From contig NC_068559.1 in the NCBI RefSeq assembly GCF_022201045.2, positions 24,745,501 to 24,809,500 on the forward strand: DNA of 64,000 nt, given 5' to 3'. A model generated the notes under the pieces. It was not told where the DNA came from and did not search any database. It was given only the letters and a program-made list of their open reading frames with translations. Source of the DNA: Citrus sinensis (taxonomy: Eukaryota; Streptophyta; Magnoliopsida; Sapindales; Rutaceae). Shown here in pieces: positions 1 through 64,000 of the stretch. The translations under genes were made by a program, and so were the position numbers. Each line of letters begins with the position of its first letter. Position 1 is the first letter of the stretch.

Positions 1-2475
1 ATCTATTATTATATGGTTTGTTTTAATAGAGATTAAATTTCATTTCTTGAATTACAATAAAATCTTAGAGAAACTTTTGTTACAAGAATGATTAGTTATG
101 ACATAAATAATAGCACTAATAAGAAAAGTAAGTTTAACATTGTCCACTCTTCATTCAAAATAAGACCGTGTGTTTATCTTACGATATTCAAATGGATGAA
201 CAATCTCAACAACTTGGTTCATCTTCCACACATCATTTGAGTAGTTGCAGAGTAAAGACTTGGATTTTGGGATCCTTGTTAACCAATCTTTGTTCGGTAG
301 ATTTAGACTCTCAGGTAGGCACCAAACTACAAAAGGCAACAAAACTTTACACACCAAAATATTCATCTTGCTGAAACACACACAGGAAATAAGAAGCAAA
401 CAATCACAAGAGCCCTTCACAAATTGACTTGCAATTGCAATTAATTGTTCTGTGTTCCCATGCATGTTCATTCTTCAATATATATTTTTTTAAATTTTTT
501 TGGGTTGGGCAATGAGGAATTGATATTAAAGCATAGGTAATAGGTTAAAATCATGAATAATTTTCAATTATATGATTAAACTGGGCAAGATGGTGACGTT
601 TATCGTTTGTTAACACGATCGCACAAAAAAGATAAAAATAAAGATATGTCAACTTCATCTGGTTAACGCTTGGGATTCATAAAAAGTTGTCAAAGCCACT
701 CGGCAATTTTCGAATTTGCCGGCTGCACGAAAATTGACATGGGAAACAAGATAATAAAAATAAATGAATAAAAAGATAAGGCCTGTAATTTTTCTCTTAT
801 CTTTTTATAATTAGGATAAGTTGAAAATTGCTTTATAAAATGATTTGCTTTACTAGTTATCTCGAACCTATCATTCAACGACAAAGCTAAATATATGATA
901 AGAATGTTAATTTTAACAGAATGGTTTAATTCATTATAAGAAGACATCAAACTATTAAATACAATTTAACTAGTCATAGGAGTTCGAATTTTAAAAGAAA
1001 TACAAGGTTGAAAAAAAATAGACTCATATTATCACAAATACATCAAATTTGAACTTTCGTTATCAAACAAGAATGAAGAAACACTAGTATCTAAAAAGAA
1101 CTATAAAAAAAAAATGCATTATTATGCGCCTTTGAACTATGAAAAGTATGCAAAAGCAAAAGAAAGAGGAAAAAGAGTTTTGATTTTTTTAAGAAAAAAA
1201 GGAAAAATTAAAAAGACTTGTTGTAATTGGAACAGAACCTTCTACGACCTTAAACAATCTGTCTAAGTTCCCAAAGTAATGAGAATCTAAGCCCATGCCG
1301 AACAAGGTTAAAAGGGGAAAGAGCCCATAGACTTTCCAATGATGGCAGTATAAATTCATCAATAATGAGGAAACGTCATTTATGTAATTATAAGGATTAA
1401 AAAAAAAAAAAATCGTGACTACATATCGTGTTTTGTAATGGGTCATGCCAACAATTAGGTTAGGTGGAGCCAAGAGGAGCAAGAATTGGAGCAGCATGTA
1501 CTGTTTGAAGAATTCTGTGGTTACTTTTAGCTCTCTTTACTTGATCAAATGATCTGTCTCTAAAAGTGTTTGATTGGGTTCTTGAATTTCCTACCAAAAA
1601 GAGAACAAATTTGGACCACAATCACAAAGCTAGATGCCTTCCACGTCTACCTTTCATCACAGTCGTTTTTGCATGTATAAACAATATACACCACCCACTA
1701 TAAAAAGGTTATGAAACACTCATTGATTATATATTTCGAGACAAATGATTTTCGTAAAGAAATTTGTTACTTTGAGAAGTATTTAGAGTAGATTTTTATA
1801 AATAAAGAGTTGAGTATTTCTTAAAACCGTCAAACAAATATTTGATATGAATGGAAGTGTTTTATACTATATAAAATGAATAAAAATAGAAGAAGAAGAA
1901 GAAGAAGAAGAAGAAGAAGAAGAAGAACAGAAACATTCTCAAAACGTCCGAATAAACCAAACCTTCGTTCACGTGCCTGCTTAGTCAATTTAATTCCCCA
2001 CATTTGTCTCACTAGATGGTAAGTTTCATAAACTTCAACGCTACGGCCTGACGGTGGCTTGAAAACGAAGGAGAATTGTACCCAATAGTCAAAATGCAGA
2101 GGCACATGGAGAAAAGAAACGGTGTTGCGGCTCCTTTAGGACACCCAAACACGTGCGGTTAATTATGTGTGCATCACATGAATTTTGAGTTTATTATATG
2201 GTTTTGCATGTGTTAAAAAAGTTTTAGAATCTTCCTTCATGGGCAGAGAGCTGTAACACAGTCGAATGCCACAAATCTAAACTACAAAAATCAAACAATT
2301 ATTTCATTTGACCACAATGTTTCCAAGCACAGAACCAGCTTTTTAATGGAGTCAAATCGAAGACAGATAAGAGGTATTCACAAGTTCCTAAGTAGCAATT
2401 AGGTCATGTCTAATCACAAATATATTACTGTAAAAGAAACAAAAGGTTGGTAAAATCTAATCCCCATCATGTATT
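1..2475. other. AT-rich flank left of the giant MULE, no gene supported
   Basis: This stretch is AT-rich with scattered short open frames on both strands, none of which shows a recognisable domain or codon pattern. It holds a GAA/AGA microsatellite (entered separately) and several poly-A or poly-T runs. It is the host DNA into which the 35-kb Mutator-like element inserted, because the left copy of its target duplication begins at 2476. I see no RNA gene and no second mobile element boundary here. Confidence 0.5.
1889..1927. repeat. (AGA)n microsatellite
   Basis: A perfect trinucleotide tract of AGA/GAA units about 39 bases long. Read on the minus strand it gives the poly-leucine run of a spurious open frame, which is why that frame was not accepted as a gene. 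Confidence 0.9.
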
Positions 2476-2484
2476 TTCGTTTTG
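2476..2484. repeat. Left target-site duplication of element A
   Basis: The bases TTCGTTTTG directly precede the left terminal inverted repeat and recur exactly at 37781-37789 after the right one. Nine bases is the standard duplication length for MULEs. No mismatch is present between the two copies. Confidence 0.88.
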
Positions 2485-2583
2485 GGACTTCCCTGCGGTG
2501 CCACAGTGGCACCGTGCCACTGTGGTTTGTCTTTATTCTGTTAAGCCGTTGGATATAAGTATGCTCAATCCAACGGTTTAAAT
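2485..2583 (+). repeat. Left terminal inverted repeat of element A
   Basis: This 99-base end pairs with 37682-37780. It contains a 15-nt interrupted palindrome, GTGCCAC-A-GTGGCAC, at 2498-2512, and a longer hairpin with 11-bp arms at 2501-2511 and 2515-2525 around a 3-nt loop. The block after it (GTCTTTATTCTG at 2545-2556, then AAGCC, then the inner AATCCAACGG motif) is nearly identical in the other end. Weaker similarity to the partner continues to about 2625. The palindrome is probably the transposase binding or pairing region, which is inference. Confidence 0.88.
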
Positions 2584-5500
2584 AAAAGTATGGAGAGCGG
2601 ACGCAGGTACTAACAACAACCGTTTAAACCGGTTGTCTAATGAAGGTCTCGAAGTCGATGGAAACAAAAATACGAGAATAGGATGTGAAACAAATTTGAA
2701 TCTCAAATCTGACATTTGCGAGAGAGGGGAATAACAGGAAATTTCGTTAGGTAAGGAAGGGTAAAGATTCTTTCCTTAAATCGTAAATGAATGTGTGTTT
2801 TTTGGTGGTCGTGATTTTGATTTTTCCGTAAGTTAGATGTTGCTGCCGATTTCTGAAATTATATTGTATTGATGTCTGTATTATTGAAGATGGCCTTGTT
2901 GGTATTATGAATCTGGCATTTTTGCAGGCACTGGAAGAGTCGTTTGGCATGCATAGGTAGGCTTCATGTTTGTGAATGCGTTTTTGTAGTGGATTTCGAA
3001 GATGGGGTTTTCGAAATGCCTAGGTTGCGAAGAGGTGAATGGCTGGGTTTGCTCAGGTTGAAATAAATATAGTAAAGGGGTTTGAAATAAATACAGTAAA
3101 GGGGTTTGAGCAGTGGGGTAATCATTGACATGTTAAACCTTATTTATGGGTTAATGGTTAAGGAAAGAAACATAGTTTCAATGGATGCTTTTGATTTTCG
3201 GTGGCTCATACTTTGTGTAGATGTAGTTTATTTATTGTATATTAGTAAATATCGACAGTGGGTGCATAAAAATAATGGTTAATTACATACATACAGAGCC
3301 ACAAATGGAAAAAATGACATAATATTGGTGGTTCGATCTGTAACCACTTTGTTAGTGAGGCGTGTGCTTTGGTTGGTCATTCACTTTAAGTATATGTATA
3401 ATATAATTGTCTTTGTTTGCTACGCATAATACATTTATCGGCTTTAAGATGAAAAGACTTGCATAAATTTAAAGTTATGCATAAATTTAAAGTTATGAAA
3501 GAGATTGCATGGAAAAGTTAGAAAAGTGAATAGTTCGAAATTTCTGTAGGATGCCTTTATAATCGATGAAGAAACAGAAATTGATGGTGGACATTCATTT
3601 GTTTATAGGTATATACACGCGGACTACTGCATTGGAGCTTTGGTTAGTAAAAGATAGTAAAGTGAGTTAATGGTTTATGTATTGATTAGTGGAGGTGTTA
3701 TTGATACCAACATTATTTAAATTCATTGAGTCCAATAAGTAGTGTATTCACCAAGGCATGTTGAGGCTATGATGTGTAGTGAAAGTTGAATAGTGGATGT
3801 GTGCTCGTTGTGGAGGTATATGGTTTACACTGTAATATAAAAATCTTCATTTGTTAAACGCAAGTAGTACTGACTTAATTGTGGTCTCATTAGTATTTAT
3901 TTAATACCTGTGGCATCTACCTGTACAGCAGAAGTGAAGATTGTGGACGAGGAATCATAGATTGAAACAGATGTGGAGGCTGTATAGTTATATAGTGTAA
4001 ATTTTTATTGTTATATAAGTTAGTTATTACGTTTACAATGGTTAAACATGTTTGTATTTTGTTTGTTTATGTTGTGTTAGGATTTAGAAGAATGAGCGTA
4101 TGTAATCACTGGTGATGGTTGCTGACAAGGTATTGGAAGTTTCGTAATGGTTCTGGAGAAGGCAATGCAAGGGGGTGTTGAAGGCCTAGAAATGTTTTTT
4201 TTGGCCTTGTAAAACTGTAATAAGCATGTTTGATGTATTTGCTGTTCTATTGAGATATTTGGAGGATGGTAACATTTGGCCACCACAACTGAGTCGTAAA
4301 ATTGGATGATCTATCGTTATAGTTATTTTTTTTTTCCCGTATCCTATTTGTTGGTGGCATCGAAATTGGGTTGATTAGGTACCTAAATATGCATAATATA
4401 TATATATTTATTTATTCCAAAAGTTAGAGGGTATCAGGTCAGCATTTTAATTACCGAGCAATTCGGTGATTGGCGGGGATATAACTAAACTACCCCGACT
4501 GAAATTGTTCCAGAGTGGGACGGTTTGGGGGATTTTCACAAGATTGTGTTTGGGTTATGTTAAGGTCGTGGACGAGGTTCACTGAATGGAAGCATAATAT
4601 GCTCCACCGAATGGGTATGTCCCCAGTGTCTATTACTCTTCTCCAACAGTTGACGTTGAATTTGCAAAGCAAGAGCGACGACGGTGTTGGGTGAAGCACA
4701 TACAATGAGTATGAATTATAAAAGCTGGAGAGGATTACATATGAAAAGAATATGAACGTAATCACTGGGATCCTACTATGTTAGAACCGTGGAAATTGAT
4801 AGAGGAGGCGATTTAATGACAGTTATAATTATTCAGGACAATTGTGTAGATAATAGGAAATGGTTGTCTCCGAACTACAGATTTGTGTGGGTGGTCCTCA
4901 ATAGGGGTAGAGAGAAAGTTTGTAAGGGAAGAAAAACGGCAATCAGTTCTGAATATTGGCGCAACCATTCTAAGGGTTGGAGGAATTATGGAGATGGACA
5001 ATGCAAAATCGGGATTTATTTTATAGGCAGCGGTAGTAAGAAGAGAATAATGGCTATAGTGCTGACATTTTAGATGTTTTAGAACACGCAACGGCATCAA
5101 AAGTTGAGACATTACGGTTATTAGAGGGAAGCAAACAAACAAAGTGTGCAAAAGCATACAGGCAATAGATGCAGATTAAACTGGTCGTAGTTAATTAACC
5201 GGCAATCACAAACAAAAAACGTTGGTTGTGGTGGATATCAAAAGTTGGTTATATGAGAGTTAAAGTTTTTATGTACCAGTAACCATCTTTCCAGAAGCCA
5301 AATACAAAACATGCCCCATCCCACCACAAACCAATACATATATAAAACCCCATTGGCGCCATTCTCCAAAAATGGTGGTCTGCGGGCCAAAAGTTGAAGT
5401 GCAAGTCCTCCATCCAATTGAAACCGTTATCAGAGGCCTGCAGCACAACAAATTGACCATATTGTGTGAAAATATGGAAACTTTTGTAGAGAAACAATTT

Positions 5501-6104
5501 ATATATTTAAAGGAAAAGAAATTGCACTGGTGTGCAACGATTTTTATAGAGCACAAATTTTAAGTGTTGGGCTCCCAGTTGAAACAACCAAGGAAAAATA
5601 AAAAATTAAGTAATAGGCAGTAATAGTCATTAAGAAACAACGCAATTATAAAGTTCACATTGACGTCATTCTCAGCATGGCACAATCATATTCGACACAT
5701 TTATAACAGTAATTGGATACCACTACCATCCAACAAGGATGGTGTCAATCGAATGTGCAAAAGTTTTATTTCACCCTCACATGGTTGAAGCTCTTGGTCA
5801 TTAGTTAAAGATGGCAGTAATAGCAACAGATACATTGCAGTATGCGAATATGAAAAGTTGCTTATGTCAGGAGCAGCATTGGTTCTGTCACTGTCACAAT
5901 ATTTGCATAGGCATAGATAAAAGAAGCACCAGCGGAACAGAAAATAGTTTAGTTGCAATTAAGCACATTATATACATATGGTAGTTGTGAATTTGGTAGA
6001 ATGTTGAGGTAAAAATAATTTAGTGAGTTAAGAGCAGTTGTCATAAGAATGGACACTAAGGAATTGTGAATGACTTATGAGTTTGTTGCAAAATATAGTA
6101 AAAA
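2584..6104. other. Left interior of element A, no gene recognised
   Basis: About 3.5 kb between the left inverted repeat and the transposase. It includes short local duplications (for example an 18-bp unit repeated around 3461-3497, and AGTAAAGGGGTTTGA repeated around 3071-3111). It contains several short frames in both directions, of which 4789-5073 (plus) and 5249-5497 (minus) are the longest, without any domain I recognise. Downstream exons or the 3' UTR of the minus-strand transposase could lie here, because the C-terminus of that protein is not resolved. Confidence 0.4.
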
Positions 6105-8528
6105 TCACAGCGAATCCTTACTAATAGTATCAGAGCTGGTGGTGGATATGAGCCTAAGGAGGCTGGTATGTTCAGAAGAGTTGCTCGAATTCATATCCTG
6201 TGTCCACTGTAGTGAAGGAGTTAATATAAGTTTTCGCAAAAAGTACCCGTGTTTAAGGATGTGTAGTGCAAATATACATAGAAGTTGTGTAAGGAAAAGA
6301 TGCACCTGAAGGTTACGTGTAGGCGTGAGGTACTGATCAGCCACGTGTAGTAAATGTTTGTTGGATGTCAAGTCATCGGTGCCTTTGGCCGAAATTGGTT
6401 TGAGAGGCAAACTGATGGGTGGAAGCAAGGTGTGACCTGCGTCCCACTTCCAAGCATATTCTTGAGGTAATTGCATCATGCCTGGCGCATAAGTGGACAT
6501 ATAATTTTGTACAGACATCATGCTGTCCACATAGTCTTCAATCTTGCGCCTCATATATTTGATTCCCCTACAAGCATGAGCACATGGAATTCCTGAGATC
6601 TGCCATAATCCGCAACTACATGACATCGCATCCATGTTTAGCTCATAACATGATGAACAACTATCAGTCAGTTCCAATAATGTGCCAGTCTGCTTACGTA
6701 CGATGAAGCGCCGACCATCACTACAACGGTCGTGAATGATATCCTGAACTGTGGGCGTTACTTTCTCCCTATACCATTTCCAGACAACCATCCTTCTGCG
6801 TTCGAAAATTTCAGCCGTTGAGCGTGCAATGGCCGTAAATCTTCTAGTAATGCTCATCTCCAAATAGTGGTCAAAGGAAGTGCGAAGTTTCTCAGTAATC
6901 GTTAATGTCACACAGTTACACTTAACCCAATGAGGCATACAAAATAGTGCCCACCTTTCCCAATTTGAATTCTTTAACCAGTCATGGCATTCTTGACTTC
7001 CAAGAGATATCAATTCCATATAGTTATAGAACCTTGTAGCACTCGTGGTGCGGCAAGCAGACCAGAACAAGTGCTGTACAGGTGCTGTGGGGAATCTCCG
7101 GACCATTTCGTTGAAAATCCTGTGGCAGCACTGTCGGTACACAGCTCTAGGAAGGAATTCTTCAACAGCGTATTCAACACCGTTGTCTCCATCACCCAAT
7201 ATGCATAGACCTTTGCCATTCTCCAAACGCAGCGCGCTGTTGATATTCTTTAAAAAATAAACCCAAGAATCCAAGTCTTCGACCTGAACTTCGCAGAAGG
7301 CAACTGGTAAGATCCCATTATTTCCATCAAGTCCAGCTGCCACCAGCATGACACTGTTGCACGGATTGTTAATTTCCCAACCATCAACAGCTAGGATACC
7401 TCGGCAATGCACCTTGAATGCATAGGATGTACGTGCACAGCATACAAACACCCTCTTGAACCTTTCTTCTTCTCGTGATTCATGGGTCTCAGTTTCCACA
7501 AGCACGATGTTGTCCCTATCGATCCTTTCCATTTCTTCCTTGAACTGATGCAGCATTGCATAACCATCGTCATAATCCAGGCCCAATATCTGTTTTGCTC
7601 TGTTTGCTGCACAAAACACCTTCCACTCAGGGCATTTAATCCCATACATGGATTCAATCTCATTTCTGACCTCTGTTGTGCTGATACTTGGCTGTTCTTT
7701 CCATCGATGAAGAAACATTGCTGAAATCCACTTTGATGCAGGGTGAAATGCGTGGTCAAGTCGAGGGCAATTGTGTTTTGGTGAGAATTGTGTTATAACA
7801 AAACCCTTACCACGGACATCTCTGATTGCTGTAACCTGCCAGTCGCAAGAAAGATCAGAACACTCGCAACTGACAATGTGAGATCGGTTTTCCATAATGC
7901 ACAACTTGAACTGTTCACGAATTGCATACACTTGAATAGCATTCCTAAACTGGGTCACATCTTTAAATCGCTGGCCGTGATATAATACTAGTCTACGATG
8001 TACACTGTCATCAAATATGAACCAGTCACCCACATATTCATCCAATTGGTTTTCTACCAATCCGTACAAATTGTCCTTCTCTTTTTCTGACGAGTATCCT
8101 TCTAATTGTTATTGATCATCGTTTACGTCTGCCAACGTGTCTCGTTCATCATCCGAGTACCACCCTGTTGGCCAACGTGTTTTAAGAAACACAGGGGTTT
8201 GTTTATTCCTTTTTAGATGTTCCGTGCAACTTGGGTTACCCTTGCGAAGCACCCGGCATTGTTGATCTACCAGTTCGCCCTTGCCTTTTGTACTGGGAAA
8301 TAGCTCCTTGGACACTTTTCTTTTATTTTTTTCATTCTTAAACTGTAATGCCTTTTGCAATTTCGCCGTGTCAGTATCCAATATAGCCGTTCGTCTATTT
8401 GTTGAGCTACGGGAACGAACATATTCTGGCAAACAGTTGGAGAGGCCAGCGTGATTCGTAGAACTAATAAGCCTGCGCTTCTTTGGCTCTTTTATACCTT
8501 TGACAACAGACTGCTTATCCTCTTCCAT
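6105..8528 (-). CDS. MuDR-type MULE transposase with one in-frame TAA
   Basis: This is the probable autonomous transposase of element A, which would cut and join the terminal inverted repeats in the nucleus. It reads from ATG at 8528 for 139 codons, meets TAA at 8109-8111, and continues in the same frame for hundreds of codons; the ATG at 8069 alone opens 654 codons. The first part is basic and lysine-rich (EPKKRR, KNKRK), as in a nuclear localisation signal. Numbered from 8069, a Mutator DNA-binding domain spans about residues 29-101 with its C, C, H, C residues. The MULE catalytic domain covers about 218-325, with candidate acidic residues in LAVDG (D229) and GDGD (D293/D295). A SWIM zinc finger (C484-x-C486...C496-x-H498) follows. 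It lacks the PB1-like N-terminus and the terminal CCHC knuckle common in plant MuDR proteins. The stop is followed by CAA TTA, a known readthrough context. The last 80 or so residues look out of frame or unspliced, so the true C-terminus is uncertain. Confidence 0.85.
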
Positions 8529-11500
8529 GACTAGCTTTGAATTTGGTTTATCTGTTTATTAAATCACCACAAGCATGAGCAAATGAAAAAATTGATATGC
8601 TGATGATCTTCCAAGACGGCCTAAACTGTGAAATGCGGGATAGTTTCTTCAAATAATGCACATAACTGGCCATCTTCCCAAGTAATCAATGGTGTGGCCA
8701 AATATACATTTTAAATGCAAGGTTAATATGACAAATTTAAACCAAATGCACATTGCTGTTCAACAGAGAAGTTGTAAGTAATAGCTAACGTAACAATTAT
8801 TTGTAACGTAAACATGCGTCTACCGTACGATTGCAAACCTGATTCGTGCTACAATAAACTACCCATACAACAGTTTTAAAGTGATTATTACATTTCCGTC
8901 ACATGCAATTTCATTGCCCAGCGGAATGAACATATGTGAGACAGACTTGTCATGAAAAAACATGAGCACGATATAATTTTGATGTTTACCTGGTGTCACT
9001 CTGTGAAGATGTATTCAGCATACTCTCCTTCTTTGTGGCGTTGTTGGCTCCCACTCCTCAGTTATTCCTTCGAATCGATATATGGGTTTCACATGTAGTA
9101 TTTACAGGATCCTGTTCATGCACAGATTTATGAAACTCCCTATGATGGCATTTTGGGGAAGAAATTTCCTCTCCTGCGCAAATGTCGTCCATCATTTCAG
9201 CTTTTTTTTATGGATTAACCTTCCAAAGCAACGATTGCCACAAAAATAAATTAAAATGCCGGAAGTTTGCAATTTTTTTCCTTTCATTGTCAGTGGTTGC
9301 GTGGGAAACTGTACTTGGCCGGCGCATTTGTCTGCTACGAAGCTTCGATGAGCTATCCTTTTTCCCAGATTTTTACCAACACTCCCTCGCGTTCGGAAAA
9401 AACCTACCATCATGGCAAATAGCTCCCCTGTTCTAACCAACTAATCCCTACTAGTGGGTGGAAACCATGATATCACTTTGTCAGTAAATATCCTAATCTT
9501 CAAGGACCAACGACGTAATTGTCACATGCACGTTTATCCCGGCCCGTATCAATAATACATAATGTCAGGCCCCAGTCTCGCGCCTATGCAGTGTAATTTG
9601 TGAACTTCGGGGGTTTTATAAGCCGTGCAACATATGTTACCATCAATACACTTAGGGGAATATCACGTGAATTCCAAGTTAACAGTGGACGTAAGGATTT
9701 TGTAACAGCATTTTACTTAGTATTTGATTTGTTTTATGTTGTATTGGTCACAACAATCTCCTTACTATTCCCAGATTATGCTTTACAATTCGTTCCACAA
9801 CTATGTTCAATTCCTAATAAATTGTACAACTTCTTCATATTGTTCCAAGATAAAATGAACATTAGTATTTGACATAGTGCTGTTTCAATCTTGTATATTC
9901 GAAATTTGTTGAGAGGTCTTGATTCCCCTCATTTGAACACATATAGACTTTAGATAGCATGACATTGGATAGTTAAATAATTAGAAAGAAAGCAGTGCTT
10001 GAATTAAACAAATCAAGAAAAGTAAACAAACCTTACAATTTACTCATCAAACCACCATAACTATTTTGGTATGGTATTAATAAATAATATAATGTTGCCT
10101 AGTTATTTTAATGATACGATGACAAGTAATAGAGAAACTTGTGATAAATAAAATATTTCATGGTAAATTGTTATTTAAATTCAGCTATTACATGAGATTC
10201 ATATTGGAAATAGATATTACATTACATTCAATTAAAAATAAACATTTTGTTGAAGAATGAAATTACTTTATTCTGCAACAGTTAAGAATGTATCACTATA
10301 ATTCAATAAGTTTGGGCGAAATAAATTGAGTGTACTATGTTATACCTATAATGAAGTGACAAATTTGTATGTTATTTATAACAGTAATTTTACTGTACAA
10401 GACATATTTCTTTGCGGGTACTTATTTATACTATGATCACAAAAATTAGATTCGTAATTATGTGTATTACCTCTGCGAATATAAGGTCGACTTAAAAGAA
10501 AAATTGGAAATATCAATCTATGAAACTGGCTGCTTGAAGTGATGTTATCGTTTTGTCCTATGTTTACATACAAATATAAGATGTGGGGGACCTACATCAT
10601 ATAATTGGAAAAAAAAATATTCCTTTCAAACTATTCTAATTATTACATCTTTACCGGGAAAACTATGGTAGCACACTGGTATCATACCACTACTGGATCC
10701 AGCCATGTGCATAATTTCCACAATAGTCACTAGAACTGGATCCAATGGCTAGATCCAGCTACCTAGCCAGTAGATCTCTAACTATAGCTTGATCCGATGG
10801 GTAGGTGCAACTCCATCCCATGGAAGCAATGTTCCACCATACCTAAGTCTCTTATAATGATAATGTTCACTACTACAATTATGTGCATGTGCCCCCATAA
10901 ATTAAATGACACAAATTATTAAATTCGCGACAACATAAAATTAGTGACCATAAAATTAAACAATTAAACACTAAAAGTTGGACACATTATGTTATAGCCA
11001 TCATGGTTTATTCTCTGTGTTATGTTTTCTCCATTACTACTGCTTTCCTTGACGACTGTTATTGTTATTGCACAGCATACAAATGAAAATTTCGCATATA
11101 ACATGTGTACAATTCCCATTCCGAGCGCCAATTTCATGTGATTCCCAATACGTTGGCCATTATTTTGTAGTATGCATTTCCTGATTATTGCTTCCACTCA
11201 TGCACGCATCGTCTACAACTAATTAACGATTACAAATAACATTCAATACATTTCCATGGATGTTTAATATGGTTGATAGGCAAAGCTTATGTTACATTAG
11301 TTGTATGTTACAGTTATAAATTCTTAAACCCTTTGAAAAGATTAATAATTATTAAAAAAGTCAATAAGTTTTAATGTTTTACATTATATCCCAGATTGTT
11401 TATACTCCAGGTTGTTTGCACCCAAGCTGCAATATTTCAAGTTTTTATGAAGTTCTTCAATAAGCACAACTAGCACAGTTACTATGAAACTGCTCAACAA

Positions 11501-14408
11501 TTTTATCTAATTTATTTAATTGAATCTATAACTTGTTAAATTTTATATCTATTGAATTTTGATTCATTAAATTAATAATCTCTTGGTTTAATATATCATG
11601 ATTTTTAATGTTGAAGTCTTTTATGAATTGTTTATCTTTATTACATTCTTTACTTACTTGAGCACTTGATCTCTTAACTTTTTATTTTATTTTATATTCC
11701 TTCATTGAAATTATTAATTCCTAATATTTTGTTTACCATTTCTATATCATTTATAGAAAAATTTAGATTTTCTAATTTATTTAATAAATATAGTAACATT
11801 CAATTTAATTGATTATTTCTCCACATGTTTGAATCATTGATACGATCAAAGAATTGGAATCATTTTATTAGAGGCTTTGGTAATTTATTCATTGTACCAT
11901 CTTTTTAAGAATTCATTAGATTTATAAGATATTTATTACATATAATGTCTATTATAATTCATGATACTAAATATAGATTACAAAATCTGTGTGATGGCAT
12001 TGATGATATGTATTTAACAACGAAAATAGATTGAATGTGTGTGTGTGTGTTAGAAGAAAATTATAGTTTATGTCTCAAGAGAGACAAGAAATAAAAAATG
12101 TAAGCGCAAAAATATATTCAAAGTTTGCGGATCTTTATGAATATAATAAGCATATAAATCTTTATGAAAATATTGAAAAAAATTTATAAAGTTTAAAAAT
12201 ATATGTAAAAAAGATTAATGAAAAAATCATTTAATTCTAAAAAATCAACGAGGATGTATTTGAAAAAATAAGTAAATATATGATTATAAAATTAAAATTT
12301 TTTATAAATATATCTTTCACCTGTATTTTGTTTTATGTTAAAAATTTTTTTTCCATTGGATTTAAGGAATATCAAAAGCAATGGCCTATATTCATTGGTT
12401 GTTTGTTACATTATATGTAAGGTAAGCTTTGCCCGGTTGATAAATTATGGTATTTATGTACGGTTGTGTTTACTATTAATTAAAATTTACACAAAAGTAT
12501 CTCCCTCTTTTTGCACACGTCCAAACACGGCCTAAGATGCTAGCACTTGCTGGTTATCGTCCACATATAATTTTAGTCAGTGACAAGATTGTCATTGCTT
12601 TTGACAAGTTCGCCTCACTTTTCCTTCTGTTAGTTCGAAGTCATCTTCCCGGAGTTGTTGCTGTCAACAGCACGTCGCGTCTCCGGTCGGGACTCCAACT
12701 AACAGGAGCATTCACAGGTTCGGCGCTTCTCTCTATGCACATGATCTTTTCAGTTCGATGCTTTCCTGCTTTGATGCTTAGTTTTTTTAGAACTGTGATC
12801 AATGTATTGGGAAATATGGTAAAATGTTTCAATGCTGATATTATGATCCCATGGCCGGTCCACTTCTCTGACCTGCGTTAACGTCCCCCCAATCGTCCAC
12901 GTGACCCTCTTCCAAACTTGTACAACCTGTTCACTTGAGCATACAACTTTTGAACGTTTGTTATATACTTAATATACATCTCCATGGTTCAACTTTGTTA
13001 ATGAGGACTATTACCATATTATTTCAGTTCCCCCCATGGTATTGTACTTATGGTGAAGCTTCGGTTTAAACTATGAAGGTTATACTATCAGTCGCACCAC
13101 GGTTTGATAATGGTCCACGATTAATTATAGTTCACAAAAATGTATCTTTTGAGGGACGCAGCTTCATTTGGGTGTACAAACAGTCCTTTCTCATCCCAGC
13201 ACCTCCATTATCGCTTTCTAAATCAGTACCTCATTCCTCTTTTGTGGGTCATTTATAGCTTGCATCTTCGATACGGATATCTGTTATCCGGCGGTAGTTG
13301 TTTCAGTTTAAAAGGGCTGAATTGCGGCAATGTTGTCGCGATTTGCCGCTTCCAAACTCCAGGCCACATCCAATTAGGAAGTGTTGATTTTTTTTTCTTG
13401 TTATTCAAATTTTATTTTTTGTTTTGCTGTAAAATGACATTGTTTTTTACCATGGCTTTCCTCAAGGTGGAACAGATTTCTCACCCGATCATGAACTTCC
13501 ACATAGCGGTCAATCTTGAATCGCGGACGTGCCAAGTGCTGTTTACGTCGTCGTTCGTTGATGTGTTTCTCACTTGGGACGGCTTTCTTTCAAATTTCAC
13601 TTTTCACATCGAGGCCAACGAGGCGTCCATCATGTTCGGCCTGGCACGGTTGGTGTACAATCGCATGCGCTACCATTAACGTCCACACTGAAGATGCACA
13701 TTTCTAGATGCTGCCACTTATTTGAAAAATGCTCACATAGCGAACTCATTTTCCTTTTCTCGTTAATGGTAGCGAAGGTCTTATCATAATTTTTTTTTGT
13801 CCTCGTAATCGCATATAAGGGGTAGCATCTAGATTGTCAAAAAATGAGCTGTTGGTGTTGCAGACTTGCATCAATAGCGTTTTCCTGTTTTGTCAGCTTG
13901 GTTTTTACAAATATCACCCTCCGCCCAGAACGTTGTCACCTTGTGGATTAATAAAATGACGTCTTTTTCGGCCACAATTTCAGTTTGCAACCATGCTTCG
14001 TTCTATCCTAACTAAGGGGAACTGACTTGAATTAACAGTGTATGTTTCTCAACACATTCAACACCTTAATGCGCACTAAAATAGATGCCTTCAACGATAT
14101 AGTGCATGGGAGCTACTAACAATATTTTACAGGGAGGTCAAATATTTCATTTTTCTTAGCCCTAACAATCCCCTTACGAATCATATCAAACACGACGATC
14201 AGCATGATTTGTGCCTAACGTGCATAAAACAAACACTGTAGCCCCACTTTCAGGCCACGATGCACAAAAACAATGACTATATACCTTAAAAAACACAATG
14301 CAAATTTACTGGTCACACGTGTTTATTGCCGGATTAGCTCTAAATTTAAACATATACATGGAAACTATTTATACTTTAACACCCACCATACTGCTACCCA
14401 TGCTGAAA
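8529..14408. other. Element A interior between transposase and GRF protein, no gene supported
   Basis: Almost 5.9 kb. The part next to the transposase start probably holds its promoter and 5' UTR. From about 9900 to 12500 the DNA is very AT-rich with no long frame, plus a short GT microsatellite near 12035. A less AT-rich patch at 12540-13790 carries frames of 114 and 179 codons on the plus strand, but they show no domain and overlap open frames in other phases. It may hold remains of a captured gene. Nothing here can be named safely. Confidence 0.4.
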
Positions 14409-14813
14409 CTAAAACCACTGCCTCGGCACTCCTGGATCGGCCGAGGTCCTCACCGAAAACCACCATAAGTATAGCACAACCAACGCTCTTGCCAGTATAT
14501 TCGCGATAATGATCCCAACAAAGCAGGCCACTACATGTAAGCGACTGAGACGGTAGGCTCCTGTCCTTTCCTGCACATACTCACGAAGACTGTGCCATTC
14601 ATCGTTATCCGGGGTCCACCAATGAAAAAACTTGCAGGTGTCGCAGCAAAATAAAAGCCGTTGTGGGTTCTTTGACGATTCAGAAATCCGTATTACAGCT
14701 CGTCGGCCATCATAACAGTTGCAATATCGATTTTTCAACGTAATCCACCTACGACGATCTCCACCGTCCTGGTTGTTACTCATTTTATTGGTGCTATTGG
14801 TAGACGAAGACAT
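14409..14813 (-). CDS. GRF-type zinc-finger small protein with C-terminal membrane segment
   Basis: A 134-residue protein if the ATG at 14813 is used; the frame is open further upstream to 14948, but the serine-rich MSSS start is more like the family. The centre holds a GRF zinc finger: CNC, then NPQR, then FCCDTCKFFHWW, which matches the C-x-C ... NPGR ... C ... C-x-F-x-W plan. After an acidic stretch comes a hydrophobic run of about 25 residues (VVACFVGIIIANILARALVV) that should form one transmembrane helix. Small plant GRF proteins with this layout (At4g04775-like) occur in many copies. GRF fingers bind single-stranded DNA or RNA in other proteins, but for this small plant type the function is unknown. 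It sits alone inside element A, with no neighbour closer than about 3.5 kb. The frame has no break. Confidence 0.6.
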   Translation of the reverse strand: MSSSTNSTNKMSNNQDGGDRRRWITLKNRYCNCYDGRRAVIRISESSKNPQRLLFCCDTCKFFHWWTPDNDEWHSLREYVQERTGAYRLSRLHVVACFVGIIIANILARALVVLYLWWFSVRTSADPGVPRQWF

Positions 14814-17800
14814 GCGAAAAATGGTTTTCTTGGAAGAATATTGTGCACCCTCATAGATGCAAGACGATAGAAGGCGGTATTTAAACTCCCATTCATTGCT
14901 GGGACATTTCCACGTAATGGTGCACAACGGGAAGATATTAACGGTCACTTTAGCTAATAAGCAAATGCTTCTGTCTCATCACAAACAATTCAAATAAATT
15001 CGATATTCCGTCAATACCCTTCTCGTTTTCCACTGCTGTAGTCAATGAACCTGATGTGTGCAAGGCCACAGGAAGCTTCCCAATTGAGAGATTACTTCCC
15101 ATAAACCAGTTTGAACTGTTGGCTGTGGATGTAAATGCCGTGATAACTTTTGAACGTGTGGATTTAAGTCATGGGTCTTCCAACTATGCACCCTGTGTAT
15201 GCATGGTTCATTATGGCATGACATAAAGTCAATTAAATTCTGACATGTGTGCAATAAGCATTGCAAAGTAACCGGTTATTCCGGTTGAATTTACAATTGC
15301 CCTTGTTTCTGTGTTTGTGTTCCAAGTTGCGTACACCATGTCACTAGTTCTCTAGTTACTCTCTTATTTTCACAACTGTTGCTCAATAATGTGACAGATT
15401 ATATGCTGCATGTCACAAGTACTGTAATCTAAATTATATTCAGTAGAATACAACCCTTTAATATTATACATTAGTATATGTTAATTAATTTTATTATAAT
15501 TTATGATGTTTTTATAAAAAAATTCTTAAAAATTACGAAGCTCAATAATTTTAATTAAAAAAATAAAAAGATAAAAATAATAATATATTATCACAAGTTA
15601 TAGAAATAGGTAATAATGTTATATATTAAATTTGATTTATGTAGAGATAAATAAAAATTAATTAAAGATATGGATATTTTATAAAATATCCATATATGAT
15701 ATTAGGTAAAAAAATTAGCTTAATAACTTAATAATGAATGAAAATTTTCATCAAGTTGAACAAACAAATGTACAGCCCAACTTAACTGATTGAAATTAGT
15801 CAATTAAGTCATTAAATAAAAGAAAATTACTCTTTACACTAATATAATCCTAATTCCAATGTACGGTTGTTTTTTTCCAAGTGATACATTTTTTTCAATG
15901 GATGGCAACTGAATTGAAATCAACGGAGATAAATATGTTTTGAATTATAAGACCTCTTTATAGACTCAAAGTCATTAGGGGAAGGTCATGAACAATAAAA
16001 TGGAGGACCCATGACTTTAGATTAGTGGAAACTTTGTTCAATATTGTAATATAACATAATCTTGCAAAAATTGATAAAATATATTCTAAAAAGATTAAAT
16101 GTAGTTGTTTAGATTCAAACCAAGCTCTCCATAATTACTATATTATAGCCATCATGTTTTATTTCAAATATGGTTACATTTATTTTAATGTCTCTTTTAG
16201 AAGGATCGTGAGGTATGCTTAAAAGAAAAATTAATGGCCTGAAATGGGAATTTGGCCAGATCTATTTAGATTTTAAATAAATTTTAAAAAAATGCTTAAA
16301 AATTGTATATCGCAAGTTCCAAAATGCAATGTCCCAAATCTTTCATACTTAATATTGAGATGAAAATTATGAATAAGTTGGTAGCCGCGACACAAGAGTC
16401 TGCATGATGACGATGATGGTAACAACAATCTATCATCATTAGAAATGAAATTTTTTCGTAAAAAAAACTAGGTGGGTAGTTTTGGCCCCAAAAGGATGAT
16501 AAATGAAACTTTTCCTAAGAGTTAAGATGGTAGATTACCTACCTAAATGTTAATTATAGTGTTTTTATATGAATATTATTAAAGAAATAATATAAATACA
16601 TAACATATTTATTTCAAACGCAATATTAATATTAAAATTAAAATAATATTAACATGGTTTATGTACATCAATCTAATTAGTCAATGGTTATAATTATGAT
16701 TTAATTGAAATTGTAATGGTAATGGGAATTGTAATTGTAGTTGGAATTGAAGTTAAACTTATAATTGTGTCTTAGTGGAATTGCAATTGTAATTGAAATT
16801 GAAATCATAATAATAATTGTAATTGGGATTAATTTGTGACTGGAATTGTAATCACAAATCTATTTTGAGTTAAAGATGGTAAATATTTAGAATTATCCAT
16901 AATATCCACATTCATCCATATCCAATTTTAGCTGCTTAATATGGATATGGATAACTATCGATATTTGTGGATTTTTTTTTTCAAATTGACAAATCATACA
17001 AGATATTAATAAGTGCCCAATGTTATTATTAATTTGGGAATAAATTATGTCATTGGATTTATGTGTATTTCCTAAACTCATTAATATTAAAAGCTAATTA
17101 CATTTATATTTTATAAAACAATAATAAATTAACATCACCAGTGTTACTGTTCTGCCACGGTTTGCTACAGTGGTGCCGTCACAAACAGAGCTAACGGTGG
17201 TAATTGGTAAAACAATCTGACAACCCTTGTTAGATAAGGCCCACGCTTAACTTCTCTCCCGTTGTCTGCTTCTTCTTTTTCGATTATCTAACCATTGATT
17301 TACTTTGAATTTGCATCGAACGGTGTAAATTTTTTTATTATTTTTTATTCACCTGATCTATTAATGCACCTGAACCATTGTAGTCGTGGCCTTAAGTCAT
17401 ACCACGTGTTGGGGGTATCGAAGAAAGAGGCACGAACATATAATTATTGTGGACCTGTCTATGGTACAGATTCCGTAACAAACGTCTCCCCTCATCCCAC
17501 CATCCCATTTGATAGTTTTGTTTCTCACTCCACATCCAACCATATCCAACGGCTGATGCTGCAGTCAGTAGCTTACAGGTTATCACTTAGCTAGTCAATT
17601 CGATTCAATGCACTCCAAAAGTGAACTAAAAAAGGCTAATAACACGGCCATCCTCTGTGACAACGTGGCCACGTGGGTGAAGCGATGTTCTTCGTGTCGT
17701 GTCCTTTCATCGGTGCGACAGACGGCCTCGATCAGCGGCGGCCACTACATAAATGCATGGCCATCCACAGGAAACAACCCGCCGCCTCATGTTCGTTCAT

Positions 17801-18355
17801 CAAGAAGACACTGACTGGAAAATATATCCCTGACAGAATGCAACTGCTGTGAATATTGGCAATTAATAACATTCAGCGCATTTCACCAAACAGGAAGCTT
17901 CGTTATCGTGAGTCACCATCAAAGCACTGCAGACAGTATAGTAGTTGTCACTGTCAGTTTGTCAGTGCAAAATCTTCAACGGCAAGCTATCTAAACAGTA
18001 GGAAGGTTTTTTGTCGCCTATAACCAGCCTCTTTCAAAGGCGGGAGTTAATTGAAGGTTGGAATTTTTAAACGAAACAACAGAAACAATTACCTTCTTAT
18101 GTCTCACTGGCCTTATAAAATACCCATATATTTATGGATTACTTACATCAGTGAAGTGACGATATTACGTTGGTTAAGAATTCCCCCTAAATTCAAAATA
18201 GTTGGATGAATTTTTTATCTGTAATGCGTATTACTATCAACGAAGGTGTATATTGCGACCATTGACGAATGACCTTAGCATAACCACATAGTACGAACAT
18301 CGCAGTTGATCGTCATTTTTTTTAGTTCGCACCTACATCTCAGTTTCCCCAATAA
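14814..18355. other. Element A interior, AT-rich, no gene supported
   Basis: AT-rich DNA with AATTG-type low-complexity sequence around 16680-16860. The segment at 17130-17200 has a short TIR-like patch (GCTACAGTGGTGCC), but I could not find a partner or a TSD for it. From 17290 to 17830 base composition becomes more even and short frames appear; this may be the leader or promoter zone of the plus-strand gene at 18356. A TATAAA-like motif lies near 18115. Confidence 0.35.
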
Positions 18356-18931
18356 ATGGCGACGGTAACGGCAACAACGCCTCCACCATTCACCTTTGTC
18401 TTGGAGTACATGGGGTCAGCAATGATGATTAAATCCATCAGGCCCATGCACTACACTCTTCTCAGATTGTGCAATATTGCAGCTCTCGTGCTGCAGACTA
18501 GAGAGTCTCCTGCGGTTCATTATTTCCATCCTAAAGTCGTTCTCTCGTGGGATGGTCGGATGGTGGACGTCAACACAGACGATGCGTTGAAAAACATTAT
18601 CCGCTTGTCCATCATAAAGGGATGCTGCAGTCTCCATGTTGTAGTTCGGTTTTCCGTTAACACTGCTCACCCTCCAACACTTGGGCCCCCCTCAAAGTTG
18701 TGCCATACTAGAGAGGATGTCCCGGTGGTCAGGGATGCGGTGGGCCATTCTGACCAAAATCCTGCAGCAACCACGGCTGTACAACCCATTATACCACGTG
18801 CCGAAGTTGTGGGCGTGAAGCGAAGGTACAGGTGTACGGTGTGCAAGGCCGACGGACATGGGAAGCGCACATGCAAGCTAGTAAATCCAACTCCGGCCAC
18901 GGTAAAAAATTTCTTCGAAGCAGTTCTGTGA
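18356..18931 (+). CDS. PB1-like plus CCHC zinc-knuckle protein (possible MULE accessory)
   Basis: An intact 191-codon frame that opens at the first ATG of the locus (AAATGGCG). The N-terminal 100 residues look like the ubiquitin-fold PB1-like module that starts many plant MuDR transposases: the pattern VVLSWDGRMVDVNTDDAL, then a hydrophobic strand LHVVVRF, fits its last strands. A 60-residue proline-rich linker follows, then a zinc knuckle CTVCKADGHGKRTC (CX2CX4HX4C) near residue 160. These are the two domains missing from the transposase at 6105-8528, which has only the DNA-binding, catalytic and SWIM parts. I infer that it may work as a separate subunit or nucleic-acid chaperone for that transposase, loosely comparable to the second gene of maize MuDR, but no sequence match to MURB is claimed. 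It could also be a decayed relic of another transposase's ends. I recognise no named family. Confidence 0.5.
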   Translation: MATVTATTPPPFTFVLEYMGSAMMIKSIRPMHYTLLRLCNIAALVLQTRESPAVHYFHPKVVLSWDGRMVDVNTDDALKNIIRLSIIKGCCSLHVVVRFSVNTAHPPTLGPPSKLCHTREDVPVVRDAVGHSDQNPAATTAVQPIIPRAEVVGVKRRYRCTVCKADGHGKRTCKLVNPTPATVKNFFEAVL

Positions 18932-20606
18932 TTGCAAAGCTTTGAATTAATTGGCTGTCGTTATTATCGTACTTTTGCATAGGTTTTTTTTACCCACGTG
19001 TTGGGGTAATCAATTCATCATTTTTTAACATGTATAGTGGCATTGATCTTTTCTTTTTTGTCTGTATAAACGCTGTTGACATCTAGCAGGGAGGCGATCA
19101 GTGCCATGGATCCCAATCTAACGGCGTTGGAACTACGGTGGAGACTGCTGATGGAACTACCCAATGCGCCACTTGAGTTCATCAAGCGATGTTCATAGGG
19201 AAGCGTTACATTAATCAACTTCATTTGGGGTGTGCCTCTTTGGTTGGTAGGATATGTGAACATAGGGAAAATGTGGACTTATATATTTTGTACTGTATTG
19301 TTGCCTTTTTTTGGTCGACCAATGAAGCATACGTACAAGATATCCCTTGGATGTTGCCACTATCGTTTTTGAAGTGATTAGAACAAGTTCTTGTGTTGCG
19401 TTAAAAATCACGTTATTTGCGTTAAGTACATTGGTCCACTTACAAATTTGTCAATTGTTCAATGCGTGCATCGATTTGTCTTTCGGGACGCGTGGCTTTT
19501 GCTATATATAATCGTATCATGCACCTTAATCATAATATGACTATCAAAAGTATCGTAGTATTCCATGGTTAGGTAATTGGTGGAGCCATTCATACGAAAA
19601 CAGTTTTAGACATGAGTTATTTGCATGTTGCTGAAAAGTTTTTAACCACAAGCTGTAAATGTTGTCTTCTACTATTTTATTACATATTTTTTAAAAAATT
19701 GCAGATGCATGTTGTGAATTAGGTTTTTGTAAGTAATTTAAATTTTGTAACATAATATATTTTTTAATTAATTTCGAAGCTCTCAAACAAATGCATAAAT
19801 TACAAACTACAAAACAGGTAACATATAATGAAAATAATTCCACTTCAGTCATTGAATAACATTATAGTATTACATATAAATTATTTTTTACAATACAAAA
19901 TAAACAAAATGTCAACAACTTCATCTAAACTCTTCTTAAGTTGAAGCTCTATTGTGTAGTGTCCTCAGAATAACATAAAGAAGTATGCTGCAAAAATAAA
20001 ATAAATCAAATCAGAAGTCTTGAAAGAAGAAGTATAAATAAAATGTTAAAGATCTATAAAAACAAAAGATCACTTGATCAAAAGCACATGTGCGAATTAT
20101 TAGAAACCATGTTCAAAGAGTTAAATAATAATAACATAAAAAAGTTTCTCAATTTTCACCAAGTTCATACTTGCATTAAGAAGGTCATGTGCATAATTCT
20201 TTCGTCCCTAGATTCGCTTATCTCAATGCACATGAAGTTCTCGAAATTCCTTTGCTTCTTTTGTCTGTCCGCAAATGTCCTCTGAAGGACAAGTAGTTAA
20301 TAAGTAATTGGGTATAATGTATAAATAAAAAAAAAAAACACACGAACGAAACTAAAGTTAAATAGAATCGTCATAATAATACCTTGAGATCAAGATTAAA
20401 AAAGCAGGGACAAATGTACAAAGAGAAACATATAAAATTTATATATCAATAAATATGTACAAAGAGAAACATAGAGTTTAATATAAATATTAATGCGCAT
20501 ATATATTAACATGTATAAACTCGCAGCAAAAAAAATGTCAAATATGAACATTCGGACTTGGCCATTGCACCTACATGACTAAATTAAAATAAAATGAGGT
20601 TTTTTA

Positions 20607-20637
<31 letters not shown>

Positions 20638-22284
20638 TATAATATGTAACACACTATTAACATTTAATTTTATTTAGTTTTCAAATAAGCTAATTTATAA
20701 TTGTAAGCCTATGGGTAAATTAAAATTATCATTTTATTTGTTAACACTTGTTACTAATGATTTTTTTATTATTTTGCATTATTTAGTTTGATGAAAGCAA
20801 TAGTTTAAATAATAACTGTATGTGTAAATAATATTAAATAACAAAAATAAAAAATCTAAAAAATGGGCTCAATTTTTATGCCTAACTACTGATTATGTTT
20901 ATTTATTTTTATTTATTATTTAATTACAAAAGAACAAATATAATATTAAGCTTATGGTTAAATAATATTAACCATAAAAGGACATAATTAGAAAATGGAA
21001 AAACTTGTAGTCACATTGCGCACATGCCGAACGAAGTCATCATACTTCCATGGCCCCAGGCAATCTAAAAAATGATATTTGTGTGTCCGGCCGAGTATGG
21101 AAGGATCTAAAGTTGACAAGCACTACAAGAGACAAATGAGGCAATGAAAAAGGTTGAACTGAAAGACCATCCAAACGTGCTAAATCCAGAAAGACAAGGG
21201 AAGTGAGAAACCGACTGACCTAAACAATGGGCCCACAATATTATTGTTTCAAGCACCGAGTAATTGTCTGAAGCAAATATTTCAATTTCACATGGCAGTT
21301 GCCAGTTGCCACAACGGCACAAGGATTCATAACGGATTGAACTCAAGCCGTAATCTCGAGACTGACAATGATCAATATAGTCACACATCCCGGGAATGTA
21401 CAGCCCAGTGGCCAATAACATAACCACCAAACAAAAGAAGCATTAACTCACTACATAACGACGACAGTTCCCAGTACAAATGCATAACTTTTTTTTGTGT
21501 TTTTCTTCCCCATTGTTGCCCCTAACATTACGTTACACAGCTGAACCCTTCTACTTTGACATCAACAGAAGGACGTGGTGGACTTGATTACAGGACACGA
21601 CGACTTTCCCTTTGCAACTTAACAAATCGACAACACTCCTGCAAATCCACTAGACACCCAACCAGGAAATTCCGCTGCTGGGACGATTGCTTCTTAGGTA
21701 AGGATCTTTACTTTCTATCCTTTCGGTGAATTGTTTGGTTCATTCGCGAATGTGCCATATTTGTTTTATTTTCATGACGATAAGTTAGCAATGGTGGATC
21801 TTTGTTAATCAGTCTGAACCTAAAGACTGAATGCTTGTGTTGGATATATGTTAGGGAAATTCATCGCGATGCTTACAAAGGATAAGGTTTTAGGATATAT
21901 CGTTTTAAGTTGGGGAATAATACTAAAAGGATTACCTAATTGGTGCAATGTCTGGACTTTTGGCTGTATTACTTTTTCTCTCTACACCTGATTGTAATTG
22001 ATTAATCAACGACCTCAATAGATTATATAATTTTCAGGCCGAGTCAATAAAAATTCCATTTGTTCTCAATCTATGCTTGAATGCAATTCATACTGTAACT
22101 GCTTAATTAAACCTTTAAATTATTTATAAATGTTAACTATGACCATGTGTGTGCAACTGTTATTTTAACAACCTGCATTGTACATCTAAATAACGTCTGT
22201 GTAAATGGTTTGATTTTTGTAGCAAATTATTATGAATTTAAATGTATTTAATGGTCCCACAGGCCAGGGTGAGTTGCCTTCAGG
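18932..22284. other. Element A interior, no gene supported
   Basis: A 30-codon frame at 19107-19199 opens with MDPNLTALELRW and closes after KRCS, but it is too short to call. The middle (19650-21000) is strongly AT-rich with a TA tract near 20620 and a 19-bp local duplication around 20412-20475. From 21500 to 22270 the DNA probably carries the promoter and 5' UTR of the F-box gene, including a possible 5' UTR intron acceptor (TCCCACAG at 22255-22262). Confidence 0.35.
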
Positions 22285-24520
22285 ATGAGGAGATCAACTG
22301 GTTCGGTTCCGCGGATCAGACGGGGAAGAGTGCTAAAAAAAGTACCCGAAGACAGGATCAGTGCATTGCCTGATTCTGTGCTGTCCAATATCCTAACTTT
22401 TCTGCCACTCGAAGATGCAGTGGCCACTTCAAGTCTTTCGCAAAGATGGAGGCATGCATGGACCTCAGTTCGCAACCTCTGCTTCGACGATGGGGGTCCC
22501 ATGGGGGCTGCTGCCGACAATCCTGACCTGGTGGATGAATTTAACAACTTCATAGAATCAGTGATGGCTGGAACGGACCCCGTATCAATACATACGTTCT
22601 CGCTTCGGAGTGTCAACGCTATACGTAGGGATCGGTTTCCTTTGTGGGTATCTCAGGCAATAATGCGGAATGTTCGGGAGATGGAAATCGATATTATCTA
22701 ATACGCACCCATGCAGTTGCCCGGTTGTGTTTACAGCTCGATGACGCTTGAAGTTCTTCGACTACACACTGCATTTCGCTTTGCAGATCCTCCGGATGGT
22801 GTGTGTTTTCCCCAACTGAAGATTCTTCAAATATATATTACCCATCCTGAAAACCGAGTCACAGAGAAGCTGTTTTGTAGTTGCCCTTCACTGACGGAAC
22901 TCAGTCTGACAGTTTTGATACAACCAGATGATCCTCCAGCGAACTTCATCATTCAGTCGACAACTCTTAACACACTGACGTTTGTGGTTCTCTTCGCCTC
23001 GTTGCGAGGGATGTCATACCACCATCGTGCTGTCATTATGGCGCCAAATCTCCAACTAATCCGTATTGTTGATAACATGTTGATGGAATACGAGGTTCAT
23101 GAGATGCAATCCATCCAGCAAGCAACTTTAGATCTTCAACATTGGGAATCGGATACAGTTGATCCACAACGTGCTCGCAACCTCATCGAGGGTGTCGCGA
23201 CAACAGCTTGTCTGATCCTTTCCGGTGGCGTTCTTCTGGTACGCATTCTCATACTATACCAGCATCTAATTATTCATCTACAGCACCGGGTAATTTGAGG
23301 TTGTAAACTACCATATAAGGGGTAACATTTGCAATGTGACATATTGTATCAATGTAACAACGTGATCGCACACATGCAATTAGTATAAAGTTTAGTTTAA
23401 GTTTGGTTTGACATTTAAACTGGGCAAGTAAGTAATTGCATGTAAATGGATTATATAGTAGTTTAAAATGTCATTATTTCCACTGTCAAATTGCGAATGT
23501 CAGAAACATGATCCTAAATTTCACCAACAAAAAACAATGGTGGTGGTTGAGTCCTTGCAGGGTAGCAAAACAATTACCACAAAAAGATGATATAAAGGTT
23601 TGTGTGCTGTTTGAACTTGGTGAGGTGACATGATTTATAGATTGTTAACGTAGGTTACATATGGATGATGAATGACGACATCTATTGTCATAAATTTATC
23701 CGAATGTGATTTGTACATAGTATTATTTTGACAGAGCGGCGCTGCAGAGAGATAGGTAGACAGAGATTGATATACAATTTTTTCATCTGTTATGACTGTT
23801 AGGATTTTGTATTGATCATCCGACGGACATCTATTGTTTTGCTTGAACTGTTAAGGAATGTCAGCAAGCCTTGGACAATCGGGCCAAATTTTGCATTTCA
23901 ACAAAAGGGCTCAAGTTGGTTAATTATTTGTTACTTGAAAGTGACAGTACGTTGTTATTGTTGTTGTTTGTCTAATAACCAATTACACCGCAGGCACTTA
24001 AGCGGGCATGCGAAAGGCAGTCCCTGAGTCGGTTTGACAACCTCACCTCTTTGGATGTTGAGGTTCGACGAAGTGGCTGGAAAGGTCTGCATACCATCCT
24101 CACTGCCACCTACAACTTGCGTACCTGTATATTAACAAAGGTCAGTAAGACAACAGTCATGTGCAGTCATCAGGAACTGGGTTCAATATGTTAACCATGG
24201 GTTTGCCTGTTTTAACTGATCAGGGAGATTGGTTCGACGTAAACGACCACGCACTTGGCTGGCTGGAGACAGAGAATGTGCCCCATTGCTTGAGTGAACG
24301 CGTGACAAAAATAAAGATGAAAGCATTTACTGACGGAAAAGATGACGTACGCCTGGTGGAGTACTTCCTGTGGCATAGTAAAGTGTTGGACAAGTTCAGA
24401 TACCACTGCCACGGAAGTGTTCAAGGCGCCAGATTGCAAACACTCTGCCGTAAAATTCTCAACTTTCGAATACAGTCTCCTACTGTTAACATTCGGGTCA
24501 CTAGGGAAACACTCAACTAG
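22285..24520 (+). pseudogene. F-box/LRR/FBD gene, three exons, one in-frame stop
   Basis: F-box proteins of this class recruit substrates to SCF ubiquitin ligases. Three exons join in phase 0: 22285-23238, 23994-24140 and 24224-24520, with GT-AG borders (CTG|GTACGC...CGCAG; AAAG|GTCAGT...ATCAG). The product would be 464 residues. The F-box is at about residues 21-67 (DRISALPDSVLSNILTFLP, then SLSQRWRHAW). Leucine-rich repeats of the FBD-LRR type follow, and the last exon encodes the FBD domain (VPHCLSERVTKIKM). The length and intron positions match ordinary plant genes of this family. One TAA at 22699-22701 interrupts the first exon between DII and YAPMQLP; the frame on both sides is open and family-like. 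Retained introns show that the gene came in as DNA, not through an mRNA copy. It is either a captured host gene now broken, or a cargo gene disabled late. Truncated F-box-only or LRR/FBD-only products are possible. Confidence 0.8.
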
Positions 24521-25157
24521 ATGTGTTTGGTGTTATTGGGGCCGATTTATGTCATTGGATTTCGATATGCTGCGGGACTTCCATTGGAGCTGGAATTAAT
24601 GTGTAATATTTCCATTGGATGAGTTTTCTGTGATATATTTATGTGCTTTTGTAACTGCGATCAAACACATTTGCAACTGCTTTCCTTGAGTTCCCTTGGG
24701 CAGACTGATTTATATTATGTAATGACCCATATCCTTTGTTGATGCACCTGAATGATTGATGATAGCTGAAACAGAAAGCCAGTTATGCGACCTGCCCGTT
24801 TGGTAATCGCTGCTGTAACGAAAATGTAATATTACTTATTGACAACCTCAAACCGTAACAGTAACTAAGTGTTAAACGTTGTATGTGACTCACGTAAAAA
24901 TTTTGGAGTGTCCATGAATAGTTGTGGTTTTATAAGGAATAAAAGGAGTTCCAACTCAGGAATGCACAAGCGTAGATGAAACAAAAAATGGGTGGTGTTA
25001 CAACGTGCAAAATGTTGATGAAGCATTAAACATCCGTTACCAAGTACACATTATAGCAAATGCCATCAAATAATAAGTGGCAAGCAAGTATTAATGTCAC
25101 GCCTTGGATTAGTAATGCACCACTTGAAGTTAGTCCTCATATTAGGGCACATGACAA
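24521..25157. other. Spacer after the F-box gene
   Basis: About 640 bases holding the likely 3' UTR of the F-box gene (ATGTAATG-rich, no strong single poly-A signal) and AT-rich DNA running up to the orphan MULE end at 25158. No frame or RNA gene is supported. Confidence 0.4.
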
Positions 25158-25262
25158 GGGTCCGCCTACCGTGTAACAGATTAACAGCACCACTGAATTT
25201 TTTCTGTTTTATACAATTACACAACACTACCCTACATTTTAAGGGTCACCCTAAAATGCTAC
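25158..25262 (+). mobile_element. Orphan B-type MULE left end
   Basis: This begins GGGTCCGCCTACCGTG and matches, in inverted orientation, the right end of element B near 28480-28565 over about 85 bases (shared blocks CCTACCGTG, CAATTACAC and ACACTACCCTA). The C element (25272-29107) inserted just inside it. No right-hand partner was found between 29117 and 37680, so this is either a truncated copy or the left end of an element whose right end has been lost. Confidence 0.6.
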
Positions 25263-25734
25263 AGTTTATTAAGGGTAATTTTTAAAAACCTCCCCTGAGG
25301 TTGGAGGTTGTTGCAAGTACATGGGTTCATATTATTTTATCTGTAAACGATCCCGTACCATAAGTTAAAAAATTTATTGACTAACTGTTGACTTTGAAAA
25401 GACAATATTACCCATGTTGATAATAATTTAGCGACTGACACAACTAAAGTACAAGGGCTGAAACGTATGATGCGTAAGGGGAACTGCCTATATTTTTTTG
25501 ACATTTTCCCCCTTTACAATTCCAAATATTTACAATTTCATAAGTAATTAAAACAAATATTTTAACCAGGATCAAGTTATGATATGTCTTTAACATCTTA
25601 AAAAAAGTAAATTTAAAACTTAATATATATATATATATAAATTCCCAATATAACCATTGGTTAGCACATTAATTTAAGGCTCACAAGCGGCACACACACA
25701 CACAATTTGCATTTCTTCTTCCCCTTTACTCTTA

Positions 25735-26619
25735 GGCTGTGTTTACTTGCTGGAGTGGGAGTGAGGAGTGTGGATTCCTCCCACTCCAGCGTTTACTTCC
25801 TTAAAATAGCCACGGATTGGGAATCCCACTCCGTGGGCCCCACTCATTTTTGGAGTGGGGAGTGGGAGTGGGACTCCCATTGGGGGAGGTGGGAGTGGGA
25901 ATCCACTCCCACCTCTCCCCTTTTTACCTTTCACTTTTAATTTAATTTAATTTAATTTAATATTTTATAATTAATAAAATAAAATAAAATAATATTTATT
26001 TAAATAATAATATTATATTTAACTAAATAATAATTTGCATTGATTCTAAGTTAAAATTATTTTTAAATAATATTATTATATTAATAGAGAATTAATAAAT
26101 ATAATATTATGATATTTATTTTAAAAATAATAGTACTATATTTATTTAATATTAATAATAATAAATAGTTTATTCTAAGAAAATATTAATTTTGTACTAA
26201 ATAATATTATATTATTATTTTATATAATAATAAATTTAATATAATTATATTAAATAAAATAAAATAAGGTTTCATTTTATATTAAAATTAAAATTAATAA
26301 TTTATTGTTCATAATTAAGAATATTAATAATTATAATAAATTTACAAATATAATAAAATAAATATTATTCATTAAATATATTTTTTTATTAGTTTTGTAA
26401 TTAAAAACTATAATTCTTTAAATAAGGATTTATAAGATATTTAAAACTATTTACTCCCAATCCAAGACAAAGTAAACACATAAATTGGATTCTGATATCT
26501 ATTCCATACTCTCATTCTAGTGTAAGTAAACAACCTACTCCCACTCCCACTCCACACTCCAAATCCTAGGATTCCCACTCCTCATGATTCCCAATCCAAT
26601 TCAAAAAGTAAACGCTACC
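25735..26619. mobile_element. PIF/Harbinger-type MITE, 885 bp
   Basis: The ends GGCTGTGTTTACTT and, inverted, GGTAGCGTTTACTT form short terminal inverted repeats, and the element is flanked by TTA on both sides (25732-25734 and 26620-26622), the 3-bp target of PIF/Harbinger elements. Subterminal GGAGTGGGAGTG repeats recur in inverted form at the right end. The core (25935-26450) is AT-rich low-complexity sequence with no coding frame. It sits inside element C. Confidence 0.75.
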
Positions 26620-26758
26620 TTAATGGATTTTGGAAGCTCAAATAACACAAGCAACTTTTACTGCCCATCCCCATCATTACCCATTCAACATGCATCATGA
26701 GCATTTTCCAACAACCTCTATAAACAAAAACATATTTGAAATAGACCTACACATGAAT

Positions 26759-28565
26759 GGGTCCGCCTAACGTGCAACAGTTGCACGGTATCCCATTTTT
26801 TGTCTTTTTTCAACTCAGCCAATGGATCAACGGTTAAAGTGTTCAACGGCCAGGATGTGTTCAATTGGCTATTAACACTTAAGTCCCTACTGTTTATTAC
26901 AAAATCATAAAAGTTAAAAGTTTTTAAATATTTACTTACATAATTTCTGTTGTTTTAAATTTTTTAAAGTTTGATCCATTGACTTAATTTGATCATAAAA
27001 ATAATTGATGGTGTAAATATAATAATGTAATATCACATACAATTTTTAAACATATGAAAATTTGATAAATGTAAATAATATTTTTTGATAAATAATATAT
27101 ATTTAATGTAAAATAAATAAATTGAATATGTTTTAAGAATATAGGTTATTAACCTTGATACTTTAGAAAATTATAAAATAAAAAGGTGAAATTTCAAAAT
27201 AAGAAACATGTAAAAAGTCTTAGGTTGTAAAATTTTATTATTTTAATATTACAAAACTTTACTCTTTTATTACATTTTTGTTTTTAGCATTAGTTGACAT
27301 GTTAGTTTATTTATACATACAATATGTTAATTGACCTATAAAATATCAATATATATATAGCCCAACAAAGTTATAGAAAGATAAATAAAGAATAACATAA
27401 AAGGAAGTTAGTTTATTTTTTTAAGAATATTTCAAAAGCATTTGAGCTTCATATTTGTTGAGAATTATCATTTTTTTAAGATATTTGAGCTTGTGAATCT
27501 TGTTGTAATGATAATTTATTATTTATTCTTGATTAAAAATAATTGAATAGTAAATTTATTGATTTCCAAATGCTCTTTCAAATATAGGGTAGTTGGTTAA
27601 TTTTTATTGTATTAGCCTAAACTTTGTGATGATAGCTAATCAACCATTGTAAAAGATCTACCACGATTATTTTTACTTTCTCTACATCCCTCTAGACCAT
27701 CATCAATAAAAAAGTTAAAGGTCCGTTTGGCACACTATATTATGTTATATTATATTATATTATGTAATGCACATGTATTATATTATATTATATTACATTA
27801 GCAGTATATTATAATAATTATAATAAAATTATACAACATTTGGTAATTGGTATTATCCTGTACTGCATTAATTTTGTACTAAAATTAAACTAAAATTATT
27901 TAAATTTATTATTAATTATATTAAATTATTATTTGCATAATTATTTTTACATAAATATAATATGATATAATAAAATAATATTATAGTATAATTTATTTTT
28001 TTATTTTTATTATAATTAATAAAAATAAAAAAAATAATTAAAATATATGTAATGCTTAATTAAGGCAAAATAATAATAATGACAGTGGTATTATTTAATA
28101 GTCAAAACAAAAAAAAATTATAAAGTTTAATGATGATGACGACGACGACGACAACATTAATATAAATATAATAATTAGAATAATAAGATTAATAAATTTA
28201 TTAATATTAATAAAATAATAATTCAATAATAATTCAGTAATAAATTTAATATATTTTAAAAATAGTGACGGTAATAAAATTAATAAATAATAATAATAAT
28301 GATAACTGATAAAGCAATCATAACAATTAAAATAATAAATTTTAATAATAATAATAATGACATTAATAAATAATAATAATAACAGTTAAAAAAATTTCAA
28401 AAGTCATTTTATAATTTTATCCAGAGAAAAGGACCTATACTACCCTAAATTTATAACTTATAGTATCTATTCAGTTTTCTTATAAATATAGGGTAGTGTA
28501 GTGTAATTGTTGGAAAAAGACAAAATTCCGTGGTACCCTGTAACTGTTGCACGGTAGGCAGACCC
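26759..28565. mobile_element. Nested non-autonomous MULE (element B), 1.8 kb, 9-bp TSD
   Basis: The ends GGGTCCGCCTAACGTGCAAC and, inverted, GGGTCTGCCTACCGTGCAAC match for about 57 bases, including a GTCTTTTT block. CACATGAAT flanks it at 26750-26758 and 28566-28574. The end contains GTGCAAC-A-GTTGCAC at 26772-26786, the same palindrome plan as element A's GTGCCAC-A-GTGGCAC, so A and B have related ends and could share a transposase. The interior is AT-rich (TAT and AAT runs, a GAC microsatellite near 28140) and has no gene. Confidence 0.82.
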
Positions 28566-29116
28566 CACATGAATTAGTGAGTTGTCAAATGTAAAAAAAT
28601 TTAAGAAATACAAACTTTTACTATCAATCCCCGTCATTACCCATTCAAAATGTTTCGTTACCGTTTTCCGGCAAGCGCCATACACAAAATCACAGCGAAT
28701 TGACTGAGAAAAACCAGAAAATTTATTAGAAAAATACTAGCATAATTTTGATAAATTTGCACATATGTAATTTTTTTTTTAATATTGTAAGGAAAGATAA
28801 AAAACTTGATCATGGTGAACATAATTGTTTTATTTACTTATAAAATTGTGAATATTTGTACTTGTAAAGGACGAAAATGTTAATAAAGTCAGTGATTTAC
28901 GCATCATAAGCTTCAGCCCTTGTACTTTAGTTGTGTCAGTCTATAAATTATTATTACGGGTAATATTGTCTTATCAAAGTGAACAGTTAGTCAATAAAAA
29001 TAAAAACCCCAGATAAATTATGGTACGGGGTCTTTTAAAATTAAAATAAGTTTCCCCATCTACTAGCAACATCCTCAAACCTCAGGGGAAGTTTATAAAA
29101 ATAACCCAGTTTATTA

Positions 29117-29389
29117 TTTTCTTCGGGAATGATATCACGTGTCTTAGTGGCCAAGGGACGGGGCTGAACTGCTGGGCTGCGGTAAGTGAAGGGCTCTCTC
29201 GCGTTTTAAAAATCCTTGCACGCGGGAAAAGACACCAACTTGAAGCTTCTTTGTGCCGCCTACCCTATTGAAAGAAGTTTCGTAGAAGGTACTGAAAGCA
29301 GAAGAATAAACTTGCGGACAAAACATATTTTAACAGAGGAAGAAAATATCTCAACCACCTGAAATTTGACGTTATCTGATGGTGAACTT
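29117..29389. other. Upstream region of the FAR1-like gene
   Basis: Between the end of element C and the first ATG of the FAR1-like gene. It is less AT-rich than the flanking nested elements and contains no clear TATA box. It may be what is left of that gene's promoter, cut short by the insertion of element C only about 280 bases upstream. Confidence 0.35.
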
Positions 29390-32026
29390 ATGACCACAAT
29401 GACTGATTCAGACGAAGGATTGTATGACGGAGATGATATGCAGTACCAGATTAATGTAACTTCCGACGATGAACGCAGCTCAGATGCATCAGCTCACAAT
29501 GAAGTGGAGACAGACAATGAAGGGGCAGGAATGGTGGCTGAACCGCAGTTGAACATCGAAGGCGACAACCGTGGAGGAAGTGGTCAGTTGGAGAACGATA
29601 CTCAACAACAGCAGTGTACTGAAGATTGTAGTGAGGCTGAGAGTGCGCTTCCGGAAATGTTAGCAAAAGAATTCGCAAGTGAAGAGGAGGCTGGCATATG
29701 CTACCAAGAATATGCAAGGACAGTTGGCTTCGGCATTCGGAAACACAATAAACGCAGAAATGTGAAGGGGAATATCACTGGCAGAACGTGGGTTTGCAGC
29801 CGACAGGGATTCAGGGCTGCAAAGCACATGGAAAACAGATGCAGAGGGCGAGAAGCCAAGGCTGTTACAAGGACGGGATGTAGAGCACAATTTCGAGTTA
29901 TTTACAATGAAGATACTGGCCGATGGGCGTGTAGTTTTCTTCAACGCGTCCACAATCACAACTTAACACCGCCTCAGCTAGTGCACCACATTAGGTCTCA
30001 CAGAGGAGTGACGGGTCCCGACTTGTCAGCAGCTTTATCATTACATAAAGTGGGCGTGAAGCCATCTCAAATTCACGAGTTTATGGTTGACAGATCAGGA
30101 GGTTACGACAAGGTTGGGTATAATAGGAGGGATGTTGAAAATAGGCTGGCTGCCACGAGGCATGCATCGTTGAAAGAATCAGACGCTGAGACATGCCTAT
30201 CATATCTCGATGGAAGAAAAAGCTCGGATCCGTCATTCTTTTATGACTTCACAATCACTAGTTCCAATCGACTTGGGGACTTGTTTTGGTGCGATGGCGG
30301 ATCATGCGCAGATTATGCATTATTTGGTGATGTTATTGCATTCGATGCAACTTACAAGACCAATGCATATCGGAAGCCTCTCGTGGTTATTTTGGGGATA
30401 AATCACCATCGGCGAACAATTGTATTCGGGTTTGCTCTGTTGTCAGATGAGACAGAACACACGTACACATGGTTGTTAGAGACATTGATGACAGCAATGA
30501 ACAACAAGCATCCGAGGACAGTTGTAACCGACGGGGACAAAGCAATGCGAAATGCAATAAGCAAGACATTTCCAGAAGCTTCACACAGGTTGTGTTGCTG
30601 GCATTTGGTCCGAAATGCTCAAACAAATATTCAAAACCCTGAATTTACAACGGAATTCCGCCGCTGCATGATGAACGCTTACACAAAAGAAGAATTTGAC
30701 CGAAAATGGAAATTGATGGTGGATAACCATAATGTTGCCGCAAATGAATGGGTTGTTAAGATGTTTGAAGATAGACATATGTGGGCTGAGGCTTATTTGC
30801 GTGGAAAGTTTTTTGGGGGAATGCGAAGCACTCAAAGGTCAGAAGGAATGAATGCGTATCTAAACCATTACGTGAATAGAAGGCTCTGATTGATAGAATT
30901 TGTTAAACATATGGACCGACTAATGGATCGACAAAGGGAAGCAGAGGGGAAGGATGACTTTAACAGTTCTGATGGACGTCCTGTTTTGGTTACACATTTA
31001 AAGATGTATGAGCAGCAAGCAGCTGAAAAGTTCACAAGGGCCATGTTTCGCCTCGTACGAGAAGAAATCGACAAGGAAGCGTTGTTAACTGCAGAAATGT
31101 GTGACCAGGATATAATGTCAACAACGTACAGGGTTAGGCGGTTTGGATCGGTTGGAAAAGAGGTGAAAGTAGTGATTAATGAGACCAGCAAAACCTTATC
31201 CTGCACCTGCAAGTTGCTTGAGACAATTGGAATTCCATGCTCGCATTCATTTGTTGTGTGCAAGGCTCAGAATATGACAGAAATTCCAAGTTCGATGATT
31301 CTTTCTCGATGGAGTAAAGCTGCAAAGATAAAAGCTCACACTTCGTCCGATATAAGTTATAATAAATCACATTACATGACGGAGCTGGCTCGTATTGGCC
31401 AAATATATGCAGCATGTCGAAGTTTGCTAAGATTCGCTGGATCAAGTTTGGCCGCATACAATGTGGCAATTACAGATATTCACCAGTTGACTTTGAAGTT
31501 GCAGGCAATGTCTCACACCGAAGAACCAGCAAGGCAACCTTTAGCGAGGAGAGACACAGTAGTACAAGATCCGGAAGTTGTTCTTACCAAAGGTTCAGTT
31601 AAAAAAACGAAGATGGGACAACCACAACAACGAAAATGTAGCAGATGTGGTCAGCGAGGGCACAATGTTAGAAAGTGCAAAAAACGAGGAGGGACAAGAC
31701 AGCAGCTGGATGACTGTTCAAGCCATTGCATGCAATTTTTTTGTGGTAGTAATGTAATGGGACCAAATGCGACAGACGCAGCAGACACAAACCAGGCGCC
31801 GCAACAACCCACACGATACCTTAACGTTATGTCGCGGCAGCAAATAGGAGAAAATGGTAGACAATTTTCTCCTACATCAGAGTCATGGTTCCAGCAATTT
31901 TCAGCCAGTACAGCAAGTCAATCAACCGACCCAACTCTAAACACAAGTGCCTTTGCAAGTGTATCCAACTGCATTGCAACCTCATCTTCTACACCAACTA
32001 ACTACGCCCACATTTGGAATCTGTAA
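29390..32026 (+). pseudogene. FAR1/FRS-type MULE transposase-like gene with one in-frame TGA
   Basis: FAR1/FHY3-family proteins derive from MULE transposases; some still transpose and some became transcription factors. The first ATG is at 29390. After an acidic N-terminus comes a FAR1 DNA-binding domain (about residues 95-190: FASEEEAGICYQEYA, then VHNHN). A MULE domain follows, with D in AFDATY (about 319), D in VVTDGDKAM (about 381), the HRLCCWH motif and the SEGMN glutamate region. After a TGA at 30887-30889 the same frame stays open for 378 more codons with a SWIM finger (CTCKLLETIGIPCSH) and a CCHC knuckle (CSRCGQRGHNVRKC). The stop falls between NRRL and LIEFVKHMD, in the middle of a normally continuous helix, so it truncates the protein before the SWIM domain. 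It is one C-to-T step from CGA (Arg). The gene is single-exon. It belongs to a different MULE lineage from the transposase at 6105-8528. The domain order and the CCHC knuckle favour a transposase over a domesticated factor. Confidence 0.85.
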
Positions 32027-32632
32027 AAGAATATTGGCGCTACTCCAAAAAGATCTAGAGGTTGGGGATTTAATACAACTATTTTTTTGCTCCCACTGTA
32101 TCCGTTAATTTTGCAACAAAAAAAAGAATATTTAAGAGGCAGTTGAGAAACAATTTTTATACCTATGCCAAGCTTAAATAAGCACAACTTGCGTAACTTC
32201 ATTCAATCCCTCGTTGAGTTCAATTACTACATAAAGCATCTTCCTCAGGACTACAACATAAAATGAATATTTCAGTAACTTGGCCAGGCCAAAGTATCAG
32301 TATCATATAATATGCAGAATTCAGAGAAGATGTTATTTCAGCTAACAGCATGTACTGATATAATACTCCAGGAACAGCCATCTTGACAAATTAAAAATTG
32401 ACGGCAATGTAAACTCATAAATGATTAAGTTCAGTAGTGAGACACTGCGACATCCACGATGGAAACTTTATTGTTATATGCCAGCAACAAAACATAAGTT
32501 GTTTATCACTCACAATTGTCAGTGGTTGATTGTGCTTTTTGGAATGATGAACTGCAACTGTCAAACCCAGTAATTTTTTCTTTTCGGAAAGCATGGATGC
32601 ACTTATACAATAGAACGTCAAATCAAATGCAG
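32027..32632. other. Convergent 3' region between FAR1-like and Ulp1-like genes
   Basis: The plus-strand FAR1-like gene and the minus-strand protease gene point toward each other across these 600 bases. They should contain both 3' UTRs. No frame, repeat or RNA gene is supported. Confidence 0.4.
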
Positions 32633-35600
32633 CTAATGGCGACGACCATGCCCCATTTGGCTCGCACTCCGAAGCTGTCGTACGCGCTTCTTTTCAATCG
32701 CTTCATAAATTGAATGGGCTTCATCGTCAACACGCGATCGATGCTTCTCAGCCTTCAAACGAACATTGTCCTTCAAACAGTTGAAACTGTATGTCATGAG
32801 ATCTATCAGAATGCGTGCCCTCTCACTATCTGAATCAAACTTTATCTGAATGAAATGAACAAACACAATAAGTACAAGGCAGCAAAAATTGAATGGATAC
32901 ATAATTAATATTAACGGCCTGGGTTATAGCATTGAACAGTTAAAAATGTTACGCACCTCTGCCTCCGAAAGGCATGACCACATTTTATGTCTCTCCATCA
33001 TCAACATAACATATAGTGCACAATCAGATTCGTTACGTATACTGGCCTGCCTGGTACAAAGCTGGATTACGAACTCGCTCATGTTTAACCTTCCCGATAA
33101 ACAATTTGAGCCACAATGTTGCAACGCCATCTCAATGAATTGTAGCTGCAGGAACATCCGTCAATCGATAGATTGCAGTAATAACAATAGTAATATTTGA
33201 CACTTCATTTTAAAACAAAGGAGGATTATTTACAACAACAATGGTTCATTTATAAGTAATTTTTTTTGGCAACAAAGTACACTCGATTGGCATCTACATT
33301 GGTAACTCACCGCTCGTTTGCATTCAACAACGAACATTTGTGACTTCATTGCAGTGGGCAGTGGATCCCATATCTCCACCCGCATTTCGTATATTAATAC
33401 AACCAATAAGTACCAGTGTGTAAAACCATGGTTCACCGGGACAAAAATCTATTGATGATTGCAATACCAGGGTGAAATAAACTGACAGATAACATCAAAA
33501 TTAACTAAAAACGAGGTTTGCTGATTGCTTAAGTAAAAAATGCTTACTTGCTTACACGAACCAATATTCGCCAGGTATAAATCACCACTGATAAATTGTT
33601 TAATACCAAAAGTAAGGTCTGTGGGGTCCCCACTGATGTTATCGTGCAACTGTACAGTTTATAGAACATCAACGCTATCACAGCCGAAACTAAAATTATA
33701 GGCAATGGAAATAGTGGGTTGCCAAACTTGAATAACAAATATTTGTAATGCTCTAGTTAAATGTAATTACAAGAACAATATCTCAACTTACATGCATAGT
33801 AAACAGATGCACCATATTGAATGAACACACGAAATTTTATGTTAAACTGTCCCTTAGGGGATAAAATTTTAATATTGCAATATAACACAAAGTCCTTATA
33901 GCAGAATACGCTGGCAGAAAAAGGCTGAAATTACTGTTTCCCACGTTTACACTCGCATTCGCAGATAACAATTCTGAGACAGCAGAAACAATCTGAAAAG
34001 TACGAGTATTAACACTTGCATGTAAGGGGTATTCACTTCATTCAACATATAAACAAATAACAAAAACGTCAAGCCCCATTAAATTCCAAGAGCAATCATT
34101 ATAAAATGTGTATGTATTATTCATACAAGTACAGCACTTGACAGAAGGTGGTTGTACCTTCACATTGATTGTACTTCTAGGAGAGAGAGACATAATATCA
34201 TGTCTGCTGATGCAATTGAAGTTCGTCTTAAAAACTATTTCCCTGCAACGGAAAATCTATCATGCAGACATTTTTGCCATAATTATTGATTTCCTACAAT
34301 TAAGTCCGTTTATTCGAAGCTCAAACACAATCAAGTAACTTTTTATATGAATGCCAGTACTAATTCAACGACATAAGTAATACGTTACCCCTTATTCAAA
34401 TTTTCATCCATGCAGAAGTTAATCAACATCTCGTCATCAGTACTCAAAGGTCTTTGCATCACATATGGTCCAACCCGATAACGTGCTCTGCCAGCACCTA
34501 TCTGATTAAGTGGTGACTTTGGATGGACTACATTCCCAGTCTTTTTATTCGGTTCTGAACACTTCTGCACCACAGCAGGCTCCTGCAACATATTTTCCTC
34601 ATAATAATTACAAAATTATAAAACATAAATTACATTCGGTTAACCAAAAACAACTAAAAGAAGATGCAAATTTCAGATTTAACTTTTATTAGTTACAGAT
34701 AACCTCAATCCTTATGTTACTATGCAAGCTTTCACTGCATGGTGGGGACGTCTGAGTCTCCATGACAAAATCTGCTACATCAATTAAATCCATATGTTGT
34801 GCATCTTCACAAACATCTTTTTCCTTGATTTCATTATTCTGGTACATACTGCCACTTGCTGCACTTTTGTACAATTGCTTACTCTCACAGTTGGTTCAAA
34901 CTCCCTCTCCTTTGGTTGCATCACTCCAGTCCTTCCCCTTATCGTTATTGCCATGGTTACTGCGGCACGATCCATCCGTCTTTAAATTTTCAACATATCC
35001 TGATGGCCTACTTGATATCACTACTGCCTTATCCAATTGACTAACTGACTTTATTTTCGTCATTCCCGGGGCTGTTGTCATCTGTCTAACATCCGAGTCT
35101 CTAAAATCTTCTTCCACAGCCATACTGCATCCATCTGACCTTGAGTTCGCCTTTATTACAGATGCAGCACAGACTCGTATCTAGTAAAACAATTTTACAA
35201 GTACGAAGTTATAAGTAAAGTGCTGAACCAAATATATATGTAACATCCAACTACAATAAATGTAAAGCAAGGACATATTGAAAAGCAGTATTCATGGATC
35301 GCACGTTTTTCATTGTAAGCATATTATTTGCTTTCATAGAATCCCACAAATTTACAATTCCTTTTTCAGATTACCTCATCGCTACTATAACCACCTTTAT
35401 TCTCTATCCATTTCATCAACCGCTTTATCTCATCTACGTTCCACAAGGCCAGGGGACACATAGACCTGTCTCTTTGTACTTTTCCATACACTATAGAATT
35501 AAAATAAAGCATCTGGAATAAACAAAAACAACAATGCAAATTATAGTCAGTTACTCAACTGAACAAAGTGAAGGAAAATATTGACACTATATCATTCCAA

Positions 35601-36657
35601 GATGCGATATCACCTCTAAGTACAAAAGACAGCCGCCTATGTATGCCAATTTCTCTTCCTTGTACCTAGTAATGCCTTCAAGAAATTTATGAAAACAAAA
35701 TGTGGCCCAATTCCTCTTCTGGATACAGTTCACATCTTTCAAAGAAAATAAGAAATTACAACTTATGTGTACTCCACCAGGGGGACATAGAACAGTATAT
35801 AGAGTAAACAACATAAATGTGACTTTGAACCTATCATCGGCTGCCGTCGAATTACTCAACATTTCTGCCAATTTCTTGATGTTGATTCCTGTAGATGATG
35901 CACTGAACATCTTTACATATGATTCAACTTCTTTGATGTCACCCTGTAATCTTAAAGGCATGCCCCCATCTATTAATCCCATGACATGACCAAAGCTATT
36001 AGCACTGAGCTCTACCTCATTACCATTCAAAACTACAACGCGCCTACATACATCAATCCTATCTACCAACCAACCACAAAGCTTCCTTTTCAGCCTACCA
36101 CTATTCAACTCAAGCACGCTCCCCATACCCATTTCACATACAGCTGCTCTTTGTTCATCAGATAGATTTGTAACAGCTGCTGCCAATCTGTCTGGTGCAC
36201 ATCGTGTAAAATATGTGTTAGTTGCTTCCCCTTTGACTGCTTGTTCGACTCGGACTTTGTACTTCCATTTCATCTTTGGTGGTAAATTTTTAAATGACGT
36301 CGCAATTTCCCTTCGAACCTGCAGTTAATAGAAACACACAGACATACACCTTATTGCCAATTAAAAAGGTGTTGCGGTACACTAAATTTTATTTCCATTT
36401 AACGCACCTCTCTTGTAATGCTGGTGTTTGCATCTGTTGCCTTCATTTTACGCACAGTTGCACCACTGAAAGTAACTCAAATCATTTCCAATCCACTCGT
36501 CATTGATAAAATTTAGTTATTTGGATAGTAAACATACTTACAAATAGCTGATGAATCCATAATGGGTATTACGTTCTATTGTTCGATTGCCTTCCATATC
36601 TTCGTTCAAGCTGTTTACGTCCCTACATTTTCGCTTGCGAACCTCCCCTACCTTCAT
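32633..36657 (-). CDS. Ulp1/SENP-like SUMO protease gene of the MULE-associated type
   Basis: C48 cysteine proteases of this kind process or remove SUMO. Exons I can join by frame and GT-AG borders, from the ATG at 36657: 36542-36657, 36408-36465, 35614-36318, 35375-35512, 34704-35180, 34389-34582 and 34158-34242. Less certain middle exons follow (about 33935-33992 and 33545-33650), then 33311-33448, about 32957-33149, and a last exon ending at 32633. The third exon carries the long helical module common upstream of Ulp1 domains in plant repeat proteins (FTRCAPDRLAAAV, then LYTVLCPPGG, then NWATFCFHKFL, YIGGCLLYLE). The protease core keeps a His motif (NHGFTHWYLLVV), an Asp motif (EIWDPLP) and a Cys motif (ESDCALYVM). 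One TGA at 34896-34898 lies in the hydrophilic linker of exon 5 and is one C-to-T step from CGA. A linker intron might remove it. It sits just inside the right end of element A, the usual place for the Ulp1 gene in Kaonashi-type MULEs. Confidence 0.75.
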
Positions 36658-37681
36658 TGCTGCACTGAAATTATAAATGAGTGCTTCTAACGAACTGCAC
36701 CATTCTGATTTTACAGAATTTAATTACAGGGTATGTGTAAAACCACAACAATAAGATCACAGTCTATAAACAGACTTATCTGTAACAACCATGCCACCGT
36801 CTACAATGTTAATCAATCATTTTCATAGACTCATTTCGAGGGGCTTCACACATTAAATGCCCATCAACATTCTTGATTTTCTAAGAAACACATTCATGCT
36901 AATTGATTCCAACAATCAAACTAACAATTGAACACTAACATCTCATCCATACATTATTGGTGACCAGAAGATAAAACAAAGTTAACAATTTCATTATAAG
37001 AACATGCCATAAATGTATGTCCTCATCAATTACCCATATAACTAATTGATACTTACAAAAGATATTTACTTACTAACAAATTTCAATTCATCGTCGAACA
37101 CTTTTAAGTCCCTCTTGTGCCTTCAAACCGGCAATTAGTGCAGTGAGATTCCTCAAATCAGTCCTCCCTAGTAACATCACATTCTTTGACGACCCCTGTT
37201 TACATACTTAATCGAAAATTTTCCCCATTACCACTCGTTTACTGAACTCTTCCACCAACTATTCAACTAACCCTAAAAACGTCTTTTATAAATATTCCAA
37301 CTAAAACAAATTGCAAGTTTATATCGAATTACCTACTACGTTGGATCATTCGATATGCCCACACTTTCAGCATCAGAAATTCCTTCGAATGCACATGCCG
37401 GGAATTTTTTTTTTTTATTTCACCATCGCCTCCCTACAACTGCGCGGACATATTCATGTACACATCAACCGTTTGCTAATATTCCACCAATAATTGCGAT
37501 CCAGGAATACCAATTTCGTGTGTTCACTTTTTGTCTACAGATTGATTTTCAAATGAAATCGCTGAAACGGTATGTCGTAGATCAAAGATCCTGAAATGCA
37601 CGCTCACTATTAGATGGTATTACACTCACCCAAAACCGGCTACAAAGGTTGTCAGTTCTCGCGGCCTTTCTCCAATAATTA
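36658..37681. other. Right interior of element A, upstream of the protease gene
   Basis: About 1 kb between the first recognised protease exon and the right inverted repeat. The ATG at 36657 follows directly after an acceptor-like CAG, so a further 5' exon or UTR exon and the promoter are probably here. Weak inverted similarity to the left end extends to about 37640. No independent gene is visible. Confidence 0.4.
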
Positions 37682-37780
37682 ATTTAAACCGTTGGATTGA
37701 ACGAGTAACCATCCAATGGCTTCACAGAATAAAGACAAAAAACTGTGGCACCGTGTCACTGTGGCACCACAGGATGACCC
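37682..37780 (-). repeat. Right terminal inverted repeat of element A
   Basis: Inverted partner of 2485-2583. The best conserved parts are the 23 bases nearest the interior and the GTCTTTATTCTG block; the outermost ten bases have drifted more. It is followed immediately by the TSD copy at 37781-37789. Confidence 0.88.
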
Positions 37781-37789
37781 TTCGTTTTG
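37781..37789. repeat. Right target-site duplication of element A
   Basis: Exact copy of the nine bases at 2476-2484, placed immediately outside the right inverted repeat. Confidence 0.88.
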
Positions 37790-40157
37790 ATTTAAAATTT
37801 AAAAAGCCGATAACCAAATTGCGCTGTTGAAACTTAAGAGGAAGGAAATATGTAGTGATTCGTTTATCGTTTAAGAGCACGAGCTTGTATGGTGTTTTCA
37901 TGCTTTCGTTTATCAACTAAGAATGGAATTGGGCCGAGCTCGATTGTTTGTTAATGGCTTGTTCACAAGCTCTCATGATAAAAGTTAATGGTCTACATTT
38001 ACAGAGGCTCCGAAATGTCAGGCTCGAGAACCCTAAATGCACTCAGTTTTATTTCTTAAGACACTTCCGCTCTTGAGGATTCTGGATATACCCACTTTAT
38101 GACTTAAAAAACCAAAAAAAAAAAAACGGTAGTACTAAAAAACTGAAAATAGCAAGGTGTGTGTTTGGTAATGTAATTTTAATTGGTGCTTTTTTGCCCT
38201 TGTTTTAGGGAAAGAAAAAATGATGTTCTTAATATGATTTTTTTAAATGAAAACTTATTTGGTAATTTGTTTCAAAATATTGGTTGTCTGTTTCAGTTTA
38301 TTTATATATTTTGGTATTATAATTTTAAATCAAAATGTAATCAATTTCATATAGTAATAATATATTTTCACCATGAAATCCCTCTCATTATTTATTGGGT
38401 TTTAAAATATAAAAAAATGCAAAAAAAAACTGAAATAATAAAAGTAGCATTAATTAACATATAAAATGATTGAACCGCAATTATATTTATCATAGCCAAT
38501 TAAGTAGTTCATTTGTGCATAATTATAATTTTACAACCCAACACATAAAGAATAAAAGAGTCAAGTACAAAATATTTGCATAAAAGCAAGCCCAAATATT
38601 TACATCTACCTGTTTAACATGAAGATCATAATTATCGGCCATCGTCACCTATAAATAAATAATAAAAAAATTGACATGCACATTTCACACATTATAAATT
38701 AAAATAAATCAATTTAAAATAAAACACCAGTCGATAAAAAAGCACCAATTGTTACTAGATAAAAATTAGGAGAAAAAATAAAAGAGAGATTTTTTTATTA
38801 TTATATGTTGATATAACAAAACTTTATGTAAATTTTTAACCAACAATTAAAACAAAAACAAAACCGCACATGTAAATTTGGCTGCGAGCAATAAGAGAAA
38901 AAGAGATATTGTTTACCTGAAAGAGTTCAGATTTGCTTGCCTATTGGTGGAGTAAAAACAATAGTGTTAAGTACATAAAAGCACTAGGTCGGCCATGCTA
39001 CTATTTCCGCCCCAGCACGGATCGCTCAGCCAAAGTGATATGAGCAAAACACGTGGGCTAACATGAGCCGACCAGAGATGAATACAACCAGGGAAACATA
39101 CCGACCAGAGGTATATACCGAGCCGGCATCATCCCCAGAGAAGCGGGAACACGATCCCACAGAACCGCGGTAGTTGCGCTTTTCCCAGAACCGTTGAAGG
39201 ACACGCGAGATCCACGTTTGCCCACAATGTAACAGTTAGAGTCCCATGAGGGGCTGCCACTACCCGAAAAAGGTGGGATGAATGGCAAACGGAAACGTGG
39301 GTACAACGGCTATAAAAGAAGAAGAAATCGATGAAGAAGGATATAGAAAAAAAGAGAGAGGGAAAACACTGCCAAATTGCAACCAGGTCATTTCCTTACA
39401 AATTTTTAATAAACTCCTGGAATCCAAATTACATTGTTTTCCCGTAAACACATTGTGCTAACTTAGGCATCGGAGGATTTACGCCGGCAAAACCACCGGT
39501 GTCTCTGATCCATTTTTAGTGAGTGCAGGTCTATTGAGAGAAAGGAGGACGATTCCAATCCCAGTGAACGAGCAACAATAGATAACACAAACGTTGGTGA
39601 AAGAATCTGGTCGGTCAAGAGGCGAGCAGATTTCAGCATCAACAAATAGTGAAGGAGTTAATAAGGCAACCGTGAGCCTTGACAAAGTATAACATATCAC
39701 TCTTTTTTTTTTTTTAATTCAAGGTTTTCATTTGTTCTTTTAGTTTAGAGAGAACACAAAAATCGAAGAATGAAAATAATTTTTCAGAATTTTTGGTTAC
39801 AGTTATTAATCAAGCTAACGAACCATGCTTTCCTCTTTTGAAAAACACACAAAAGCCCAGCGACGAATATTACCGAACGCACCCTAACAGTCTCTGACAT
39901 AATAATAATTGGGTCCACAACTTCTTGCAACATCACAAATATAGCGCATTTTGAAATTTATTTTTTATACAGGCCCTGCATTTAAAGATTAGAAGAAACC
40001 CGATGTCATTTCCCAAGACCCGCTATCCAGCATCCAGGTAACATCTTTCACATGAAACCTCAACTCCTCAAGCCGCTTGCGGAACAAAACCCTAAACGGA
40101 AGCTCTACTATTAGTGTTACTGCTTTCACTGCACTGGCTTGGAACCCACTTGAGTGA
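37790..40157. other. Right flank of element A up to the PPR gene
   Basis: Host DNA. From 38100 to 38940 it is AT-rich without a gene. A solo LTR occupies 38965-39644 (separate entry). The 40000-40157 stretch just upstream of the PPR start is less AT-rich and carries a telo-box AAACCCTAAA at 40088-40097, common in promoters of plant genes for organelle and translation proteins. Confidence 0.45.
38965..39644 (+). mobile_element. Solo LTR of an LTR retrotransposon (probably Ty3/gypsy-like), 680 bp
   Basis: It starts TGTTAAG and ends CATCAACA, the TG...CA borders of an LTR, and is flanked by the 5-bp duplication AATAG (38960-38964 and 39645-39649). A TATAAAAG box lies near 39311 and an AATAAA signal near 39407, in U3-R-U5 order. 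The U5 has the TTAGGCATCGGAG...GCCGGC pattern seen in many plant LTRs. No internal region or second LTR is present, so it is a recombined relic. Family assignment is tentative. Confidence 0.72.
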
Positions 40158-43100
40158 ATGGCATCTCAAATGGCGATCTTCACTCGAACAAAAACCCTTT
40201 TCGCTAAAACCCTAAACCCTAATCTCAAATCCCTCTCAATCTCCACCTTCACTTTCCTCTCCCAAGAACCCCAGCTCGCCGAGTCAACTCCGACTACACC
40301 TCTCCCGCCAAATCCTGCCACCGGCAGCCCAGTTTACAGTGAGAACTGGCGGAACCAGGCACCCAACTCGGAAACCTTGGCTCAGTCGTTGATCCCTCTT
40401 GGGCTCCTCAAGAATGCCTCAACCCAACGCGTTCAGGCGATATCACAAACAATTGATGCGCAGACTTTAATGGATCTTTTTGCGAACTGGATGACGAGTA
40501 AGAGATGGTCTGATATGAAGGAAATGTTTGAGTATTGGATTCGAAGTCTTGATGTGCATGGGAAGCCTAATAAGCCTGATGTTGGTTTGTATAATCATTA
40601 TATAAGGGCTAATTTCATGTTGGAGGCCTCTACTGCTGAATTGATTGATTTAGTTGCACAAACGGAGGATTTTGCCATTGTCCCCAATACTGCGTCTTAT
40701 AATTTGGTCCTCAAGGCCATGCATCAGGCCGGAGAGTCCGAGGCTGCTCAGAAGTGGCTCGAACGGTCAGTTTTCTCTTCAGATTAAATGCGTTTTGCAT
40801 ACTATGGTACTTATAATAATAATAATGCACATGTGTTTTGACTGGTTTGGGCCTCTAGCTTTTCCTTTTGGTTTCTGATGTCGTCTCACACCATCGAGTA
40901 CACAGGCGAGTGCTTAGATGTTAGTTTTACTATGTAATGCATTATCCTTGACTTTATTTTAACCAGGATGCTCCAAGGAGGGAAGGATTCCCTGCCTGAT
41001 GATGAGACATATGACTTACTTATCAGCCTGCTGTTCTCAAAGGGCGAGATTGATTCTGCCTTGAAATATATAGACATGGCTTTGAAATCTGGTTATATGC
41101 TGTCTATGAATGTGTTTACTGAATGTGTGCGGGGCTGTGTTGATGAGCGAAGGCCAGATGCGTTGGTATCCATTATTAAGAAGTGCAAGGTACATGATTG
41201 AATTCTTTCATACATGAGCCATTCCATGAAGGGAGGTCTACTGTTTGATAAGTATTTGTTTAAGTGACTTTGTTCCTATGCGTATTACCAGACAATGGAT
41301 CAAAATAAAGCTCTTTGTCCTACCTGGAACTTGTGCATCATTATTGCAGAAGTTGCAGTTCAGGAAGATAACAGTGAGTTAGCATTTTATGCCCTGGAAT
41401 TCTTGGCCAGATGGATGGCGCGTGGTGAGAATGCAAGGCCTCCTGTTCTGCTTTCTGCAGATGAAGGACTGGTCGTGTCAGTGCTTGGAACTGCAGGTAG
41501 GACCTTCAATCAAAAACTATTGGATGCATCATGGGCGGTCCTACGGCGCTCTTTGAGACAAAAGAGGGTCCCTAAACCTGAATCTTATCTGGGAAAAATA
41601 TATGCACATGCATCAATGGGAGATCTACAAAGGGCTTTTATCACCCTGAATGAATTTGAGACTGCCTATGGCGATTCCATCATAGACATGGAAGAAATAT
41701 TTTCTCCCTTTACCTCTTTATATCCATTGGTTGTGGCCTGCTCCAGAAAGGGTTTTGAAACATTGGATTCGGTATGTCTTTAATACTTCGGCATCTTCAA
41801 TCAGATTGTATCATGTCTACCTTTTAGCGAATCATCTATTAGTTAAGATTATTTATCATCCAACTATTTCTGATTTGAATAGATAAGTTTGAGAGGTATC
41901 ACGCCTGTCTTTCCCAATTATATATATATAGAAATATGTCATTTTTTCTATTACTATTATCCAATGGAGTCTTGTAAAATAAAGTTCAAAGCACCTACAT
42001 GCACATTATTGTTAAACAAAATTTGTTATTTTGAGCTAATGTGATGGATATGCAACGAGCACTTATACATATCATCACTATTAATATCCTCTTTCTGTCT
42101 TGTTATGGGCTATTTGGAAAATGGAGGTGTTATTCTACAGCTTCTTTCTTTTTCTTTTTCCTTTTTGTTTATTTGGGCCATCTGTGCATCAAGGTTTGGT
42201 CATGGTTAGCATCCTACAAACCTTTGTTTGCTTATATCAGCATCTGGCATTGCCATGATGATAACTCTTCATGATAAATAATAATAACTAGAATATAGCT
42301 TGCGGGTTCCTAAGGAAAAAGGAATACTGAAATTGCAGTCTTTTATGCTGACTATGATTCAATGTGTAATTTTTAATGAAAAGTTATAATAATTTAATTT
42401 ATATTTTTTATTAGCAAACTTATTGTTGTAGATCAAGTTTTATATATTTCATGTGGTAATATTGCATGTTTAATATTCTTCTGGAAGAGAAATTGCACAT
42501 ACAGTTTGTGGTAATTATGTAGTTAGGTTCAGAATATCTTTCATCAATTTAACATACAAATGTGGGTTGTTGCTAATTCTATATCAAATATTGTTCCAGG
42601 TGTATTTTCAACTTGAGAATCTGAGCCGCGCAGAGCCTCCTTACAAATCCGTTGCTGCTATCAATTGTGTAATTTTAGGTTGTGCAAATATTTGGGACCT
42701 TGACCGTGCCTACCAAACCTTTGAGGCAATGGGTTCTTCTTTTGGGTTGACCCCTGATATTCACTCCTACAATGCTCTAATATATGCATTTGGGAAGCTC
42801 AAAAAGGTGCATACTTGGATCTCCATATTGCTCTCCATTTGACAAACACACACATGTTTTGCATGCTTAGATATATGATCACAATCGTGTATCATCCAGT
42901 GTTGCTGCCTGCAGATGTATTGTGGAGCTTGGTGAGAATGCATGTTACGGCTATCCCTGCATTCTTACCCCACCCGAGCGAATAAATTCACAGCCAGGAG
43001 ACTTGTGCTGTTGAAGGGTGTTTTGTTTATTTATTTTTTCTAATAATAGTAAAACCTCTATTCAGGATAGGTGCTAATAATCTGCATAAGCATTACATGC

Positions 43101-43623
43101 ACACATAAACTGCTTATGCATCACATGATTAAACTAATTTGCATGTTTGGTATGTTGATTCTTATTTTGAAAGTTCATGAACTTCTCCTGTGGCAGACAT
43201 TTGAAGCCTCAAGGGTGTTTGAGCATTTAGTAAGTTTGGGTGTCAAACCCAATGCAATGTCATATTCTTTGCTTGTTGACGCCCATCTTACCAACCGAGA
43301 TCAAAAGGCTGCTCTCTCTGTAATTGATGAGATGGTGAGTTCCTTTTTTGCTTATGAGTGATTGAGTGATTTGTGTTTCTTTTAATTGATTTATAGCTGC
43401 AAAAATTTAATACCTGCATTACTGGACCTGTTTTCAGGTAAATGCTGGATTTGCACCCTCTAAAGAAACTCTTAAAAAGGTCAGAAGGCGTTGTGTGCGA
43501 GAGATGGATGAGGAAAGTAATGACCGGGTGGAAGCCCTGGCTAAAAAGTTTGATATTCGAATGAACACAGAGAATCGCAAGAACATCCTGTTTAATCTTG
43601 AGTACAGCGCTAGTTATGCATGA
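40158..43623 (+). CDS. Mitochondrial-type PPR protein, At1g26460-like
   Basis: A P-class pentatricopeptide repeat protein that should bind organelle RNA. Six exons join in frame: 40158-40765, 40967-41189, 41292-41771, 42600-42806, 43197-43334 and 43438-43623, giving 613 residues, close to the 630 of Arabidopsis At1g26460. The N-terminal 35 residues are rich in Arg, Lys, Ser and Thr with almost no acidic residues, as in a mitochondrial presequence. PPR-like helical pairs include NTASYNLVLKAMHQAGE, DDETYDLLISLLFSKGEID, DIHSYNALIYAFGKLKK and NAMSYSLLVDAHLTNRD. The intron of about 830 bases after the third exon is the largest. All introns have GT-AG borders. The start is the first ATG after a telo-box region; a second in-frame ATG lies four codons later. 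The frame is intact and the gene looks functional. Identification of the Arabidopsis relative is from memory of the sequence and not from a search. Confidence 0.88.
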
Positions 43624-45477
43624 TCGGTAAGTTCTGATGCATGGTAAAGTACATGAATCTCAAGAAAGCTGGGTGGAAAGCACCTCATTTTGCCTAGATG
43701 ATTAATTTTAGCTGACTTCATATTACTTTATTTCTATATATTTCTTAGACTAACTAATTTAAAATTTTGATGCTGAAGTACCTCTTACTTGTTTGTTTGA
43801 ATGTTTTGTTGAACATATCTTGTTTTCATGTTTGTACGTTCTCCAGTCTCCCTAGATTCAGGAACTTTGTTATATGTAGTGTTGTGATTATGCTCAACAT
43901 ACAACTGTCAATCACTGCAGTCAAACAAAACTAATGAAAGATTCTTAGTTATCATAATTCTTGTATTTTGGATAATGTTGAACCAATCAGGCTTTATTTA
44001 TATTTGGTGTTTCTTGTTTTTACAGTGCTTGCTTCTTATTAGACTTGGAGATCTCAGTGCTGATTGATGACAGGGTTGGCCGAGTTCACATATTTCCAGC
44101 TTTAGTTTCATATGAGCCTTCTCCTGTGTTTGTAAATTATCTTACACTTCTGCGATTTTGAGTATTTGACACAATTAAGGGTTAGCCATATTTTTATTCT
44201 CATTTTTCTTTTTTCTTTCTATTTTTCATTCTTTTGTGCTTTTTGAGCTAATCCAGAAGGGCAGCAAAATGTTGATCCAATAGATATCAAATGTTGACCA
44301 ATAAGTGTTGTACCATTTCAGATAATTTAAGTTATTTGCAGCAGATAATGTTCTCTCCGCTGTTTCAGCCTTTGTTATTGTTTTTGTTGTTCTGCCACTA
44401 GCCTGTTTATTTAGCTAGATTGGCAGGGTGGAACAATACTATAGTCGAATGGGTTATCTATTTGAGGTTTGGGAACTAGATGTCAGAGACGCCTTTGTGT
44501 GCCTGAATGGAATTTTGTAAACCGTCAAAAAAGTTGTCACAGGCGAGAAATACCAAACTGAAAATTGAGAATGGAATATTTGATTGTGGCACATTATTAT
44601 GTTTGATAGGATTTGTCACATTGCTTGCTGCAAACCCTTTTTGGCCCAAGGGTCAGCACTAACTACAGTGGGTAAAAATTATGCATTGATGTTGTTACTT
44701 TGTAGTTCTTTTACATTTCTTAATTGGTGATCCTGATAACGATAGGAATTGAATCTTGATGTATATAAGCGCTTTCAAGTTTTGTTTGGGATTGTGATTG
44801 GGAGCTTAAAAAGTTATAGCACTACAGTTGAACACTTACTGCTGTATAAAAAATCTATTGTATCTTTATTAATTTTATTAAAATTATTATGTAAAATTTA
44901 TATTTACCACATATTATTAGTTTTTATTTTATAATTATAGTTTTTTTCATATAGCACGATGATGCCAAACAGGGCGTAAGACAAGACGGATGCAGTCATT
45001 TTAAATTCACATTCTCCTTGGTGCAAATGAAATAATAAAATATATTGGCTTAAAATTATAGCCATTTAGACCTATTTTCAGTTATTGTGTCGTCGGGTAA
45101 AATTAATTCGTAGGTTAATTTCATTTTTAGTTATTGTGCTGTAGATTCTCTAACGCTGGTCTCCTAAAAAAAAAAATCCACCTGTATACACATTTAAGTT
45201 GAACGACGCCATTTGCTTGCACCTCAGCTGATGCATAGAACCAATATAAAAAATAGGGTTCATAGATAAATCTTTTCACAGTGATCAATCCATCTTTAAG
45301 ATTTGATCTTATTCTTTTCTATGCTTCTTAAGAGATTTTTTAAATGCCTAGGCCAAAATGTTACCATCATCAGCTCTACAAAATCCTGTTCTGTAGACAC
45401 ATCCGGCTTTTGTATGAGGATCTCCTTTATTACTAGTAAATGCATTCGGTTCTGAACTAGAATTGTTGTTGTACCAG
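43624..45477. other. Intergenic region between PPR and translocator genes (convergent)
   Basis: Both neighbours end here, so it holds two 3' UTRs. GTAAGT follows the PPR stop codon within a few bases (43627-43632), which might be a 3' UTR intron donor. The rest is AT-rich with no supported gene. Confidence 0.4.
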
Positions 45478-48400
45478 CTACGAAGCAGCAGCCAAAGCAG
45501 CTTTCTGAAACAGTAAAGAAAAATCATAATCAGAAACAGAATCGCTAGCTAAAAAGTATTGCAAAGCCTGTATCATCTGTCCGCAGGTGAATATTGAAAG
45601 CATAAGCTATTGTCTGGGGACCTTATTCATAAGCTACAAATATTGCTCAAAACTTCCAATTGTTAAGATTGAAGTTATGTCAGTGTCAGTTATTTATTCA
45701 ACTAGATTACCCAAAAAAGAGTCGGGACTTTTAAATCTTACTCGTTTTCCCTCTTCCATGTTTGCCTTTATGAGGGAGTAGATGGCAACGCCTGCAATTG
45801 CTACTGCCGTGCCAATCCCAGTTTGTGTGGAGATTTTGTTGCCTACAAGGTACATGCCAATAAAAATCAGAAGTTAGCTCAACCATATCATTCCTAACAG
45901 CGACTTCAACATTTACAATTCAGGATGATCGGAGCTAAATTATAGAAGGTTTTCTATCCAAAATTCTGGTTTCCTTATGGCTGCAATAATATTGATAAGC
46001 AACAAAACTTGATGGCCGCAAAAACTGTGCTTGCCAAGAAAACCTTATATTACTACAGAATTCTGGATGTATGTCTGCACACAAATCATGGAAAGAAGCC
46101 GTGAAGTAATTACCAAATACCACAATGGAGAACCCGATAACAAAAACTCGTTTCAACACATTGCCAACTGCATGTGTAAGTGGTGCAACCCGTTCCAGTG
46201 TGTTCGTAGCAAGCTGCAAATGTTAAGCACCGAACAGGGAAGTGCAGGAAGTCAACAGGAATTCTATAATGTCAATTAACATATTCCAACTATCAAAGAC
46301 CTCAGGTTTCTTATTGCCTCAGCATACCTGATTGTACAGATGATAGAACATTCCGATCCAAAATAGGTCAGACAAAAACTTGAAGAGTCCCACCTTGGCA
46401 ATTGCAGCCTTAAAACCATATTGCATAAGCTGTGGGCCCTCGATCTGAGTTCATGTTTTAGGCCAAATGAGGGTCACAAGGAAAATGATTTGAAAGGAAA
46501 AGAATGTTAAGATTCTCAGTTGGTGGCTTGAAACTCACGAGTACTGCTGGTGGTATGCAGAACAAGAGGGCAATTATTGAAGTGTAAGCGTACACATTTG
46601 TGCTGTCCATACCTGTCTGTTAAATTGAAAGAACCCAAAGAGCAGGGAAAAAAAAAAGTCAGGAACAAAGGTAAAATAACATGAACGGAAAGAGCTTAGA
46701 AGTCTGATACTAAACAAGAGAGATGGTGAATCGTGATTAGTATTTCATGATTAGTATTGCGTATACAGTATCTTGTTTCAAAGCTATCCGGGAAATTCTC
46801 GTTGGACATATCTTATCTCAAAGTAGTAGTTCATGAAATTTTGTTAAGACTTATTTCAACAAGATTCCATCAGTATTATGGACTCAATTGCATGTCTAAT
46901 CAAAGAATGATTCAAATCTGAATTTCTGACAAGAAGGAAAACCAATGGCCAAAAAACATCATATGCAGTGGTCAGGGTTCTCGGAGGGAGTATCTTTCTT
47001 TCAATCAATGTCATACAACAGACTACGTCATTCAGCTCCATACATTAAGCTAAAGAGCTTTCAAACGTACCTAGATCATTTGAGCCATCATTAACAATGT
47101 ACAAAACGAAAAATACTGAGGATCACACTTGTTAATCATACCATTGCTTTCTTTGAATAGATACTTCTGTATGTAAATGCAATGTTTGAAATCATTGCAC
47201 TAATGAAACCAGTCCAGTTGAAAGAAAGTTCCGTCAGTGAAGCCATTGATACACCTTAAATTAACAGATACAGTCAGTAGCTAAAAACCATATATGAAGA
47301 TCTCACAATGTATATAGATGTGTGTGTGTGTGTGTATTCAAGTGGTATCTGTAATTCATCTCACATGTGAAGTTCAGTTAAATTAAAATGTTCTTCTATA
47401 TCAATGAAGAGAATCTGATGGTTACCAATAACAACAGGAGCCAATGATAACCACAGAGACAAGGGAATCTGGTGGCCCAAAACAAACTGAGAGGCAGCAG
47501 CATTGAAGAATGGCTCCAAAGCTGTGAAATAATGCAGGAAGATTGTTAGGGAACATAAACCATCATTCTCAATTTAGTAAGGGTCATCTATTTTTTGTTC
47601 TTGAAAGAATATAAATGCCTGTTGAAATTCATCAATGTCTTAATCAATTACTACATTTCCTTGTGGACAGGATTAATAGATACAATGAATATCAATAAAA
47701 TTAGCATTCTTAAGATGCATTTTGCTCTACCTTTAATGGTGTGGGTAAAAGATACAGCTACAGCGGCAAATGAGATATTGGACATGACATGTCCAAGGGC
47801 GTGGCAGAATGCAACCGGAGTCAATATCACCAAAAGCTCCTTATTAATTGGCTGGTTATATACAAAAGAAAATTATGTCACTTAGGCAGGCCAGAGTGTG
47901 GCTTATGGAGCAAAAGCACCAAGTGAGAAACTGAAGCAGAAACTTACAGCACGCTTGGGTAGACCAACAGTCCAAGAGACCAGACAGTACACGACGCCAA
48001 CCAGAAGATGTATGACAGAAACAAAGCTGCAGAAAGGTGAAAACTTCTCTTTTAATTATGCAAGGGATAGAGTTTAATAAGGAAAGTTTAGGATGAAATA
48101 TGTGAGTGTAAGTGTGTAACAAGGGATTCAAGTCATCCACTAGGATAAGATAACATACTAAGGATATGGGAAATAATTGTAGACCTTCTTGTTGAGTATG
48201 TTGAAGATAACATTTAAGAAATACCTGCATAAAAATGGCTTAGAGATTAATCGAAGTTGTATAGGAGGAACACTAAAATAAGCTAAACTATGCCTAATGT
48301 ACGCATAACATATATATAAGGCATCAAGTAAGCACTGTTCAGCATTCAGAAGTAAAAATAATTAGAAGTATAAGTGCATCCTGCATTATCAGCATGTCTA

Positions 48401-49069
48401 TGCAATAAGAAAATAGATTTCCCATGGGCAAAAATGTAATCAAGCAACCAAATTCCATCATGATTATCCAAATTTGATAGCTTAATTACCACATAAAGAA
48501 AAAAAAGCCAGTGACCAGTGCGGGAAATCTCTCACCAAAGCTCTTTGATGGCTTTGCATATCTGCAGTCATATCAGAAAAAAATAAAATAAAATAAATTA
48601 TTTTGACTCTGAAATCGATCATAGTCAAACAATAATATAAAAAGCACCAAAACTTTCTTCCTCTTATCATATGATCGTATCCTTCACTATCACAGCGGCC
48701 AAACATTAAAAAGAGGAAAAATGAAAACAAGTTTATTAACCCATCAGAAACTTCGATCTCAGTCTCATGAGCATGACCATCAGCACCCGCTGCAGCCGCT
48801 GAAACAACTGGAAAGTCAACGGTGCCTCTCCTTCTTATCTGCTGGCTCCCACCGGAAAATTTGAACGGCTCACCGCAAAAGCTGACTCCCCGGGAAGATT
48901 CTTTCTTCTCCGGCAATGGTGAAAAATCCAGCAGGCGCTTGGCATTTGAAGTCAGTGATCGAGTGCTGTTAAGTACTTTAGCACAGCAAACTTTAGTGCT
49001 CGACAAGTAAAGTGAAGAGATACGGGGAGTTTTGATCGAGTACTGAACTGGGTTAGCTGTTGAAGCCAT
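45478..49069 (-). CDS. TPT: Plastid triose-phosphate/phosphate translocator, 12 exons
   Basis: It exchanges triose phosphates and 3-phosphoglycerate for inorganic phosphate across the inner plastid envelope. Exons, 5' to 3' on the minus strand: 48741-49069, 48490-48561, 48159-48224, 47948-48026, 47731-47851, 47426-47521, 47142-47254, 46539-46616, 46328-46444, 46114-46213, 45742-45842 and 45478-45504. They join in frame to 432 residues with GT-AG borders. Residues 1 to about 105 are a serine- and arginine-rich transit peptide. The mature part has the family signatures [70 protein letters not shown] and the highly conserved [19 protein letters not shown] with its substrate-binding Lys and Arg. 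These are closer to TPT than to the PEP or glucose-6-phosphate subfamilies. The terminal KAALAAAS tail is encoded by a 27-base last exon. An assignment to the non-green-plastid type of TPT is possible. The gene looks intact. Confidence 0.93.
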
Positions 49070-49238
49070 TAATTAACTGCAAATGAGAATAAAACGATCA
49101 AAAGAGAGTGAATTTTGCTCGATTCAATTATAATAAGCCGGTGGGTTTGTTTATGTCTAAATGAGATTTTAAAACGACGGTTATCTCGAGGGTTCTATGC
49201 TTGCATGAAGCGGAGATAACAGAGAGAAATTATCAAAT

Positions 49239-49248
49239 TATATATATA
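49239..49248 (-). promoter_or_regulatory. Candidate TATA box of the translocator gene
   Basis: On the minus strand the motif reads CTATATATAT, about 170 bases before the ATG at 49069, a normal distance for a plant leader of 100-140 bases. No other TATA-like element is closer. Confidence 0.45.
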
Positions 49249-51247
49249 GCAACCAACTAACAATAGTACATTAGCTTGTCGAGTTCAAAGCTGATTGAAA
49301 TGAACAACTGAAGTTAAAAAAGGTTTTGTAAGTGCGAACAAACAGCAGTCTGAGAAAGAAGAAGAATCTTTTGGTTTTGGTGATCATAAAACGGGCCGGC
49401 TTGTTAATTAAGTTGTTCAAATTCAATAATGGAGATGGGAAAGAGCAAGTGGGAGAGATGGTGATGACGAAGTGGCGTTGGTTTTGCAAGTTTCGATTCG
49501 TTTTGTGTTGCTTTCGTCTTTTACTTGAAATTCCCTCTAAAACTGGACTGCTGAAATGGGAATTTTTTAACTTTAATTAAGTGCAAGATTTTTTTTCTTA
49601 ATATTGCATAAATACTCTGATATACCACACGACAATGATAGAGGCATACATCACAAATAATAAATTATACGAAACAAACACCAGTGGACAAATTGTGTTG
49701 TTCATTTAAATGGCATTAAAATATTAATTGGATAAAAGTATTCTATAATATTTTTATTAACTGTTATTATTTTTCAAATAATCTCTTTACGTCACGTAAG
49801 TTTTCAATTCAGTTTTCATAAGGTATTTTTAAATTATTTATAAGCGTTACGTTATTGAATAATTTATAAAGCGAAGTAAATTTCATTTTAGTATGTGTAT
49901 AAAAAACTTTTTTAAAAAAAAAAAAAAACTCGATTATGCTGCGATAGTATAAATTTGGATTCGGATTCGGATTCTAATCAGTAAAAGCTAAAATTTTGTA
50001 AAACTTGTAGAATTTCTTAGTGCTTGGAATGAGGTTACAAAATTTATGGCAAAGGATGAGTAATGCATTGACTATAAATGGGACTCCAGGTGTGTTTTTT
50101 TAATACGTAGTCAAGAAAAATAAACTCTACAAGTTATAAGACTAACGAGACGAGAAAATTGAACTCAATAATTTCGCTCCGAGCATCAAAACTTTCCTCC
50201 TTGTGAATTGCGGTTGCCAATGAAGTTTGATAAATGTGAAAAAATAGATGGCATTGTGATATGTGCCATACCCTACCCTACTTATCAACTCACTCGCAAC
50301 TACTTCCAAAATGAAAATAGTTAGCACATAACAACAAAAAATTCGACCCCATTTGAAGTAATTGGACAAGGGAGATGTGACGATACCCATCGTGCTTTTG
50401 ACGGTCAAGTGCCTGTTGATCAACGAGTTATGAAATGTTAGGTAATTTTGTTAGCTACAATGTCATCTTATCAATCGCCACTCGCACTTTAATTTGTTGC
50501 CATTCTCTTAACGATAAGACATATCACGGCATGTTCTATACCAAAATTAATTAAAAAAAACTACTTTAAAATGTGAATGATTATTTTGGCGGTTGACCCA
50601 AAAAACAAAAAAAAAAGGGCGGACGAAGAAGAAGAAGAAGAAAAAGAAAGGGAGCATGATGCACTACGTATGCTGCAGGCAGTCCGGAGGAATAAATAAA
50701 TGACACATTTTGGAGCATGCGAAACAACCCACGAACAGTCAACACGCAAAGATAAATAAATAAATATATATATAATTACAAACTGTAAAATCATCAATCA
50801 TCATCTTATGATTTCGGTGGTTATTAGTTAACTAATCATTTTTCCCCTTAACAATTATTATTTATCACTCTAATTAGAGTAATTTTCTGAAGTAATATTT
50901 TTCTGACGAGTTCCGTTGTATAGTTTATGGCTTCCCATTCGTTTGTGATTTTTATAAAATTTAAATGTTGGCTGGCTGGGCTGGATAGAGCTCCACGGGA
51001 AATGAGGATGAGCTCGTTTAAGCAGGCCCAATTTCACAACCCAATCTGATTTTCTGTCTGTCTCACTTGGAAAGTTTGAATTTTCCTTTCTCGGATCAAA
51101 CTGTAAAAAGCAAAGCCCTAACCCAGGAGGGCAAAAAAAAAAACCCAAATTACTGTTTTTATTATATCGTCCGGCACGGCAACATCCGAATCATACATCC
51201 CAGCAATAGCAAAAACAGCGTCGTTTCGTGATCAGAAGAGGGCGGAG
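49249..51247. other. Divergent promoter region between translocator and EAF7 genes
   Basis: The two flanking genes point away from each other, so the promoters of both lie here. The centre (49560-50000) is AT-rich with homopolymer runs, and a small GAA tract occurs near 50630. No open frame shows coding character. Confidence 0.45.
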
Positions 51248-52968
51248 ATGGGTGTGGACGGTGGTGGAGGCAGGGAGAAAGACAAGGAGAAAGTAAAAGA
51301 AAAGGAGAGAGAAGAGGAACAAGATGGAATGTCCGTACACTCGCCATGCAAAGCTCCCCCGTCCTCTGCCTCTTCTCTTCCCAAGGTCTCCGTCAACTCT
51401 CTCTCTGTTTGTGTGTGTATAATATTAAGATGAAATGATTGTTAATTCAAACGTGCGTTATTGTTTGATGAATGGTGGTTTAATTAGGAGCAATCACAGG
51501 TAGAATTAGAGCTCAGACTGTTGGAAGCTCTCGAGGTTTACCCTCCTGTCAAGCTTCGAGGCATGTTCACTCTTTTTTTTTTTCCCCTTCTGCTTTTATT
51601 ATTTATTTTCGATTAATTAAGATACGTATCCAAATCAAACGCTTTTTGTCTGTCTTTACTTCTGTGAATTTGATTATGATAAATACACCAAGAAAACTGC
51701 CTTCAAACATTACTTTTTTAGTATAAACACGCAGATTTTACTTGAAAAAAATTTAATGGGGTTATGTTTTAGATTGAGCTGCTGTTGAATGGAATCCCCC
51801 TAGGTGGTCAAATAGCAATAAAATAAATAAAATTCACTACTAACCCTATCTATGATAGCTGGAATCCTTGCCGCTGTTTCCACTCTCATGCTTGAACTTG
51901 CTGGCTATTATACAGCTTATAAAGTTCCAACTCAGGTAGCTCATTTCATGTTATGGTAATCATATAGTCAGCTTGATAATTATGTAATTGAAATATGTCA
52001 CTAGTTTTTATTTTGTGAGAAGATGGTTGCATCTTCAATTTAGTGCTTCATATTTGGAAGTGCATAACATTGTCAAAAATTTGTTTTCAAGCAGGTATAC
52101 ACCGTCACTTTGTCCTTTATGGTCTCATGGAATTTCTGCGAAGAAGGTTTGTTGTGCTTCATGTTTATGCTTTCTTATAACTTGTCCAAGGTTTTAGTGA
52201 GATTTCTGCAAATCTTCAATTTCCCTTGCCTTTTGTTTTTCTTTTTCATCACTCTCGGCCAAGCTTTTTGTCGCAGATTTGACCGACACTTCGCTCCGGA
52301 TGAGGTTTTGCAGTTGCTGGATCGGTTCTACAACCTGGATATGCTGGTACTTTATTAATTTAACAATTGAAGTGTACAATCATTTCACTTGCTAGCTTAA
52401 TACTAAAACTGGAAATAGTAAAAATGGACCTCTGGTTAGTTAGTTGTTTTAGTGCCTTTATAGGTTGATAAGTGTAACTGTGAATCTAATTTGAATTAGT
52501 TAATACAAATGGGTCAGTTCACATATTGCTATTACGTGCCTGTGTGCAGCTGCACATGCTCTTGACTAAGTTAGATAAACAGTTAAAATGTCCATAAACA
52601 CAGGATGGGGTAAGTATAACTGGGAAGTATGAGAATCCTAGTGTGAGTATTCTGTATATTGGCAAAATTGTTAGTGGTTCTGCTCATTAGGAAGTTGGAT
52701 AGTTGAAACAGTGAATGGAATAAATAAAGAAAGAAAGAAAGCTGAAAATTTAGAATTACATGATACTGTTTAATCTTCACTTTTCAGTATGACATGGTTT
52801 GCTGCGTGATTTTGGTTTTGTTTTTGCTTTTTCCCTCTTTCTTTTAAAGCTTCCTTGCTAATATTTCTTTTCCAAATTCAGAAACCGGATGATGAGGAGA
52901 TGGAAATCCTGAATCATGAGGAAGATTTTTGCTTGCCACAAAGTTATTTTGACAAGGAAGAATCTTAA
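51248..52968 (+). CDS. EAF7: EAF7/MRGBP (CT20) chromatin-complex subunit
   Basis: EAF7/MRGBP proteins are small subunits of the NuA4/TIP60 histone acetyltransferase complex. Five exons join in frame to 139 residues: 51248-51385, 51488-51560, 52095-52146, 52277-52346 and 52882-52968. The N-terminus is glycine-rich and then strongly charged (REKDKEKVKEKEREEE). The conserved core runs LELRLLEALEVYPPVKLRGIHRHFVLYGLMEFLRR, then APDEVLQLLDRFYNLDMLKP and the acidic EEDFCLPQSYF tail, the full family core. Intron 2 must start with GC (GAG|GCATGT) to keep the highly conserved KLRGIHRH continuous, so it is a GC-AG intron. The other introns are GT-AG. Family sizes in plants are similar. The start is the first ATG of the frame, and no second copy is present. 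Confidence 0.85.
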
Positions 52969-54369
52969 TAGGCAGTTTTGATGTATATATATATATATTT
53001 AATTTTAAGTCGGTATATCTTGTCTTAGGTTCCTTTTTCTGTGGCAATGTTCTCGATTATGTTTAAGAATGTTCATAGAAATCAAGGCCCAAGCTTTAGG
53101 ATAACATAGCGCTGCTTTAGAATTTGATGCAATTCATAGTAGTTGCCCTTGGAGGCATTCTCTGTTTTCTCTTTCATTGGTAAAATAAAATCATGAAAGC
53201 CGTAGTGCATAAGAATATTATGTTTAGAGAGGAGAAGAAATAAGAGAGGAGATGAATTCCTAGTCAATCCGGACAACAGAATTGAGATTGACTTTCTTTT
53301 TACCTTATTTTCTTTTCATCTCTCTCCTTTCCATTCTTCTCTTCTCTTCTTATTTTTGACAACCAAATCCAGGCTTAGTACATAGGATTCTCTTGTTATA
53401 TTCATCAAAATCTTCCAGATAAAAGAAATGCAGCTTATGTTGGCGAGGAATAAATGTGGCTAAACAAATGTATATATCAAACCTTTGTCGTTGTTAGCTT
53501 GTTTTTTTAATCCCCTCTAAGGGATATTCATTCACCCATTCAACTGATTGTTTTATTCGTGAATGAAAGTTCCCTTTTGTCTAATCTGATGTGTTTGAAT
53601 TATACAAATGAAGCCCTGGAAACTCCCTAATTGAAATGGCAAACGGGAATGTGTCTTGTGGTGACTCGGGATAAATAACATACCCACACGGGGCTTTGAC
53701 TGTTCTCAGTTTCGTAATATGCGTTTTCTTAGTCCACTGACGGATCCCACATTGACTTGTTAAAATCCTTAGCAAATGATTAAATGCGAATAGCAAAGCA
53801 ATTCGCTTTATTACAATTGCAAGTAATCTCACTCTGTTGTATTACACATCATGATATACATACAAAGTCGACGCATTAACCACGTATCCAGAAAGAGTAG
53901 AAAGAGAAGCTCACATACAAAGCAGTGATTCAAAGTTCAAACCTGCTGTGTTCCATTTTTGGCTTCCTTTTTCGGTGAATTTGATTGAACTGTTTAAGCC
54001 ACGATTGGTGTGGCACCATGTACAATTAGATAAGCATTATTGTAGAAGTGATCACAGAGTAGAAGCGATGCAATACTGTACGCAGTGGAAGGAAAAGATT
54101 CCAATTTTTTTTTTTTTGACAGTTTATAAGAGAGAACAATAAGCAAAGGAGAAAAGGGAAAAATAATAAATGAAAAATGGAAAAGAAAGAACAACTGATG
54201 GAATTTATCATCTGCTTCGCCAGGACTAGAAAGATGAGTAGCATCATTTTCGTAAAATGAGCACAATTTTCAATCCAATCCTATTGGGATAAAAGCTGAA
54301 TGATGATGCCACGTATATATAAAGTAGTTGAACTTCCAATTGTCCTGTGTTGGGCTTCCAGCCTCCTCC
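52969..54369. other. Intergenic region between EAF7 and 14-3-3 genes (convergent)
   Basis: Both genes end toward this region. It contains a TA tract just after the EAF7 stop (52985-52998), a short GAAA tract near 52728-52740 inside the preceding intron border zone, and unremarkable AT-rich DNA. No gene or mobile element end is supported. Confidence 0.4.
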
Positions 54370-56391
54370 TCAATGCTGCTGAACCAACTACAGATTAACT
54401 TAGAAGCCAGAGGCAAAAACAATTTGCTACGGGAACAAAATGAATCATATTAAAAAACATACCTCGGCTTCAGCAGCTGGCTTGGAATCTTCAGCTTTAA
54501 AGTTATCTTCACCTGCACATTAGTTGCAATGCATGCTCATTAGTGAAAACATATTCTCCCGTCATAGAAGAAATCAAAACAGCGAGCGAAACCTATTATT
54601 GGCGCTAGCATAAAATGACCAGCAAACAGAGTGGTGGTTCCTGATCAATCAATTTCAGCAACTTCAGTCTACGACATATATAAATGCATATTACCTCCAT
54701 CTTCGGGCAAATCGGAAGTCCAGAGGGTGAGGTTATCTCTCAACAGCTGCATAATTAGGGTGCTGTCCTTGTATGATTCCTCACTTAGGGTGTCCAGCTC
54801 TGCAATTGCCTCATCAAAAGCTTGTTTAGCCAAATGGCACGCTCTGCATATTTTGGAAACAAAATAATTCATCATAAAAGGTTGAGCAAACTATACTGCT
54901 AGGATTAAACAGCCTTAAATAACAAAAGACGACAGTACCTTTCAGGAGAGTTCATGATCTCATAGTAGAATACTGAAAAGTTGAGAGCAAGGCCAAGTCG
55001 GATGGGGTGGGTTGAAGGAAGATCTTTGTTGGCAGTGGCAGATGCAGCCTACAAGGATAAATATGCAACAACGTCAAGAGGGAGGGAGCATCACCGGATG
55101 AGAGAATTAAATAATGCTTGATGAATGTGAATATGCTCAACACTTTTTATATGTATGTGAAATAGATGCCTGGTGGACGTGCCTCATAGCCCTTCAACGA
55201 CTGCTCAGCTGCCTCTTTTCTTTCCTGGTCAACCTTGAACTCTGCTAGATACCGGTAGTAGTCACCTTTCCTGAATAGAAATCAATTATGATTGGACCAA
55301 TTATTAATCTTCCAATCATACGAGATTAATCATAGAATTATTAATGTCCTGGAAAAATTCTAAAATTCATATACCAACAATTCCATTCCATGTGCTTAAA
55401 GCAAAAGATGTAAAATGCAAGATCTCATCACATGACTCTGAGTCTCGTCTTAGACCCCATCTCTTCAGTAGGGCCAAGCAATTTAATCAAAGTGCCTCCA
55501 ACTTATAAGTCCACCACTTATACAAGAGGCCGGAAAAAGGAACAATTACTCAAGCACAACTATTCTCCTATTGAATAACCCTTTTGCATATTATGTGTGT
55601 GTTTGTCTGTCTATACATACACACATACCCTACAATAGCGGATAAGTTATAGCAGATAACTATATTTGAATCTGTAAATGGGAAATGATAAAAAGTCAAT
55701 CAACGGCATGAACAGACACCGAGCTTCATATAAGATAATGGGAGCATAAAGAAATCTAACATAATATTAGTGCAAATGACTCACATCTTGTAGTAGAAAA
55801 CGGTGGCTTCTCCAGAGGTGGAAGAAGGGATCAAGTGCTTGTCAATGATAGTCAAAATGTCACCACAGATCTTGGAAAGCTCCTCCTCTACCTTGTGGCG
55901 GTAACCCTTGATTAGCTTCACATTGTGCTCGTTTCCCTTAGACTCTTCCTTCTGCTCTATCGAAGACATAATGCGCCACGAAGCTCGCCTTGCACCAATC
56001 ACATTCTTGTACCCCACCGACAGGAGATTCCTCTCCTCCACTGTCATCTCACAACCAAGCTTCGCAACCTTTTTCATACTCTCAACCATTTCTGCACCCA
56101 CGTAACCCACAAAATAATAATAATAATAGAAAGTTTAAGATATTTACGTAAGCATTATATGTACCACTCACAAGTACAAACTGATATGACGTGTTGTATC
56201 ATCATCATCATCATATGTTTCATATTATACGTACAGCATTACTAGTAGCAATAATAAATCAAATAAAATCAACAATGGCATGGCGGATCATTAGGTAAAT
56301 GAATGAGAATGAGACCTTCATAACGCTCGGCTTGCTCGGCGAGCTTGGCCATGTAAACGTGAGTCTCTCTCTCCTTCTCCGTCGTGGACAT
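54370..56391 (-). CDS. 14-3-3 protein, epsilon class (GF14 iota-like)
   Basis: 14-3-3 dimers bind phosphoserine and phosphothreonine motifs in the cytosol and nucleus and regulate many signalling and metabolic enzymes. Exons on the minus strand: 56316-56391, 55785-56091, 55183-55270, 54939-55048, 54695-54843, 54463-54512 and a short last exon at 54370-54387, which join to 265 residues. Family signatures are all present: [84 protein letters not shown]. The phosphate-binding Lys, Arg, Arg and Tyr residues are therefore kept. A six-intron layout and the sequence resemble Arabidopsis GF14 iota (GRF12) of the epsilon group. The third intron starts with GC (GAG|GCACGT) if the conserved KGYEAAS is to be read through. 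The last exon (LVQQH) is the least certain part; reading on past GAG without splicing would also stop soon. Confidence 0.93.
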
Positions 56392-56507
56392 TGTAAATGT
56401 AACGCGAGAGAGATAGGAATTGGTTTTTTTTTAAAAAAGAAAGCTTTATTATATGTTATTTTTCAAAGGAGGTTGAAATGAGAGCGGTGCGAAGGAAAAG
56501 GAGGGGT

Positions 56508-56515
56508 TTTATATA
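56508..56515 (-). promoter_or_regulatory. TATA box of the 14-3-3 gene
   Basis: On the minus strand TATATAAA stands about 117 bases before the ATG at 56391, and a pyrimidine-rich leader follows it. This is a good match in both sequence and spacing. Confidence 0.6.
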
Positions 56516-57764
56516 GAGTTGTTGGGGGAAGGAGGGGGTGATGTTAAAGATCGAGCAAGTTGGGGGAAACAAAAGACCGGATCTGGACCGTCCGTTTGGG
56601 AAGGTTTGTTTCAATGTGTGAGCGCGCTATTCGGTGATCATGTGATTTATTTTAGTTTTAGAGGAGGATATTGCCACGCCTGCCTGCCTGCCTGCCTGCC
56701 CCGCTTATTGTTGGAATTGGAATTGGATGCTATTTTGTTTTTGTTTTTATTTATTTTTTAGCTTGGATTTGTTCAATCACTTCTGTCGGAGGGGCTGGTT
56801 TGTGATTTCACAACTGCACCGAGTTTTGGCGCCCCCCCCCCCCCCCCCCCCAAAATCCTTTAAAATTTGTCATTCTTGAACCTTAGCTACTTCAGAAATA
56901 GACAGTTGGAACCCTTCAAGTTCAATTAGTCAAATTTAAATTTTGGAATAAGGCTTAGGATTAATATAGTACAGATCTAGCTGAAATGGTGGGATCTAAT
57001 GTCCAATTCCGGAAGATCAAATAAGAATGAAGTTAACAATGTAGACTTTGTTCTTCATTCAAGTTTCATGAACAACTTTCAGAAATTGTGTATGATTTAA
57101 ATTTGTGTTTAAAAGTGTGTTTCTTATACTTAGTTTTATATACATATATATATATATATAGTCTCATTGAAAAAATTAAAAAAAAAAAAACAGTTGTTTT
57201 ATTATTTCATAATTTTAAATAATCTCTGATAGTTATAATTAGGATTTAATTCTAAAAATATTTCAATCAAACGTATTTTTCTCGACGTAAATTTAAATAA
57301 TTACGTTCCAATAATGAGGCAAACAATCTCTTATTTTGTCAATGCTTAAATTTAGAATGGACAAACTTTTCGAGGGAAGTTTTTTATATGGATTAACAGC
57401 GTTAATGGGTTTTAGTTGGAATTGATATGTGTGGAATGCAAATGCATGCATGTTTGCTCATTTTTGCCGTTTTTATCTTTGAATCATTCGACGTGAATAA
57501 AGTAATTCAAGATGCCAAATTGCCAGCGAACAAATCCAATCTAAATCTCATCTCATATTTTTTTTTTAGCATGAATAAATCCACCGGCACTCGCATTACT
57601 CCTTATCATCTTCATAATAAATTATTTTGCAAGTGTTTTTCATTCATGTTTCAACTTCACCGATTCTTGTCAATTTGTCCCACCATGAATATGCTGTCGT
57701 CCCGACTCCCTGAATTCCCATTTACATTCTAATAATATTAATTGACCAGTCGCTAACGGCAGAT
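56516..57764. other. Promoter region of the 14-3-3 gene and spacer to the tRNA
   Basis: It holds a CCTG microsatellite of about five units near 56680-56699, a run of 20 C at 56832-56851, a TA tract near 57140 and AT-rich DNA. No gene is supported. Confidence 0.4.
56832..56851. repeat. Poly-C tract, 20 bases
   Basis: Twenty uninterrupted C residues, rare in an AT-rich plant genome. On the minus strand it could form a G-quadruplex and on the plus strand an i-motif. Its exact length is vulnerable to sequencing error. Confidence 0.85.
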
Positions 57765-57837
57765 GGGGATGTAGCTCAAATGGTAGAGCGCTCGCTTTGC
57801 ATGCGAGAGGTACAGGGTTCGATCCCCTGCATCTCCA
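57765..57837 (+). tRNA. tRNA-Ala (anticodon TGC)
   Basis: The 73-base gene folds into a full cloverleaf. The acceptor stem GGGGATG pairs with CATCTCC, including one G-U pair, and the discriminator base is A. The A box is TAGCTCAAATGG and the B box is GGTTCGATCC. The anticodon stem CTCGC/GCGAG encloses TTTGCAT, giving anticodon TGC for GCN codons, chiefly GCA. No intron is present and CCA is not encoded, as in a nuclear gene. A T5 run follows at 57854-57858. Confidence 0.96.
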
Positions 57838-57853
57838 ATTTAGTTTAAAAATA

Positions 57854-57858
57854 TTTTT
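57854..57858 (+). terminator. Pol III terminator of the tRNA-Ala gene
   Basis: Five T residues lie 17 bases after the mature 3' end, a normal spacing for RNA polymerase III release. Confidence 0.6.
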
Positions 57859-59373
57859 GTGAACGTTCAATCCCCAGAAATGCAAATCACAGCCTGGAAA
57901 TGCTTCATGATTCTTGAATCAGCCGCTACTAATAATAAACTTATGCAATATTTCAGAAGAGCTCTTATAAGCTCAGTCAATAGAATGATATTATTATTCA
58001 ACAAATTAATATTTCGGACATGGCAAACAAAACTTTTTACTAACATTTGTACATAGTATGTGAAGTAACTGGCTAAATATGGTTCCGAACTTGAATTGCC
58101 ATGATTATCCGGATTCCATTTCCACGGGGTAACTCTGGATGAATTATCTTGATTATGTAAGAAAGATGTGAAACGTGCGTGGTCAATAGATGATTCTTCA
58201 TGGTCGTGGGGATTGGGAAGATGGACTTCTTGTTCCTTCTTTTGCTATTGGTCTTGTCTTTGGAGGTTTAATAGACGAGTCAGACAGAGGCAGCGACACC
58301 ATTTACTGAAGTTGAAGGAGCACTTGCCTGAGGCCGTGCAGTGAAAAATGGCCCAAATCTACCTTTGGATATGTAGTTTTTGCTTCTCACCAGGAGAAGG
58401 AGATAATGAGTTCATTTTTTTAAAGCGTTTTGATTTGATTTGATTTGTCACATATTTTGTCGATGGAAATGGAATATTCTTTCCTACCATGACAGGAAGG
58501 AGCCATTTAATCGATTGTTTGTTTGTCAGTTTCGTTTTTACTCACGTCTTCATATTTACTTAATTAATTTGGTCCTTAAATTACTGCGCGACTTTCGTGT
58601 TCATTAGTTTTCGAAATCGATCTGCATTTGCTTGCTATGATCTTTTAATTACTTGAAGCTCAAATTGGTTTGGATGAAGAGCTGTCGTCGTTTAGTGATG
58701 ACTGATGAGAATGCTCAAATGGTGGCTCCTTGCTAATATTGCTTAGTGAGCTTCGTGGGTTGAATTTGATGACTGATGCCCTTTTCTTACTTGGAACTTT
58801 TTCGCCTCTTGAGGCAGCAGGGGTACCGGTTTAACTTAGCATACTATCAGGATTAATATGGTTAATTAATTAGCTCGCTGGGGTAAGTATCTTTGTTGGC
58901 GCATGACGTTAATTTTAGTTATTGTGTTTAATGAATGTGGTTAGTCAATGTTAAAATTATGCAAGCTTGTTTTAGTTATTTACGCGTTTGATGAGTCTCT
59001 TTTCGTGTATTCTGTGTTGGATGAGTTTTTGCTTGCCTGACATATCACACATTCATGGTGTACACATTTTTTATTATAAACCCCAGCACATATGCTTCGT
59101 TTGGGCGTCCCCAAAACTAAAATTTAGTTGCAACAGCTAGCTTACTATCAAATAATATGAGATAATGTTAGAACTTGGTCAACAAGCTAGCAAATAGTCT
59201 TTTAATATACCACAAGTAATATTACTGCAATACACGTGTCTTCAGGAGGTAAGCTAGTAGCATTTATACCCTAGCAAGCACATTTGCTTTCGTCTGTATT
59301 ATATCCAGTCCCCATTCTCCAGTCTTTGAATCTAATTTTATCTTAGAAGCCAAACAGCTAAAGACCAGCGAGA
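57859..59373. other. Intergenic region after the tRNA
   Basis: About 1.5 kb of AT-rich DNA with TTTGATTTGATTTG-like low-complexity sequence near 58430. I looked for conserved plant miRNA sequences and recognised none. No gene is supported. Confidence 0.4.
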
Positions 59374-59547
59374 ATGGCGTTCACCGAGCTTATTACTTTC
59401 AGCAATACGTGTGTTCTTCTATCTCTAGCGCTAACCTTATCATCAAGTGGCATCTTCCTGATGCATGTTGAAATGACTACATATATTCTTGGACTCAAAC
59501 GGAGCAATGGTAGTGACCCTTTATTACTTGCGCCAGCTGCTGCATGA
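59374..59547 (+). CDS. Possible small protein, 57 residues, one hydrophobic segment
   Basis: A short frame opening with AGAATGGCG, a good plant start context, and reading MAFTELITFSNTCVLLSLAL, then a hydrophilic middle (GLKRSNGSD) and an alanine-rich end. Residues 12-30 are hydrophobic enough for a signal anchor or a single membrane helix. The frame is locally less AT-rich than its surroundings. I do not recognise a family. With only 57 codons and no homologue in mind, it may be chance; it could also be the start of a spliced or noncoding transcript. Confidence 0.22.
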   Translation: MAFTELITFSNTCVLLSLALTLSSSGIFLMHVEMTTYILGLKRSNGSDPLLLAPAAA

Positions 59548-61767
59548 TTCGATGTGTCAACGCAAGTGCAGGCAACTTCCAACTTCTAGTCCTCTCTCTG
59601 TGCATCCCTGAGGCTATCTTCATAACATTAACATATATACTCGTCTCGAATCTATGAGCATAGAAGAAGAGATGGCCTTCTTATCTCTTTGGTCTTCAGG
59701 GGGTAGATCGTGTAACCTTTCTTGACGCTGATGAACTTCATTTCTGGACGTAATGGTGATGAACTTCATTTAGTAACCCTTGAATTGTCACCCAAAATTA
59801 AAAAAAGTTGCAGTATGTAACAACTCATGGATTAATTTGCTGTCTATCGTAGTGTTTGTTGGCTTATGCATTATCTAGACATTGTTTAGCACTGTCATCA
59901 AAATTTAATCTCTACCTTTTAATTAAGAAACATTAATTTTCCTTTCTTAGAGTGTAAATCTTTGATTATTGGTATTTGGCATCATCCTATGTTACATCAC
60001 ATGTAACATATAGCAACCTTGAATTATCACCCAAAATTAAAAAAAAAAGTTGCAGCACGTGAGACCTGAGTTGTGACAACTCATGGATTAATTTTCTGGC
60101 TACCCTAGTATTTGTTTGTTTGTGCTAACTCTAGACATTGTTTAGCATTGTCAAATTTTAATCTCTGCCTCTTAATTTACTTCAACTAATTCGTGCATGC
60201 ATTTGATTCTAATTGCTTCTCTTGCTTTCTTCTAACTGTTCAAGTTAATTACTTTTTGTTAATATAATCGTAATGTATCATTTTTGGATTGGATCTATGA
60301 AAACAAATATATTTAAAGTTAATATTTAATTATTAATTAGTAGGAATTGAATAAGTGAGACAAATAAAATTAGTGCACTGTCACATTATTATACTTGACT
60401 TTACTCAATATTTATAAATTTACCAATAATCAAATAAATAAATATTTAATGTAAGAAAACTGACAAATACTCAAGGAAAGGTTAGTTATCATCCTCCCTG
60501 AAATTATTCGCGTCCATGTTTTTAGCCATTTTCAAGTTTAACAAAAGAATCTATACATGAGGATATCAGATACAAGTAAAACAAAGGTTTAGGTGAAACT
60601 ACCATTATCAATTTATTCAAGACATTTAGCCATTTTCAATTTTCAGGAAACTAGCTTCTGCAGTCATTTTACCTATAAAAAAAAAAAAAAAAAAATTTGA
60701 ACTAACGAAACAATGGACAACAGTTAAAAGATCCTAAGTTTTACTGAGATTTTATAGATCATATTACAAATTTTGTAGGTCAAGGTTCAAGTTATCTCTT
60801 GTATTGTGGGAGTATAAAATCGTATTTGGTTTCATGTAAATGAAAAGATTATTCACTTGTTTCTCACTTTTTCTGGGTTTCAAGTGTCTGTGGCCAACTT
60901 TTCTACCTCGCCTGCTAGGTTACCAGATTGTGAAAAAAGCTTACCTGAATCTTCTAAGAAGTATTCTATGCATTTGGTAACACAAACTGTGGTGTGTAAT
61001 AATAACCAACCAGCTTGAGAGACTGATGTGCCTTGTCATCAATTGATATAAAGATCACGGCGTAACAGATATGAAAGCCTCATGAGAGGAACATCTCAAT
61101 TCAGCCACTTTACTATAGTGAAGCTAGTAGAATGGTAATTTTAAACTTGCTTATTAAGTAATTATTATTGACTTTTGAATGTCATAGCTTAATTACAAAG
61201 ATATTACAACAATCAGTACGTTTTAACTATGGCTGGTAATATTGGAAAAAAAAAACCATTTTTTAAAGCACATCCAAATGTCATATCGTAAAGATATAGA
61301 ATGAGGAGAATAAACATTGATAATATATAAATGTTCATAACAAAACTTCTCTAGTTGGCCTCTCCAGTAGAAACTCATCCAAGTAAAGAGAGAAAAAAAT
61401 TCTATGCCGATCAAGTGCACAAGAAGAAATAAAAAATGAAGGGATTGGTTTTTTATACTTTGCAGGAAAGTCATTGTTTCAAAACTGGCAAGTGTAGATT
61501 AAAGTTTATTACATGGAATAGAAAATGGCACACCATATAAATGCAACAAAGTAGCCAAAACTGAACTTTCAATAAGGAATTTTCCATACAGCAATAGTGG
61601 TGGAGCAGGCAACAAAAGCAATATGACTGAGGATCTACTTTTGGCGAACAACATGCAAAAAATCACACCTTTTTCAAAAGTTCTCATGCCATCACTTGCG
61701 CACACTCATGGCCACACCTATTACTAATCTACTATTTCATGTAATATAGTTATATTCATTCAAGACC
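59548..61767. other. AT-rich intergenic DNA with the duplication noted separately
   Basis: Apart from the direct duplication, this region holds a 17-18-base A run near 60677-60694 and scattered short frames without coding character. No gene or element border is supported. Confidence 0.4.
59771..60177. repeat. Diverged direct duplication of about 155 bp
   Basis: The blocks 59771-59925 and 60011-60177 are direct copies. Both contain CACCCAAAATTAAAAAAA, AGTTGCAG, ACAACTCATGGATTAATTT, TCTAGACATTGTTTAGCA and a TTTAATCTCT tail. The second copy has small insertions. They are separated by 85 bases. The pair could be a local tandem duplication or two remnants of one repeat family. Confidence 0.75.
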
Positions 61768-61948
61768 ATATTTATAAAATCATATCAACCATTTTTCATA
61801 AATAATGTGACCTAAGCTACGCATTCTAATATTTACTAACTACCAATATACGAACAGCAATTAGAAAGATTAAAAATGGTTGATATGATTTTATAAATAT
61901 ATGAACAAAAGATTAAAAATGTGACCTAGGCTATGCATTCTAATATTC
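61768..61948. repeat. Perfect 29-bp inverted repeat overlapped by a 30-bp direct repeat
   Basis: Bases 61768-61796 and 61872-61900 are perfect inverted copies (29 of 29), separated by 75 bases. A second unit, 61804-61834, recurs directly at 61918-61948 with two or three changes (AATGTGACCTAAGCTACGC versus AATGTGACCTAGGCTATGC). The arrangement looks like a duplicated segment with one part inverted, or the remains of a small hairpin element. No coding frame is involved. Confidence 0.8.
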
Positions 61949-63077
61949 ATAATTAATTTTTATTTTATTTTAAATTATATCAAGGAAAAATATAATTTTA
62001 CATTTACTAATTTAATTTAGATTTAATTATAACGGATTTTACGTTAGAAATATCATACAATATTTTTTAAAATATAAAATTAGATGAACATTAAATTTAA
62101 AATATAACAACTAAATACACATTTACCCTCAAATAAAATTAGTCGAGCGTTTGTTCCCATCACATTTCTAGTTATAGATCTGCTAGCAATTCCAAAAACA
62201 CGCTAGTCGAAAGGAAGCCAGTTAGCTGTTGATACTTGGTAGTATCGCCGCGGAATTCCACTAGTTTTTTTCTCTCCAAATTCCAATGCTCTGGTGTTTG
62301 CATGGGAAAGTGCCAAACACTTACGATGAAAGAGAAATAAAAATCAATGGTTACCGCTCAAACGAATAAAAAATAAATAAAAGGGGAGAGAGAGAGGGAG
62401 AGAGAAAAGAGTTATAGTGAATGGCCCAGCCCAGGGCGCTCGACTTGGTGTACGGAAGCAGTAATGACTGTTCGGAAAGGTCCCAACTCAAGCCAACCAC
62501 GTGGAGAAACAAGAGGTGAGGGTTATTTGTGACAGAGACAACATGATCGCTAGACGGTAAATGAATCTCCAGCCAGAAAATGGGGTCCCCAAACGAAACA
62601 GCTGTGAAAGAAGAGAAAAGGACCAGACTAAGCCTATGATAATAGCCATTAGGTGTAATGAACGTAAAACATAGGATGGTAGTGTAAATTAGCTGTGTTG
62701 TCGTAAATTTCCTGACATGTAGGGCGGCGCCGTAAATGATTGCAACATATATGTGCAAGCTGTGGGGAGAGCCGAAGAGATGGAGAGAGAGGGAAAGAGA
62801 CCTTTAATGGGGATGGCCATTGCGTTACTAAGTCGCTTTCAACCTGCTACAGTTCTGCTGCTGCTGCAACCACCGGGCTAGCTACTGTCAAGTGTCAACA
62901 TGGCTACGACTGTCAACATTGACGACGAAGTTTCACCTCTTTTTACACAATGAATGTTCGTGTTTCCCTGCTCTGCCCACTGACCTCCTTTAGGGTGAGT
63001 TTAGTTACGAAATCTATCCAATAATACTGTATTTACGGTGTATTTACTTCGTAGAATGAGTAATTAAAATAGATTAA
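61949..63077. other. Intergenic region, no gene supported
   Basis: AT-rich to 62150, then more balanced from 62160 to 63000 with GA-rich tracts (62384-62405 and 62778-62800). The balanced part may be the promoter or leader of a gene beyond the window, but no exon can be supported. Confidence 0.35.
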
Positions 63078-63688
63078 CCGTGTGTTTACTTTATAAAATG
63101 ATGGTGAGGATAAGGATGAAAATGATATTTTAATATTTATTTAATAAAAATAAATATAAATGAGAATATATTAAAATATTATTGATATATTTATTTAATA
63201 AAATAAATAGGAATGAGAATTAATTTATTAAAATAATAATAATATTAAATAATATATTTTTTATTAACTATATATATATAAATATTATTATAAAAATAAA
63301 ATTAATTAAAACAATAATAATAATAAAAGTTAATAATGAGAATATTAATAAAAATACTAATAACAATAATTAATAATAACTAAAATAATAAAGTTAATAA
63401 AATTTAATAATAATAATGATAATAACATTTAAAATAATAAAATTAATTGTGATTTGAACGAGGATAATTTAGAAAATATAAAAAAATTATAGGGATATAA
63501 AAGTCAGTTTAAGGAGTAGGAATCCCCATTCCCAACCCCCCATGAGAATGAAATTCACATTCTTTATTCCTAAATTGTGTGGGACTCACACATTTTATTT
63601 CCATTCCCAAATTATATTTTACCAAGTAAACATGAGTTTCATTCATATTCGTTCGTTCACATTCCCTAAAACCTCAAGTAAACACACA
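63078..63688. mobile_element. Harbinger-like MITE, about 610 bp
   Basis: The left end CCGTGTGTTTACTT and the inverted right end TGTGTGTTTACTT form short terminal repeats resembling those of the MITE at 25735. TAA stands beside each end (63075-63077 and 63689-63691), the Harbinger target. The interior is AT-rich and noncoding. The left border is uncertain by one base. Confidence 0.55.
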
Positions 63689-63691
63689 TAA

Positions 63692-64000
63692 AATCAAAAT
63701 AGAGTAAGATTGAAATAAACTGAAAATAAAATTAAAAAAATGAGAATTAAAATAAATTTTTATTTTTAATTCTCTTTTATTTTTTATTTTTTTATTTCAA
63801 TTTACGTTTATTTTAAAATAAATTATCCTAGTCTATTTTTTCAATTCTCATTTTTCATTTTTAAAAATAAATTATTTACCTGCGATGGTTGGTTGGACAT
63901 GGAAAATGCAGTTTTTGGTATAATTGTTGGTTAAGCTTTTGTCCTTTAGTTGTTTATAATCCTACAGCAGCTTCTTCGATGCTGATTTCTTTTTACTGGC
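63692..64000. other. AT-rich tail of the window
   Basis: Low-complexity AT-rich sequence, including an inverted TTTTATTT/AAATAAAA-type region at 63700-63870. No gene is supported before the end of the window. Confidence 0.4.

Follow-up and report, generated by a model that had tools for sequence, protein, structure and literature searches.

Is a block of more than 35 kb, bounded by inverted repeats and abutted on each side by the same nine bases, a single DNA transposon, and which machinery could move it? This question is raised by a locus of Citrus sinensis that we analysed within a stretch of 64,000 nucleotides (hereafter, the window). A sequence-only reading had proposed that the whole span from 2476 to 37789 inserted at once as a giant Mutator-like element (MULE).

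Borders and copies of the element

The borders proposed in this way were right, but the span takes in the target duplications, and the element proper measures 35,296 bp (2485..37780, + strand), with borders that are common to the copies on C7 and C3. The same nine bases, TTCGTTTTG, do lie directly against positions 2485 and 37780 (2476..2484 and 37781..37789, both on the + strand). Their chance agreement, judged very unlikely from the start, amounts to about 8e-6 for two given 9-mers when calculated from the base composition of the window, and a stronger argument is provided by four other copies with their own duplications (9/9). The inverted ends are real as well, but they are not identical over their first 99 bases, where 80 of 98 aligned columns match with two one-base gaps. 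Their similarity extends to about 136 bases (102/135 matching), and BLAST of the element ends aligns 126 bp at 79%. The left terminal inverted repeat (TIR; 2485..2617, + strand) begins with GGACTTCC and the right one (37648..37780, - strand) with GGGTCATCC on the minus strand; with about 130 bp and 76–82% identity, these repeats are long, as in TIR-MULEs. The only Rfam match at gathering scores is a tRNA located outside the element.

Besides the window copy, the family comprises two full-length copies and two derivatives, and in all five copies of this genome corresponding ends are accompanied by distinct perfect 9-bp duplications. The full-length copy on C7 is 35.3 kb long and flanked by TAATTTTAA (9/9), and that on C3 reaches 48.0 kb, of which 12.5 kb correspond to a later insert resembling an LTR retrotransposon, and is flanked by CAACAATTT (9/9). 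The C5 copy is a 15.3-kb deletion derivative (CATTTTAAA, 9/9), and a short derivative of 1.35 kb on C7, only about 80% alike, carries the duplication TATTATTGA (9/9). Over 35,273 aligned columns, pairwise comparison of the three full copies gives 81, 81 and 90 substitutions (0.23–0.26% divergence), with 36, 45 and 45 private changes, and, among the copies compared, similarity ends at the terminal repeats. The block transposes as one unit and, in recent times, has reached three chromosomes in full length; its insertion as one giant MULE is supported by the full-length C7 and C3 copies. Three copies on different chromosomes have the entire interior in common, at 99.2–100% per BLAST piece, which contradicts the alternative that the two ends come from separate smaller elements. 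The search that had been suggested, for further copies whose matching ends are separated by over 20 kb, returned, in addition to the C7 and C3 copies, four diverged sisters of 23–33 kb.

Two places with weakly matching ends, at C4:28.39 and C5:31.20 Mb, show no or only short matches to the element, and no other place with near-identical ends appears among the matches listed in two end searches. When the sequences flanking the window copy were joined and searched against this same genome, they hit nothing except either side of the occupied site, and no empty site was recovered. We also considered the 15.3-kb C5 copy as an ancestral small form into which DNA was later inserted. This was rejected: by eye, no duplications are present at its three junctions in the window, so these junctions look like deletions.

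Genes of the element and of its diverged sisters

The element contains two transposase frames. The MuDR-type frame (6105..8555, - strand; 816 codons) has DBD_Tnp_Mut, MULE and SWIM domains and is transcribed toward the left end. The FAR1/Jittery-type frame (29363..32026, + strand; 887 codons) combines the FAR1 DNA-binding and MULE domains of Jittery/FAR1-type MULEs with a CCHC-like knuckle below cut-off, and is transcribed toward the right end. PF10551 is above cut-off in both, as for MULE-type DDE transposases, with catalytic residues judged by eye only. Catalysis by the MuDR-type protein seems doubtful, because its MULE domain reaches just 34 bits against a cut-off of 27.6, compared with 110 bits for the FAR1-type. 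Its putative D, D and E, assigned by eye, are retained between the window family and the C8 sister, and the surroundings of its C-x-x-H look unusual by eye. Searching the PDB by sequence gave no relatives for either transposase, and AlphaFold2 run without alignment gave the MuDR-type protein a pLDDT of 34. Omega is 0.235 (0.18–0.30) for the MuDR-type against the C8 sister and 0.153 (0.10–0.21) for the FAR1-type; both transposases are under purifying selection. The MuDR-type frame is interrupted by a single stop in the window copy and in the C3 copy but is open in the C7 copy; the FAR1-type frame has one in-frame stop in the window copy and is open in those on C7 and C3.

Near the right end, and convergent with the FAR1-type gene, lies a DUF1985/Ulp1-like gene. 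Its DUF1985 exon (35587..36324, - strand), which Pfam recognises below its curated cut-off (E 0.0004), has an omega of 0.19 (0.12–0.29). The Ulp1-like 3' pieces (32636..33470, - strand), which include VPVNHGFTHW...DP and SDCALYV and give a weak Peptidase_C48 match below cut-off (E 0.032), probably belong to the same gene. Two small ORFs are also kept in the C8 sister: a cysteine-rich one with a hydrophobic C-terminus (14409..14948, - strand; omega 0.18, 0.10–0.32), without Pfam match, which looks GRF-like by eye; and one of 191 aa (18356..18931, + strand; omega 0.35, 0.21–0.55), with a C-terminal CCHC-like knuckle seen by eye and no Pfam match.

Two passengers, a nested MULE of 3.8 kb and an F-box gene, account for part of the 35-kb size. 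The F-box gene, probably captured, has an F-box and LRR part (22273..23298, + strand) with one stop in the window copy, and an FBD-domain exon (24149..24517, + strand) that is probably part of it; its comparison with C5 (omega 0.81, 0.37–2.27) is uninformative for selection. The nested MULE-like element (25272..29107; 3,836 bp) has its own 9-bp duplication, AGTTTATTA, is present in all three full copies, and itself encloses a second-level MULE derivative (26759..28565; 1,807 bp; duplication CACATGAAT). The sequence-only reading, right on block insertion, had missed the two transposases, the conserved gene set, these nested elements and the broken frames of the window copy. Word counts in the element core revealed no dispersed VANC-like motif that stood out: the best 8-mer was seen 9 times versus 2.4 expected (once in the C8 sister), and no 9-mer had at least 8 occurrences.

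The C8 sister (22012751-22036129; 23,379 bp; duplication CCCAAATTA) is colinear with the window element at 67–80%. Three others, at C4:8821413-8845477 (24.1 kb), C5:9207736-9240701 (33.0 kb) and C4:10568310-10593004 (24.7 kb), each have a TIR pair and a perfect 9-bp duplication and enclose matches to both transposases. With 4, 5 and 8 stops, respectively, in the MuDR match of these three, and 3 in that of the C8 sister, all four copies are decayed. At its right end, the C4:8.82-Mb sister has matches to the Ulp1 part and none to DUF1985, so that not every member has the complete gene set.

Linkage of the genes was counted on 68 of 725 MuDR-type candidates. Each of the 21 matches that reach at least 34% identity, located at 19 places, is accompanied by FAR1 and/or DUF1985 in this layout (FAR1 in the expected order and strand for 19 of the 21 matches, DUF1985 for 12), while none of the 48 matches at or below 30% identity shows it. 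Order and strand of the two transposase genes are the same at 17/19 places, down to 34% identity, and MuDR protein identity is rank-correlated with FAR1 DNA identity (rho 0.94 over 12 places, 0.89 over 14 when two partial ones are included). At C7:11.29 and 11.31 Mb, two short stretches of DNA resemble the MuDR-type gene but have neither partner beside them. Starting from the FAR1 side (28 of 50 FAR1 and 34 of 153 DUF1985 matches), a DUF1985 gene lies within 12 kb of 15/28 matches examined, and all 15 pairs are convergent. Both transposases, the DUF1985/Ulp1-like gene and the two small ORFs appear to form the recurrent gene set of an old lineage, which would represent a new MULE variant, giant in size and equipped with two transposase genes.

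Transposition of a giant block and its alternatives

Taken as a whole, we consider it highly probable that the locus is a giant MULE transposing as one 35-kb unit and belonging to an old lineage with a recurrent two-transposase gene set. Unit transposition, the borders, the 9-bp duplications, the recent spread, the recurrent layout and purifying selection on both transposases constitute its established part. Transposase would act on the approximately 130-bp terminal inverted repeats, and the block, moved whole, would be joined at a 9-bp staggered cut, giving the 9-bp duplication. The canonical FAR1-type protein may do the cutting, and the more diverged MuDR-type protein may serve as a second transposase or be an indispensable partner. 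By analogy with the VANC/KIU proteins of Arabidopsis VANDAL elements, among which VANC-like proteins strip methylation from elements of their own family, the DUF1985/Ulp1 protein could counter silencing. More tentatively, with the chances rather against it, the lineage might depend on the two transposases of the same element acting together, either with one per end or with one cutting and the other assembling the ends of a 23–35 kb block. If so, this dual system, together with a DUF1985/Ulp1 protein acting against silencing, would be what enables the lineage to reach and keep a giant size.

The FAR1-type protein could also be the sole transposase, the MuDR-type having lost catalysis to serve as a DNA-binding or regulatory helper, a reading to which we grant a little less than an even chance. 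The low MULE-domain score, the presumed oddity around C-x-x-H and the canonical FAR1-type protein agree with it, as do FAR1–DUF1985 pairs that have no nearby MuDR-type match among those listed (C5:25.75, C4:26.11, C2:27.89, C1:19.71 and C4:5.41 Mb). Against it stand the retained D, D and E, the omega of 0.24 and the MuDR-type frames of 796–845 codons that are open at 37–46% identity in four places (C9:26.80, C7:7.36, C2:14.19 and C6:5.43 Mb); conservation under selection would, however, be expected of a helper as well, so these points are compatible with the helper reading. It is rather unlikely that the block is in practice non-autonomous and mobilised in trans by a related active element. 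In favour of this reading, stops interrupt both transposase frames and the F-box frame of the window copy, and the 1.35-kb and 15.3-kb derivatives have moved, so that such ends can be mobilised in trans; but the C7 sibling keeps all six examined frames open, and the two end searches list no other near-identical ends.

Chance nesting of one MULE in another, one transposase being a passive passenger, has very little probability, although nested MULEs do occur in the element (25272-29107). The layout recurs in diverged sisters, the two genes diverge together, and both are under selection (omega 0.24 and 0.15), and this explanation was rejected on these grounds. For a segmental duplication or an assembly artefact without transposition, we found no supporting point, and its probability is negligible: similarity stops at the terminal repeats in the copies compared, and each of the nine elements whose ends were read has its own perfect 9-bp duplication, within the 8–11 bp of MULEs. 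Segmental duplication was therefore rejected on borders and target duplications.

An element of 35 kb that recently reached three chromosomes in full length extends the size range that MULE machinery is seen to handle. Two transposase families kept together under purifying selection make it testable whether two DDE transposases can share one transposon, and the element lends itself to asking whether large transposons are shielded from silencing by DUF1985/Ulp1 proteins.

Relation to known elements

Polintons/Mavericks and Starships are characterised by a DNA polymerase and integrase or by a tyrosine-recombinase captain, respectively. No Pfam match to these hallmarks was found in the ORFs scanned, which cover part of the exons, and the MULE transposases, like the 9-bp duplications, speak for a different affiliation.

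Known MULEs are compared here as described in excerpts of the cited papers. The KI-MULEs and KIU-carrying VANDALs (Kaonashi, Arabidopsis) pair a transposase with a DUF1985- or Ulp1-type gene, as the window element does, but they are non-TIR MULEs with three genes and an Ulp1 domain opposite to mudrA (PMC2528002, PMC13317346, PMC5735166). The window element, on the contrary, has TIRs and a second, FAR1-type transposase. Its DUF1985/Ulp1-like gene, whose Ulp1 match is weak, runs opposite to the FAR1-type gene but shares its strand with the MuDR-type gene. MULEs with an Ulp1 domain, to which the Ulp1-like pieces found here compare, also occur in melon, rice and grapevine, and those of melon include TIR-MULEs (PMC2528002). 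The grapevine families listed there reach 17.7 kb with one transposase type each, unlike the 35,296 bp and two types found here. FAR1 and MULE domains likewise occur in the Jittery/FAR1-type citrus CitMule (6.9 kb; 9-bp duplications in 3/4 copies; PMC4334395) and grape Jitvine-1 and -2 (11.9 and 14.4 kb; PMC2528002), for which these excerpts mention no second transposase, whereas here the FAR1-type gene is accompanied by a MuDR-type gene in the same element. Maize MuDR and coding MULEs have a MuDR-family transposase, TIRs and an 8–11 bp duplication, all of which the window element shares; they differ in size, more than 95% of 530 maize and 476 rice coding MULEs being 2–10 kb long with nested insertions removed (PMC3903597). 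Against this range and the grapevine maximum, the element is far above the usual MULE size, as first noticed. Finally, Pack-MULEs contain gene fragments and receive transposase in trans (PMC6431247); the window element resembles them in enclosing a host-type F-box gene, but carries transposase genes of its own.

Transposition of a 35-kb block as a single unit

The Mutator-like element (MULE) occupies positions 2485-37780 of the window (35,296 bp), with inverted repeats at both ends, and is bordered flush on each side by the same nine bases, TTCGTTTTG (2476-2484 and 37781-37789), as the sequence-only reading had described. This reading held a chance agreement to be very unlikely, and base composition gives about 8e-6 for two given 9-mers. 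The matching 99-base inverted ends that it reported are present, with a likeness lower than implied: 80 of 98 aligned columns are identical within the terminal 99 bases, and 102 of 135 when 136 bases are taken.

Using either end as a query against the 299.7-Mb genome (11 contigs; C3:n is position n on contig C3), and examining some of the weaker matches further, we found at least four additional copies. The proposed search for copies with the same ends more than 20 kb apart returned two of full length, C7:6732725-6768026 (9-bp duplication TAATTTTAA) and C3:23763696-23811678 (duplication CAACAATTT), the latter with later inserts of 12.5 kb and about 140 bp. The copy at C5:25740339-25755645 (15.3 kb, 87-96% identity, duplication CATTTTAAA) carries three internal deletions and two inserts, and a 1.35-kb derivative, about 80% alike, lies at C7:3075633-3076986 (duplication TATTATTGA). 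In five of five copies, the window copy counted, the termini correspond and are flanked by a distinct perfect 9-bp duplication. This shows that the 35,296-bp block transposes as a single unit, leaving 9-bp duplications, and upholds its reading as one inserted DNA transposon.

The deletion junctions of the C5 copy were considered as empty sites and rejected, because by eye the window is without duplications at those points. The 12.5-kb insert of the C3 copy (C3:23782473-23794988), with a 5-bp duplication TGGCG and TG...CA ends, is likely an LTR retrotransposon.

Gene content and reading frames

Pfam and ORF scans of the element reveal two transposase genes, a MuDR-type on the minus strand (6105-8555; DBD_Tnp_Mut, MULE and SWIM) and a FAR1/Jittery-type on the plus strand (29363-32026). 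On the minus strand there are also a short ORF rich in cysteine (14409-14948), GRF-like by eye only, and a DUF1985 exon together with Ulp1-like 3' pieces (32636-36324); on the plus strand lie a 191-aa ORF that ends in a CCHC-like motif (18356-18931) and pieces of F-box, LRR and FBD type (22273-24517). The DUF1985 Pfam match is under the cut-off (20.7 bits vs 35.1, E 0.0004), and the Ulp1-like call combines a weak Pfam match (E 0.032) with the pieces VPVNHGFTHW...DP and SDCALYV, which we take to be the usual Ulp1 surroundings of catalytic residues. These scans identified no gene in the left 3.5 kb. GC skew is mirror-imaged inside both ends (2700-5200 and 34000-37800), as might result from transcription directed inward from each terminal repeat. 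A few kb to the right of the element are PPR-like ORFs, called by eye (40158-41783), and farther right a tRNA gene (57765-57837).

A nested MULE of 3,836 bp (25272-29107, duplication AGTTTATTA), itself containing a second-level derivative of 1,807 bp (26759-28565, duplication CACATGAAT), is common to the three full copies (window, C7 and C3); the element therefore spread later than the nested insertion. The window copy has one internal stop in each of the MuDR-type, FAR1-type and F-box frames, and the C3 copy one in its MuDR frame. In the full C7 copy, the six frames examined are all open; intact sibling genes thus exist.

A lineage of giant MULEs with two transposase genes

Searching the genome with DUF1985 gave 153 matches, the nearest outside the element family being on C8. 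This C8 sister (C8:22012751-22036129; 23,379 bp), with terminal repeats and duplication CCCAAATTA, matches the window at 67-80% DNA identity in its DUF1985, Ulp1, FAR1, CCHC, GRF-like and MuDR segments, whose order and strands are unchanged; the F-box gene has no match in it. Three other sisters, known by their ends and matches and, for 8 kb of the first, by their interior, each have a TIR pair and a 9/9 duplication: C4:8821413-8845477 (24.1 kb, CATTATTCT), C5:9207736-9240701 (33.0 kb, CAATCTGAT) and C4:10568310-10593004 (24.7 kb, TCCAAATTT). With 4, 5 and 8 stops, respectively, in their MuDR matches, these three are decayed copies. The 9-bp duplication is perfect in nine of nine elements with both ends read, seven of them at least 23 kb long. 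They belong to a lineage of giant MULEs that carries two transposase genes, and this one plant genome contains seven members of at least 23 kb whose ends are verified.

The MuDR-type protein has at least 69 matches in the genome (68 of 725 candidates scored), which we compared with 41 of 50 FAR1-type DNA matches (the other nine being second pieces) and 121 of 153 DUF1985 matches (29 second pieces and three others omitted). Among the 21 matches of at least 34% identity (19 places), FAR1 lies in the window's order and strand at 19 (17 places), DUF1985 at 12, and at least one partner at all 21. At 30% identity or less, none of 48 has a partner in this layout, FAR1 being sought by DNA, so that distant partners could escape; for one of them, a DUF1985 gene lies 41 kb off in a different layout. 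For 11 of 14 MuDR DNA matches FAR1 keeps the same layout, at 36 kb in the C3 copy because of its insert; C9:17425158 has DUF1985 as sole partner, and two short matches, C7:11286768 and 11308040 (68-69%), have neither. MuDR protein and FAR1 DNA identities are rank-correlated (rho 0.94 over 12 places; 0.89 with two partial places). The FAR1-DUF1985 pair is more widespread: with the best 34 DUF1985 matches, 15 of 28 FAR1 matches (of 50) have DUF1985 within 12 kb, convergent in 15 of 15.

Coding MULEs of maize (530) and rice (476) measure 2-10 kb without nested insertions in more than 95% of cases (PMC3903597), and families of grapevine go up to 17.7 kb, those of Jittery-type up to 14.4 kb (PMC2528002), as far as the portions consulted go; at 35,296 bp, the element is, as claimed, far above the usual size. 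In the consulted portion of a review of giant eukaryotic transposons, Pack-MULEs are named and a giant MULE is not (PMC6431247). A limited search of titles and abstracts, with subscription papers outside it, found neither a MULE this large nor one with two families of transposase. Both the observation and the interpretation of the sequence-only reading were right, and the finding is larger than noted, i.e., a lineage of giant MULEs with two transposase genes instead of one element.

F-box sequences occur inside two sisters (C5:9220436-9221000 and C4:8835317-8835447; opposite strand, with a weak likeness of 71-77% over short pieces), and such genes may have been acquired more than once by this lineage; relatives outside, 74-76% alike (C9:27801506; C2:9284283), are possible sources. 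Sister-family ends facing in pairs 1.0-7.5 kb apart (C1:17668666-17670190, C2:23056956-23058484, C5:38207898-38208899, C3:20061252-20067302, C3:31566677-31572755, C3:45785098-45792593, C8:25326475-25332408) are probably short non-autonomous derivatives. DUF1985 genes also occur in pairs spaced 10.2-10.4 kb (C3:18663466/18673688, C9:2070801/2081023, C5:27432975/27443204, C3:34558602/34568975), at three of four places with a FAR1-type match about 6.5 kb away; these seem to be another multi-copy MULE family carrying two DUF1985 genes.

Selection, proposed roles and age

Between the full C7 copy and the C8 sister, which itself has stops, omega (our measure of selection) is 0.235 for MuDR-type (bootstrap 0.18-0.30), 0.153 for FAR1-type (0.10-0.21), 0.181 for the GRF-like ORF (0.10-0.32; 436 of 500 bootstraps defined), 0.349 for the 191-aa ORF (0.21-0.55) and 0.186 for DUF1985 (0.12-0.29), values that are rough because synonymous distances are 0.7-1.7. 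Comparison with the C5 derivative gives an omega of 0.48 (FAR1) and 0.49 (DUF1985). At four places of 37-46% identity, the MuDR frame stays open over 796-845 codons. The lineage is old and has retained both transposase genes.

The FAR1-type protein, with its strong MULE domain, would perform cutting and joining, and the MuDR-type protein could be either a second transposase or a required partner. The DUF1985/Ulp1 gene may be likened to the VANC/KIU genes of VANDAL elements, in which VANC, according to the portions consulted, removes methylation from its own family (PMC5735166, PMC13317346). Counting words in search of dispersed target motifs brought no clear result.

Pairwise, the three full copies are separated by 81, 81 and 90 substitutions over 35,273 gap-free columns, distances that correspond to about 0.16-0.18 million years at a substitution rate of 7e-9 per site and year; changes private to one copy number 36, 45 and 45. 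Their branches are about equal in length, as after a burst, three copies being too few for a branching order. Private changes are C-to-T or G-to-A in 28 of 36 cases in the window copy vs 47 of 90 in the C7 and C3 copies together (Fisher p 0.009), and CG sites account for 9 of these 28 vs 1,764 of the 12,724 positions with C or G overall; this excess and this CG share suggest that the window copy has been methylated.
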